Assembly (NCBI RefSeq): GCF_026151205.1 | Contig: NC_087077.1 | Location: 18,336,475-18,400,474 of the forward strand | Length of the DNA: 64,000 bases | DNA from: Bolinopsis microptera | Lineage: Eukaryota > Ctenophora > Tentaculata > Lobata > Bolinopsidae | Direction: 5' to 3' | Shown here: one piece after another, positions 1 through 64,000 of the stretch | How positions within the stretch are numbered: the first letter of the stretch is position 1 | Layout: each line of letters begins with the position of its first letter | Notes under the pieces: model-generated | The model's database searches: none | What the model was told of the DNA's origin: nothing | What the model saw: the letters and a program-made list of their open reading frames with translations, nothing else | Position numbers and translations under genes: made by a program

Positions 1-120
1 TAATACTTTCAACACTATTATTAATTATATAACAAATAATTTGAGGTTGACTGTAAAGGTACATTTTACCGACATTTGAAGTCAAGGCGTTGTTTTACTG
101 ACAGCTGTGGCTGACTAACA

Positions 121-193
121 ATATTATATATATATATATATTATATTATATATATATATATATATATATTATATATTATATTGTATTATATTC
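121..193. repeat. (TA)n microsatellite
   Basis: An almost pure run of TA dinucleotides with a few ATTATA interruptions. It lies in AT-rich DNA downstream of the last GPCR exon that can be placed, and no coding signal is seen around it. Confidence 0.9.
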
Positions 194-413
194 CCTATAA
201 TGAACCACCTCGTATATGTGTAAATTCATTGAATAAAGGTCCATTGGTAAAGCATAAATTGGATATTTTGTCGTATTTTTAATGGATATTTAAACGGGTT
301 TTAGGCCATTTAAGCACAAGATGTACAATATTTAAGAAAACGGTTCCCAAATGTAACCCACGATTATAAGGTTCCGAAAATATCGAACTATCGATCGTTA
401 GTTATCCGAAAAA

Positions 414-519
414 ATATTTTATATGGGGTTTGTTTATCTTTCAACTCCCATATCTTCTTGGATAGCTCCGTCCAAAAAAATATGGGAGTTGGAAGATAAA
501 CAAACCCCATATAAAATAT
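414..519. repeat. Foldback with 40-bp arms
   Basis: The left arm at 414-453 and the right arm at 480-519 are reverse complements with one mismatch, separated by a 26-nt spacer. Transcribed from either strand it would form a strong hairpin. A short open frame starts inside the left arm and runs through the structure, so its first residues are encoded by the hairpin and are probably not original protein sequence. Confidence 0.9.
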
Positions 520-635
520 CATGGAAAATAGTCCAACATGCTCATCCGTACAAGAGGGGTACGAAAGATTGTCATCTTTGCCTTACTGAAAAACTTTATA
601 TTGTTTTAAATAAAGACGACAATCTATTAAATTAA
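520..635 (+). pseudogene. Decayed retroelement ORF tail
   Basis: The frame ending at 635 reads SWKIVQHAHPYKRGTKDCHL followed by CLTEKLYIVLNKDDNLLN. A tryptophan, a paired LCLTEK motif and a final LLN are characteristic of the C-terminal end of reverse-transcriptase polyproteins seen in many invertebrate genomes, some of which carry a GIY-YIG nuclease as in Penelope-like elements. The family assignment is from memory of the motif and is uncertain. The upstream portion is lost, replaced by the foldback at 414-519. It is a relic rather than a gene. Confidence 0.4.
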
Positions 636-759
636 AGAACTTATTAGCAAATGTAGCCTGTAGGCACACCAACAAATTTATGCTCAAGAAATGCTTCTAG
701 AAATATTTTGTAGCTTGTAAGGAAAATATGGATTTAGTAATAGTAAGTTATTCTGACAC

Positions 760-3700
760 TGATGATTGCGTTTGCATGAAACTTTAAGTTTGTAGAATCG
801 TTGTTTTTCTTGTACAACACTCCCCTCCCGGGTAGAGCACTCTTGAAACTGGATTTCTCCAAACAAGCATCATAGAGATATGTATATATATATATATTAC
901 ATATTATATAATATACATAATATGTATAAGTTATGTATAAAAATTATATACATATTTAAATAATTATAGACTATAAAAGTAGATATAAGTTGAATGGGTC
1001 TGATTCGATTGGGTAATTGAAGTTAACATGATTTGAAGCGCTTACCTGTTTGCTATAGTAAACTTAATTACCACTCTAATTAAGCGCTTACTTGTTTGCT
1101 ATAGTAAACTTAATTACCACTCTAATTAAGCGCTTACCTGTTTGCTATAGTAAACTTAATTACCACTCTAATTAAGCGCTTACTTGTTTGCTATAGTAAA
1201 CTTAATTACCACTCTAATTAAGCGCTTACCTGTTTGCTATAGTAAACTTAATTACCACTCTAATTAAGCGCTTACTTGTTTGCTATAGTAAACTTAATTA
1301 CCACTCTAATTAAGCGCTTACCTGTTTGCTATAGTAAACTTAATTACCACTCTAATTAAGCGCTTACTTGTTTGCTATAGTAAACTTAATTACCAATCTA
1401 ATTAAGCGCTTACCTGTTTGCTATAGTAAACTTAATTACCACTCTAAGAGTAAGAATGACCGCTGCTGCTATCAGTAGGAAGGTAGTACACTGAAAAATT
1501 TAAAATTATCTAGAATGGAATAGTTTGGTTAATGTTCTAATGGAATAGTAGTCTCCCAGCATAACAAAAAACCTTACCTTGCTTGATAAAATCAAAGCGA
1601 CCTTGAAGTCTTACACTAGCCTCACAAGAAAACAATTTGAAACGGGAAACCGGAGCAAGTTCACCAGTAATTTAAGTAGAGCATCAATCCAACCCCCTTC
1701 ATCCACGGACAACTCACGTAATAAACAAACCGCACTCTGATAGCAATGTAGGTTCCTAACTCACGTAATAAACAAGCCGCACTCTGATAGCAATGTAGGT
1801 TCCTAACTCACGTAATAAACAAGCCGTACTCTGATAGCAATGTAGGTTCCTAACTCACGTAATAAACAAGCCGCACTCTGATAGCAATGTAGGTTCCTAA
1901 CTCACGTAATAAACAATCCGCACTCTGATAGCAATGTAGGTTCCTAACTCACGTAATAAACAAGCCGCACTCTGATAGCAATGTAGGTTCCTAACTCACG
2001 TAATAAACAAGCCGCTCTCTGATAGCAATGTAGGTTCCTAACTCACGTAATAAACAAGCCGCACTCTGATAGCAATGTAGGTTCCTAACTCACGTAATAA
2101 ACAAGCCGCACTCTGATAGCAATGTAGGTTCCTAACTCACATAATAAACAAACCGCACTCTGATAGCAATGTAGGTTCCTAACTCACGTAATAAACAAGC
2201 CGCACTCTGATAGCAATGTAGGTTCCTAACTCACGTAATAAACAAGCCGCTCTCTGATAGCAATGTAGGTTCCTAACTCACGTAATAAACAAGCCGCACT
2301 CTGATAGCAATGTAGGTTCCTAACTCACGTAATAAACAAGCCGCACTCTGATAGCAATGTAGGTTCCTAACTCACGTAATAAACAAGCCGCACTCTGATA
2401 GCAATGTAGGTTCCTAACTCACATAATAAACAAACCGCACTCTGATAGCAATGTAGGTTCCTAACTCACGTAATAAACAAGCCGCACTCTGATAGCAATG
2501 TAGGTTCCTAACTCACGTAATAAACAAGCCGCACTCTGATAGCAATGTAGGTTCCTAACTCACGTAATAAACAATCCGCACTCTGATAGCAATGTAGGTT
2601 CCTAACTCACGTAATAAACAAGCCGCACTCTGATAGCAATGTAGGTTCCTAACTCACGTAATAAACAAACCGCACTCTGATAGCAATATAGGTTCCTAAC
2701 TCACGTAATAAACAAGCCGCTCTCTGATAGCAATGTAGGTTCCTAACTCACGTAATAAACAAGCCGCACTCTGATAGCAATGTAGGTTCCTAACTCACGT
2801 AATAAACAAGCCGCTCTCTGATAGCAATGTAGGTTCCTAACTCACGTAATAAACAAGCCGCACTCTGATAGCAATGTAGGTTCCTAACTCACGTAATAAA
2901 CAAGCCGCACTCTGATAGCAATGTAGGTTCCTAACTCACGTAATAAACAAACCGCACTCTGATAGCAATGTAGGTTCCTAACTCACGTAATAAACAAGCC
3001 GCTCTCTGATAGCAATGTAGGTTCCTAACTCACGTAATAAACAAGCCGCTCTCTGATAGCAATGTAGGTTCCTAACTCACGTAATAAACAAGCCGCACTC
3101 TGATAGCAATGTAGGTTCCTAACTCACGTAATAAACAAGCCGCACTCTGATAGCAATGTAGGTTCCTAACTCACGTAATAAACAAGCCACTCTCTGATAG
3201 CAATGTAGGTTCCTAACTCACGTAATAAACAAGCCGCACTCTGATAGCAATGTAGGTTCCTAACTCACGTAATAAACAAGCCGCACTCTGATAGCAATGT
3301 AGGTTCCTAACTCACGTAATAAACAAGCCGCACTCTGATAGCAATGTAGGTTCCTAACTCACGTAATAAACAAGCCGCACTCTGATAGCAATGTAGGTTC
3401 CTAACTCACGTAATAAACAGGCCGCACTCTGATAGCAATGTAGGTTCCTAACTCACGTAATAAACAAACCGCACTCTGATAGCAATGTAGGTTCCTAACT
3501 CACGTAATAAACAAGCCGCACTCTGATAGCAATGTAGGTTCCTAACTCACGTAATAAACAAGCCGCACTCTGATAGCAATGTAGGTTCCTAACTCACGTA
3601 ATAAACAAGCCGCACTCTGATAGCAATGTAGGTTCCTAACTCACGTAATAAACAAGTCGCACTCTGATAGCAATGTAGGTTCCTAACTCACGTAATAAAC

Positions 3701-6700
3701 AAACCGCTCTCTGATAGCAATGTAGGTTCCTAACTCACGTAATAAACAAGCCGCTCTCTGATAGCAATGTAGGTTCCTAACTCACGTAATAAACAAGCCG
3801 CACTCTGATAGCAATGTAGGTTCCTAACTCACGTAATAAACAAGCCGCTCTCTGATAGCAATGTAGGTTCCTAACTCACGTAATAAACAAGCCGCACTCT
3901 GATAGCAATGTAGGTTCCTAACTCACGTAATAAACAAGCCGCTCTCTGATAGCAATGTAGGTTCCTAACTCACGTAATAAACAAGCCGCACTCTGATAGC
4001 AATGTAGGTTCCTAACTCACGTAATAAACAAGCCGCACTCTGATAGCAATGTAGGTTCCTAACTCACGTAATAAACAAACCGCACTCTGATAGCAATGTA
4101 GGTTCCTAACTCACGTAATAAACAAGCCGCTCTCTGATAGCAATGTAGGTTCCTAACTCACGTAATAAACAAGCCGCTCTCTGATAGCAATGTAGGTTCC
4201 TAACTCACGTAATAAACAAGCCGCACTCTGATAGCAATGTAGGTTCCTAACTCACGTAATAAACAAGCCGCACTCTGATAGCAATGTAGGTTCCTAACTC
4301 ACGTAATAAACAAGCCGCTCTCTGATAGCAATATAGGTTCCTAACTCACGTAATAAACAAGCCGCACTCTGATAGCAATGTAGGTTCCTAACTCACGTAA
4401 TAAACAAGCCGCACTCTGATAGCAATGTAGGTTCCTAACTCACGTAATAAACAAGCCGCACTCTGATAGCAATGTAGGTTCCTAACTCACGTAATAAACA
4501 AGCCGCACTCTGATAGCAATGTAGGTTCCTAACTCACGTAATAAACAGGCCGCACTCTGATAGCAATGTAGGTTCCTAACTCACGTAATAAACAAACCGC
4601 ACTCTGATAGCAATGTAGGTTCCTAACTCACGTAATAAACAAGCCGCACTCTGATAGCAATGTAGGTTCCTAACTCACGTAATAAACAAGCCGCACTCTG
4701 ATAGCAATGTAGGTTCCTAACTCACGTAATAAACAAGCCGCACTCTGATAGCAATGTAGGTTCCTAACTCACGTAATAAACAAGTCGCACTCTGATAGCA
4801 ATGTAGGTTCCTAACTCACGTAATAAACAAACCGCTCTCTGATAGCAATGTAGGTTCCTAACTCACGTAATAAACAAACCGCTCTCTGATAGCAATGTAG
4901 GTTCCTAACTCACGTAATAAACAAGCCGCACTCTGATAGCAATGTAGGTTCCTAACGGGTCTCCAAAGTCAGGTAGACACTGCGCCACCTGCACAACGTA
5001 GTATCCTCGTGACATGGTTATAGGAACGTGGAGCGATATCAGTATCGCCACCACCCACGTCAAGAACACTGTCCTGCAAAAGTTTCCTAGAGTCACACTT
5101 ATTATTATTTCAATTATACAATACAGGCCGTTTTATAGAATTGACGATTAGATTATTGACTTGACTTGAGTTGACTTGACTTAAGGCGGGTAGTATTCCC
5201 GAGATCCATTGACAACAGTTCTCCACAGCTTTCTGTCCTCCATCAGTCTAGCTATCTCATCTACTGATTTCAGCCCAGTATCTGCGTTTAGGTTATCTAG
5301 TAGTGTTAAGTAAGGTCGCCCCCTGCTAGTGTGCCCATGACTCCGAGTATTGTATTTGTTAAGTTGTTAGGGGTCGTTCACATATTACGTAATCACTTTT
5401 CGGAAAATTTTGAACCCCCTCGTCAGTTTTACGCATAGCTATTGTGTTTTGGAAACCCCTCCCCCTCGGCTGATTACGTAATACGTAAACGACCCCTTAG
5501 AACATTCATCTCCATTCTATTTTTGCGCCGTTTTCTGAAAAATGTGCATAAATTCCACTAAAAATTCGAGCACATTTGTCACATTTTTGACAAATTTCGC
5601 CATCTTGATTCTTAGGGGGCCTAGCCAGCGATTGGTAATAATGGTATTTGATGGTTTTCAGGGATAGTTCTTGGCCCTATAAAATAAATGTGGATTAAAT
5701 AATTGAAAATTTCAAAAATGATCTTTAAGCACATTTGTCAGAAAACTGCAGATTTAGGTCTCAGGACACAAAAATGTAGAAATTAAACTAATTACACTAC
5801 AAGAACACTCACTTGATAGTTTTTGGGATGTCAAGGAGGACTTTGTAGTGTAGGGGGTAGTATAGAGCGATGCATCTCTCCACACAAATGAGGGTTGTGG
5901 TTGCGGAGGTGATGTAGTTGAACAGATCCACGAAGCAGGAGGAGATGTCGCACCAGATGCCCTCCCTGTGGTTTTGTGTGTGATGGGATATGAAGTCATG
6001 ACACGTGCCGTTACTTCATGACACGTGCTGTTACTTCATGACACGTGCTGTTACTTCATGACACGTGCTGTTACTTCATGACACGTGCTGTTACGTCATG
6101 ACACGTGCTGTTACTTCATGACACGTGCCGTTACTTCATGACACGTGCTGTTACGTCATTATCAATGAGGGATTGGGTTCTTATCAAATTCGCAATTCAA
6201 CAACGAGAAGGCAGAAAGTAAAACGAATATATAGACTTTACTCACGATAACGTAGCGATCTTGTGGTAATTGTTATTCTTGAAAAGGTACTGCAGTTCAG
6301 ATCTAGTTCGGTTATTGTACGTCGCCCCTTCCCACTTCAGGGTGAACCAGCTCACACTTACGAAACTTAAGTGCAAGCTTCCCATCAGAAAATCACTGAA
6401 CTGAAATCAGGGTCATGTTAGTTTATTTATTCAAGTGTTTGCTCTTGAAGATCGTTTGTTAATGGCTGAAGTGAAATCGTTGTGTTTCTGGTCTCTGGAC
6501 AGCTGTCCATCTGTTAGATTGGCGAAATGATAAATAATGATATAAAATATTAAACGAAACTTTGGAGCAACTAAGATGGAAAATGTGAGAACTCACCGCG
6601 AGGCAAACTATTAGGGTGAAGGTAGGGGACCGTAGTGTTTTCGTCATCATCACCACCCAGATCACTCCTCCGTTTCCAAATATTGTGCTGCCTGGAAAAA

Positions 6701-6936
6701 TAATCCGACATTAGGCAACTTGGAGTGGATGTTTTAAATTCTAATAGGGTGTAAAAATAAGTTTGTTTAACTTTAAGATCTAATTCTAATAAAAATCTCC
6801 CAAAATTACATTACCAAACGCCAAAAAATACCATAAACTTACTTGTCATGAGCATCGTTACACAGCCCAATAAGTTTTGGTAGTGCCATATTCCGGTACT
6901 ATCACTCGGCATTATAACTTCCTTAAATCTGAACAT
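760..6936 (-). CDS. Orphan rhodopsin-like GPCR (3' partial)
   Basis: A class-A G-protein-coupled receptor in small exons, read on the minus strand: 6843-6936, 6597-6691, 6362-6400, 6246-6289, 5813-5965, 4914-5073, 1414-1490 and a tentative eighth exon 760-848. All introns used are GT-AG and the phases join without a break through exon 7 (about 220 residues). The start ATG at 6936 is preceded by an in-frame stop at 6952-6954. Visible hallmarks are GN at residues 37-38 in TM1, LAFSD in TM2 (Asp66, position 2.50), WC before TM3 (Cys96), ERC (120-122) in place of the usual DRY, Trp148 in TM4, a Cys174 in ECL2, and a hydrophobic TM5 encoded by exons 6 and 7. D2.50 to the TM3 cysteine is 30 residues, close to the class-A norm. 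TM6 and TM7 are not found and probably lie left of the window. The ends of exons 6 and 7 have been amplified into minisatellites. The ligand cannot be inferred. Exon 8 has a basic ICL3-like sequence but a weak donor. Confidence 0.85.
1036..1445. repeat. 46-bp minisatellite of exon end plus donor
   Basis: About nine tandem copies with a 46-bp period. On the minus strand each unit holds the last ~33 nt of GPCR exon 7, the donor GTAAGC and about 8 nt of intron. Units alternate strictly between a CAG and a CAA before the donor, which makes a 92-bp higher-order unit. The right-most unit (donor at 1408-1413) is the copy joined to the functional exon. Confidence 0.95.
1706..4956. repeat. 47-bp minisatellite, ~69 copies, exon end plus donor
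   Basis: About 69 head-to-tail copies of a 47-bp unit fill almost the whole intron between GPCR exons 6 and 7. On the minus strand each unit is the last ~40 nt of exon 6 followed by the donor GTGAGT. The copy at 4914 is continuous with the coding exon. Unit variants (AAG/AAA/AAT/CAG before CCGC, and GCA versus GCT) can be tracked along the array. Units 22-45 and 46-69 carry the same variant order, so positions 2700-3827 and 3828-4955 form two copies of a 24-unit, 1128-bp higher-order repeat with about three differences by eye. Confidence 0.95.
5180..5342 (-). pseudogene. LINE ORF2 C-terminal relic
   Basis: The minus strand reads SHGHTSRGRPYLTLLDNLNA, then DTGLKSVDEIARLMEDRKLW and RTVVNG. This is the standard carboxyl end of many non-LTR retrotransposon polyproteins (RGRP, D.L..DTGL, DR..WR). 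Only about 50 residues remain. It lies in the GPCR intron between exons 5 and 6, in sense with the gene. It resembles the relic at 46573-46800, suggesting the same LINE lineage. Confidence 0.7.
5370..5496. mobile_element. Small MITE with TTA target duplication
   Basis: The ends are inverted repeats (GGGGTCGTTCACATATTACG at the left; the right end mirrors it as CGTAAACGACCCC). The element is flanked on both sides by TTA (5367-5369 and 5497-5499), which is the three-base target duplication typical of PIF/Harbinger-type transposition. It is non-coding, about 127 bp, and sits in a GPCR intron. Confidence 0.75.
5994..6160. repeat. 20-bp tandem repeat with CACGTG
   Basis: Eight copies of a 20-bp unit, each with the palindrome CACGTG (an E-box core). 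Small variants are GCCG/GCTG and CTTC/CGTC. The array ends about 30 bp upstream (in gene orientation) of the acceptor of GPCR exon 5, and the last unit could supply that intron's branch point. Whether CACGTG has any regulatory meaning here is unknown. Confidence 0.9.
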
Positions 6937-7439
6937 GATTGTTATTCTTAATTAAATGTACAAAACATATTGGTAGTATACGTGAGTGAGTCTTAAAACA
7001 CTCTTTAGATGTAAAAATACGCTGAATACGGATTGCATAATGATAAGTTGAACCTGTTCACCACAGTAGCTAAACCGATATATAATCAGAACAACCTGAA
7101 AGCACTTATTGAAGTTGTGTATAAATTCGAATTATATTATTCACATTTTCATTACATAAATATCTTGCCGCGGCATAAATGATTAAACGCAAATCAAATT
7201 ATCGCCAATCAAAGTTGAGACAACGTCTAGTGATTCTGAATTTTGCAATGTTTACAAATAAAAATGATAATGGATACAATTTATACGCCAGGATCAAGCT
7301 ACAGCTTTTTCCCTGCAGTGTGACTTCAATGCCATAATCAAGGATCTTAAAACATTGATCCCGTCTCAACAACATTTTTCTACTACCCCCTTAATTCATC
7401 CTAATGCCCAACTGCTTACTACAACCAGAAGCCGAAATA
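6937..7439. other. GPCR upstream region, no feature seen
   Basis: AT-rich sequence 5' of the GPCR start codon. I see no convincing TATA/Inr pair, exon or repeat, so the promoter presumably lies here but cannot be pointed to. Confidence 0.4.
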
Positions 7440-7810
7440 TCTAGTAATAACAATTTGAATCCAAGCTCTACCCCTCAATGTGGTGATTCTGAAAATTTTA
7501 AGACTCAAGATAATTACTTAGCTCCCAATCTCAACAAAATCCAAGATATTTTGTTTTAAATTTAACTTTAAGCGCTGTAATTACTACTCGTGAGAGCGAC
7601 GAGCGTTAAAATAGGGTTTGGCCTAATCTCTCAACAACCTGATGTCTGACGACTTTTAAATCATGGTATAACCACCCACTCAATATAATGATTGTAGAAA
7701 TTTTAATGCCCAAGATAAGCACTTAGCTCCCACTCCAATCTGAGACATCTTATGTCAAGTGCGTTCCGGCTCATTGCTACTCGCGAGAGCGCGCAAAAGC
7801 CAAAAAGGTA
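7440..7810. repeat. Diverged ~210-bp tandem duplication
   Basis: The blocks 7450-7600 and 7660-7800 share the order AATTTTAA, CAAGATAA, TTAGCTCCCA, then a TACTCG.GAGAGCG motif. They look like two old copies of one non-coding repeat. No coding potential is seen. Confidence 0.5.
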
Positions 7811-7854
7811 TGACCACACAACTCAGTGGCCTATACTCTAGTAGCAGAGCGGAG

Positions 7855-7932
7855 TTGAGTGTGCACTTCGATAAACACGATTCCTGACGACACAGGCTCC
7901 TTCGTTAGGTCAGTCTGACTCAAAATCGTCTA
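7855..7932 (+). pseudogene. LINE ORF2 fragment, inverted match to 11250-11333
   Basis: About 75 bp (GAGTGTGCACTTCGAT through CAAAATCGTCTAG) is the reverse complement, with a few changes, of the segment inside the LINE relic at 10952-11335. It therefore looks like a small piece of the same LINE in opposite orientation. Confidence 0.5.
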
Positions 7933-7964
7933 GGTACGCAATTTTTTTCATAGATGCGGAGTTC

Positions 7965-8563
7965 GTTGATTTTTGGCGTAGAGTTCGTGGAGTTCGTTCA
8001 AAATTTGGAGTTCGTTAGAGTTCGTTGGAGTTCGTTAGTCAATTTTTCAAAAAAATGACATTTGAATCATCAACTATACCTATAAGTCTATACACAGTGC
8101 ACTTCAATTTCAAATAGTTCAGTCTGCTGTACATGGCAAAATAAAATGTATACATCATACATGAACACTGAATGTACAATGTACATTCGGTGTGATCACA
8201 GCTGTTTACAGCAGAAGAAAACGAAACTCAACGCCAGAAGTACAAGTTGAAGTTTTCTGCAACGTGTCCAGGGAACGTGCGCGCGCAAACTATTGGCGCC
8301 AGAATGTTCCAGTCGATCGACCAGTCCTTGTACTGTGAAATGTACAGTGTACACGCGACGCGTGGTAGAAGTTTCGAGTACCAATATATTTAGTTGTTTT
8401 ACAATCGTATGTTATGTGTTGAATTGGCTGAATTGTAAATACAATTTCTGTTTAATTTCATTTTACGTAAGTTGTACAAAACGAACTCCTCAAGAGTTCG
8501 TAATTTTGGGTTGATGAGTTCGTAGAGTTCGTTGTCACTGAGGAGTTCGTAGAGTTCGTACGT
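7965..8563. repeat. Two GAGTTCGT-rich clusters
   Basis: The octamer GAGTTCGT recurs at irregular spacing in two clusters (about 7967-8035 and 8484-8560) that bracket a 450-bp block. The block contains paired TGTACA motifs (around 8172 and 8341). No protein is recognised in the open frames here. Confidence 0.5.
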
Positions 8564-8586
8564 ATCATCTATGATTTTTTTCGCTA

Positions 8587-10070
8587 GAGACTACCCTACA
8601 GGGCCACATTTTCTAAATAACCCTCAGTCGCGTATATGGGATTTTTGTATTTTGGTTCCTGAAGGTCATAAAGACTTCAATTTTAGCTTAAAACAACCGG
8701 AAAAACCACAAACCCTAGCAAGTAGCAAAGAGTAGTTCAACTATATAATTGCATATTCAGTATACACCTAAGCATAATCTGCTTGTCGTGATAAGGTACA
8801 CAGCGACAGAGCAATATCACTTTCATGGTAGTCCCCGGCTTATGACGGGTTCATATAGGTGGTATCAAACATGTTTTATGGGCTCAAAAATTCTACGCTC
8901 CTACTATGCAATTACTAGCCTCTGGACCAACTCCCAATCATATGTCCATACAATGCAAATGGTGTTCCTGGACAGATAGATGGTATTGGTGTATGATGCC
9001 CTCATGCTAATTTCAGCGATCTTCATGCAGGCCTTTTTCTCTTTAGTGTTTACGTTCAGGTGGTTCATAAAGGTTTGGAGGCTGTAGTTGTAAATGCCTC
9101 GAACTCGAACTCGAACTGCTACTGTCTGGAGCTTGCAATCTCTTCTGTCAGCTGCTGATATCTCTTCATCTTCTTTTCTCTTGATCAGAAACGTTCTCCT
9201 TATTCGGAGGCACCTTCTTTGCTTTATCTGAATAGATCACTACATCTGGTCTCAGTGGTATTACTCTAATGTAAACCAATTTGGTATATTTCCTCACATG
9301 TGTAGCCAAAATTACTCAATATGTAAAAGAAGGATAACCTACAATCTTTGTTTTATTAGTGAATTTGAATATCTTGCAACTTGTTAAGACCACATTAAAA
9401 TGCTTTGATACAGTCTTTACATCATGCCAGATGTAACCTTAAGAATTTATAGAAGTCATGTATCTAAATGAGAATGATGTAAAGGGGGATGATTAGTAGT
9501 TAGAAATAGGATCGATGCAGCGGGAAAAAAGCAAACCCTAGCAAAGAGTGATTTTAAAACCAAATTCAGACAATTGTCTCGCCCATCGACTGACATTTCA
9601 GGGTTTTTAACCCCTATCACCTATGAACCGGGTGCTTCCGGATTTATGCCGAAACCCATATTGGAAGAAAACACCCTATCAACAACTGCAAAGCACATTT
9701 TGATAACTTAAGCACAAAACTTGTCAAAAAAATACCAATTAGTAGCTTATATTGCTTTGTAAGTCGTATATAAATATGACGTTTGCGAACATTTTAAGCT
9801 AAAATTCAAGTCTCTACGACCTCCTAGTTCAAGTTACCAAAATTCAGTGCCATTTTTGGTTCGCTGAGCCAAAAAACAGTTTTTTTTGTCAATATCTATA
9901 AAACAAAGCACTGGAAACCTTATGTTGCTTCATAACTTGTATATAAATGTGGTTTTTCCGGTTGTTTAAAGCTAAAATTGAAGTCTCTATGACCTTCAGG
10001 AACCAAAATACAAAATCCCATATACGCGACTGAGGGTAATTTAGAAAATGCACCCTGTAGGGTAGTCTAT
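8587..10070. mobile_element. 1.5-kb element with ~120-bp terminal inverted repeats
   Basis: Positions 8587-8706 and 9951-10070 are inverted copies of each other, starting AGACTACCCTACAGGG at each end. The right part also has a diverged internal direct repeat (9721-9850 and 9886-10010). No transposase is visible. The interior holds a broken ORF on the minus strand (8929-9291). I could not identify a clean target-site duplication. It is best described as a non-autonomous DNA transposon or foldback element of unknown superfamily. Confidence 0.75.
8929..9291 (-). pseudogene. Broken element-associated ORF in the TIR element
   Basis: On the minus strand one frame reads KLVYIRVIPLRPDVVIYSDK and then, after frame breaks, KRYQQLTEEI and VRGIYNYSLQTFMNHLNVN. 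The motif RPDVV.Y(S) with a following Y..L and (V).G(.)RG pattern resembles proteins often found with retrotransposons in cnidarian and other invertebrate genomes; I know the pattern but not a function. At least two frameshifts and stops are present, so it is not expressed as a protein. Confidence 0.4.
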
Positions 10071-10082
10071 TTTTTTATTAAA

Positions 10083-10579
10083 TATTATTATATAACTTTA
10101 TTCAAATCAAAAATAGAACATAAATGAACATCTTAAAGATCTGATAAGTAGCCAGAAAAAAAGAAAAACTGATACACAAGCTATAACAACTTCTTCCATC
10201 CCGCTCTATCAGAGGCTAAAAGTCTTAAATTGTACAAATCGTCTGTATTTACAAATGGAATGTTCCTGCTACCTAAATCAAATTTAATAGTCTTAAGCAA
10301 GTTCGACTGGTGTCTACCTACTCTACCCTTTTTAGTACTCTGACTCTCTACTGCAAAGTGTAATGCAAGCTGTGCAGGTGAGTTGTTATCACTGCGAAGG
10401 ACATGTCCGAGCATCCTCCATCGTGCACATGCAACACGCTCACTGAGTGGAACCACTTCACATCTCTTGTAAAGGGTGTCGTTTTTGATTATATTAGGGT
10501 AAGTCATTCTGATGATTTGCCTCAGATGCTTTCTGTGGCTTATCAAATACTTTTCAAATTTTACAGAGTACAGCAATAG
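10083..10579 (-). pseudogene. RTE-like LINE ORF2 3' end
   Basis: An open frame of 131 residues reads HRKHLRQIIRMTYPN, then LYKRCEVVPLSERVACARWR and MLGHVLRSDNNSPAQLAL. RHLRQI, the LY.RC..(V/I)PLS..(V/I)...RW, and GHVLR...PA motifs are those of the C-terminal domain of RTE-type and related LINEs. Upstream RT sequence is missing (5' truncation). The 3' end abuts the TIR element and shows a short run of seven A's on the minus strand. It is a dead insertion. Confidence 0.75.
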
Positions 10580-10919
10580 ATGAATATAAAATAGAATCGT
10601 TCAAAATATCGCCCCCATCTGTAAAATATGATGGGCACCCAAACACGGTAAACACATAGTGAACTTTGTCCGCAGTAACTTGGACCCATTACCTCGAATC
10701 AATCTAAATCCAAAAATTTATGAAAAACTATTTAATAACAAACAAATCCATGGTGAATAACTGCGGATATATAGTCAAAATTGGTATTTCAATACGTCAA
10801 ATTCCAGATACATTAGATACAGGTCTGATATGGTCATTAATGTGTGAGAAGGTGTGCGGGTGAAGTGTGATATGATGTCGAAAGTATAGGAAGGTAGATA
10901 AAAAATTAATAAAACAAAA

Positions 10920-11335
10920 ATAATAATAATATGGGGAGCAAGGAGACTAGGCTAGGCTGTTGTTTCACTATCCAATAAACATTTCCATAGATGCTTAGTG
11001 ACCTCAGCTTTGAAAAGACTAGTAGACACAATCTGTCTTACCTGTAAAGGGAGTCCATTCCACAGTATATGAGTTCTGTAGAAAAATGATTTTGCCAGTG
11101 GGCTATTTGAGGTACATAAGGTGTGTGAATTCTGACTTAACTTAGGTAAACTTGATGACACAATAGACAGACTGTCGAGGTGGCAACGTCTTAGTCGAGA
11201 AGTCCCCTGATATAAAGAAAGATAGTGAGGCAGCGAAACAAATTGCGCAGCTAAACGATTTTGGGTCAGAATGACAGGTAACGAAGGGGCCTGTGTCGTC
11301 AGAAATCGTGTACATCGAAGTGCACACTCAACTGC
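10920..11335 (-). pseudogene. CR1/L2-like LINE ORF2 C-terminal relic
   Basis: Spliced by eye across frame breaks, the minus strand reads VECALRCTRFLTTQAPSLPV, then LTQNRLAAQFVSLPHYLSLY and FFYRTHILWNGLPLQVRQIV, ending FKAEVTKHLWKCLLDSETTA. The RT..LWN.LP..(I/V)R...S...FK motif is the usual end of CR1/L2/Jockey-type ORF2. An AT-rich tail (10895-10935) follows, as expected at a LINE 3' end. Stops interrupt the upstream part. Confidence 0.7.
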
Positions 11336-11339
11336 TTCT

Positions 11340-13255
11340 ATAGTACTAAAATCGTGGGACTTTAGAACCGTGTTGAAACCCCCTAAATGTGATTGTAATG
11401 GTCAGTGGAGCTCCTAACTATAATCAGAAGCGGAGTTATTTTGATATGAGCGTCACGAATAACGAATGCACCAAAAAAGAGCGTGATCAATTGCGTAAAA
11501 CCATAGAGGTTCCAAGTCTCAAACCCTGGGGAGGAAATGTTTAAATTTAATACAGGAATGTTACCAGATCTATGAGTATGAGGGAACATTATGAATTTCA
11601 GTTAAAACAAAGTAAGTAAGTTAAACGTTAAATGATTTATTCAAATTCTCATAGTATTTACCCGATTGGTTAAATAGATAGTTGAAATCGTCAAGGTTAC
11701 AACGGATAGAATAGGAATAATTTTACTTAGAATTGGTCGAAAGTTGAAACTACCAAAAATGTGTGAAAACGCCACACTTTTGTTGTGTAAATCCCTCAAA
11801 ACTAATTTCGATTTTAAGACATTTACCGTGGTGTATCTACCATGATATACTTCTGTGCATTTTGGAGAGGTTCGGCATTTTTATGCCACCCAGCCACCCG
11901 CACCCTTTGGTAATCGATTGGCGCTCGCAGTTTTAAACCCCCTCAAATTTCGGTTATACTTATATGCCAAAGTTATTAAACTGCCCTAACTGCCCCCCCC
12001 CCCACTTCCAAACTCGATTATTTGACACAATGTCATATCTTCCCTCTAATATACACGATATAGGCCGAAATAAACGCATACCTAGAATCATGGCAGATAT
12101 TAAACATTTAAAAATGCGTGACCATCGTGTTGTATAATGATTCGAACTGTCAAACTATAACAAATAATATACGGATCACCGATCACATACGTGATACGAA
12201 TTACACACAGAAAGACAGAACTGCCTGCTCAATTTGGTATTAATATTGTGCTATTATTTTAGGATTTCCCCGGTCAAAAACTTAATCGAATGGCGATATA
12301 ATAATAATAATTTGGTCGACCGCAGTCGGGGAGCCGATTTCCCTGTCTAATTGCATTTCGGCCACGGTCCTTTCGGTACAGATTTCCCTGCAGTATAGTC
12401 GGGACGCAACCCCAGGCGTATACACTCGTGTTATTTTCGCAGCTCTAATGAAAGCCACTACCATTTACACCATGGTTTGGCGATATAGGGGTGTCGATAT
12501 ACAGTGTATGTCAATATGCAGTGTGATTGCCCATACAGATCACATACAGGTTAAAAGGTTACCATCCACAATCCCCAAAGGCCGACATTTGTATTAGGTA
12601 GCTCTATATCACTATTGGAAATCAGTATAGCAACAAATTTGTTTTCCATAGAAAAGTGTATGAGCGAACAACAGAGTAGGCTTCATGGTTACCAGTCTTT
12701 ATCAAGCGGGTTCTAATATTTGGATAGCTAATCGTAAGGAACAAATCATACTGATTGAGGGTCCGGCACAGCTGCCCTTCTGGAAAATTTCCGATGATAA
12801 TTGTTCCAAAGAGACGAAAAACCCTAAAAAGACCATGATGTTTGTATATTATGAACGAAACGTGGCTGTTGTAAAAAACCTAATTTTGATATTGAGCTGT
12901 GCGGTAGTTTGATTACCTCGGACACAAATACTTGTTAAACAGCTTGAAACGAGCTTAAAAAGAGCGAACAACATAAAAATCATTAATGAGTTTGTGGTGG
13001 GTAATGGCAGAGTTTCCTGAAAAATTCATTTCTGGTACCTGCGTGAGAACGACCACGTGATGTTGGATCCACCACGTCAACCTCTATCAAATATCTTCAC
13101 TTCCGAGCTGATTCAAAGCCATTGTGCATTTATTAAGCCAAATAAGGGCGATATTTTAAATTGTAAACCCATTACTTAGTTCTTATTTCTTTAACTTACA
13201 GAAATAGGAATGGGGTCGGGAGAACTGTGAATGGCGTATCATCATACCTACCACC
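11340..13255. other. No gene seen
   Basis: Low-complexity and AT-rich sequence. It includes a short C-run near 11994-12003 and a few sub-80-codon open frames without recognisable motifs. I find no exon with paired splice sites and homology-like content. Confidence 0.5.
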
Positions 13256-13455
13256 GGGTCCGGGACTCTAGGGCGTAAGACTCTAGGGCGTGAGACTTAA
13301 GGGCGGCGCCCTAACCCTAACCATCACCCTAACCCTAACCCTAACCCTTATCCTAACCCTAACCCTAACCCTAACCCAAACCCAAACCCTAACCCTTACC
13401 CTAAGACCCTAGAGTCTTACGCCCTAGAGTCTTACGCCCTAGAGTCCGGACCCCC
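13256..13455. repeat. Interstitial telomeric repeat inside a palindrome
   Basis: A core of (CCCTAA)n with variants (CCCAAA, CCTTAC, CCATCA) at about 13308-13405. Two inverted arms flank it, made of the unit GACTCTAGGGCGTAA repeated: left 13256-13305, right 13405-13455. The arms are reverse complements over at least 35 bp. The core is the metazoan TTAGGG telomere motif. Confidence 0.9.
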
Positions 13456-13664
13456 CTACCACCACCTCCCCTCGCTCCTTGCTAAACATCTAAATTCTAA
13501 TCACAACGCGAAATCGTACACAGGCGTTTAGTAACAGTAGCGAGGGTTGTATTTACTATTTAGGCGTTTAGTAGCGGTAGCGTTTTAAACTAAGTAAATA
13601 ACCTACGGTGGATTCAGTGATTTTAGATTTGGGCCAGCGATTAAATTAAAAGGTTTATCATTAA

Positions 13665-14345
13665 ATGGAAGTCTAAGTACTCTGTAGTCTGTACTACTAC
13701 TTATAACTTCGGGGCAAGGTGGCGTTTTTAAAACAATCTCTAAACAATCTCTACGATTGAAACTTGAGTGGAATTGACCGCATTAAGTACCAGTAAATTT
13801 ATAGTCCCGCTGACTAAACTTCCAAACTTCGTCATCAGCATCCAATCATAGCAGTGTGATGCTGCTGATACTGATAGCATATTCCCAGCACCAACAATTA
13901 TTATTAATGGAAAAATTTGAACCAGGATGGTGTAATGTTGTGATATTATATTATTTATTGTAAATATAAATGTTTCAGAATTGTTTAATGTAACGTGATG
14001 GAAATATTTTAAACGGGCATATCCTGTCCAAACCCAGGATGCACTACAATTCGTTGTAACTTAGTTCGAAAAGCATTAGTAAATATGATTCTAAGTACTT
14101 ATAAAGGTATAAATAAAGGTAAATAAATATAAAGATATAAATATGATTCTAAGTACTTAGGTATATATTCAGGGCAATACAAGGTGGCGTTTTAAGAACA
14201 ATCTCTACAGTTAAGTGCTTATAGTGACCACATTAGAATTAGATACCAGTAAGTTGGTAGTCCAGCTAACCAATAGCAGTGTAATGCTGCAGATAGCAGA
14301 TTCGCAGAATAACCAACAATTAATAGAAAAACTTGAAAATTAATG
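13665..14345. repeat. Diverged direct duplication (~480 bp apart)
   Basis: Block 13665-13920 and block 14148-14345 share TCTAAGTACT, CAAGGTGGCGTTTT, AACAATCTCTAC, TACCAGTAA and ATAGCAGTGT.ATGCTGC in the same order. The copies are old and non-coding. Confidence 0.7.
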
Positions 14346-15152
14346 ATATTGTTTGAAGCCAACCGAACAAGTGCTCATTAATTAAATGATAACTTAATGT
14401 TATATATGATGCGATATATCCGTAATAATAGTTTCACCAGTTAATCTCTTCCCTGCGACAGCTAGAAGGTTTTGCAGACAGTCTAGTCCCATATTATATG
14501 ATATGGTAATTTTGGAGGCTTTCATAACATGGGCCCCATCATATTCAATCCAATTAGATCGTATATTAGTATTACAAATATGCTTATCTTACTATATATA
14601 AAGCGAGACGATACCGTTAGTTTAGGGTTATATTATACGGGTTCCTGCTTATAAACTATAATGTGAATACCGAGCATCAGCACATTATCACGATGGTATA
14701 ATTTGAAATTTCTGATGCACAATGATTGATAGCTGAGGGAAAAACAGTTTGAAAATTGTAAGGTTGTGTTTAGTTAGAAGTTCGGAGAGGAAGTTTTAAC
14801 AAGTGTCAAATTTTTCTTCTTTTAATGATTTCTCATTTTTCTTCAATTGGGATACAAATTTATACGCAAGTTCGCTAGGAGACTATAAACCACAAGTATT
14901 AGACTGCGAGAGTAAGAGGACCCGAAATGCTCCCACATAAATACCGGGATTACGAAATCAAAAGATCTCCGTGACAGTCAGTTATTTCGTTAACCCTTAT
15001 AGATGCTCCATTTAAAACAAATGCCCGTAGTCTCCTCGATTATGCCTTTACCAGGACACCACCACCTCACCACCTGGTATTATTTAGTTCTCGCGTGTCC
15101 GGCCTTTGCGTGACACGTGAGCCACTCCTTCAGGCTCCTTGATCCTATTTGC

Positions 15153-15254
15153 ACCGAACTTAAACTAGTAAAAATACTTTACTAGTTTAAGTTCTCTGTC
15201 TATATGCAATTAGCCATTGTATGTATACGATGGCTAATTGCACGTGGCAGAGAC
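15153..15254. repeat. Two adjacent perfect or near-perfect hairpins
   Basis: Hairpin 1 (15153-15191) has 17-bp perfect arms, GAACTTAAACTAGTAAA and its complement, with a 5-nt loop. Hairpin 2 (about 15190-15254) pairs CTCTG...TGCAATTAGCCAT with ATGGCTAATTGCA...CAGAG. Both sit just left of the retroposed element at 15287. Confidence 0.85.
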
Positions 15255-15272
15255 CGGAGTTCAGCACTCAGC

Positions 15273-16360
15273 AGGGCTTCTAATGTGTAGGGTGAGAATC
15301 CTTGCCACGTTTTTGGTCAGCTTCGCCGGGGCTCATGTCTTTCCTCGAGGGAGCATTAGTGTCTACAGAAAAACTGACAAATCCTAGCGAAGTCCAATCC
15401 GAACCACATCTTCCATCAGAGGTGGTGCGGGGTCAGCTGGTTACTGAACGGATTGGCCTGGAGAAAAGCATAGTCCTGTTATTCTAAAGTTAACCATAGA
15501 GGGGGTCAGGCGCTGTTCGCTCACGGCTGGTTCTTGGAGCCAACACCCTCGGCCCCACAGAAGTGGGAGCACTGTCGGTGGTGGCACACCCAGATAACGG
15601 ACAGTGTCTCTCCTTCTTTCTTCTTGGACTTGCATTGTTGCTGGTGAGTCAGCTGGCAACAGTGTACCATACTTTCATATTCATGTTTTCTTCCCCACTT
15701 CTCCTACACCTCACTTTTACTCACTCATTCACTCACATGCCGCCTTAGGGCCGCTACCAGTTAGAGGGGATCTATCTAACAATCAGACAAACTGCCAGCT
15801 ATTGGAGATATAGCACTTAGATTATTACCAGCAAACGTAAAATTAGCAATAATTACGTGAACAAAGAAATTGCCAAATTGCGACAAAAAAGGGTCTACTC
15901 AAAATTCAAATATCGCATGTAAATTCGTGATTCAGCACTTTTATTTAGTATAGCGCGGAAATTGAGCCGCGCAAAGACAAAGATTTAACACAAAAACAAC
16001 AAAGATATGGGAGAATTACATCATAGGCTCAGGCATGCCTGGTAGGTTCCTGTCAGCCCACTAGAATGACAGGGGGCAGCCTGTTCTATCGAGTACCCGG
16101 GAGAACATCCAGGCATGGGTGGTGTTCTCCCGTGAACGAGCATTATGACAGTTTCCCTTACGGGAAACGTCGCTCACCAGGCTTTATCCTCTGGAGGGGC
16201 GGGATCACTAGCCCATGCCAAGTGACCCAAACCTACTGACACCTACAACCAGAGGAACCCCAATAGACGTTAGTCACTAATTGACGGACGTAGCCTCCCA
16301 ATAGGGAGGTAAAGTGGGTGCCCCAACATAAAAAAAAAAAAAAAAAAGGGCTTCTAATGT
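15273..16360 (+). mobile_element. Retroposed element with poly(A) and 14-bp TSD
   Basis: The 14-mer AGGGCTTCTAATGT occurs at 15273-15286 and again at 16347-16360. Between them lies about 1.06 kb that ends in an 18-base A run. This is the signature of LINE-machinery retroposition of a polyadenylated RNA in plus orientation. The interior has no open frame I recognise; near the 3' end is a hairpin (CGGGAGAAC ... GTTCTCCCG around 16099-16135). It could be a long SINE, a 5'-truncated LINE 3' UTR, or a processed transcript. Confidence 0.8.
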
Positions 16361-17796
16361 ACACCATAATGCCTTAACGGACTTTTTAATTGAAAATCTG
16401 TCCAATCAGTGCATGCTGGATAAACTAATTGAATGAATACTGATACAACATAAGTTTCGGATATCATGAAAAGGGTGTAGATATACTTTGTATGTAACGC
16501 TATTCAGATGGGATACAAAAAAACAGAGATCTGCAAAAGTTACACCTGCAAAAGTTACACCTGCAAAATATGGCCCCGTACAAGCAAGATAGATAATAAA
16601 ATATTGAATAAAAATATAATGGTAGGTTTATCAATAAAATAGCGAGTGCGATTAAAATTGATCCGTTATTTTTGCTGTTTAATTTGTTTTGAAATTTGTC
16701 TTTCAGAAAAATTATTGTGAAAAATTATTGCGGTTTTTGAGATTGATGTGTACAACTTGATCATCTCAAAATATAAATAAATGATAAACCAAGCTGAGTC
16801 GAGTGACTTTTTCATTCACATATCATATCGTTCTAAATAATCGTATTCCAATATTAACTTTTGTAGTTTTATGTGGATTTTGAATAGCCAATATAATTAT
16901 GCAATATTTGGAATGAATGTTGTCTGATTCTACGGGCCAGTCTCCAATTAATCAAAATCGCCAAAATCGTTTTACTGAAGTACTAATAGTAGTAGTAGTA
17001 TTAGATGCCATCGGGGAGTTGGTGGTCCCCTGCACCTTTTCCACCTCGACATTGTGAGAAAATTGTTTCCTACATATATTTAATGATACAGAACTATAAC
17101 CTGTAAACAACAGAAATTTTCAGTATCATTTTGAATCGGTACACTTACTGAAGTTGATGTCACTTAGCCATAAGGCCATACAATTCTATAAAAATAAATG
17201 TCATTCGTAACTATAATAAGTAATTTTATTGATATATACCACAAAAAAATACTAGTACACCACAAAAAATAACTTTATAGATCACATTGCTGCAAGCACA
17301 AACTTTTTTTTTCTTGTTTTAGACTCTTCCGAAGTCTTTCGGAAGATATTAGTAATTGGCATCATTGAATTTGAATGACGGTAAATTTGAATATAATTGA
17401 TTTTGTTGTTTTGAATATGGATTCTTCAGTTTCAAAGTCAATTTTAGTCGCGAAGATTCAAGACAATGTTTCCGAAAATTTTTGTCAACAGATAACAAGT
17501 CGTTTCGTTGCGAAAATGTTCGTCGGAATATTACTATTTTTGGACTTTAAGATTTGTCGTTGAATAAATGTGGGGAAATCGTTAAAACTTTAAAATGATT
17601 AGATAATGCACAACAATTATTAAATCTGAATCAAAAATAAATCAAAAACCAAAATTTTCGTCGCGAACATCTTCCACGGCGAAAATGTTTCGTCACGAAA
17701 CATTTCGTCCTAGTTCGAATTTTGTCGAAAGTATTCGCACTGAAAAAAAAAATCGCAGATTAGGTAGATCGAATAGTATAATTAAATGAATAGCAT
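16361..17796. other. No gene seen
   Basis: AT-rich sequence with a short CTTCCGAAAG-type hairpin near 17325-17347. There are no supportable exons. Confidence 0.5.
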
Positions 17797-19396
17797 ACCT
17801 TAGGCTTAAGGCCAATAAATTTTGTTCACAATAAAGTTGGTTACCAAAATTTTGGTTACCATAATTAAAGTCGCAAATTTTTAATCCATTTTCCATTCCA
17901 TTTATTTGATTTTTCCATTATTTAGTTAGTTTTTTTTCCGATTTGCAGAAACTGCCTGTCGCCCGATGGGAAAAGGAAGTTAGAGAATGTGAATTAGAAT
18001 TTAGATTACACGTGTAATAGTCAATGTAGTTCAGTAGTAACCGGTGATATGACCGGTGATGTCATTATATTAATTATAAACAATGTAAGCTCAATAATAT
18101 TCAAGTCATATATTATGTTCTACCGAAAGTTTGGTCTGCTTAAAAATGAGTCTCCCAAAAATTTAGTCTCAATAAATTTGGTTTACAATAACGAGGTCTG
18201 ATCGTCATCTTCTTACAGCGTTCGCCGTTCGATGTCTGTGTGAAGGTTAAATGGTGACATCCTCTGGATCAGGCAGAGGTCGAGTGTTATCAGGATTAAT
18301 TCTGTAGTAGTTGTACAGCAATACTAAGGTAATGGGACTACCTTAAGAACGACAAATTTATTCTACCATAAATTTAGTCAAACTTTTGACTAAAATTGTT
18401 GTAAACCAAATTTCATGAGACTAAATTTTTCGGCGACTAATTTTAAAGCAGACCAAAATTTCAGTAGAGCAAATATGACATGAATATTATTAAGCTATAA
18501 ACATTGTTAAATATAATCAGTATGTGACATCTGCATCAACGTTGTGATGTCACAAAACCGTACCAAAGTCCTTAAAGGGTTAGAGCTCCTCTTGGATATT
18601 CCATTTTTAATCAATCCATCCCAATGCATGCTCTGTTGAAACGGCTGAAAGATCATATCGACATAAACTACGTCGTACCGACAAAAATGGTAAAGTCGAA
18701 AAAGGGTGAAAAAAAAACTGAACAGTTGCAGTGTACTGAAGAACTTAGTGATACAGAGTCACAAACTCTGGATATGATGTTATTGAAATTCCTGATTATT
18801 GCATTGCAGTTTAATCTGTAATGCTCAGACGGGGTAGACTAAATTTGTAGTTCTTAAGTTGAATGGAATGGAAAATGGTCTCGAAAAGTCGAAAAATGTG
18901 ACTAAAATTGTTGTAGACTAAAATAAAAAATTATGGTAACCGAAATCATGGTAACCAAAATTATGGTAACCAAATTTATTGTGAACCAAATTTATTGGCC
19001 CTAAGGTACTGCGGACCCTCTACCGGCAAAACCTTGTTAACAAAGCCGCAAGGTTCGGTGAACGGTGAACATAAGTCAAAGTGGCAGAGCAACATCATGT
19101 AGTGGCCATCCTGAGAAATAAGTAGTAGGTAGAATGTAGTAGGTAGAATCAGTAGGTAGAATGTAAGGGTGCTCCTTAATAAATCGTATTTCTCTCCGAT
19201 AATAAATTGACATCAAGTCTTGAAAATTATTTGAGAAAAATCTCGAATAATTTAGTTGTCACCATTTTACCTTCACCCAGATTAATGGTTTACAACAATT
19301 TTAGTCAAATTTTTGACTAAATTTATGGTACACTTAATTTGTCGTTCTAAATTTGTCGTTCTAAATTTGTCGTTCTTAATTTGTCATTAAGGTAAA
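17797..19396. mobile_element. Interleaved foldback/MITE cluster
   Basis: Pair 1: 17797-17895 and 18935-19010 are inverted copies (TACCTTAGG..CCAATAAATT then GGTTACCATAATTTTGGTT). Pair 2: 18340-18408 and 19285-19396 are inverted copies (TACCTTAA.AACGACAAATT, then AATTTTAGTCAAA...). The order is left1, left2, right1, right2, so the pairs interlock rather than nest. Both begin with TACCTTA, which suggests related termini. No transposase is seen. A related short motif recurs near 21915-21950. Confidence 0.65.
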
Positions 19397-19871
19397 TAAA
19401 AAATCAAAATTGATAAGTTTCAAGAATATTTGTGCCAACATTTTTGTCGCTGATAAAAATAATCTTGCACCAAATAACAAATAAACTAACAGTAATATCC
19501 AAATGAAACAGCCGCAACGTATCCAGTATATTTGTAAATAACTGTCTCCGTCGCCCGAATATTACGTCGTACCTGGGTCTGAAGAATCTGGAAAGCAGAC
19601 TTGCTATAAGTCACGTGCTTGCTAAAGCAGTATATTAACCGTAACGTGCAATTGCCCACTTAAATTGGTACTTTCGCTACCTTGACTGCTAGACTTCAGC
19701 CTGTTTTCAGTGGAGTTTTTAATGGTATAATGGTACTTTTGAAATTTAATATTTAAAATATGACAATTTATGTTGAATTTTGTAGTTGTAAAATGGAATA
19801 AGCAGAGAGTTTAATAACCATCAATACGTTAGAAGTTGTACAATTCTCGTGGTGTTTCATTTGTAGAATCT

Positions 19872-19920
19872 GGGGGGGGGGGGGGAAGAAATTGATATTT
19901 ACCCCCCCCCCCCCCCCCCC
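19872..19920. repeat. G14 and C19 homopolymers as inverted pair
   Basis: A run of 14 G's at 19872-19885 and 19 C's at 19902-19920 separated by 16 nt. They are complementary and can pair; the G strand alone could also form a quadruplex. Homopolymers of this length are prone to assembly error. Confidence 0.85.
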
Positions 19921-20988
19921 ATGAAATCTGGACTAAGGGCCAAAAAGGGCCAACTTTTTAATTTACGTTTCTAAAAATTTTTGGGAAAAATTTTTAAAAT
20001 TTTCTTGGAAACTACTTCTGTTCATGTTTCAAATATTTTTTTCGGTTTTCGAAGTTCGATATACGAATTTGGACTCGAGGGTTCCCCCTTTATAATGCGA
20101 TCTCGGAAGGCAGGCCTCCCCTTCGCAATACGAGCTCGGAAGCGGGAGCTCTGCTTTCAGAGGTACGTATCGAGAATGACTCGGACCGAACATTTTCTTA
20201 GTCAAAATTTTCAAAGTTTTCTTGGAAACTACTTTTGTAGCACTCCAAACATCTTCTCACTCACAATCACCATCAATCAAATTCGAAATTATGCAATCAA
20301 TTACTGTACATCCACGATCATATGATCAAAACACAAAACTTTGTAATATACTTTTTCTGTTTGAGATTTGAATAACGTTACTGTAATGTTTCAAATTATA
20401 TTTCAAATGTTCAAAAAAATGTTCAAATGTTTCATGCTACCCTGATCATCCTGAGCCGAAAATATGTTTTTCGGTTTTTTGAGGTCCTTACCTACATTCG
20501 GAAGGTTGTGGATGTGATACTGATTATATATACTAATTATAGAAAACGTGATATTTGGGACACAGATTTGAAGGAAAATACGCGAATTTGGTCCTCAGAC
20601 TTAAAGGAAAATGCGCAATTTGAGGCGGAGAACTGAAAAATCGCGATTTGTCGTGAGGTCAGGATCTGAAAAATCGGTATTTGTCGCGGCAAACGTAAAA
20701 AATCGCGAAGGTAAGCCTAAAATAAACATTCTCTATGATTATCAGCTCAGTATCTACCTAACTGTGGATTCTATCTTCAAATAATCGCAAAAAATGAACA
20801 AAATTGCCCATATCTCAGTTCGCGATATTTGCGAAACTGGTTTCGCTCAAAACAATAAAACTCAATAGGGTTTCAATATTTTTACATGAAATTTTCAGAA
20901 TCAGCGTAGAATCGCATTTTGACCTTAAGTTTTAATATGGAATTTTGAGTTAGGCTAAAGGGCATTTTTCAGAATTTGGCCGCTAAAT
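19921..20988. other. No gene seen; short direct repeat
   Basis: The segment contains the direct repeat TTTCTTGGAAACTACTT (20002 and 20217) and several TCGCGATTTGTCG-like motifs near 20640-20710. No coding region is recognised. Confidence 0.45.
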
Positions 20989-20990
20989 TT

Positions 20991-21344
20991 TTACTGAATA
21001 CTGAATACTGAATACTGAATACTGAATACTGAATACTGAATACTGAATACTGAATACTGAATACTGAATACTTAATACTGAATACTGGATACTGACTACT
21101 GAATACTGATTACTGAATACTGATTACTGAATACTGAATACTGGATACTGAATACTGAATACTGAATACTGAATACTGAATACTGAATACTGAATACTGA
21201 ATACTGATTACTGAATACTGAATACTGAATACTGGATACTGAATATTGAATACTAAATACTGAATACTGAATACTGAATACTGAATATTGAATACTGAAT
21301 ACTGAATACTGAATACTGAATATTGAATACTGAATACTGAATAC
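20991..21344. repeat. Heptamer array (TACTGAA)n
   Basis: About 50 copies of a 7-bp unit with scattered single-base variants (TTACTGAA, GGATACTGA, AATATTGAA). On the minus strand it reads through in all frames, giving an artificial tail (QYSVFSI repeated) to the MULE frame next to it. Confidence 0.95.
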
Positions 21345-21794
21345 TAAAGTAATGACTTGCTGCTCTTTAATAGCTCGCACATACTCTTGACCAGAGGGCT
21401 TTGGGCGATGCACTCGGGATTTAACTCCTCTGTGAAAGCCCTCAACCATGTTCGAGGTTCGAGGGAACTCCGGATCCCGAATGATTCTGGCGAAATGGTT
21501 CCAGAATCCTAAGGGATATGAAAAGTAAATCTTCTTACAATTCTTCTGAATGTTCTTTTGAACAGCTTGATATAGGTGAAAGTAGCAATTGGTTACTTCC
21601 CATCCTGGTAATCTCTTCATAAAAGCAATCATCACGGCTTTCTCAAAATCAACCAAAATGGTACTAGAGTCTACTGAACAGTAGATGTATCCATCAAAGT
21701 CAAGTAGCTGTTGAGATCCTGTCCGACCAGAGATGAATTTGAAGAAGTTGGGCATGTTGATAGAATGTAAGAATGCGATACTATTGTCTTTCAT
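21345..21794 (-). pseudogene. MULE transposase fragment
   Basis: The minus-strand frame reads ILVDFEKAVMIAFMKRLPGW, then EVTNCYFHLYQAVQKNIQKN and, further on, TSNMVEGFHRGVKSR. DFE.A followed by (V).(N/G)C.FH..QA...(N)IQ is the MULE-type transposase core (the D and FH..Q motifs), and the later N..VEG.H corresponds to the TNN.(V/I)E motif. The stretch between these is much shorter than in intact MULE proteins, so there is an internal deletion. The frame then runs into the heptamer array. It is a dead fragment of a Mutator-like element. Confidence 0.7.
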
Positions 21795-22367
21795 CTTCCA
21801 GTATATATTACCCCAGCAAATCCAACTCGCTCTGTTTGGTATAATTTACTTACCTTACGAGACATATTTAAAAGGTACGAAATGCGGTGGTTTTCCGAAA
21901 AAAAACCACCATATTTTCGGACTACCAAAATTAAGGTCACCATAATTTTTTCCTCCAAATTTTTTTTCACATATTTTCTTTAATTATGACTTTGTCGGTT
22001 TACTATCATTATAGTAAGCTATCAATATGATTCATCTAACAAATGAACACTAGTATTACACCTGGAACTACACTGGAGAGAGAAACGTCCCTGAACCAGA
22101 AGATCAAGAAGAACAAGAGGAAATTGACTTGTAATTTTTCAAATTTCATATTTTATTTTATTAATTTTCTTAAACATTGGGTTTTATTTTTGTATAATAT
22201 TAAGAAGTGAAAAAATCCCCAAATACCATGATTTAATTTGGGGTACGAAATGGGTAGGTTTTGGGCAAAAACTCCCATGGGGGAGAAGGGGAGTAGGTTT
22301 TTTATAATTAAAAACTTACGCAAATATTACAACGAATTACTTCAGTACAAATGTCAAATTGTCAAAC

Positions 22368-22690
22368 TCAAGGATTGTATGGTATTTGAGTGGTATTGAT
22401 TTCAATTCCCCAGTAGTGAGCTCCTTTGCAGACAGTGTAAAAGCCTGCATTTGATGGGATCAAACAAAATGGCATGAAAATATTGCAGCAAAACATCTCT
22501 AAAGATGTGTTATATATATAATACCTACATAAACGGTCTCTTACCAAACCACCCTTACAAATTGTCCAACTCAAAGCATTGTGTGGTAATGGTATTTGTT
22601 TGGTATTGATTTCGATTGCCCGATAGTGAGCACCTTGGCAGACAGTGTAAAAGCCTGCATTTGATGGGATTAAACAGAGTGGCATGAAAA
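22368..22690 (-). repeat. Tandem ~195-bp duplication with conserved frame
   Basis: Two copies of a module share about 110 bp at high identity. On the minus strand a single open frame of 105 residues spans both, each reading CLIPSNAGFYTVC(Q/K)GAHY followed by IEINT.QIP. Each copy contains an acceptor-like AATGCAG before GFYTVC. I recognise no protein family. It could be a duplicated exon, or a repeat with a chance open frame. Confidence 0.45.
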
Positions 22691-23069
22691 TATTGGAGTA
22701 CAGGTTAAATGAGAACGATCTGCTTTGAAATTTGTAAGAGGATTTTATAAAGAGAAGCTGCTGGATACCTAGGTAGCCCGGCCCACATTCTTTGCTTGTT
22801 CATACAATCCTCTTCCACCCAATTACCTAAAGCAGGATAAATAGGTATTTATATTGAGGGAGAGGGTCACTGGGAGGCCGACGTGCAGCCGGGTCACTAC
22901 GGTTTGATCGAGTTGCTTGGGCACAAGAAGACGCTTGGTGCTCATGGTTAGTGTTACAGAGTTAACACAAAAGTAGTGATATCTTCTATGTTGAAAATGT
23001 CATTAAACTTGACGGAGGGGTATTAATTATGAAAAAATTGCCCTCTTAGCTGAGCAATAGCTGGGCCAG

Positions 23070-23275
23070 AGATATGCACCGTGTTACTTTTAGGCGGCGG
23101 CGGTCTGGGCGCTAAAATTGGTCGGCGCTGTCTGACTACTAGATATCCAAACAGCGGGCTGTGATGACATTTCGGTGAATTGCCAATATACCTCAAAGAC
23201 CGCGGTCTGGGTCAAAATTTAGCGGCGGCGGTCTGGGTCAAATTTTGCGGCGGCGGCGAATCGCAGTGATGCACG
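23070..23275. mobile_element. GC-rich MITE-like palindrome
   Basis: An island of GGCGGCGG and GGTCTGGG(TC)AAA.TTT motifs in AT-rich surroundings. The left end (ATGCACCGTG..) and right end (CAGTGATGCACGTG) are inverted relative to each other. There is no coding sequence. The assignment to a transposon type is tentative. Confidence 0.45.
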
Positions 23276-23279
23276 TGTC

Positions 23280-25035
23280 TGAGCTGGGCACAGGGCACTA
23301 TCCAAGAAAATGCTAGGCTTGATTTGCAAATGGTATGATTTATGAAGTTGTTTTCAGCCCGAGGTGTCCGGTAATTAGGTGCTCTGCAGTTCTGTATTTC
23401 TGTGTGTTACTACTGAGTACTGAGTGTTCAGTTTTTTATTACCATGGCCGAAAACCGTTGAGAAATCGCTTTGAACAGTACGTTCATGTAATTTTTTTAT
23501 AATTTGGTGAGCAAACACGTTGATGGGGAAGCTTGCAAATATTTTTTCTAATTTTAGCAGATAATTTCGATAATTTTTTATACCTACAGTAAGCAACTTG
23601 TTTTTTTTATTAATCCGAGTTTTTTGATAAAACTGAATTTTGGCAAGTTGCCGAAAAGGATGTGGCCCAAAAACACCCTTATGGTATTGAGTAAACAATG
23701 CCATGGCTAAATGTTTTAACTGCCATCTGAAGGGCTAATATCCGTTGAGAAATCGATTTTAACACGAAAAGTTAACGGCTTGGAGTTTTAGAACGGCTCG
23801 CCTCGAACCACTCCTATGCGCTTAGTCAATAAAGACACCGTGGTTGTTATAAAAAGGAGATGATGAAGCAAGTATTCAGGAACATAGGCATGACACAAAG
23901 ATGAAAAATCACCTTAACACAGTGCCCCTCAGTAATCCATCCTGTCACTCAAATTATTTGTTATATAGTATTTGTTGAAAGTATTAAATTTATATTTATA
24001 TGAATCCAAGCAAACACGTTGATTGGGCAGCTTGCAAATATTAAAAGTATGGCCTTGGAATTATTACAAAGGATAACCTACATATTCAAGAGATCAATCC
24101 AGTGCTGCTATTTTCATGCTGTAATCACTAATCAGCCTGCATTTGCCAGGAAGACAGTTGCAATCATTACTTTAGTGACAAGTGATCTCATACTTTATTG
24201 AACTTTCAAAACCCGATTCCGCTGATTAGGTTTTAGGTTTCAGATTTTATCGATTAAAAACTCTCTTCAGTTAGAGTGGTGTTCATGCGAGCAGACTCAT
24301 TAATGATAGATGACCGAGTTCAACCGATCAGAGTTAGCACAGGGCCATGTTCTTTAGCCTGCAAAAGAGGGTGATGAACTTTCTACTGTCTCAGTAATAA
24401 GGAGATTACTATTAGCTAAACTGTATCATCATGTTACAAAGCATGAGTGACGGTTTGGAAGACTTCTACGAGAAAATCAGCCAATCCGTGTTGATCAGGG
24501 AGACGCATAGCTCATATTCATTCTTTCCCACCATCATTTGCAATTTCTTCTGTGGACAAATTTTGTAGACTTGACTAAGGGCAGCGTTTAATTTTGTCAA
24601 TGAGACTTGCATATATGGAAAGCATTTATTTATTATGAGCTGACCTTTGTAAATGCATCCATATAATATAGGCCCTATAGGCTTCTTTAATGGAGCTGTC
24701 AGTGCTGTCAGGCACATCTGTGAATTTGGTTTGAAGTGAGTGGGGTGACTGCAGGTGGCACATGCAGATGTCAGATGTGACGATATGATAATATGATAAT
24801 GTTCTCCACTCGTCCTAAGATCAACTATATAATATATAGATGGCGTTTCTCTTGGACTATGCTGATATTGCTTTACTTGATAACAGCGAGGAGGGTATTT
24901 AAGAAGCAACAAATTGTCTGTGTAAGACGTAAGTATAGTGTATACTCATACTGCACAGTACCCAGTGCAGGGTGGCATCAGAATAATCAATAAATAGTTG
25001 AAAACTTTTCCATTTTCACCAAGGCTATAGTAAAC
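23280..25035. other. No gene supported
   Basis: It contains open frames of 109 codons (23375-23704, minus) and 148 codons (24466-24912, minus) with no motif I recognise and no clear paired splice sites. A 35-bp stretch with CAAACACGTTGAT..GG.AGCTTGCAAATATT occurs at 23513 and again at 24011. These frames are left as uncharacterised. Confidence 0.4.
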
Positions 25036-25039
25036 CAAA

Positions 25040-25445
25040 GTTACTTCTCGGCGGTCCAACACGAACGAAGGCGATGTTCACCTCACTGTTGAAGACACAC
25101 CAGTGCAGAAATTCGATGACCTCACATACTTGTGAACATCGACCGTGAGCACGGATTCAGAAAGCTTTCAGAACCTACCATAAACTCAAGAATATTTTTA
25201 AAAACCGCGACTCAAAAATGAAGATCTATAAGTATAAGGCTGCGGTTTTGACACTATTGCCATATTGTGAAACAATGAGGGGCACCACCAAGAAGCAACA
25301 CGTTGAAGTGCTCCATCAGCGTTGCAGCGTTCGAAGATATTTCGAATAAGATAACTCGACTGAGGTGCTGGAACGTGATTGGGCAAATTCAGTTCAGACG
25401 TAAATACACGTCAAATCCTCTGCACTGGACCGGATCACCAGACAC
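25040..25445 (+). pseudogene. RTE-like LINE RT C-terminal relic
   Basis: Across frame breaks the plus strand reads VEDTPVQKFDDLTYL, then LKNIFKNRDSKMKIYKYKAA and VLTLLPYC, and later TTKKQHVEVLHQRCSVRRYF. The order V..F.YLG, L..I....S...K...YKA.VL..LLYG(.E), then LE.FH.RC(L)R is that of the RT thumb region of LINEs. At least three frameshifts or stops are present. Confidence 0.65.
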
Positions 25446-25864
25446 CCGCGGTACCTTTTAAAAGTTAAACTCTTGTCTCTGTTTCTGTGCATATACAAAA
25501 TTACCAAATTGAACCCATTATTAACGGAGCATATATATGCTGTATAATTTATGTTGATCTGTATTTATTTCTAACTAAAGGCCTCTCCAACGTTGTCGAT
25601 AGATTCATGTCATTTAAAGAGTCATTTAAAATTTGAATAAAAGGATGGAAATATAAACATATGATTTGAATTGAGATTGGGAGGGGTATCTCTCGCGAAA
25701 ACCATTAAACCACTATTAAACAAGCATAATGATTGTGGAATTTTTCGTTATAAACGTACTACGAATGCAGCAGCCACTGTGATAGCTACATACAGGTTAA
25801 CACTTTAGTGACCATAACATCCATACTACTGTCAGAACATCTTTAAAAGTTGAAATAACGCGTT

Positions 25865-27029
25865 TATATTAAAGTCACTATTGTGACGGTACATTAGAAC
25901 TAGACAGAAACAAAGTGTGAAGGGCCTGAACGGAACCCCTCGGTTTCAGTTCCTTGTTTAACACTGCCGTACAGCAAGGACATCCACCGGGTTCTCCAAG
26001 GATGGGCACATAGCTCACTCCACAATATGCTCTGTCAAATGTTGCTTATATACCAAGGATCTACAAGAAATATTTCCTTGTAAGTTTAGAGGGCGATCTG
26101 TGACCAGAAAACTACCTCATTCCCAACTATATGAACCAGAATTCCTATACTATCCCAACGAGCTACACCAAGCATAGTTTCAGATGAGAACAGCCGCGAT
26201 AAATCAGCAGGCTAGTACTCTTGATTACTAGCCAAAAGTCAGTGGCCAAAAGTCAGTGGGCATACGTTGGCCTTAATAGCTCAGTCACTGAGTGCCCAAT
26301 TGAAATAATTCTTTCTGGTATGACTTACTACCACTGGTTCGAGGAATTTGTCAAATCAATAAATATTAGAGTTCATTTTTTTCAAATGAAGGTTATTTTT
26401 TGCATTTGTTTGATAGTTTTGATAGTCGAATCGAGCTAAATTTTATTGAATTGTGTTTGGCCATTCGAATTACTTTTGTTCTGAAAAAATTAGAACTGTA
26501 GCTTCTCAGATGACAGAGATATGAAGCATAACGAGTTTATTCATAACGTGTGATCAGGTGATTGGTTTACCTAATCACGTGATTAGGTGACCCCGTTAAC
26601 CACCCCGTTAAACATTATGGGAATTGTTAAGGGTGCCCAATTAAGGTGTCGTGTCACGGTGTCACATAATCACCCAGTCAATGTTGTTAACGAGATACAG
26701 AAAATGCTTGATAACTTCGTCATTTCTAATCCGTATTGCCTCATGTTTTCAGATCATATGCAACATTTAATAATCTACCGTCTCTGAAAAAATAGGCGTT
26801 CAGCATGTTCAGAGAAAACAATATAGGTGTTTTAATATTGAATGGGCGTGGTCTAAAATATTCGAATTTTCAAATTTTGACGACGAAATCCTCGAACCAG
26901 TAAGTACAGTATGCCATCTGCAAAGCAACAGCTCTCAAATATAAAACACAGCGGAGCTATTAAGGCCAACGTATGCCCACTGACTTTTGGCCCACCCTGT
27001 ATATTAAAGTCACTATTGTGACGGTACAT
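25865..27029. repeat. Exact 30-bp direct repeats 1.1 kb apart
   Basis: TATATTAAAGTCACTATTGT followed by GACGGTACAT is identical at 25865-25894 and 27000-27029. The right copy begins exactly at the TA flanking the mariner-like end at 27000. Too long for a transposon target duplication; more likely a local duplication. Confidence 0.8.
26244..27000. mobile_element. Mariner-like non-autonomous element
   Basis: About 40-bp inverted repeats, GGCCAAAAGTCAGTGGGCAT.. at the left and the complement at 26954-26992, followed on the right by CCCACCCTGTA. An end of the form TA-CAGGGTGGGCCAAAAGT is typical of Tc1/mariner-type termini. The left terminus is rearranged (AGCCAAAAGTCAGT is duplicated). There is no transposase frame. 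A related copy without these ends is at 27487-28150. Confidence 0.6.
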
Positions 27030-27352
27030 AAAGAGTTCAGAGTCGTAACGTTTAATTTTTTTATGATTGAAAGGGGAAGTTTATAATCGAAACAACTGCA
27101 TTTTAAGCAGAGTTTGACATCTAATTATTATATATTGCTCGAGATCGTCTCAGATATATTTTCAATTTTGAGCTAATTTTATACCATGATAAGCCTGGAG
27201 GGGAATTCTTGAAACATATAAATGATAAGACCATATGTAATAAGACGTAATAATGAGCTGCCACCAGACAATCTGACTCAAGCTCCCCTTTGTCATAGTC
27301 ACACCATCCAACCTGGGCACTGTTACTGCTATCGTCTTCTCTTATTCAGAAT

Positions 27353-27487
27353 TCTTCTCCTCTCCTCTTCTCCTCTTCTCCTCTTCTCCTCTTCTCCTCT
27401 TCTCCTCTTCTCCTCTTCTCCTCTTCTCCTCTTCTCCTCTTCTCCTCTTCTCTTCTTCTCCTCTTCTCCTCTTCTCCTCTTCTCTTC
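27353..27487. repeat. Polypyrimidine octamer array (TCCTCTTC)n
   Basis: About 16 copies of an 8-bp unit; the complement is all purine. Mirror-symmetric homopurine tracts of this type can form triplex (H-DNA). The open frames through it on both strands are artefacts of the repeat. Confidence 0.95.
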
Positions 27488-28150
27488 TTTCTGGTATGAC
27501 TTGCTACCACCACTGGTTCGAGGAATTTATCAAATCGAAAAATATTCGTGTTTATTTTTTTCAAATGAAGGTTCATTTTCGCATTTATTTGATAGTTTGG
27601 ATAGTCGGATCAAGCCAAATTTTATTGAATGCTGTTTGGCCATTTAAATTACGTTTGTCCTGAAAAAAATTAGAGTTATAGCTTCTCAGATGACCGAGAT
27701 ATGAAGCATAACGGCTGCCCCCTACGAAGAAGAAGAAGAAGCATAACGAGTTAATTGTTCATTACGTGTGATCAGGTAATTGGGTTGAGGCTAGATCCGC
27801 ATTATGGGAATCGTGCAGAGAGTCCAATTATGGTGTCGTAATTGGGTAATCATTGAGTACCCAATCAATTTTGCTAACGAGATAAACAAATTGCTTGATA
27901 ACTTCGTCATTTTAAATCCGATTCGCATCATCTTTTCAGATCATATTCCGGATTAAATGACCTATTGCAATATATGTTACAACGGAGTCTCTAACATGTT
28001 CACAAACACCAGTATAAGCAATTCAATGTTGATTGGGTGTGGCCCCGAAAAATCTAATTTTCAAAATTTGGTGACGGAATCCTCGAACAAGTAGGTACAG
28101 TATGCCATCTGCAAAGCAACAATTCTCAAATATAAAACACGGCGGTGTCA
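27487..28150. mobile_element. Second diverged copy of the 26306-26960 element
   Basis: The order of segments (TCTGGTATGACTT.CTACCA, CACTGGTTCGAGGAATTT, CAAATGAAGGTT, GCTTCTCAGATGAC.GAGATA, ATGCCATCTGCAAAGCAACA) repeats that of the element at 26306-26960 with about 15-20 percent changes by eye. It lacks the mariner-like ends. Confidence 0.65.
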
Positions 28151-30640
28151 CAAGACCCAACATATATATTATAGCATGTTTAATATGGCAGCTTTTCTAG
28201 ACATGAGGTAATTTTTTGAAATGGGGGTATTTATCGATAATTGGTTTTTATATCGACCACTGATTTTGCAAAGACATAACTGATGAGGTAATGTTTTGAT
28301 AATAATATCGAACACAGATTCCGATTTTTTCTTTTTATTTTTTGAATCGAGGAACCGTATACAGGGTTCATTTAATTTTTATGTACAACTTATGCATTTC
28401 TATGATACAGATAACGTTAATGATTACGTTAAAATATTAAATAAGTGCGTTTAGAACCATTACACCTGATCTCAAAATCGGCCGTGGAACTAAAGAGTAA
28501 GGTAAAAATATCATATGAAATTTTAAATATAATGTGAGAGTATAATAATAAGACATGAGATAATTATTTGATATCAAACACAGATACTGATAGCGTTCTC
28601 TCACATCTCGAGTCTCCAGACCTAATTCTAAAATTAAATTACTTCGGCTGCCCCCAGTGATGTTAACCTGGTGACTGGTGGGCGACTAGATTGAAGCACT
28701 GCACGGATTGTTCTATCTTAACCGGCTACAGAGAACCGACTTTATACTAAAGAGAACTGCCGTAGTTAAAAAGGGTAGGAGTAATATATACCCGCTGAGT
28801 CAAAACCCGCATTAGGTGATATGACCCAATAGTATTTTAAACAATAATTTCATAATCAGTTCTTTCTCGTGAATAATAAAGTCATTATTAGCCACCATAT
28901 TCCATGATCATAAGGTCTGCACACCGACTATTACACCTCGTCACTCCCGTCTTGAACCGCTTTCCATTTTTATTTAAATCGATATAGAAATTAACCCTTG
29001 TTCACTCCGCACCACACCCGCCTATTATATTTGAAAACACGCATAACATTGTCGTATGAACTGTCTCTGCAGTCCAAACAGACCCCAAACACTAACAGTC
29101 CCCCTTCCCCTAATAAGCTTATGGTATAACATTAAATCGAATCTTCCCGGGCTAACCCAATTATGACGCTACTTATGCAGCTACATATACAGTAATGAGA
29201 AAGAGCGAGCCCCGTAACTCTTGCCATTTTATGTAACATTTGTGGTACAAAACCATCAATTAAGCCAATTACCACCGGCCGATTTTTAAAAATTTTGCTT
29301 ATGGGCTTCGTCAGAGTTTTGTCGACACTATACCGAAAAAAACAGTCCTGTAACTCTTACCGTTTTTTAATATAACCGACCGGAAATTACACACAGACAC
29401 TGGACACACATCTTGAAAATATTATTATAGATAAACTTATAAGAGATCAAAACATCGTGTTCATTTGTTGAGGACCAGGGTTCACTTATGGCTATGCATG
29501 ATTGTAATCTTTGAACGTGGGCGACAACTGTGCTCGCGGGCCGTCACGTACGACGACGACGGGCGACAGACACAAGCTACCATATAATATACAAAAAAAA
29601 ACCTCGTTCGCTAACCTTGTCACTTGAGTCATGGTCATGGATCGGGAAAATGCAGAGTGAAATATATAGTTTTCTATACTAGTGTTGAGGAAAATAATGC
29701 AGAGGCACAATGCAATTGAATTAAATGTTGCGTTCGCGTTACAATATAGGGTTACAATAGCGTCTAACGCGTTGGGGGAAACTTTCATAGTCATACAACC
29801 ATCAGTTAGCGTTCAAATTATACCCAGCATGCTGCACAAAGTTTGATAATTTGACCGAGTTATACGGAAAAGTCGTTTCAGAATTAATGGGTGATGATTT
29901 TATTCAAGTTATGATTGTTGGAATGCCTAATGGAATTTCCATTTTGTACCTCTTAACCTCGTGTCTAGATAAATCTGTGTCTGCACATGCCGTCGGATTG
30001 CGAAATCTAACGCAATCTTATTGCAGAGTGATTTACCCTAGAGATTACATCCTTACATTCGAGGGCATATTGGATTGATTACTGTTAAAGTTGAAATAAA
30101 GGCACCCCACAGAATTATATCCAAAAATGTTAGTGGTTTATGTACGTGACATTAAAATAACCACGAGTTATAGGACATAAGAAACTAACGAATGGGTGAA
30201 AGACAGCTATAAAAATATATGATATAACATTAACAATAATATTACCTTATTAAAATGTTTAATAAGGTATGAACTTTGATCTCATTCTGACAAATTCAAG
30301 AAGTAAAAGCACCCTAATTAATATTAATATTTCAACTATTTTTATATTTAAATCGAGGGAAATATATTTTCTCAAGGACATTTTCGGTTCGACATGTATT
30401 TAAAAGACTATTGAACGTCGTGATGGTGGAAGAATTAATACATTAACGGGATCTGTCTTAAGAGTAAGACGGCATGTACCCCTGCCATCCGGTCGTGACC
30501 TGGGGACCCTGTCATTATAGCACTTCATGAATTGACAGGGTGCCTCGGTCTTATATGGTGCAATGATTTCTTATCAATAATATCACGTTGTCACTGGGTT
30601 GCAGAGCACTTAATTCTCTTCGATTTCTTCCTGACAAGCC
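28151..30640. other. No gene supported
   Basis: AT-rich sequence. Two open frames (29492-29794 minus and 29851-30078 plus) show no recognisable motifs. Near 30500-30545 is a hairpin around CCCTGTCA...TTGACAGGG. I see no exon chain. Confidence 0.4.
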
Positions 30641-30719
30641 CAGTGGCGTAACGAAGGGCCACGCTGACCCCGTTGCGGGGGGGGGGGGGGGGGGGGCAAC
30701 AGGCATTGATACGCCACTG
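30641..30719. mobile_element. Mini hAT-like MITE with G20 core
   Basis: Starts CAGTGGCGTA and ends TACGCCACTG, the inverted termini of a widespread hAT-like MITE type. Only about 79 bp remain, and the core is a 20-G homopolymer (30677-30696). A convincing 8-bp duplication is not seen. Confidence 0.65.
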
Positions 30720-31689
30720 GACACGTCGTGACAACCAGAACAAATAATAACTCCATAGCAACTATAAGTTTAGGTGTTTCTACATAACAAATACATAATT
30801 CAATGACGGTATAACTTTATTGGAATACCTTTGAGCAGATCATCCCTACTATACTGCATTCTTGAGATGAACCACCCGGTTCATTGATTGTTGGGGTCGC
30901 TGAGGTTCAGACACAGGCACTGATCAAAACGACAAAACTATTATATACTATATTGAACGAAACACAAATTAAATAAATATTTAAAGAGTCTGGTTTACTC
31001 GTCGAATCATGATGAGTTCTGATTAATATAAACGGATTCGATAATAGTTTAAAAATGATTGATATAAACGGTCCTAGCAAACAAACTGTCAGAACTTAAA
31101 CTGATTCGATAATAGTTTTAAAATTAATAGTTTAAAAATGAAAAATACGTCTTATAACTGACACATCTGAGGCCAGGAAGTTACATCGTTACGTTGAAGC
31201 AGAGTTAAAGCATTACCGCTGCTAAGAAACAATTGTTTAGCTAACCCTTCCTTATTCCTAATAAAACTTTTGAACAATTTAGTATCTTATTTTTATACGG
31301 CAGTCCAAAAACGGCCGCTCAATTTTCTGGACTACTTTACAAAAATGTTGGAAACCTTTCTCAAAATGTCGAATTCCTTAAAATCTACCCGTTAACGAAA
31401 TCATGCTATGAATAAATATATAAATAAATAAATTACAACATTGTCAACGAGCTTCGACTGCGTGACACACGGTGTTCACTAATGTGGGTGTTGGTAATTG
31501 TGATTGAATCATGAATAACGAAGCTGAATGAACTGTCGAATCAAAAATGAAACGTTTTATTATACCTATAATATACTAACTGTTATGGTTCCTTCTTGTA
31601 CCTTAAGGTACCGTATTCATGTTGAATATGTACGTGTTTTTGTTGTGTGATGGAGTGTATTTGATATTGATACGCTCCCTGTTTGTGTG
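30720..31689. other. No gene seen
   Basis: The stretch includes a local repeat GATTCGATAATAGTTT (31027 and 31103). Otherwise it is unremarkable AT-rich DNA. Confidence 0.45.
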
Positions 31690-31697
31690 AATTTAGG

Positions 31698-32360
31698 TAA
31701 ACACCAGTGCTTTATTTTAACCTAATACTCTAATAGTTCAACAACATGATAGCATCTTTCATAACAGGGTGTTATAGATATTGCATCCTCATACGGTTTT
31801 ATTAAAATTGCCACGCTTTTGATGATATTTATATGAACAATCTTAAAGATACAATAAGCTGCAACGTTTTATAACGACCGATATTTCGGATCACTTAGCA
31901 ATTGTTACGACAATTGGTTCGACAATCAATCTCGATAATACGTCCGCAGTAGTTGCTCTGCATCTTATACTTAAACTCTAACTCAAACTGATGCATGTAG
32001 ATTTAATTAATGAAGCCAATAATCATAAATAGAGTTAACCATGGAAGAAAATTGGTCAGAAATACTCACAAATGCCCATATTGATGCTGACCAGCAGTTT
32101 GATAGTTTAAATGCCCATACAACAGGATTATTGACGCTCCTTACCCGAAGTCAATCTCAATACAGACAAAAATAACGTGTCAATCTGAAACCATGGAAAC
32201 CATGGATACTTTCCTGGCTTGAAGAAGCTATAGCACGTAAAATCAGGCATATCATGATTTTATTAAGGAACTGAGAGGAAAATGTTTACATTCCCTGGCT
32301 ACGTGAGGTAAACCAGTGCTTTATTTTAGCCTAATAATAGTTCAACATCATGGTAGTATG
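31698..32360. repeat. Flanking direct repeats around LINE fragment
   Basis: A segment of about 55 bp beginning CCAGTGCTTTATTTTA.CCTA occurs at about 31705-31757 and again at 32311-32360, bracketing the LINE fragment at 32041-32290. Confidence 0.6.
32041..32290 (+). pseudogene. LINE ORF2 linker fragment
   Basis: From the ATG at 32041 the frame reads EENWSEILTNAHIDADQQFD, then LLTLLTRSQSQYRQK, and after a stop RVNLKPWKPWILSWLEEAIA followed by RKIRH. A tryptophan/aspartate stretch followed by KPW(.T)..(L)...I..R is the region between endonuclease and RT in CR1/Jockey-like LINEs. It is short and broken by a stop. Confidence 0.55.
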
Positions 32361-32364
32361 TTAT

Positions 32365-33849
32365 CAATTCGTGTGGTGTATATTTAAGAGTTATTTTGGT
32401 TTTTAAATATCAGCAGGTTTACTACTGCACTGTGGTATTTTGTATTACGAATTTATTTATTATTTTAAGTAAGTATGTGGGATCTAAAAATATAATTATT
32501 GTAATACATTTATTTTTAGTAAACAATTGTATGGCACTTTGTGGTCAACCAATCAAAAATCCTTCCTTTCATGGTGTCAGAATTACTACTAATATAATAT
32601 TAATATGATGTGTATAGTGATATGTTTACAATACACAAAAAATTAGATGTACTGACGGCGTAGTTGGTTTGTCCGTAAATTTTTTCTGGAAAAATGCGTC
32701 AAGTGCGTAATGATTTTTTCGTGCGTTAAAATGCGTTTGCCTTAAATCTTGCAGGAGATCATAGGAGATGAATAGGCTGTAATAACTACGATACTGGCTG
32801 CTATGCGCTTTTAATGTCGCTTATATAGTGCTTTCATCTGGAATTGTAGGTTGGGATCACTAAGAATCATAGTTAAATACGCTAGATTATAAATATAGGT
32901 AGTCTGTAGAATAGACGTTCTTACAATTTAATCGAGTCGAAGTGGTTTGGTAATGATTGGATCGATTTCTGAGTGTTTTGATTGGCTGCCCTTGCTAAGA
33001 CTTTATTTTTAAAGCACCACAATTCTTAATCAATCCATTCATTTTAGCTGCTCGATAACATCAACTGTGTAGTAAAAAGGAATTGGTTAACTGGCAGTCT
33101 GTAGTGATTTGCAGCAGTTATCCTGTCTGCTATAAGTAATCCTGTTATAGCAGCACCGGAAGCTTGCATTCACTTGTGTCACCTGAAAATGACTTGCAGA
33201 ATATTCTCTGGCCTTAGGGAGATGTGCACCTCTTACAGAAAACACACAGGTTTTAGAAATCCCTCTCCTGACTGGTTATTTACAACTTCTTATCGGTAAT
33301 CTTATAAGCTAATTTTCGATTCATGATTATATTATAGTGTCACTATAATAATGGTTGAGATCTATTGAAATTGTGCGAAAAAGTGCAAGTGGAATAAAAT
33401 CAGGTCAGTAATCAAAGTGGTTATATGGCATGGTACGATTATGTATTGTCTCTGAGAATTCTGTGAACAATTAAGACCCCAGCTTGAGCTAGGCGGCACT
33501 AAAGGTGCAACGTGATCGATTGCGAAAGTCTTTGTTTTCAGCTAGATATTGGCAGCGCACGTACACGTATGGAATTATGATCACGAAACGACTTGAAAAT
33601 TTACTTTTTGTACAGGGGAAATATAACAAATTAAAGTAAAAATAAGAAGCTTACCTGCTTTTCCACTGAACAAAATGTACATTAATGCTGGCACTGTCAA
33701 TGACGAGCCATTAAAAATTCATTGGATCTCTTCAATGCTGGCCTTGCATTGATTAAAAAATCGATTATTCTTTTAGAATAAAACTATATACCAAAATTTA
33801 TGTATATATTTATTGTTTATACGTATACTATACAGTATACTGGGAAACC
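32365..33849. other. No gene seen
   Basis: There is a small stem around CTGCTATAAGTAATCCTGTTATAGCAG (33128-33154). Nothing else can be supported. Confidence 0.45.
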
Positions 33850-34575
33850 ATCTCCCCTTGTATCCTTCATCTCTTCAAGCACTCTCTCACCTTGGGAGTT
33901 ACACCCGACTCCTGGAATCAAGCGACGGGAGTCATCATCGCTAAACCCCATAAAGACGATAACACAAACGTCAGAGCCTATCGAATTTTCAGTCGGACCT
34001 CGACTCTACAGAAACTTATTATCCGGTTCATTGAAGCAGATGTTGGTCTTAAGAACCTAACCACGGACAACCAACACGGACTCAAAAGGAACTTATCCTG
34101 CAATGACCAATGATTCCGCTATACATAAAATCACAAGCAATATAGAATTCTCTTTAGCAGCAGGAAACCAAGCACTTGGCCTTTTCCTGGATATCGAAGG
34201 AGCTTTTGATAATATATCTTTCCAAGCCATCAAGAGAAACCTAGAAAACTCCAATATCCCACCGACCATCTCCAATCGGATTTACTATATGGTATCCAAC
34301 AGAACCATCACCTTTTCCCTTAACGACATCTAAATCTCGAGAACTATCTCCAGAGGGTGCCCACAAGGAGGGGTCCTCTCTCCCTTCCTGTGGAACCTCA
34401 TTCTCAACGACCTTCTGTCGCACAATCAACTCGACACTTCCTTTGTTCAAGCCTTCGCTGATGACCTAGCAATTGTAGTTGGAGGCATAGATATACCCAC
34501 TATAAGAGCTATCTGTTAGAAATATCTTAAGCATCTTAGATGTGGATTCTCGTTGGAAGGTGAGGTACATTCGTT

Positions 34576-34703
34576 TACTTTAATAGTAAGTACCCGCTTA
34601 GCAGAGAAGAGAGGTAATTCACATTTGTTGTCAAAATGTGCCCTCCTCTCCCATGTCCAACGCTCTGCACTCCTTTTAGTTACGGGTACTATTAAGTATT
34701 AAC
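34576..34703. mobile_element. MITE inside the I-like LINE
   Basis: Inverted ends CTTTAATAGTAAGTACCCGC and the complement GGGTACTATTAAGTA bracket a 128-bp AT-rich block that breaks the RT-RNase H linker of the LINE. I could not fix the target duplication. Confidence 0.6.
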
Positions 34704-35221
34704 TCCTCTCCCTCCTACTATCTCGACGTCCTCACAGACACACTCCCCCTAGACCTTCTTATACAAAAAACGGCACTCAAGACCTCCCTCATACTTAACC
34801 TGGCGACAACCTGGTCACCAGGGTATATTTCGGGCAAACTCGTATCTCAAGCCAGACACCTAGATTCGGTGTGCGCCTCCTTTCTTCCGCCCCGCCCTCT
34901 TCTTGATATATTACCCTACAGCCTCAACCTGTCGATCCCTTTCTCTACCAATATTCTTGAAAGGACACAGGCACTAGAAGACTCCACGACCTCCAGGAAT
35001 GGATAGCTTAGACATGACGGCTCGGTCAAACAAAACCTGGCAGGATCAGGTTTTGCACTTTTTATTAGCAATCAGTTATCTCATGAGTTCTCCATCTCCT
35101 TGGGAACCGATATAACACTCTTCCAAGCAGATCTAGCCATACTCCATCTTTGCCTTTTCATATCATCTCAGCCCCCCCCCCCCTCTAACGTAGCTGTACA
35201 TGTTTGCGTAGACAGAAAAGC

Positions 35222-35314
35222 AGCCATCCTTACCTGGGGACCTCAGGCTATTATGTTCATAAAAATAGAGATTCGGCGGAATGACAGGCTGAGCGCCGCC
35301 CAGTAAAGCCATCC
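35222..35314. mobile_element. 77-bp palindromic MITE with 8-bp TSD
   Basis: The element proper is 35230-35306, beginning TTACCTGGGG and ending GCCCAGTAA. It is flanked by the exact 8-bp duplication AGCCATCC at 35222-35229 and 35307-35314. Removing the element and one TSD restores the LINE RNase H reading frame through DRKAAIL into LALSAT. Eight-base duplications and short TIRs fit a hAT-type element. It is the best-preserved member of a family also seen at 48379, 49653, 59579, 60218, 61865 and 63204. Confidence 0.9.
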
Positions 35315-35930
35315 TAGCGCTAGCTCTCTCGGCCACTACCATCAGATCAGTATACAGCACTCTCGCACCTCTCCAACCATAGGCATGTCACCATACACTG
35401 CACTGGACACCGGCACACAGCGGTATTCTCGGAAGTGATCTTGCAGACAGTTTGGCCAATAAAGGCTCAGATACTGTCCTATAGGGCCCCCACCTTTCGC
35501 TCCTTATTCGGCATCGTGTATCACCAACTCACTTAACACTCGATTCAAGTCCCTTCACCTGGCCAGACTTTCGACCTTCAAGACAGCCAGCAACTTCCAC
35601 CACAACAACATCCTGACTCTCTTCTCCCATAATTTGAATATATTATCAAAATCAAAAGTTGACACTAGAAGTAGAATTCAAACTCATCTCTATACTGGAT
35701 GCAATTATCTTAAATACTTCCAAAACAAGATAATGAACCGACCAACATCTGCAACAAATGTGAAGATGATGTAGAACTACAGAACACTTCCTAACCAGAT
35801 GCCCAGCCTACGCACTAAGAAGGAAAAACGTGTTTGGTAACTTGATCATCAAAAAAGGTATTCCTCACCATTGGCATTGCATTTCCTAAACTTATACATT
35901 TAAATTTGCGCTTATTTAAAAGTACCTAGA

Positions 35931-37711
35931 CTTCTATGATCCCCTTAGCTTTTAAGCGCAACGGTCAGATCATCTCCCTCACAGACTTACCACCTTCTGT
36001 TGGGCCGCCAGCACGTTGCCTAGCGACCAGTACCATAGAGTCACGCAGACTCTAATGGTCAGTTACTTTAGCTACCAACTGACGGCACCCTTGCTCTCTT
36101 TTCAGCTTTTGCTGTTTTTGATAGAGGGAGATGATCCAATTTACCGCTCACCTCGATGATCGATCCTGCCCGACTCACCATTGTCGCTCTTAGAACATAT
36201 TATATTAATGACTTGCATTCAATTGTTTAAAAATAAATTATTGATGCCATTAACCCCTTCAATACACAGGACAATAAGTCCACAAGATCAAAACCTAGCT
36301 TATAGAAATCAATACTGGATATCCACCCTTAATAAAGAAGAAGAGAAGAACACCCAATATACAGGAACACCTTACTCTTCGGCCCGTGGAGGTGCCCCGG
36401 TGTGTCCCTCCTTTACACTATCTTTATACTTTTATTATGGTTACTATTTTACTTACTTATTTTACTGACACCACGGCATCAACTTTAACACGACGTTCCG
36501 CAAAAACCGTAAAAGATGTAAAACTAAAACTTTTTTGACTGAGTCAATTGCCTTAATGGCCTTTAAATCAGCATGAAAAATAAAAGATTGGCCAAGAAAT
36601 AAGAATTTTAGTGCCCAAAATTTGGGCCCCCAAGTGGTGTCAAAAACGAAAATTAAATAGGTAATCGCGAATTAAATAGGTAATAGTTATTTTAGTCTCT
36701 TGAGTCTTCACACCATTTTAGGGTTAGACGGGTTCCTGCTAGTATTTATAACTAGGTATGCTAATTAGTTGTTGCTTGGTTCCCCAGAATGCAGGAAAGC
36801 GTTCAACTTAAATTTAAAAGCAGGAGTATTATATTTCAAACAAGTGAAACCCTTGAAAGACAGGCAAACAAATCGTTTCATGATATTATAGTCAATATAG
36901 AATGAACAATATCAATCATCCGCATCGATATAAAATACAATATCATATGATGTAAAATGCACATTTCATTTCAATAACAAAAACTGTTTGAAAATAAGAG
37001 GGGGGGGGGGGTAGGAAATGAGGATTGTTGTAACTCGTTCTGATTTTGTTCTAGATTTTACAAGAACTTTTCCAATGGACTGGCCCGGTGCGCGCCTCGG
37101 ATCATTTCAAAGTAATGTAGACATTTAATTTTAAATTTGGCGTATCGTCCGTCAAAATGTGAACGCAATATAAAAGGCTCAGAACGTATTGAAAATGCAA
37201 TATGGACATGATTTGATTGCAAAACGCAATCATTGAGAGGAAACGATTCAATGATTGTTCCTTTGATATTAGAAAATTATTGACATTGTAATTTTGTATG
37301 CCTGGCCTAGGACACGCTCAGATTCCCCCTTGACTTTGAGTTTGCAACGTGAGACAATTATGAATACTCACATGCCTTCCATTGCCTTCGAGATTGATTA
37401 TCCTTGTACGATCCCATAGACCATGAGTATTTATTTCAGCTTGCAATAGAGAGCTTCTTAATAGTAGTACATCTCAGTACATCTGATTGGTCAAAAAAGG
37501 TAATTTTGGTGATCAAACTAATTGAGCTGGATATGTTCTTCGACGCAGCCGCAGCTGATACACTCCGCGAATTAGATTTAAAATTAAATATAATCCAACC
37601 ATTTCATCTATTAGCACACGAAACCTGTACAGTTTCCAAAAAGCCAGGCCCAGTCCGCGGACTAGTCCATGCACCAGTCCGTGGACTACTATACTAGCCC
37701 AATTTGTTAAG
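35931..37711. other. LINE 3' flank, otherwise no gene seen
   Basis: The first ~550 bp may be the 3' untranslated part of the I-like LINE. An open frame at 37404-37697 (97 codons, plus) shows no motif and overlaps a CAGTCCG.GGACTA duplication near 37650-37690. A 10-G homopolymer sits near 37000. Confidence 0.4.
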
Positions 37712-38049
37712 TACAGTAGTCACCTCTATAACGCGGTATTTGGGACGAATTCGAAAGACTAAGCGTAACATTACCGCGTTGAACGGGGGAACAGCGTTAT
37801 AAATTATACACTTATTTTCGCGCTAAAACATGAACGTGGATGCTATTATGCATTTTAGTTATGATAGAGACATAGTTGGCCAATCATATTTTCTTGAAGC
37901 TTATTATATATCATCACATGAACAAAGTGAACGAGATGACAGGATGTTATTTCGGGATGAAAAACTTTGCCTAAAAGCCGTGCTGTAGTTGCACAGCATA
38001 CAGGCGGACCGCGTTGCATAGGGGTGTGTTATAGAGGGTGAATACTGTA
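37712..38049. mobile_element. Pogo/Tigger-like MITE
   Basis: Flanked by TA on both sides (37712-37713 and 38048-38049). The left end reads CAGTAGTCACCTCTATAACG and the right end, complemented, reads CAGTATTCACCCTCTATAAC. This terminus (CAGTA...CTCTATAACGC) is characteristic of pogo/Tigger members of Tc1/mariner. About 334 bp and non-coding. Confidence 0.8.
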
Positions 38050-38651
38050 ATAGTTCTTATCTTTAAGGTCGTTGGAGTTTATTGGTGTTAAGATAAACCA
38101 AATGAATTGAGCTATCCTGCAAATGTCGACCGAATACCGGATTAAATTGTGTGCTAATATAAATATCCTTTTAATATGATATTGATAAACATCACGAGGC
38201 TAGAACTTGTTTGTAAATATCATGGCATGACCAGCAATTAAGTCTAAGAGGTCGTAAGTGCAGTGATTGTCCTCGATCAAACCCACGTGCTGCATTCAGG
38301 TGATGATATTTAATATTATCATGTTCCTAGCACAAATTGGTGACTGGTGTATTTCCCTGAACTATATTTAAAATAAAAGCACTTAGAAGATGAAATATTC
38401 GAATTCTCGCACACATTTATTGGTTCAGTTCCCATTTGCATTGAACAGCGCTGTGTGACTCAATCTGGGAGTTTCGGTATAATTAACTTACTGTAACACC
38501 TTCAGGCATGATCAAACAATACAAGTTGTATCATATTCTGTATACCATTGACAAGCTGCCAACATATGGTTGAGTTGGTAAAACTTAAAAGTAGTGCGTT
38601 GGAAAAGGTGCACTCAAGAACTTAAAAGAACTGAAATTACTCAAAGCAAAG

Positions 38652-39171
<520 letters not shown>

Positions 39172-39194
39172 AGTTTACCTACTTTCTACAACGT

Positions 39195-39668
39195 TTTATG
39201 CACGAATTTAGAGAATTTTCAGAGATTATAGATATGGGTCAAACTTAGATTTTCTGAAAGTTTCGTAACACAAAGCCTCCATTCTCTTTATTCAAGTAGA
39301 CGAACAATCGTTGTTTCGCGGTATAGGGAGGATAGTGAACCATTTTCGATGATTCAATGGATGGTTCATTCCTTTTTATTGATTATAAGAAACGAACCTG
39401 TGACTACCAGGGCTAACAAGCCCTGAAACGGTGACACCACCATTAATTCGTGTTATACTTATTTGAGTTCCTAGCTTAAAGCGTTCTCATTTTATGAAGA
39501 CAATAATGGAGTGTCACGCCAAGCTTACGAAACTTTCAGGAAATCTAAGTTTGACCTATATCTATAAATTATAGTATAATCTCTGAAATTGTTTTGTAAT
39601 TCTGAGACGAATTACGTGAGTTGTTAAAAGTTTGTGTGTGGGTCTAGTTACTTTTGGGCCACCTTGTA
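39195..39668. mobile_element. Mariner-like MITE, left end lost at GT tract
   Basis: About 80-bp inverted segments (39215-39285 and 39495-39595) share CAGAGATTATA, ATAGATAT.GGTCAAACTTAG and CTGAAAGTTTCGTAA. The right end terminates in ACTTTTGGGCCACCTTGTA, the mariner-type terminus also found at 26985-27000. The left terminus is missing, apparently replaced by the GT expansion. Confidence 0.6.
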
Positions 39669-40160
39669 TTTTAAAAGCAAACCTTTCAGCTTTAATCGAT
39701 ATGACGTTTAGTTAAAGTGAGCATAAAATGTGAGATATTATAACCTCCTGAAACTAAGTAAAGAGGGTCGCAAACGTTGGGTGCATGCTCTCAACACTCA
39801 ACAGTTATCTAAATATAATATAATGGTTTAACTTTAAACACCGTGATATCTGGTCTGAAACCCGTAATATAAATGGTTAGATACCACACAATATTTATTT
39901 GTATTATTTATAGCGCGAATTATTATATTAACACCGTCGATGAAATGCGATGCAGCTTGTCACGCTCGTTAGTAGGAGACAAGCTGCGGAAGGCGAGCAC
40001 GAAACGAAGCCAAGGTATTATTTGTTATAATATTTTCCGGGAATTATATGCACTAAAACCTTGTCAGTCGGTAATTTTCCTCTGGCCCAGCTGAGTCGCT
40101 GACCCTAGTGACCAAAGGACAAAGGCGTAGAGACTGTGTGTATCTACGAAAGTGGTTGTT

Positions 40161-40455
40161 TTGACAAGCGACAGGGCTTGCAACGCAAGGGAAGAAAAAC
40201 GGGAGAAACAATCACAAAGTCCAAATTACATAACTTAGCAAATATAAATTTAAATAATCCTTCACTACAATAATTAAATAAATGTTTATTAGTATTACAT
40301 TATACAATGTAATACAAGAGAAATATATGTTGCAAAAATATGAGATGACAGGATGTTTTTACAAGCGGCAGGGCTTGCAACGCAAGGGAAGAAAAACGGG
40401 AGAAACAATCACAAAGTGCAAATTACATAACTTAGCAACACCTTATATGTGTCAG
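40161..40455. repeat. Direct duplication, ~194-bp period
   Basis: The segment ACAAGCG.CAGGGCTTGCAACG through AATTACATAACTTAGCAA occurs at about 40168-40240 and 40360-40438 with only a few differences, so it is recent. No function is apparent. Confidence 0.85.
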
Positions 40456-41005
40456 TTGTGTCTTCCATGAACAGCTGTCCCAGAGTGCCAAGCACTTGCG
40501 ACTTTAACACGAAAGTATAATATATACGGTAACATAACTAATTGAGACCGAATTTTACTCAACTTGCGTGCAAATTGTAATCCTCCTGTGTTTATTACAG
40601 TCTAGTACAGCGGACACGAACTAAAATTAAGGGCATATCCATCAGTATGGAAGACTTAATTATGAACTACTATGAAGCCAACCTTTCAAATTTTCAGTTA
40701 TTTTATTAATCAATAATAATTTTGTAATGTTACAAAAAAAAGTGTCACGTATATAATTAGAAAATTGCCCTTCAAAAAATCTAAGCGTTCATAACGATCT
40801 TAACTCAATTTGAGAAAAATAGAAGGATTTTCAAACTTTAAAATAAGCAAGTTGCCTCTATGTGCCTTCGAAGACAGAGGCGAGCGCAGGGAAAGTTAAA
40901 TATCTAGAAAACCCATCAAAAATAGGTTAGTTCGAATTAAATAAATTTTAGCGGGAACTTTAAGGTATAGATATGCTATCTGATACTATTATCTAATTTT
41001 AGCCA

Positions 41006-43996
41006 ATGATACCATTATCTGAAGCTATTTATATATTGACGATGCCGGAGTTTGAGAACACTATTAATCGCTACGTCCAATTTTACAAAATGTTAGGTTT
41101 TATAGCCATAACCGAGTCATGGCTAAAGAGTTACATCTCTGACGCTCAGGTGCAGATAAAAGACTATCAATCGTTTAGATCTGATAGACCAGAGAGAGTA
41201 GGAGGAGGTTGCCTCCTCTATGTTCATGACCAGCTAGTGGTGACAGAAACCGATCACTACGAGGATAGAAGCAATAACATGGTCATGTGCTATGTTAAGT
41301 CATGCAACACCCTTTTTGCTACTGTCTACAGGCCCCCTGGAGCAGATACTTCAGGCTGGAAGAACTTACTAGACAGACTGCAAGCCAAAATAGACGCGAT
41401 CTCAGAAAATACAACGGTGCCAGACATATACGTTGTTGGAGATTTCAACTATCCAGAGATAGACTGGGAACATGGAGGCTTAAGAAGTGAAGCCAGGTGT
41501 CATGATTTTATAGAGTTTATAGACCGTAACTTTCTAACACAGGTCGTAAACCAGTCGACAAGAGAAGGTAGCACCCTAGATCTTGTACTTACAAATGTTC
41601 CTAGGTATGTCGCAGAAGTAAAGGTGAACCCCACATCTTTATCAGACCACAGCTTGGTCGAAATTCAGCTTGGTTTTAATATGACTGGAAGAAAGAAGAA
41701 CGAAACCAGCAAGATCGACCCAAACTCTTTCAGGGCAGTTGACTATCACAAAGCCGATTTTGTGGCAATCAGTGATTGCCTTCAGAAAGTCGACTGGCTG
41801 AAGCTCTGGGAACTCTGTGACGAGGACTTGAACGCTTTTCTGGAATTGTTCAAGCTAACAGTGCTCCAGATAACCTTGGAGTTCTCCCCAAAGAAAGAGA
41901 GTGCAGCGGAGATTACCTCAAGAAAGAGAAGAGGGAATAAGCACGTTTATGTCATGAAAAGAAGACGAAGGAAGATGAATGCTAGGATACGTGCATTACA
42001 GGAAATGAATCCTAGCTCGAGTTTAATCCCTAAACTGAAAACGGAGGTTTCACTGCTGTGTTACTCCATACAGGAAGGGACCCTTGAGAAACTGAACAAA
42101 AAAGAACTCCGGGCAGTCGATGCAATAAAGAAGAACCCCAAATACTTCTTTTCGTATGCCAAGCGTCTCCAGAAGACCAGATCTACGATCCCGGTGTTGA
42201 GAGATGAGACTGGGGCATTAGTGGACGACCCCAGTATCAAGTCAGAGTTACTTCAGAAGCAGTACCAGAAGGTATTTAGTAACCCTATGAGTGCCGATAT
42301 TGATGAATGTATGAAGAGTCAAGGATTACCTCAGGGACTGGATTCCGGATTCAACGAGCTAAGCTTCACAAGAAAAGATATCATTGAAGCATTAGGAGAA
42401 CTGGATCCCTATTCGGCCGCACCTGACGGAGAGATTCCTGCTAGGATACTCACAGCCTGCAAAGAACAACTTGCAGACCCGCTTACACTCCTCTGGCAGG
42501 AATCGTTCAGCAGTGGGTATATACCAGCGGAATTAAAAACCCAATATATCACCCCTATCTATAAGAAGGGGGACAGAACGGACCCAGCAAACTATAGACC
42601 AGTGTCTTTAACCTCGCACATCATAAAGACATTTGAGCGTGTAATCAGAAAAAACCTGGTTCGTCATTTGGAAGAGAACATGATGATCAATACGAACCAG
42701 CATGGGTTCAGAAAAAAGAGGAGTTGCATGACGCAGCTTCTCAGTCACATCGAACAGATCTACAAATCACTCAACAATGATGAAGAAGTTGATGTGATTT
42801 ACCTCGACTTTGCCAAAGCTTTTGACAAGGTCGACCATGCAGTGCTGCTAGCCAAGCTTGGTCGATACGGAATTGGTGGTCAGGTTTTAAGGTGGATCAA
42901 AGAGTTTTTGCTAAACAGAAAACAAACAGTCGTTGTTGAAGGTCGCAAATCATCCTTCCAGCCAGTGGCAAGTGGGGTGCCACAAGGGACAGTCCTAGGA
43001 CCGATCCTATTTATCCTGTACATCAACGATCTGTTGAACAGCATTAGCTATAGTAACGGATTCAGCTTTGCAGACGACACAAAGCTGATTGGGGCTATCC
43101 GAGGAATGAGTAGTGTGGAGTTACTGCAAGATGATCTCAACATAGTCATCGAGTGGTCACGTGTTAACAACATGGAGCTACACGAACAGAAGTTTGAGGT
43201 TGTAAACTACCCCCTGAATGGATCAAAAGCTCTAAGAGAGCTCCCGTTCTACCCAGAGACTGTTGAGTATACTACACCAAAAGGACACGCAATATCACCA
43301 CAGGAAACTGTCAGAGACCTTGGAGTGTATGTTAGCAGCAGTAGGTCATGGGGTCCTCACATTGAGAAGACAGTTCAAGGAGCTAGAAAAATGGCGGCTT
43401 GGACATTGAGTGCCTTTAGAGACCGGTCACAAGTAGTCATGCTGACTTTATACAAAAGCATGGTTCGCTCCAAGCTAGAGTACTGCTGTCCAGTCTGGAA
43501 CCCTACAAAAGTCACAGAGATACAAAAGCTGGAGACTGTACAGAGATCCTTTACTAGAAAGATATCTGGCTGCCGTGATCTCCAGTACTGGGACAGGCTG
43601 AAGAAGCTTAAGTTGATGTCCCTCCAGAGGCGGAGAGAGCGTTATTCTATTATTCATGTATGGAAAATTCTTAATGAACATGCTCCGAACGATACGGGCT
43701 TCGAGTTCAAGTCTCATCAAAGGCATGGTATTAAGGCAGAGATCCCAGCCATGAACAAAAGCGCACAGTTGTCGGTAAGAACAGATTACGACAACAGCTT
43801 TAGAGTTAGAGCAGCTCAGCTCTTCAACGTGCTCCCATCGGAGCTCCGGAGTATCACATTGCTAGACAGTTTCAAAGTTGGTCTAGGCAGATTTATGGAA
43901 CAGTACCCAGACACACCACCGGTTCCGGGCTACACTCCGACAAACGATAACTCAATGCTGAGCTGGAGGAGGACGCACTCGATGCAGTTGTCCTGA
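41006..43996 (+). CDS. CR1/L2-like LINE ORF2 (endonuclease + RT)
   Basis: An uninterrupted frame of 996 residues. The APE-type endonuclease occupies roughly residues 25-225: IAITESWL (about 33-40), GDFNYPEIDW (about 143) and SDHSLVEI (about 212). The reverse transcriptase spans about 510-770: YRPVSL, VIYLDFAKAFDKVDH (about 595), SGVPQGTVLGPILF (about 655) and FADDTKLI (about 687) with the catalytic Asp pair. The C-terminus shows LPSELRS...SFKVGL..F(M)EQYPDTP...GY, the usual end in CR1-like elements. The first residues lack the normal N-terminal NARSL-type strand of the nuclease, so the annotated start is probably inside a slightly 5'-truncated or decayed N-terminus. With no stops in almost 3 kb this is a recent insertion. 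No ORF1 is found directly upstream. Retrotransposition would act by target-primed reverse transcription. Confidence 0.93.
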   Translation: MIPLSEAIYILTMPEFENTINRYVQFYKMLGFIAITESWLKSYISDAQVQIKDYQSFRSDRPERVGGGCLLYVHDQLVVTETDHYEDRSNNMVMCYVKSCNTLFATVYRPPGADTSGWKNLLDRLQAKIDAISENTTVPDIYVVGDFNYPEIDWEHGGLRSEARCHDFIEFIDRNFLTQVVNQSTREGSTLDLVLTNVPRYVAEVKVNPTSLSDHSLVEIQLGFNMTGRKKNETSKIDPNSFRAVDYHKADFVAISDCLQKVDWLKLWELCDEDLNAFLELFKLTVLQITLEFSPKKESAAEITSRKRRGNKHVYVMKRRRRKMNARIRALQEMNPSSSLIPKLKTEVSLLCYSIQEGTLEKLNKKELRAVDAIKKNPKYFFSYAKRLQKTRSTIPVLRDETGALVDDPSIKSELLQKQYQKVFSNPMSADIDECMKSQGLPQGLDSGFNELSFTRKDIIEALGELDPYSAAPDGEIPARILTACKEQLADPLTLLWQESFSSGYIPAELKTQYITPIYKKGDRTDPANYRPVSLTSHIIKTFERVIRKNLVRHLEENMMINTNQHGFRKKRSCMTQLLSHIEQIYKSLNNDEEVDVIYLDFAKAFDKVDHAVLLAKLGRYGIGGQVLRWIKEFLLNRKQTVVVEGRKSSFQPVASGVPQGTVLGPILFILYINDLLNSISYSNGFSFADDTKLIGAIRGMSSVELLQDDLNIVIEWSRVNNMELHEQKFEVVNYPLNGSKALRELPFYPETVEYTTPKGHAISPQETVRDLGVYVSSSRSWGPHIEKTVQGARKMAAWTLSAFRDRSQVVMLTLYKSMVRSKLEYCCPVWNPTKVTEIQKLETVQRSFTRKISGCRDLQYWDRLKKLKLMSLQRRRERYSIIHVWKILNEHAPNDTGFEFKSHQRHGIKAEIPAMNKSAQLSVRTDYDNSFRVRAAQLFNVLPSELRSITLLDSFKVGLGRFMEQYPDTPPVPGYTPTNDNSMLSWRRTHSMQLS

Positions 43997-44157
43997 GCAC
44001 GCCCTGCCAAACTCACCAAAACGTACCAAAACGTACGTTACGGTGCAAATGATTTGGAAAATTACCAACGCCCTGACTAGACCGTAAAATCAAACAATTT
44101 GGTTAGTCTTGGCCAAGATACTTAGCAGATAGGAATTCGCCTGTATTAAAGTATTAA

Positions 44158-46182
44158 GCGATCAAACGCTTTAAGTTTGTTAATAAAATAAAAAAATTAA
44201 TAGGAAATATTAAAAAAACCTGGGAATTGATCAACGAACTCAGGGGTAAATCTAAAAAAGATATAAAAGCATCATTCTTAATTGATGGTAGAATTGTAAC
44301 TGAACGCCGTGAGATTGCCAACGGATTTAACATCTACTTCTCGTCTATTGCTCGTAATCTTAATTCAAAAGTTCAATCTTCTGTACCATCTCGTACGGTA
44401 ACTGATGGCAATTTCAATAAAACGAAGTTTAAACAATACCTCAAGGGCAGAGAAAGAATAGTGAACTCTTTTTTTCTCAGCCCCTGTGACGAGGAAGAGA
44501 TAAGTAAAATTATTGGTAGCCTTGAAAATGGGAAGGCAAGTGATATCTCTGTTAAAGTCTTGAAAAAGAGTGTAAATTATCTGTCTGGTCATATCTCTAG
44601 ATTCTTTAATTGGTTCTTGGACAATGGGGTCTTTCCAAACAAGCTTAAAACGGGCTCTATTACACCAATTTATAAAAAAGGAGACTCACGATGCCTTGAT
44701 AACTATCGACCTGTTTCTACATTACCGATATTTGGCAAAATACTTGAAAAAATAATTTATAATAGGTTATATAATTACCTCAGTGCTATGAACGTGATTT
44801 ATGATCGACAATTTGGTTTTAGAAAACAACACTCAACATCTCATGCCGTAAACTATTCTGTCAATAAAATACTTAATGAGATTGAACAGAAAAATCATGT
44901 AATTGGAATATTTATTGATCTAAGTAAAGCATTTGACACAATTGAGCACGATAAACTCCTGCATAAACTTGAACACTATGGAGTAAGAGGTATTGCACTA
45001 AAAACTCTTGCTAGCTATCTAACAAACCGTAGCCAAGTAACTTCTTTTCAAACTGAAAAATCGGACAAGTGTTCAGTTGAGTATGGTGTACCCCAGGGGT
45101 CAGTGTTAGGACCTCTACTATTTCTGATTTATATAAATGATATTGTGAGCTCCTCAAGTTTGGCTGAATTCGTCCTGTTTGCTGATGATACAAATATTTT
45201 TGTGATAGGTCGTTCAGCACAGGAAGCTTTTGAAAAAGCTAATCATGTAATGAAACAGGTCAGTAACTATATGGAGTCTAACAAGTTACATATAAATGCA
45301 GGGAAAAGTTGTTTTATGCATTTTCAGCCAGGTTTGTCAAGAGCAACACAGACCTGTGCTAGAACACGGCCCTTTAACAGGAATCTAACGATTTCAATAG
45401 AGGGCAAAAAGCTAGAAAAAGTTCAATGTACAAAATTTCTTGGGGTGATAATAGACGAACAGCTATGTTGGGAACCACATCTTAATCATTTATCTTTAAA
45501 GCTGAACTCCAGTATTGTATCGATTAAGAGAATTTGCAAATTCATTCCCAAATCTGAATATTTGAAACTATACAATGCTCTTTTTATGTCACATCTTAGC
45601 TATTGTATAAGTTGCTGGGGTGGGATCCCTAAACATAAGCTGAATAAAATCTTTGCTATTCAAAAACGATGTATACGACTGCTATTTGGTAACATTCCCA
45701 ATTTTGATCATAAAGAATACTACTTAACCTGTGCACGTTCAAGAACTTATAACGAACATATGGCTAAAAAGAACTACTGTCTTGAACACACTAAACCGCT
45801 ATTCACTGAGCAGAAAATTATGAACCTGGAGAATCTGCACATGTACCATACATTTATGGAGCTATTCAAAATTCTTAAATTTGATGTCCCCCAGTCGATT
45901 AAAGATCTTTTCAAGTTCTGTCCTAGAAATGAAAAACTTCGTCTGATTGTCCCATTACTGAGGTTAGATATCTCCCAACAGAACTTTTTGTACACCTCTA
46001 CGAAAATATGGAATGATCTCATCCCCTATGTATTCGAAATATGTGATGCTAATGTAGATGGGATAATAATCCCGGGGTCTTCCAAAAATTCAGACTTATC
46101 AGCCTCGTCAGGTATTATTAAATCTAACCTTAAAAAGCACTTGCTATCCCTCCAAAATCGAGGTGACCCTAATATATGGTAA
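44158..46182 (+). CDS. 5'-truncated LINE ORF2 (RT only)
   Basis: An open frame of about 670 codons; the first ATG is at 44227 (651 residues), but the frame is open from 44158 and begins in the middle of the linker between nuclease and RT (KTWELINELRG). RT motifs: YKKGDSRCLDNYRPVS, GIFIDLSKAFDTIEHDKL (about 228 from the ATG), YGVPQGSVLGPLLFLIYIND (about 287) and FADDTNIF (about 317). The C-terminal region includes LSYCISCWGG and the late TSTKIWNDLIPYVF...LK.HLL. The endonuclease is absent because of 5' truncation. It differs clearly in sequence from the upstream LINE, so the two are separate families. Confidence 0.9.
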   Translation, partial: AIKRFKFVNKIKKLIGNIKKTWELINELRGKSKKDIKASFLIDGRIVTERREIANGFNIYFSSIARNLNSKVQSSVPSRTVTDGNFNKTKFKQYLKGRERIVNSFFLSPCDEEEISKIIGSLENGKASDISVKVLKKSVNYLSGHISRFFNWFLDNGVFPNKLKTGSITPIYKKGDSRCLDNYRPVSTLPIFGKILEKIIYNRLYNYLSAMNVIYDRQFGFRKQHSTSHAVNYSVNKILNEIEQKNHVIGIFIDLSKAFDTIEHDKLLHKLEHYGVRGIALKTLASYLTNRSQVTSFQTEKSDKCSVEYGVPQGSVLGPLLFLIYINDIVSSSSLAEFVLFADDTNIFVIGRSAQEAFEKANHVMKQVSNYMESNKLHINAGKSCFMHFQPGLSRATQTCARTRPFNRNLTISIEGKKLEKVQCTKFLGVIIDEQLCWEPHLNHLSLKLNSSIVSIKRICKFIPKSEYLKLYNALFMSHLSYCISCWGGIPKHKLNKIFAIQKRCIRLLFGNIPNFDHKEYYLTCARSRTYNEHMAKKNYCLEHTKPLFTEQKIMNLENLHMYHTFMELFKILKFDVPQSIKDLFKFCPRNEKLRLIVPLLRLDISQQNFLYTSTKIWNDLIPYVFEICDANVDGIIIPGSSKNSDLSASSGIIKSNLKKHLLSLQNRGDPNIW

Positions 46183-46572
46183 CTAATCTATATTATATCT
46201 CAAATTCTACATCTGGTACGGCTCTGCACACATGATATCTCTCTCTGCCATGAAACATGGCTAACCTTTCAAACTATGATTTAAAACATAAACCTAAACT
46301 AAAACTCAACTGGGCTCTCCTATGTCACCAAACTAGACCAATAAGCAATTTTAGCTTAGATAATTATATTTTTCTATATTTGTATAATAAGTTTTATATT
46401 GACGTAGTGGATGGTTGAGGGGGTTTCAAGCACAGGTCACTCTCAAATCCTAAAGATAAGCAGTGGCCTTCGGCACTTGAAACCTCTTCAAACCTCCCCT
46501 GATTTATTTATTATTGATATTGTTTGATTGTGCCGTAAAAATAAATATTTGTTTTATTAAATATTTGTTTTA
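46183..46572 (+). mobile_element. 3' UTR and tandem 3' tail of second LINE
   Basis: Non-coding sequence following the RT stop codon, ending in two copies of AAATATTTGTTTTATT (46541-46572). A short tandem repeat in place of poly(A) is the normal 3' end of many CR1/L2-like LINEs. Confidence 0.65.
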
Positions 46573-46800
46573 TTAATACCCTCTTATTAACATAAGAGGG
46601 TATTCGTGATCACCTATGCAAGATCGTGAAAGCTTATATATTGTCGGTGCAGCAGCTTGTAATCTTGTAACCCATACGAGCCTGAGCTGTTTCTGATTAA
46701 CCAATCCCTCCGGCCCCACTCCGTTGAGACCCGTGTCAGCTCGTAGGCTATCAACATAAGTCATGGCTGGTCTTCCCCTACTCCGCAACCCATGAGTTGG
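46573..46800 (-). pseudogene. LINE ORF2 C-terminal relic
   Basis: The minus strand reads THGLRSRGRPAMTYVDSLRA followed by DTGLNG and later QLRLVWVTRLQAA. RGRP, T.(V/L)D.L..DTGL and the final R..WV(.R) mark the extreme C-terminus of an LINE polyprotein, similar to the relic at 5180-5342. It is short and isolated. Confidence 0.65.
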
Positions 46801-47149
46801 TTCCCACTACTACTATTTATACTAGGTTGGAATAAACTAATCCCACCCCCACTATTACCACTAATAGTTATAGTTATACTAGAGTACTAGGTCTGAACCC
46901 AGCCTTTCCAGACATTTTATATCACTCCCATACTTCAGGGTGGTCACTTTGCTAACGAAGATAGGGGAACATTATTCCTTCCTTTAGTGAGACTTATTAG
47001 CGATTGGACCTTTTGGTAAATGGGAGTTATCCAGTTCATTAAGCTTGTGAACGGTTTTTCATAAGGATATCAGCATTCAGTGGTCGACCTAAAATTAAGT
47101 TATTAACCAGACTTTTTTAACAGTCTTAACCTTAGATTGGGCACAACTT
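46801..47149. other. No gene seen
   Basis: No recognisable exon, repeat or RNA gene. Confidence 0.4.
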
Positions 47150-47505
47150 ATTACTTAATGAAACTGTCTTTAAACCTGTATGGTTGTCCTCCATGTCGTT
47201 TTTGAAATTATCGATAATTGAGGATATCCAGGGGCTGTAGAATCTTCTGCTCGACAGAATCTCATTGGAAATATTTAAATTGACCTTAAAATAGCTCTTC
47301 CAGATCCAGTCTTAAGCTTAAATTAGACACATAACTCATATGGTGAATACATTCTGAAAATGCTGTCATTAAACTTGCATGGTTGAACTTCAGCTGGCCG
47401 TTTATGAAATTACTGATAATTGAGGATATCCAGGGGCTGTAGAATCTTCTGCTCGACAGAATCTCATTGGAAATATTTAAATTGACCGCAAAATAGCTCT
47501 TCTGT
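47150..47505. repeat. ~202-bp tandem duplication
   Basis: The segment GATAATTGAGGATATCCAGG through AATATTTAAATTGACC, continuing into AAAATAGCTCTTC, is present at 47211-47303 and 47413-47505 nearly identically; the preceding 60 bp are also related. It is non-coding. Confidence 0.85.
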
Positions 47506-48378
47506 AAGAACCCCCGGAATTCCTAAGATGCCAGTGTGGTGTAAGAACCCCCATAATTCCTCCTGCTTCCTCTAGATACCAGTGTAGTCAGTGGAAGTCA
47601 TTTGTACGTGATCCCTCCAGAGCGGAGCTGTAATTCCGGGAATATTGGTCTCAGTTAATCGCACTACTGATGAAAGCATAACTACCCTTATTGCTTCCTT
47701 CCCATGGAAAAGTGCCCTTGGGGTTACCCGATTATAGATGAATCGCTAATGAGAGCGGGAACTGGAGGGAGACTTCTCTCCTGTCAACCGTTCATTTCAT
47801 ATCGACTATACTGGGTGAGTACTCCAGACTCCTAGAATCAGGGCTCGTAGATTATACCTATTCGATTATTCTATCGAGAGTTAACCAGGTATATTCATGT
47901 TTCAAGAGCAGTAGGAATGCTTTTGTGGAGCCTTCAATAAGCACTCCGTCCTAGGTTTATCTCAGTATATATTGGATTTGGTCCACCCTTGTAGACGACG
48001 GTAGTTTTCCATCAGACCGCCGGGTCTTACAACAGGAAGATTTGAAAAGAGAATTCCGTATACTTTTAACGCAAAATATAAATATATTTACGGTGATCGT
48101 AAATCAAAAACCATCGAATTCGGATTATACAATATACATGCCCTTATAATTATATTCTTCTAGCCATAAAAAGCATAAAAGTTTACTAAAAATAACTGCG
48201 ATAAGGCTGCACGCATATTATCTGAAACTGCTAACTTCGAAGATCTGGGCGACTCGACAAAAGCCCCAAATGAATTAAGTTATGAAATGATCGGTTTAAC
48301 CTTCACTCTACAGCATGCCGGTGCTTGGTCTAATAGTAAACTGAAGGTTTAACTTTACGTTTCATTTCTGCACGTGAC
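47506..48378. other. No gene supported
   Basis: A partial repeat, GTAAGAACCCCC, occurs at 47512 and 47541. An open stretch at 48180-48351 (plus) ends LTFTLQHAGAWSNSKLKV before a stop, without a recognised family. Nothing further. Confidence 0.4.
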
Positions 48379-48469
48379 GTTAGTGGGCGGCGCTCAGCCT
48401 GGGTCATTCCGCCGCAGCTTCTCTCGTGTTTACAAACACTATCAGCCTGGGGTCCCCAGGTTGAGGTAA
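48379..48469. mobile_element. MITE copy (reverse), family of 35230
   Basis: Contains TTAGTGGGCGGCGCTCAGCC, GTCATTCCGCCG and CAGCCTGGGGTCCCCAGG in the reverse orientation of the 35230 copy. The flanks CACGTGAC and CACGTGAT would be an 8-bp duplication with one change. Confidence 0.75.
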
Positions 48470-49023
48470 CACGTGATGGTAACCTCTTAATTTGATTGAT
48501 TAGTCTGGGGCTCGTTGCATCTCAGGTGCTGCACTGATTGGTATAGTGCATTATTTTGACGTAAATTGTGGCCAAAATTGCGGTCGAAATGTCATGGAAG
48601 ACAAGGTCATATCAAGAGTGATGTTTGTACTTAAGAGACAGGTTTCAGTGTTTGCTGTCAGGGTTGAAGATCCATTATTACTTATTGAGCCTTGAGAGCA
48701 ACAAATAAGCTACAACTACAAGTTCATCAGCGCTGAGTTCTCCGGAATTTGTATTTCATTGCTGTTACTATTTCTTTCAAGACTGGACCAAATTGACGTT
48801 AAAGTACCGAAAAACTTTGGTAAAGCCGATTAAATTTATCTGTTGCAAATTGCAGCGATCAGATTTAATACAGCTTGGCCTAATGGCCTTTTAAGTATAC
48901 AGATAGTAGAAATAGAGGGATTGTAGACTATGTTTTTAATAATCGTACTGGTTCAGTCCCAATATAAAGGCCAAATCAACTATTATAACAAGTCTGATGG
49001 CATTGAAAAGTAACACGGGAGCT

Positions 49024-49264
49024 TACCTTACTCGGGAATATTATAGCGGGTTGATTTATGACTGGGAAAATTAATGACCGGGAATAATATGGCGGAATTT
49101 TCCAAAACCCACCAAGCATCAAAATGTATTACTATTAGTTTACCTTACTCGGGAACATTATAGCGGGTTAATTTGTGACTGGGAAATTAATGACCGGGAA
49201 AAATATGGCGGAATTTTCCAAAACCCACCACTTTATCCCAGTCATAATATTTCCGAGTAAGGTA
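49024..49264. mobile_element. TIR element with internal duplication
   Basis: The left terminus TACCTTACTCGGGAA pairs with the right terminus TTCCGAGTAAGGTA. The left half (TACCTTACTCGGGAA.ATTAT through CCAAAACCCACCA) is present twice in tandem with a period of about 117 bp. Non-coding MITE. Confidence 0.8.
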
Positions 49265-49652
49265 TGTAACGAGGGTCGGTAATTCTGCTAATTCTCGCAG
49301 GATCAATCTAACAGAGTTGAGCTATAATGCCGCTTTCACGACCCAATAAAATCGCAAGAAAGTTTGCTCGCCTTATAAAGAGTTTAAGTTTTCATTTCAT
49401 GGTTTGATAACAGATACTAGTAGTATTACTATATAAATGTACCGCGTTGGAGCAAAACATTGACAGATAAAATAGGTCAATTATGGCATGTTTGTGGGAT
49501 GATTCGGCACTCGGTATGTAGTTTATGATTAACTGTCAGTTTCTATAATACCATCCTTCTCCATACTAGAACTGAATATGAACCTTTATATTATACCGTT
49601 TTTGGCCAATTCGTGTAAGAACGTTTTACTGTAGCATAATTAATTATTATTG

Positions 49653-49739
49653 TTACTGGGCGGCGCTCAGCCTGATATTCCGCCGAAAATAGCTATTCGG
49701 TGATGAACATAAATATAATAGCCTGGGGTCCCCAGGTAA
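49653..49739. mobile_element. MITE copy (reverse), family of 35230
   Basis: Starts TTACTGGGCGGCGCTCAGCC and ends GGGGTCCCCAGGTAA. The flanks TATTATTG and AATTATTG agree at seven of eight bases, supporting an 8-bp target duplication. It sits about 60 bp downstream of the OSTalpha stop codon. Confidence 0.8.
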
Positions 49740-49796
49740 AATTATTGGTTACTAAACAAACTGCATTGTTTATGTGAAGTGAATATCCCTGGCACT

Positions 49797-52700
49797 TCAG
49801 TTAATAATCATCTCTGAATCTGTGTTATCGTTCATTTCACAAGGCTCATCTCGCTCATACACCTCATGTTCCTGCTCCATCTCGTCTTTGTCACTGATCT
49901 TGCTCGTGCAGAGCTTGTAGTCTCTGTTGGCGTAGAGTTTGCAGGATACCAGTTGGAGACACAATGCTACCAGTATTGTAACGTAGTTACACCAGACTGT
50001 AATTATATTGCCAGTTAGTCTCAATTAGTCTCAATTAGTCTCAATGAGTCTCAATTAGTCTCAATGAGTCTCAATTAGTCTCAATTAGCCTCAACTGTAA
50101 GCCGTACTGTGGAGGCAGTAGCATAAAAAACTGTTGATGTCACAAAACAAGTTAACGCTCCGTTCTCAACATTTCATTTGGAAATTTATATCTACTATTT
50201 AAATTCTAATCATCCTTATACTTACTGAGTGATCTTTGGCTTGCTCCAAGCTCGTTGTGTCCCTTGATAATATCCCGCCGGGCAAGAAAGCCGAGAATTC
50301 TCGCCAAGAACTTTGACACTGCAATCATCACTTTAAATGCAAAAAACTTTTTGATGCATTTGTAGGGTTTCAGCCCCTCGTAATCAACCCTCAAAACGAT
50401 GACTACGGGCCATATTCCTAGCATGAACGAGAATGTCATCAAACCATCCATGATGAATGTTTTGGAGGCCTGGGGGTCGAATGAGCAGTCGAATACAGCA
50501 AGTACCCTGAACGTCTCTACTGTCGCTTGCACCGCTATCAGCTGAATTATCAGTAATCTTAATCTTCTCAAGTTCACCCTGTGGAGATGCATGTTTGTAT
50601 TTATACAAACAAGTTTATAAACTTCGAATATCATTTCATACCAATTTTCGATTGTTTGACCTCAACCTCCGTCACTGCAGGTCATTCCTTGGAACGACAC
50701 CCAATCCAGTGGTTAAACATTAACCATAAATGATTAACCGTTTAACCTCGCTTATTTCTAATGTCTGGTATTTAATTTCAAGACAATTTAGCCAAGGAGT
50801 TACTACTTTCAATTCAGGTTAATTAATTTACGTTTAACCCGCCAAAAATCGGATTTTCATTTCTCTCCTGTCACTGTTTAAGACGGTAACTTAAATAGAA
50901 AGCTATGTCGTTGTTTATAAGTCACTTAACTGAGTAACTATAAGTATACTCTCCAGACAATTTAATTACCTAGTGTGATTGGAATCATTTAACATCGGCA
51001 GAGTTCAACAACAGCACACTATAATATGCTTACTTTGAGTTCTTGATTGCAGGAAGGCAAGGAAAACAACAGTACACTATTATAATGCTTACTTTGAGTT
51101 CTTGATTGCAGGAAGGCAAGGAAAACAACAGTACACTATTATAATGCTTACTTTGAGTTCTTGATTGCAGGAAGGCAAGGAAAACAACAGCACACTATAA
51201 TGTGCTTACTTTGAGTTCTTGATTGCAGGAAGGCAAGGAAAACAACAGCACACTATAATATGCTTACTTTGAGTTCTTGATTGCAGGAAGGCAAGGAAAA
51301 CAACAGCACACTATAATATGCTTACTTTGAGTTCTTGATTGCAGGAAGGCAAGGAAAAATACAGCACACTATAATATGCTTACTTTGAGTTCTTGATTGC
51401 AGGAAGGCAAGGAAAACAACAGCACACCGGGGGAGTCTGCATACTTATTAAGGAGCTTCCTTTCCATTCGTACCTGAAGAAAACGCCCTGTAATCATTTA
51501 TAGCTTTTATGATTCGTAGTTAGTTTAAAGACTAAATTTGGCCGTTCATCCACCTTCTGCTCAGTTTTATTTCAATATGATTAACAATTATATATATGTT
51601 TTATCAAGTGTCGTCTTAATAATCGTAAGTAAATGTAATTAGATAGGCGTGAGTTTTTAACGTAACATGATGTCGGTATGATCTCTACCTACCCTGTTGA
51701 ATGGAGGTAGGATAGCATATTTTTGAAAAATGCAATGCAGCACAGACCCTCGTATCTGAAAAATAAAATAATAATCGTAATAACATGCCCCGATATAACG
51801 TAATATATTGCTCGAACTGTTAAAAAGTTATGCATTTCTTCAAAAACGCTACCCATTAATGGATGCTAGATTTATTCACAAAATTTGATACCGTAATGTA
51901 TACTTGAATAGGTTTGTTCTTTATATTCACCATTAGTCGTTATTAAAAACAACATCATTGAATAGATCAGGCTAGACTGTATAATAAAATTGTGCAATTC
52001 CATTGATAGTAACGGATTGGTCATTGGATTCACTTTAAAATGGTATGGATTCACTTCATGAGTTTTTGCAAGCGACCTTGCTATTTATGGTAAATTAAGA
52101 TTTTCATACAATTCAAACAAAGTACTTCTATCAATATGTATAAATTTAATGTATAATTATATTTCCTGTAATAATATTATGTTGAAAAATCGCCATAGTC
52201 AATAGTCATAGTAAAATCATGAAAGTCTTCTCCAGTCATTATCTTCAACTGTTCTACACATCATTATGTTCTACATTTTAACGTCAAGTTAGCTTCTAGC
52301 ACATTTCCATTTCCTCGCAGATGCTTTCATTGAGAATGGCCTTGTTGAGCAATTTAGCGGTTTCGGAGTACTTGACACAATCCATGGGGGCGGTCACATC
52401 CCCACAGGAGTTCTGCCACCAGGAAAATAGCTCGAAGTTCTGCTGTTTTAATTCCTCCATGGTCCTGCGGGGGTGGTTTTATTTGCTAAATATCTAATTA
52501 ATCATGAATCCAGACAGACATCATTTATGAAATATCTAAATGATGTCAATGCAACATATAAATTAGGGATTGAGACACGAATCATTTATGAAATTGCAAT
52601 TGACAGACTGGCTGATAACTATTGTTTGCACAGTTGTGATCTTAGCGTCTAGCGATAATAAAGCAGGAATCATTTATGAAATATCTAAATGATGTTAATG

Positions 52701-55700
52701 CAACATATACATTGGGGATTGAACATGAAACAGGAATCATTTACGAAATTGCAATTGATTGATAACTATAACTCGCCCAGTCGTGACGTTTAACATAACT
52801 GTTTCCTGGTCTTGCATTACAATCCGACAAAATCTTAAACTGTAGTTTATATACGATAATCTGACTCACGTTTGACAAGTCTTGCAAGTATCAGTTTTAG
52901 GTAGGCTCATAAGCATAGTTTGAGCGGAGCACTGACCCAAAGCCTTGCACACCATCTGTAAGCGACATATTGTTATAAGGAGAGATACAGCAAAATTATC
53001 AAATAGTTAAGTTTTAGGTACAAGGAAAATCTACCCCGTTGTTGATAGAACATTTGCATTTTTACGATCGAAAATATGTGACTCAGCATCCTGTCCTCCT
53101 CGGAAGTACCAAAAATAGCTGAAAATTATATTGAGTACTCACTGCTGGTCCAACTTTTCCTGCTAGGGTTGCGATTGCCTCTTTTCCATAATCCTCCACC
53201 ATCGACTTGCAAGTAGCGGTGTAGTCGGCTGGGATGAGATCACATACCTGAAATAATATCGAGTCAATTATTAAAATCGTATTCCTCAAGATGATGAATC
53301 AGAAACGTTGCTTTTCTACAGAATGTAAACTAAAGGATTAAATGGTTGAAAACCTTTTCGACCCAGGTGAGGAGTTTCTTTTCGTTGGCGTCGTTGAGGG
53401 TGTAATCTTCTACTTTCTGGAATACCCACATACAGGCTTTACATGTCACAAAGTTTCCTACGTTCTTGGGCTCCTCCTGGAATGTTTATAATTATGTTAC
53501 CATTTCTATCAAATAATTGAAGTTTTAGAACGTGCAATATCAAACATTCAGTTTAAAGATTCATTTATTTTGGTCATGACCAAGTAATCTCACCTTTTTC
53601 ATCCAGATGTTATCTTGACAAAACTGAGTGGCTTGGCAAGACTCTGCCACCTCTGTACTAGAGCACCAGTAGGCTGGTCCTTCATGACACTCGGGGTTAA
53701 CGTAGAGGAATGCTGAGGCGCAGCCGAGAACGGCCAGAAGAACAAATCCTCGTACCATAATATCTACAAAAATAAAAAATACTGACGATGTTTTATTTGT
53801 GAAATTATATTTTCTTAAGTTAAATATCTAAAGGAGACTATAGAAGCTTTACTAAAGTCAATCAGTCAACCGAATCCAACGAGTATTGCATCGAACGAGT
53901 CACCTAAACAAACGAGTGCAACAAAACGAATGAAAGTCATGAGACAGAAGGTCAATATACCGTGGCCTTGACATGTGATGCTGCTTGCAGCAAATTAAAA
54001 TCCCGTGATCTGTATGAAAGTTCTTATCAGTCAGCTGCTGGTGCTTTTTTATTGGATTTGCTGGTTTTAAGTTTCACTGCGTACGTGTATCAAGAGGTTG
54101 TAAAGTTTTCTTAATTGTACTGTGAGCATGATGACCTCAAAAGGAGTCTTATATTTTAGATCCTATACATTGATTTTTTGATAATCTGAAGTCTGCACTC
54201 ACAATAACTCTTTAATCAGCATTATAGTTAGAAAACAGTCACATGTGTATCTACTTATAGTCCAATTCTTTCTTCGCAACCCTGAAACCGTATCTTATTC
54301 CCTACGTCAATTCCTATACGTCAGTACAATTCATATATCTCAATTGTGGAAGAATGTAAAATTATAAGAAGCTTATCTGCTTATCAACCACACCTTCATC
54401 AAGTCGACACTTTTCCTTGACAAGGCAGACCGGATAAAAAAGGGCTTTTATTTGAGCAATTTGCCTATTGCTATTAATTTGGGGCTTGAGTCGCATGCAG
54501 GTCCTTCATTTGATCCTGACAGTTGACTGGTTGACAACCTCACCTGTAAATTGTCGCTAGAGTTCTTATACTGATTACAATGACAATTACTACAGTGCAG
54601 CCGCTGCACTGCCTGTTATCTATATTACAACCCAGATGGAAGCATTGGGTGAAGTTGTCACACCTGACTTGGGTGAAGTTGGCGTTTCTGTGTTCGGGTA
54701 GATTTGGCAACCTGCCAAACTGATTGTGTACCCTGATAGCTGGTTCTTGTCGGGTGATGTTTTTAGTCAACAATCTTATCACATTCACATGACGGTATAA
54801 GTTTTTGCTAGAATTGTGTAGTCGATAATATCACGTATGATACGTGATATCCAATGCTAAGATGCGGAGCAGCTTTTCCAATGTCTTGCTGCTTGTCCTC
54901 TTTAGAATAGGATGGTTGGGAATCACTCATATCCGCGCATGATATTGTTCCGATTGAATTGAGAAAGATGCTGTCCCTACTAATTACTTTCTAAATTATT
55001 TCCAGAATTCCCGTATTTCTGGTCACCATACAATTAACTCGCTTCCTGTTGTCTCATTTTTATCATTATCCCATTACGGTCACGAGTAGGAATTTAGTGG
55101 AGAACCGATCGGAGGATGATAGTAGCACCCACACAATTAAAATTATTATTAATCTAATCTAATCTAATCTCGCCTTAAACTAACCAGTTATCTTCGTGGG
55201 TGTAGTAACTTAGTCATTTTTCAGGTTAATAGGAATCTTATAACTACTTGAACTCGTTTTCGATAGTTAAAGTCTGGAAGAGCGCCAATTTTCATCAAGA
55301 TTATTCCAGAGATTATTTTATTTTTATTGGAGATGGTGTTCGTAATCGTAATCAAGGTGGACTATGCCGTTACCTCGGGCATAGTATATGGCCGTATTCT
55401 ACCGAAAGCGTGATCCTCGCATAGTATGGGTTATACTTAACGTGGTCAGAACTCTGAAAGTAGTGGTCAACGTGGAAGGCTGCAACCTGACTATTTTCCG
55501 CTGATTTTGAGGGACTAAGTGACTGAGATAGTATAATTCTTATTATAATATATATGACTTATATTATTTACGATTTATCACCCTTAACAGAGCGCAATGG
55601 GGATCGGAGAAGCCGAAGGATGCATAATTTTAAACTGTAATTCTATTTCGCAATTGATTGTCACTACCCCTCGGAAACAAAGGTCTTGTCTTGGGTTGGT

Positions 55701-56452
55701 TGTTGGTGTGGCCCGACCGATCAGTGGTTCAACAAAATTCTACATTCAATCTGGTTCAAATAAACCGGATCGCAAATTGCCAAAGTTAGTAGTTACTAAA
55801 GTTAGTAGTTACTAAAGTTAGTAGTTACTAAAGTTACTCACGTGTTAGCTATGCAGTGAAGAAACTGTCCTCCTCTAGTGAAGCACATCCCCAGTAAGCT
55901 CGATGCTGAAAACACCTGTCAGACCCATACTTGTGAGTTTGGTCAATAAAAAGCTGAGCCAACAAGCTTACTTCATGTAAACGATAAGGATTATTTTATC
56001 ATCTTTAGTCACTAAATAGTTAAACATTTCCAATAATCATGTTTCATATAAATGGAGCACGAACCCAGTATAGTGATATCATAACCAAAGTGGGTTGACG
56101 AAGTACAGAGCCCTCGCCTACTCTGGAGTGTCGTGAGAATTCCCGTATCCATACAAATGTGGTGATAAAAAAGAGCACCAACCCCGTGCCTACTAACCAC
56201 CAGTACTCTGGAGGTGCATCTGAAACACAGAAAATAATAAATCTAGTGAATTGTTAGTTATAGTTCTATAATGAGATTTGAATAGATTGTAATCATGTTT
56301 TTAAGCGAATGTCAGTATTAACCTGCTCGAAGCTGGGTAATAATGAGATTTGAATAGATTGTAATCATGTTTTTAAGCGAATGTCACTATTAACCTGCTC
56401 GAAGCTGGGTAACAGTCGGAGAACCAATGTCGTAGTCAGCACACGCATTCAT
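49797..56452 (-). CDS. SLC51A: Organic solute transporter alpha-like (OSTalpha)
   Basis: Seven exons on the minus strand: 56395-56452, 56086-56219, 55842-55915, 51693-51755, 51384-51473, 50226-50578 and 49797-49996, total 972 nt or about 323 residues (vertebrate OSTalpha is about 340). Phases join at every junction. The family is shown by a short N-terminus with a Cys and a TQLR motif, TM1 (WWLVGTGLVLFFITTFVWI), PTL then TM2, YEGLCCIAFF in TM3, the cysteine-rich CCCFPCLP at 127-134 that is the OSTalpha/TMEM184 hallmark, VNLRRLRLL.IIQ, a further TM region (IWPVVIVLRV), LKPYKCIKKFFAFKV and a last TM (WCNYVTILVALCLQLV) before an acidic tail. In vertebrates OSTalpha with OSTbeta exports bile acids and steroids across the basolateral membrane; the substrate here is unknown. 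The donor of exon 2 (TTG before GTTATG) is weak, so that boundary is tentative. The ATG directly follows a TAG and may start in or just after a 5' UTR exon. Exon ends 1 and 5 are tandemly duplicated. Confidence 0.85.
50013..50096. repeat. 10-bp repeat upstream of last OSTalpha acceptor
   Basis: Eight copies of a decamer; in gene orientation TTGAGACTAA, with TTGAGACTCA variants. It ends about 15 bp from the acceptor at 49997. Each ACTAAT/ACTAAC could act as a branch point, so the array multiplies candidate branch sites. Confidence 0.85.
51001..51430. repeat. 58-59-bp minisatellite of exon end plus donor
   Basis: Seven tandem copies. On the minus strand each unit holds the last 43 nt of OSTalpha exon 5 (which encodes CCCFPCLPAIKNSK), the donor GTAAGC and about 9 nt of intron. 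The copy with the donor at 51378-51383 is continuous with the coding exon. Periods are 59 bp at the distal end and 58 bp near the exon. Confidence 0.95.
52296..53758 (-). CDS. Secreted saposin-like protein
   Basis: Five exons, 53594-53758, 53354-53476, 53143-53247, 52870-52955 and 52296-52464, give 215 residues with consistent phases. Residues 1-16 (MVRGFVLLAVLGCASA) are a signal peptide. Residues 20-55 form a saposin A-type domain (CHEGPAYWCSSTEVAESCQA). Residues 67-140 form a saposin B domain with the classical six cysteines (67, 70, 98, 109, 134, 140). A second, more divergent six-cysteine unit follows (155, 158, 180, 189, 209, 215), ending EEMEMC. Proteins of this type act in lysosomes or are secreted and bind or perturb lipids; this one has only two B-type units, unlike the four of vertebrate prosaposin. 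The donor of exon 2 (AAG before GTTTTC) is weak. The gene lies wholly within an intron of the OSTalpha gene, on the same strand. Confidence 0.88.
52505..52790. repeat. ~150-bp intronic tandem duplication
   Basis: The blocks 52520-52605 and 52674-52760 repeat ATCATTTATGAAATATCTAA, ATGATGT.AATGCAACATATA, then GGGATTGA and AATTGCAATTGA. The duplication lies in the last intron of the saposin-like gene. Confidence 0.8.
54540..54805 (-). other. Candidate exon, unidentified
   Basis: An open stretch on the minus strand contains two NFTQ sequons (ANFTQVRCDNFTQCFHLGCN), a short cysteine cluster, a hydrophobic run CTVVIVIVISIRTLATIY and then a donor-like CAG/GTGAGG. This has the look of an ectodomain end plus membrane anchor, but there is no ATG start, no defined acceptor and no family I recognise. 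It lies between the saposin-like gene and OSTalpha exon 3. Confidence 0.25.
55782..55836. repeat. 16-bp repeat just after OSTalpha exon 3 donor
   Basis: Three copies of a 16-mer; in gene orientation AGTAACTACTAACTTT, directly following the donor GTGAGTAAC of exon 3. The unit contains TACTAAC, the ideal branch-point sequence, placed at the wrong end of the intron. Confidence 0.85.
56269..56412. repeat. 72-bp duplication of OSTalpha exon 1 end plus donor
   Basis: Two tandem copies, 56269-56340 and 56341-56412, differing at one or two bases. Each includes the last ~20 nt of exon 1 (in gene orientation TTACCCAGCTTCGAGCAG), the donor GTTAAT and about 50 nt of intron. The copy at 56395 is joined to the rest of the exon. 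Confidence 0.92.
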
Positions 56453-57693
56453 CTACAGGAAGCATTTAGTTTAATAGAAAAAGTCCATATACAGAGTGGC
56501 ATATCTACTCATTTTACCCCGGTACCCAGAGGCGGGCAAAGCATTTTCATGTTATCATCTCATGGGCCACCAGGACCAGCCTCTCTTAAAAAAGGGTGGT
56601 TCAGAACAATACAAGTAACTGCCGACACTCAAACCTTTTAATAACGTCATTCGTATCACAATTGCACACAGATTTCAGAGATTATAGCTATAGACATCTT
56701 TAAACTCTTAAACTTTAAATCAAAGTTTCTTAAAATTTCCTCGATTACAGTGGGTATAGTACTAGTAGAAAGTGGGTATAGTAGAACTGTGTAACTTTAA
56801 AATTGTCTGGACAACAGGCGAATCATGAAATATGCACATAAACAACAAATGTAATATGTTAATGTAAATCAGCTATTTTCAATAAGAATTCTTCCGGTTA
56901 GAAATTAGAATTTGGTAATTTCGTTTCTGAAATCCGCTCCCTAATCTTAGGATAAATCATTTCATTATACGCTCAATTTTGATTTTAATCTTTTATCAAA
57001 ATCAATTCAAATCTCAAATGACTAACTTTTACATGTCTGATGAAAATTAGGGTAAATTAACATAGTAGTAAAATGAAACTAAGCAGTACGAAAAACAAAT
57101 ATAACATGTTTCGTTTTGTGTCGCGATGCAAAAATATCAAGTAGGTACGCGTTATCGAGTTATTAAGTTCTTGATAACGAACCAAAATCGTATTCAAAAA
57201 GCTTGGATTCTAACAAACCCACCAGTAAGCCAGTACAGTATGTATTAACAACTTATCAAATTACGAGATCGCAGCAAATGAAGTACAGCACACGCTCAAT
57301 ACTATTGTGATTTCTTTTTGTGCGGATTAATTCGGGTTACAATGGTACTATGCACTACTCCAATCTTTACAGACATGTCAAGTGTATGGCTTGACAACAG
57401 TACTATACAATATACATTAAACTTTGGTACACTTGTGGTACAGTAGTGTGTACAAGCCTTATAATATGTAAAGAAAGGTACAATGTACATATACGTTGAA
57501 GTATTGCGATTCCAAATCTTCCTGTGAGACTGAAGAGCGTACTCCGTCATAGTTTATTAGTACACAATGTGGAGTCTGAGAGGGATGTGAGAGTCACGTC
57601 AAATCGGCCCTCGAGTATTTGAGTTTTATACACAAAACTTAGAGGTCATAAAATGTACAATTATTAAATTACATTTTCTGTACAACGTGTACG
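56453..57693. other. OSTalpha upstream region, no gene seen
   Basis: AT-rich. Any further 5' exon or promoter of OSTalpha would be here, but I cannot identify one. Small frames at 56381-56641 (plus) and 57302-57550 (minus) show no motif. Confidence 0.4.
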
Positions 57694-58649
57694 ATGCTTC
57701 TTCCGCTACAGAATGAACATATGGATATGTTAGATGATGATATGGTCGTGAATGGCCAGTTCCTTACGGAATATGTGAATCAGATACACATGGCGACTGA
57801 CAGTATTTTCAAGGAGATTAGAAGTAAAATCGGAGTTGAACACAACGATAATGTGCGGTTTGATAAACTGAACCAGAGAAGTGTGCCTAGAGAAAGGTTA
57901 TCAGAATGGTTAGAGACAGTGTGCTGTATGCTGGACAATTATTGTGGTCCATTGTTACAATCCGCCGTTGAAACAGCTACCGACAACAGAATGCTAAGGA
58001 AAGAAAAATAGCGGATGCGACTAAAATCATAGAACTACAAGAGAAGCTGCTCTCTAAGCAAGAAGAAGATATGGCTAAAATCATTGATTTGCAGGAGAAG
58101 TTAGCTTTGAAGAAGGATGATGAGATTGGAACTGTGAAAATTTCAGCTCAGAAAGAGATCAAAACCTTTTCGTCTCTTTTGAAAAACACATGCAAAAACG
58201 CCTTTGCACCGAAATAGATCCAAGCTGCGGTGAACAGGGTTTCCCTAAAAGAAGATCGAAGTAAAAATCTGATTATCTTTGGGCTTCCAGAGACTGAGGA
58301 GAACCTGGATGCTAAGGTATCTGGTATTTTGTTGGACCATCTCAACGAAAAACCGAAAATTTTGAGATGTAAACGAGTTGGAAAGGACACAAGTGAACGA
58401 GTCAGGCCAGTGAAATTCATTTTGTCAAGCTCAGATCAAGCTCGTACCATCTTGAGCAAGACTAAGCTACTAAGACATGTAGACGGGTTTAGTTCAGTTT
58501 ACATTACTCCAGATAGATCAGCTGCAGACAGGATGGCCTACAAGAAAGTTGTTGACCAACTACTCAATAAAAGGACAGCAGAGCCTGACAAAGTTCATGT
58601 TATCAGGAACTTTAGAGTCATTAGCTCGGAGAAGGAGCCTTCAGAGTGA
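57694..58649 (+). pseudogene. LINE ORF1 relic (coiled coil + RRM-like)
   Basis: The first frame (105 codons from 57694, VNQIHMATDSIFKEIRSKIG) breaks at about 58005. The next frame continues with heptad-rich IIELQEKLLSKQEEDMAKII and hits a TAG near 58217. The last part reads SKNLIIFGLPETEENLDAKV, then CKRVGK and VKFILSSSDQARTILSKTKL. The NLIIFGLPE...L...(R)VGK....RPVKF pattern is the RNA-binding domain of CR1/L2/L1-like ORF1 proteins. It could be ORF1 of one of the LINE families at 41006-46182, but no ORF2 follows. Confidence 0.65.
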
Positions 58650-59578
58650 TACATTTTCTATGAGAACAATATTATCTGTTTTAATTCATTGATTAATCAA
58701 TTTTTTGCTAGGGCCCAATGTTATTGCAGGTGTGGTATTTCTTACTGCACACTACTGTGTTTTGGTTACCCCTCTTTCAATACATAATTTGGGTTTCATA
58801 CTGGGATAGTGGATATTAGGGCTATATCGGTTTTCTCCTTTTATAACTGGGTTTATTAATTATTTAGAAGCATTCAATTCTGTATAATTATGTATTGTTT
58901 GAAAAGATTTAGATTTTAAAAAATGTATCACGATCAGGTATAGTGACCGCTATTAATATTTATCAGTAACAGGGTACCTGAGATGATGGATTCTGGTATG
59001 AATATTATTAGTGATATATTAGTGATATATTATAAGTAAACGGGTTATTTCTGATAATTCTAAGATTTTGACTGAATTTTTGTTCACTGTTGATGTCACA
59101 ATACACTGTTGACTGTTGAGGTACTGAAAGCTAGATAACCGAAAAAAGCTTTGCGATAAGATTTATTGGTGAACGATCATGGTTCTATAAGTGTAAACTA
59201 TATTAATCGTAGAATTGTTTAATTTTATGAGAAATGTCAATGTATTAATATCATGCAATTGTTTTAAGTTTTAAATTAATGGTCATACTCAAAGGATGTC
59301 TAATTTCGGGCTCAGACGTCAAACGATTCAAGGAACTGCAGTGTCTAATGCAGCTGGGATTGTCATTGTCAAGAGTACGAAACGAAAAGAAACACAATAT
59401 TTGCTACCCGGCCCCACTCATAGTCATACAATATGCGACTAAGATATTGCATAAACTATACCCAAATAATTTCCACAATACGGTGCCACTGCCCATGTCT
59501 GAGCAGCTCTCCTCAAAAACTTTCTCTCCTCCTCAGAGCAAAAAGTGTACAATATAAACTAGGGTCTCACAAAAATGT
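58650..59578. other. No gene supported
   Basis: An open frame of 92 codons at 59279-59557 (plus) has no recognised motif. The rest is AT-rich. Confidence 0.4.
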
Positions 59579-59645
59579 TTACTGGGCGGCAGGGCAGCGC
59601 GGCTCAGCCTGTCAGTGTCATTCTGCCGAATCTCCATTGAATATT
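59579..59645. mobile_element. Partial MITE copy, family of 35230
   Basis: Begins TTACTGGGCGGCAGGGCAGC, continues GGCTCAGCCTGTCA and TTCTGCCGAATCTCCATT, then loses the second half. A small insertion interrupts the GGCGGCGCTC motif. Confidence 0.65.
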
Positions 59646-59726
59646 TTAGGATGATGATTAATCACTCTACACTCGACTGTCACGTGACTTTTTCAACCCG
59701 TTCTCTAGCTGGTCCTGAACGACTAT

Positions 59727-59812
59727 TCTAAACCCTAACCCTCTAATCTGATCCCAAGCCTGACCCTAACCCAATCCTTAGCAAAAGCATATACTGAAAC
59801 CCTAACCCTAAC
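59727..59812. repeat. Degenerate interstitial telomeric repeats
   Basis: Scattered CCCTAACCCT blocks mixed with CCTGACCCTAACCCAA. These are telomere-like hexamers with CCCTGA variants. Confidence 0.8.
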
Positions 59813-60217
59813 GAGAAATTAGACTAACTTCCTTATACGGTCATATCACGTGATCAAGACAGTTTTTCGCCGATATCTCGTCAGGGGAGCATTTTACCCC
59901 TATGTCATAGGGGGTGATTCTGAATCAGCGTCCGAAAATACATCGATTGAAGTTGGTTTCAACTGTCGGGGGCCCTTTTAGAACAATCTCGAAGATCGAC
60001 TGTAGAGTGATTTAGCACGCTCGAATATTTTACTTATGGTCTGAGATCCTCACTCTCAGGTAAAAAATGTAAAAACCAATTTACTTTATTTGACAAACAA
60101 ATTAAAAATTGTGTCACAAGGATTTTAAAAAAAGTAAAAACACTACGAAATCAATCACTCATTGGGTGTCCTTATTGCATCAATACAAAGAATTGAAGGG
60201 GACTTGGGATGATTAAC

Positions 60218-60252
60218 TTTACTAGGCGGCGCTCATCCTGTGATCGAGCGTT
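60218..60252. mobile_element. Remnant of the 35230 MITE family
   Basis: TTTACTAGGCGGCGCTCATC and CTGTGATC match the left end of the family; the rest is not recognisable. Confidence 0.45.
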
Positions 60253-60472
60253 CAATTTGAATTGGTGTCGATTCAAAATGTGGTATATAAGTCGTTCGTT
60301 TTTGGTGAAGTATTATCAGTTGCCATCATCAACAACAACAACAACAGCTATTCCAATTCCTGACATGGTACTCTTCTGTCTAATGGACGAAATTAATGGA
60401 CCCACCGCCTCCCGTAAGGTTGCTTAATCGTTTAATAAGCCTTGACACCACCGCTGATTGAAATTCGCGTGC

Positions 60473-60530
60473 GATGATGTGAACCCTGCTTGATTCAGGG
60501 GATGATGTGAACCCTGCTTGATTCAGGGGA
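60473..60530. repeat. 28-bp direct duplication
   Basis: GATGATGTGAACCCTGCTTG followed by ATTCAGGG is present twice in tandem. Confidence 0.9.
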
Positions 60531-61104
60531 TACTGTCATTATGCAGTAGGTAATGATCTGGTAGACAGGTGTTCGTGGACAGTTGTCCGCGGACAGTGGT
60601 CGGGCTATCTCGATACTGCCGAAACTCCTTCCAGACATCCTGATTCGTGTGTTGATCAAATCCCTGATATATAAGCCGGGTGAACACAAAACCCTACTGA
60701 ATGTAGGGGGGAATGGAGCTCGAGCCACCTTTTGTTGGCAAGATAATATTTGTAATAAATTACACCAATGAAACCAACTGGAATCTTAAGACTATTGTCT
60801 GAAAATCTAAGCAAGACTATTATCGGCTCGAGAATTGAGCATAAATAGTCGACTTCTATCCAGAAACCTAGGAGAATCAGGGGACATCCTGTTGTCAATT
60901 TATGGGAGGTCGACTTTACTGCTTTGATCACAGACGTCCGATACAGCAGCGGAAGCGCAAGATCTGCTATATAGCGGAGTTTTAGGGCCTGAAAAGTGAA
61001 ACGTGCATGCATGCGCGCTAAAACTCTCCTAACTCATCTAGAACATGTAAAATTGCGGGAAACGATGGCGTGTCGACGTGTTGATATTTTAAATCTGATT
61101 AACG
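60531..61104. other. No gene supported
   Basis: Overlapping frames on both strands (60495-60728, 60583-60771, 60656-61012) show no recognised motif. Confidence 0.35.
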
Positions 61105-61864
61105 TTCCTTTACCATTATGTTGCAAACGTTAAAATCTTTTAGCGAACGCGTTCACAAACTATTTTTAGTGGTCTGTACCTAATCAATGACGGCTAAACT
61201 AGGTAAATTTGCGCATGAACCTTTCAATATTATAGATTATACTTTTCCGAGCCACCGAATTGAGCCTGTATTATTCTATGGCTGAGACCCATTGGATATC
61301 GGTTAGTAGCTGTCTGAAAACTATAAGCGTATTAATGGCTGTTACAGTAGGCCCTCAACAGTTGAATACCATCCCCAAGCCAACAATGATGATTAGTCAA
61401 AGCATAATGAAACTAGCCAAGTATTTAGCGAGACACAATGATGAACTGGCCGATCAAGCACTTTTTGGGATTCCCAGCATAAAATAACAACACCTGTTTC
61501 CAAACAGTTAAAGTTAAAGATTATAAACTTACCGTTGCCTAATTCTGAGAACATGGAACGCACACGTGCCAATATGATTTTACACGCGAATTACCCAGAA
61601 TTAACTGAAACTGAATGCTGAAAGAGAATCTTATCAGTTATCGGCTATCGCGTCGCGCGGGGAATAATTTTGGTCACGTTCATCATTTTGTGTTCCCTTT
61701 TAAATACAATTACCAGTGCAGCTAGAGTGGTTTCAGAAACGCAAATTCAACTTGCAAAGATCAATTTACCTGGGTACGGTACCTCGCTCAGGCTTTTGCA
61801 TTTATTAAGTTAAACACATTGATTTAACATTGAACATATTATGGCGATTAAAAATATGTCTATA

Positions 61865-61908
61865 GCAGATAGGGCGGAATGACAGGTTTAGCAACGCCCA
61901 GGAATTAT
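61865..61908. mobile_element. Remnant of the 35230 MITE family
   Basis: GGGCGGAATGACAGGTTTAG and CAACGCCCAG match the right half of the family with several changes. Confidence 0.5.
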
Positions 61909-61938
61909 AAGCAGCAAATTCTGCTACTGCTAGTGCAA

Positions 61939-62154
61939 TCAAGGAGAATCAAAGCAAATATTATAGTGGTACCGTGGCATGTCCTGTGTCCATTCTTGGT
62001 CAGCGTTGTATAGGTTGCATGGATTAGGATAAGTTCCTGCTTGCTGTTGGCGTTGCTGCGGTGAGGCTGGCTGGAACAATTGTCGGAGAACTCTTTGGCT
62101 TCGTTCTCTCTTCACTTCTTTCTCCGCACAAAACTGTTTAATCCGTGGGAGGCC
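61939..62154 (-). other. Candidate terminal exon, unidentified
   Basis: An open frame of 71 codons with no ATG start, preceded by an acceptor-like TTAAAACAG and ending in TGA at 61939. It begins GLPRIKQFCAEKEVKRERSQ, has a Q-rich centre (SPQQRQQQAG) and ends YHYNICFDSP. The amino-acid composition (basic helix, then polar and aromatic) looks like a real protein C-terminus. I do not recognise it, and no upstream exon can be connected in the window. Confidence 0.35.
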
Positions 62155-62239
62155 CTGTTTTAACGTTCCTTATGTTCCAAACGTTAAAATCTTTTAGCGA
62201 ACGCGTTCACAAACTATTTTAGTGAACGTTCCGTACGAA

Positions 62240-63194
62240 TTCACTACAAGTACAACTAAGCTATAAGGGCAAAATCATCGATTAGAGGCTTTTATCTTAA
62301 AGAGTGAACCGGAACGTGAAACAGATCCTATTGCACGGTGGAGAACCAAACTAGCAACTTTTCTATTATGAATACGTTCAGTAGGTGAAATTTATTGTTA
62401 TTAATTTTTACCTGTCAGATACGTAAAATAACAAAGTAATCTCTCCGTTAGGCGTTCGGGTAGGAGAAATAAGCAAGCTGATAAGAGACAATAAAATGAC
62501 AAACGTATGCAATTAGTGTGTGGCGTGAGGTATATTTACTTTAATTTTTAGTGCCGACTTTAGCTTCAATGATATCACCGCGCACCGTTAACATACTCAT
62601 AGTCTGGACAGCACCCTTCTAAATCCGAAAAGTGTCATACTTGTAGTAAATATTTGGTAGAATTCGGTCCAGGACAAGCTATTAAATTTTTTGCTGCGCT
62701 CCGGTCTATCACAGCAGTTTTCCTAATACCGTAGAGAAGTTTTTTTTATTAACAAATAAAACTCGATTACTAGACTCCTAGCCTGATACGAACTAAATTA
62801 AAAATTGCTCATAATGAACTTATCATCTTATCATAAATAAAAATAAATGCTGTTAGCTGTGAGCTTTTGCTGGTCCCATGAATATAATTCAATGGATATG
62901 ATATAATATAAATATTCATATACTTGCACATTTACGAGTCTTCTGAATCTATTATATTACATAATACACGACTTCTCATTTCATAATTCATATCAAACAT
63001 TTATATACTCATGCAGCGAGAACAAAATATTTAGTGTCGAAACTAACACAAGCAGTCATATTGCCATGTTGTAAAACGGCCGACCGTTTACTACAAGTTA
63101 AGTCAAGTCAAATCAAATCAAAACATAGTTTTAAAAAACGTATACGCTATCTGCAACATTTGACATCTAGCACAACGTGCACAGTCTGGTTTAG
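62240..63194. other. No gene seen
   Basis: AT-rich sequence without supportable exons or repeats. Confidence 0.45.
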
Positions 63195-63291
63195 TCAACA
63201 ATGTTACCTGGGAACCTCAGGCTATCATGTTCATTAATGAATAGAGATTCGGCGGAATGACAGGCTGAGCGCTGCCCAATAATCAACAATG
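63195..63291. mobile_element. MITE copy with exact TSD, family of 35230
   Basis: The element 63204-63282 begins TTACCTGGGAACCTCAGGCT and ends GAGCGCTGCCCAATAA. TCAACAATG is repeated exactly on both sides (63195-63203 and 63283-63291), which supports an 8- to 9-base target duplication. Same orientation as the 35230 copy. Confidence 0.88.
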
Positions 63292-63365
63292 CAGCTCTAA
63301 ACGCTGCGGACTTGCTATTATAAAAATTGATGAGCGCTCGATTTGAAATCCCGACGCGCATAAAA

Positions 63366-63582
63366 ACTGCCACTAACTGCTACTAACTGCCACTAACTGC
63401 CACTAACTGCCACTAACTGCTACTGTCGCGCGCAAATGCGTGGGCGCGATTGTAGCAGTTAGTGGCAGTTAGTGGCAGTTAGTGGCAGTTTGTAGCAGTT
63501 AGTGGCAGTTTGTGGCAGTTAGTGGCAGTTTGTGGCAGTTAGTGGCAGTTAGTGGCAGTTAGTGGCAGTTTGTAGCAGTTAT
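63366..63582. repeat. Decamer arrays in inverted orientation
   Basis: CACTAACTGC repeats at 63366-63423 face GCAGTTAGTG repeats at 63453-63582, with a GC-rich centre (TCGCGCGC...GGGCGCG). The arms are complementary and would fold into a long hairpin. Confidence 0.9.
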
Positions 63583-63794
63583 TGACAGTTTCTTTGCACT
63601 TAGCTCCTCCTGTGTGTCATTCCAACGAATCTCAATTTTATTTACCTAGAGATTACCTTATACTTATAGTGAGATTATAATTAATCGCATTGTTTTGAAA
63701 GCACCGAGCAACTCAAAGGACAGCGCACTTCGGCTGGGCGACAATTGACCCCCCGACAATTGACCCCCCGACAATATAATTTATTACAATTAAC

Positions 63795-64000
63795 CCTGAT
63801 TCTGACCCTGACCCTGACCCTGACCCTGACCCTGACCCTGACCCTGACCCTGACCCTGACCCTGACCCTGACCCTGACCCTGACCCTGACCCTGACCCTG
63901 ACCCTGACCCTGACCCTGACCCTGACCCTGACCCTGACCCTGACCCTGACCCTGACCCAGACCCTGACCCTGACCCTGACCCTGACCCTGACCCTGACCC
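63795..64000. repeat. (CCCTGA)n telomere-variant array
   Basis: About 34 copies of the hexamer CCCTGA, one base from the telomeric CCCTAA, almost uninterrupted (one CCCAGA) up to the edge of the window. Length beyond the edge is unknown. Confidence 0.95.

Follow-up and report, generated by a model that had tools for sequence, protein, structure and literature searches.

Minisatellites that span exon ends and splice donors in two genes of the ctenophore Bolinopsis microptera resemble the mirages of amphioxus

Results

Four arrays repeat an exon end together with its splice donor

Four tandem arrays (A1–A4; Table 1), two in a receptor gene and two in an OSTalpha gene, each start within a coding exon, span the 5' splice donor and extend into the intron. 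Judged by their sequence, they show the testable features of mirages, a kind of minisatellite already known from amphioxus, and this kind of repeat may be unusually common in the genome examined here. We consider it somewhat more likely than not that they are minisatellites of the mirage type, in which an exon–intron boundary was duplicated and later expanded, and that their bias toward donors comes mainly from survival.

Both genes lie on the minus strand of the window, which is the whole stretch of 64,000 nucleotides that was analysed (C6:18336475-18400474). The frame of the receptor gene is open through eight exons, of which the first six belong to the window and the last two to flank L017, and its model matches PF00001 over residues 110–335 (E=1.9e-25), a stretch that crosses the introns with A1 and A2; the gene is a full-length 7TM receptor. 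The OSTalpha model matches PF03619 over residues 35–290 (E=1.7e-18), crossing the A3 intron, while A4 comes after exon 1; the 3' end of exon 2 in this model was picked by eye and is uncertain. A codon-usage exon finder was discarded, as known receptor exons scored only 0.11 bits per codon. Splicing from the first donor yields open models that match both domains across the array-bearing introns, and the first copy of each array is the real exon end of such an open, domain-matching model.

TRF agrees with the initial annotation on the places of the four arrays and on their 69, 9, 7 and 2 copies. The shared architecture that it described, with an exon end, a donor and intron in every unit, was recovered in first copies holding 41, 34, 43 and 18 exonic nt, and the donors GTGAGT, GTAAGC, GTAAGC and GTTAAT are as read in the gene models. 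The receptor exons that it numbered 6 and 7 are actually exons 5 and 6, counted from the first ATG. Each unit consists of the local exon end with its donor and 6–54 nt of intron, and the donor is intact in all copies (69/69 in A1, 9/9 in A2, 7/7 in A3 and 2/2 in A4). In each of the four arrays an in-frame stop is met right behind the first donor (with VS, R, K and G preceding the stop). The full protein requires the first donor, because read-through past it meets this stop at once. A coding tandem repeat was rejected on the same closure of the frame. Within receptor intron 5 the array accounts for 3203 of 3423 nt, consistent with the earlier claim that these introns lengthen by copying exon ends.

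The internal order of the copies, which are about 97% alike overall according to TRF, carries traces of how the arrays grew. Copies 3–24 and 27–48 of A1 are equal in 21 of 22 unit types, i.e., a 24-unit block is repeated, and A2 consists of two alternating unit types with CAG and CAA in turn before the donor; both patterns point to expansion in blocks. Read by eye, the unit ends have 3 bp in common in A1 (GTT) and in A4 (TTA), and 13 bp in A3, counting the partial last copy. A2 has no clean microhomology and needs a 2-nt filler.

Searches of the A1 and A3 units against the genome, in which very common words are skipped, reported no match outside the locus, and the unit of one array on contig C1 had no match beyond its own locus in the same kind of search. 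Derivation of the arrays from the local exon end is supported by these comparisons of sequence. A dispersed repeat or transposon as the source of the units is unsupported for A1, A3 and the C1 array.

Table 1. Arrays and exons of the receptor and OSTalpha genes (positions in the window unless marked L017)
Feature	Position	Strand	Description
A1	1711..4956	-	TRF 47 bp x 69.1; last 41 nt of receptor exon 5 + GTGAGT per unit
A2	1036..1447	-	TRF 46 bp x 9.0; unit = 34 nt end of receptor exon 6 + GTAAGC + 6 nt
A3	51007..51427	-	TRF 58 bp x 7.2; last 43 nt of OSTalpha exon 5 + GTAAGC + 9 nt per unit
A4	56268..56412	-	TRF 72 bp x 2.0; unit = 18 nt end of OSTalpha exon 1 + GTTAAT + 48 nt
16 bp x 3.4 array	55782..55836	-	OSTalpha intron 3, from intron base 6; overlaps last base of donor GTGAGT; no exon copy
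Array near donor	L017:9094-9857		Starts at intron base 17; no exon copy
20 bp x 8.2 array	5996..6159	-	Within receptor intron 3; no splice site covered (counter-example)
10 bp x 8 array	50015..50094	-	Within OSTalpha intron 6; no splice site covered (counter-example)
Two AT-rich arrays	121-191 and 887-928		Neither at donor nor at acceptor
Further array	L017:9057-9090		Neither at donor nor at acceptor
Receptor exons 1-4	6912-6843, 6691-6597, 6400-6246, 5965-5813 (span 5813..6912)	-	Open gene model
Receptor exon 5	4914..5073	-	Last 41 nt = first A1 copy
Receptor exon 6	1414..1490	-	Open model, PF00001 match
Receptor exons 7 and 8	L017 9945-9874 and 8887-8657 (outside window)	-	Open gene model
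OSTalpha exon 5	51384..51473	-	PF03619 gene model
OSTalpha exon 1	56395..56452	-	PF03619 gene model

Four of 11 arrays in the two genes span a donor

Once overlapping rows were merged, TRF gave 11 arrays across both gene models. These could be sorted into four that span a donor, two that start at most 20 nt after a donor without an exon copy, and five that do neither; none of the 11 spans an acceptor. When the four long units were scattered randomly over the unique sequence of both genes, all four spanned donors in a share of 1e-5 of 200,000 draws. This figure was obtained post hoc, covers four of the 11 arrays and was computed with a version of receptor exon 7 since corrected.

Tandem donor motifs are in excess genome-wide

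Runs of three exact motif copies in tandem, at periods of 26–56, were counted over the whole assembly (264.65 Mb, 232 contigs); the counts are hits rather than arrays, so long arrays weigh more. Three tandem copies of AGGTRAGT were found 2884 times (1414+1470) versus 214 times (100+114) for the reversed motif, a 13.5-fold excess, whereas single sites outside arrays were about as frequent as their reversal (13 vs 16 in 257 kb). The corresponding tandem counts were 21332 vs 10705 for HGTRAGT (2.0-fold; singles 217 vs 238) and 596 vs 161 for the acceptor-like TTTTCAGR (3.7-fold). Single TTTTCAGR sites were themselves more frequent than their reversal (61 vs 28 in 257 kb, compared with 13 for AGGTRAGT), which leaves a tandem excess of about 1.7-fold. 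At the level of motifs, these counts support a recurrence of putative donor arrays across the genome.

Among the matches listed of the 2884, the AGGTRAGT triplets formed 6 clusters in the first 2.51 Mb of C1, a sample that starts near a contig end and may be atypical, and the TTTTCAGR triplets listed of the 596 formed 11 clusters over 59.8 Mb. Two of the six listed units, near 401 and 429 kb of C1, can be read as PQI[HQ]C before the donor and differ in their intron parts, a hint that these may be related exon ends.

A 200-kb block of contig C1 shows no excess

The initial annotation suggested a recurring process, or selection that multiplies donors. The genome-wide excess of tandem donor motifs speaks for recurrence, but a 200-kb block of C1 does not bear it out. 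Among array units with a period of at least 15 (64 in the block, shorter ones being dropped), a donor-like site scoring at least 6 was present in 12 of 64 versus 11.3 in random windows, and one at score 8 in 5 versus 3.6. Exon-like segments ending at the donor of the first unit were then scored, using splice-site matrices generic for metazoans, in arrays that combined a period of at least 15 with 75% matches; the block held 59 of these and the window with its flanks 29. The block yielded 10 such segments versus 11.0 for randomly placed arrays at T=12 and 2 versus 4.2 at T=18, while the window with its flanks yielded 5 versus 2.9 and 2 versus 0.47, respectively. On the acceptor side, the block gave 9 versus 12.8 at T=12 and 3 versus 5.0 at T=18, and the window with its flanks gave 5 versus 2.65 at T=12, but 0 versus 0.55 at T=18. 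If a few arrays in every hundred were donor-born, about 3 would be expected among 64, which would fall below the resolution of the block tests.

The block also contains a 20-bp GGGGTRAGT array (66597-67258) with the look of a donor-born one; its likeness to a nearby donor scored 23, a value equalled by other stretches bearing GTAAGT.

Discussion

Proposed duplication at the boundary followed by survival

Under the favoured explanation, a short tandem duplication across the exon–intron boundary would have been produced by replication slippage or microhomology repair, and the array would have grown afterwards by unequal exchange or block copying. The acceptor, the exon and the original donor would remain unchanged and all extra copies would fall into the intron; such arrays would be tolerated because the first copy keeps the exon and its donor intact. 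The first donor is most likely the one spliced, because use of a copy further downstream would introduce in-frame stops. Donors would outnumber acceptors mainly through survival, as an acceptor that has been duplicated should be more prone to mis-splicing: when a donor is duplicated the functional copy stays in place, and when an acceptor is duplicated new AGs come to lie ahead of the real one. Three observations stand against this explanation, namely the lack of an excess in the 200-kb block, the acceptor scores above random at T=12 in the window and its flanks, and the lack of clean microhomology in A2. In addition, passages of PMC3087553 place amphioxus mirages at both boundaries, which survival bias alone does not predict.

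Donors may instead be mutational hotspots, where R-loops, pausing or breaks at transcribed exon ends seed duplications and survival plays a minor role. This seems unlikely, even though tandem donor motifs far exceed their reversed control and acceptor-like motifs do so only mildly, and six of the 11 arrays of both genes are found where an intron begins, including two that lack an exon copy. A hotspot fits poorly with the unremarkable 200-kb block; moreover, survival would yield equal counts, which address birth rates only indirectly. Survival is preferred here because duplicated acceptors would place further AGs before the real one, an argument that comes from known splicing and not from a result of this analysis.

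Many of the donor-bearing arrays elsewhere in the genome could represent new introns, each formed by an exon-internal AG|GT array that is spliced from its first GT to its last AG. Such an origin would agree with AG|GTRAGT being the motif of largest fold excess, and tandem duplication of AGGT is described as an accepted route of intron gain in passages of PMC3443670. It is nevertheless distinctly improbable, since the four arrays of the window run into ordinary intron that ends in a distinct acceptor, the GT of A1 and A3 lacks a preceding AG, and donors preceded by bases other than G are in excess too. For A1–A4 themselves, intron gain through AGGT duplication was rejected, as none is an exon-internal array with its own AG serving as acceptor.

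It is harder still to credit that the extra donors are selected, for example because more U1 binding aids exon recognition or shields the intron from early polyadenylation. The intactness of every donor copy and the larger fold excess of the strongest consensus (13.5-fold for AGGTRAGT vs 2.0-fold for HGTRAGT) would agree with selection. However, intact donors are expected without it among copies so nearly identical, and the fold excess varies with motif length because longer motifs have less chance background. Least probable is that a striking window was merely picked from a repeat-rich genome with no general process behind it, for despite the ordinary 200-kb block the whole-genome counts do not depend on the choice of window, and as single sites the motif and its reversed form have similar frequencies.

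A possible general source of intron growth

The wider proposal that exon 3' ends generally act as a nursery for minisatellites, with perhaps hundreds of independent donor-seeded arrays, far more than at acceptors, and with introns growing from their 5' ends, is put forward tentatively. If true, intron lengthening in this genome would be donor-polarised and genome-wide, whereas the literature found describes only single amphioxus genes. If the genome-wide excess lay at real exon ends, intron growth would follow a polarised process that can be counted, and the mirages of amphioxus would be present in a distant animal phylum as well. Sets of 2 to 69 near-identical competing donors would then form a natural series within one genome, in which the choice of the spliceosome among equal 5' splice sites would be directly testable.

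Comparison with known systems

Canestro 2002 is reportedly the original Adh mirage paper, and a 2007 PNAS study is said to describe human introns that arose from tandem arrays. A literature search on minisatellites and introns in ctenophores found, among the papers listed, no report of repeats like those described here.

Tandem duplication as a source of introns is reviewed in PMC3443670. The AGGT intron gain presented in passages of that review is similar to the arrays of the window in that coding DNA and a splice motif are tandemly duplicated together. There, however, a new intron appears inside an exon, while the arrays of the window multiply the donor of an intron already present, and this intron becomes longer. 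Internal repeats of human segmental duplications, as outlined in parts of PMC2812944, are likewise variable minisatellites, some of them at exon–intron boundaries. Unlike A1–A4, which cannot be coding, they belong to recent paralogs and are often coding repeats.

The closest relationship is with the mirages of amphioxus, minisatellites that duplicate exon–intron boundaries and that passages of PMC3087553 and PMC3902484 report from Adh3, the globins BflGb6 and BflGb9 and troponin C, with similar repeats in PGBD5. As in those genes, the tandem units of four of the 11 arrays span an exon–intron boundary and copy its splice signals. In BflGb9, as in the window, the 3' boundary of an exon is duplicated. 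The block-wise homogenisation of mirages also has its counterpart in the repeated unit types of A1 and the alternation in A2. The sections of these papers that describe mirages report correct splicing, undisturbed by RT-PCR in PMC3087553, together with instability, whereas the present arrays are known from the DNA of one haploid assembly, where the open spliced models lend indirect support to normal splicing. Amphioxus mirages copy both boundaries according to the same sections and the arrays of the window copy donor boundaries only, and BflGb6 is described with 3 and 6 copies in two haplotypes, as opposed to up to 69 copies here, in a host of another phylum.

Donor-bearing arrays and the receptor gene

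Two tandem arrays with donor-bearing units lie on contig C1 of the assembly, at about 401 kb and 429 kb with 27 kb between them, and have units of 34 bp and 54 bp. On the exon side the units of both arrays are similar and can be translated as PQI[HQ]C; on the intron side they differ. Beside the window, the intron following receptor exon 7 holds an array that begins past the donor and includes no copy of the exon (Table). In receptor intron 6, at about window 405-530, an inverted repeat composed of ATATTTTATATGGGGTTTGTTTATC and its complement was spotted by eye. A relative of the receptor at C6:2675596-2676225 (27% identity) has a single open frame of 373 aa, and its matched part apparently lacks introns.

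Nested gene, mobile elements and simple repeats

OSTalpha intron 3 contains a saposin-like gene on the same strand as its host. The two long reverse-transcriptase ORFs of the window probably represent LINE-type elements. Both hexamer arrays, which are internal, have a telomere-like sequence.

Table. Coordinates of features in the window and its flank (L017)
Feature	Position	Strand	Remarks
Array, 38 bp x 21.5	L017:9094-9857		begins 17 nt past exon 7 donor
Saposin-like gene	52299-53760	-	SapA (E=7e-11), SapB_2 (E=6.1e-8)
Reverse-transcriptase ORF 1	41003-43993	+	PF00078, endonuclease domains
Reverse-transcriptase ORF 2	44158-46179	+	PF00078
CCCTAA x16	13309-13404		
ACCCTG x34.7	63793-64000		
(GT)n run	38654-39170		517 bp, 99% perfect
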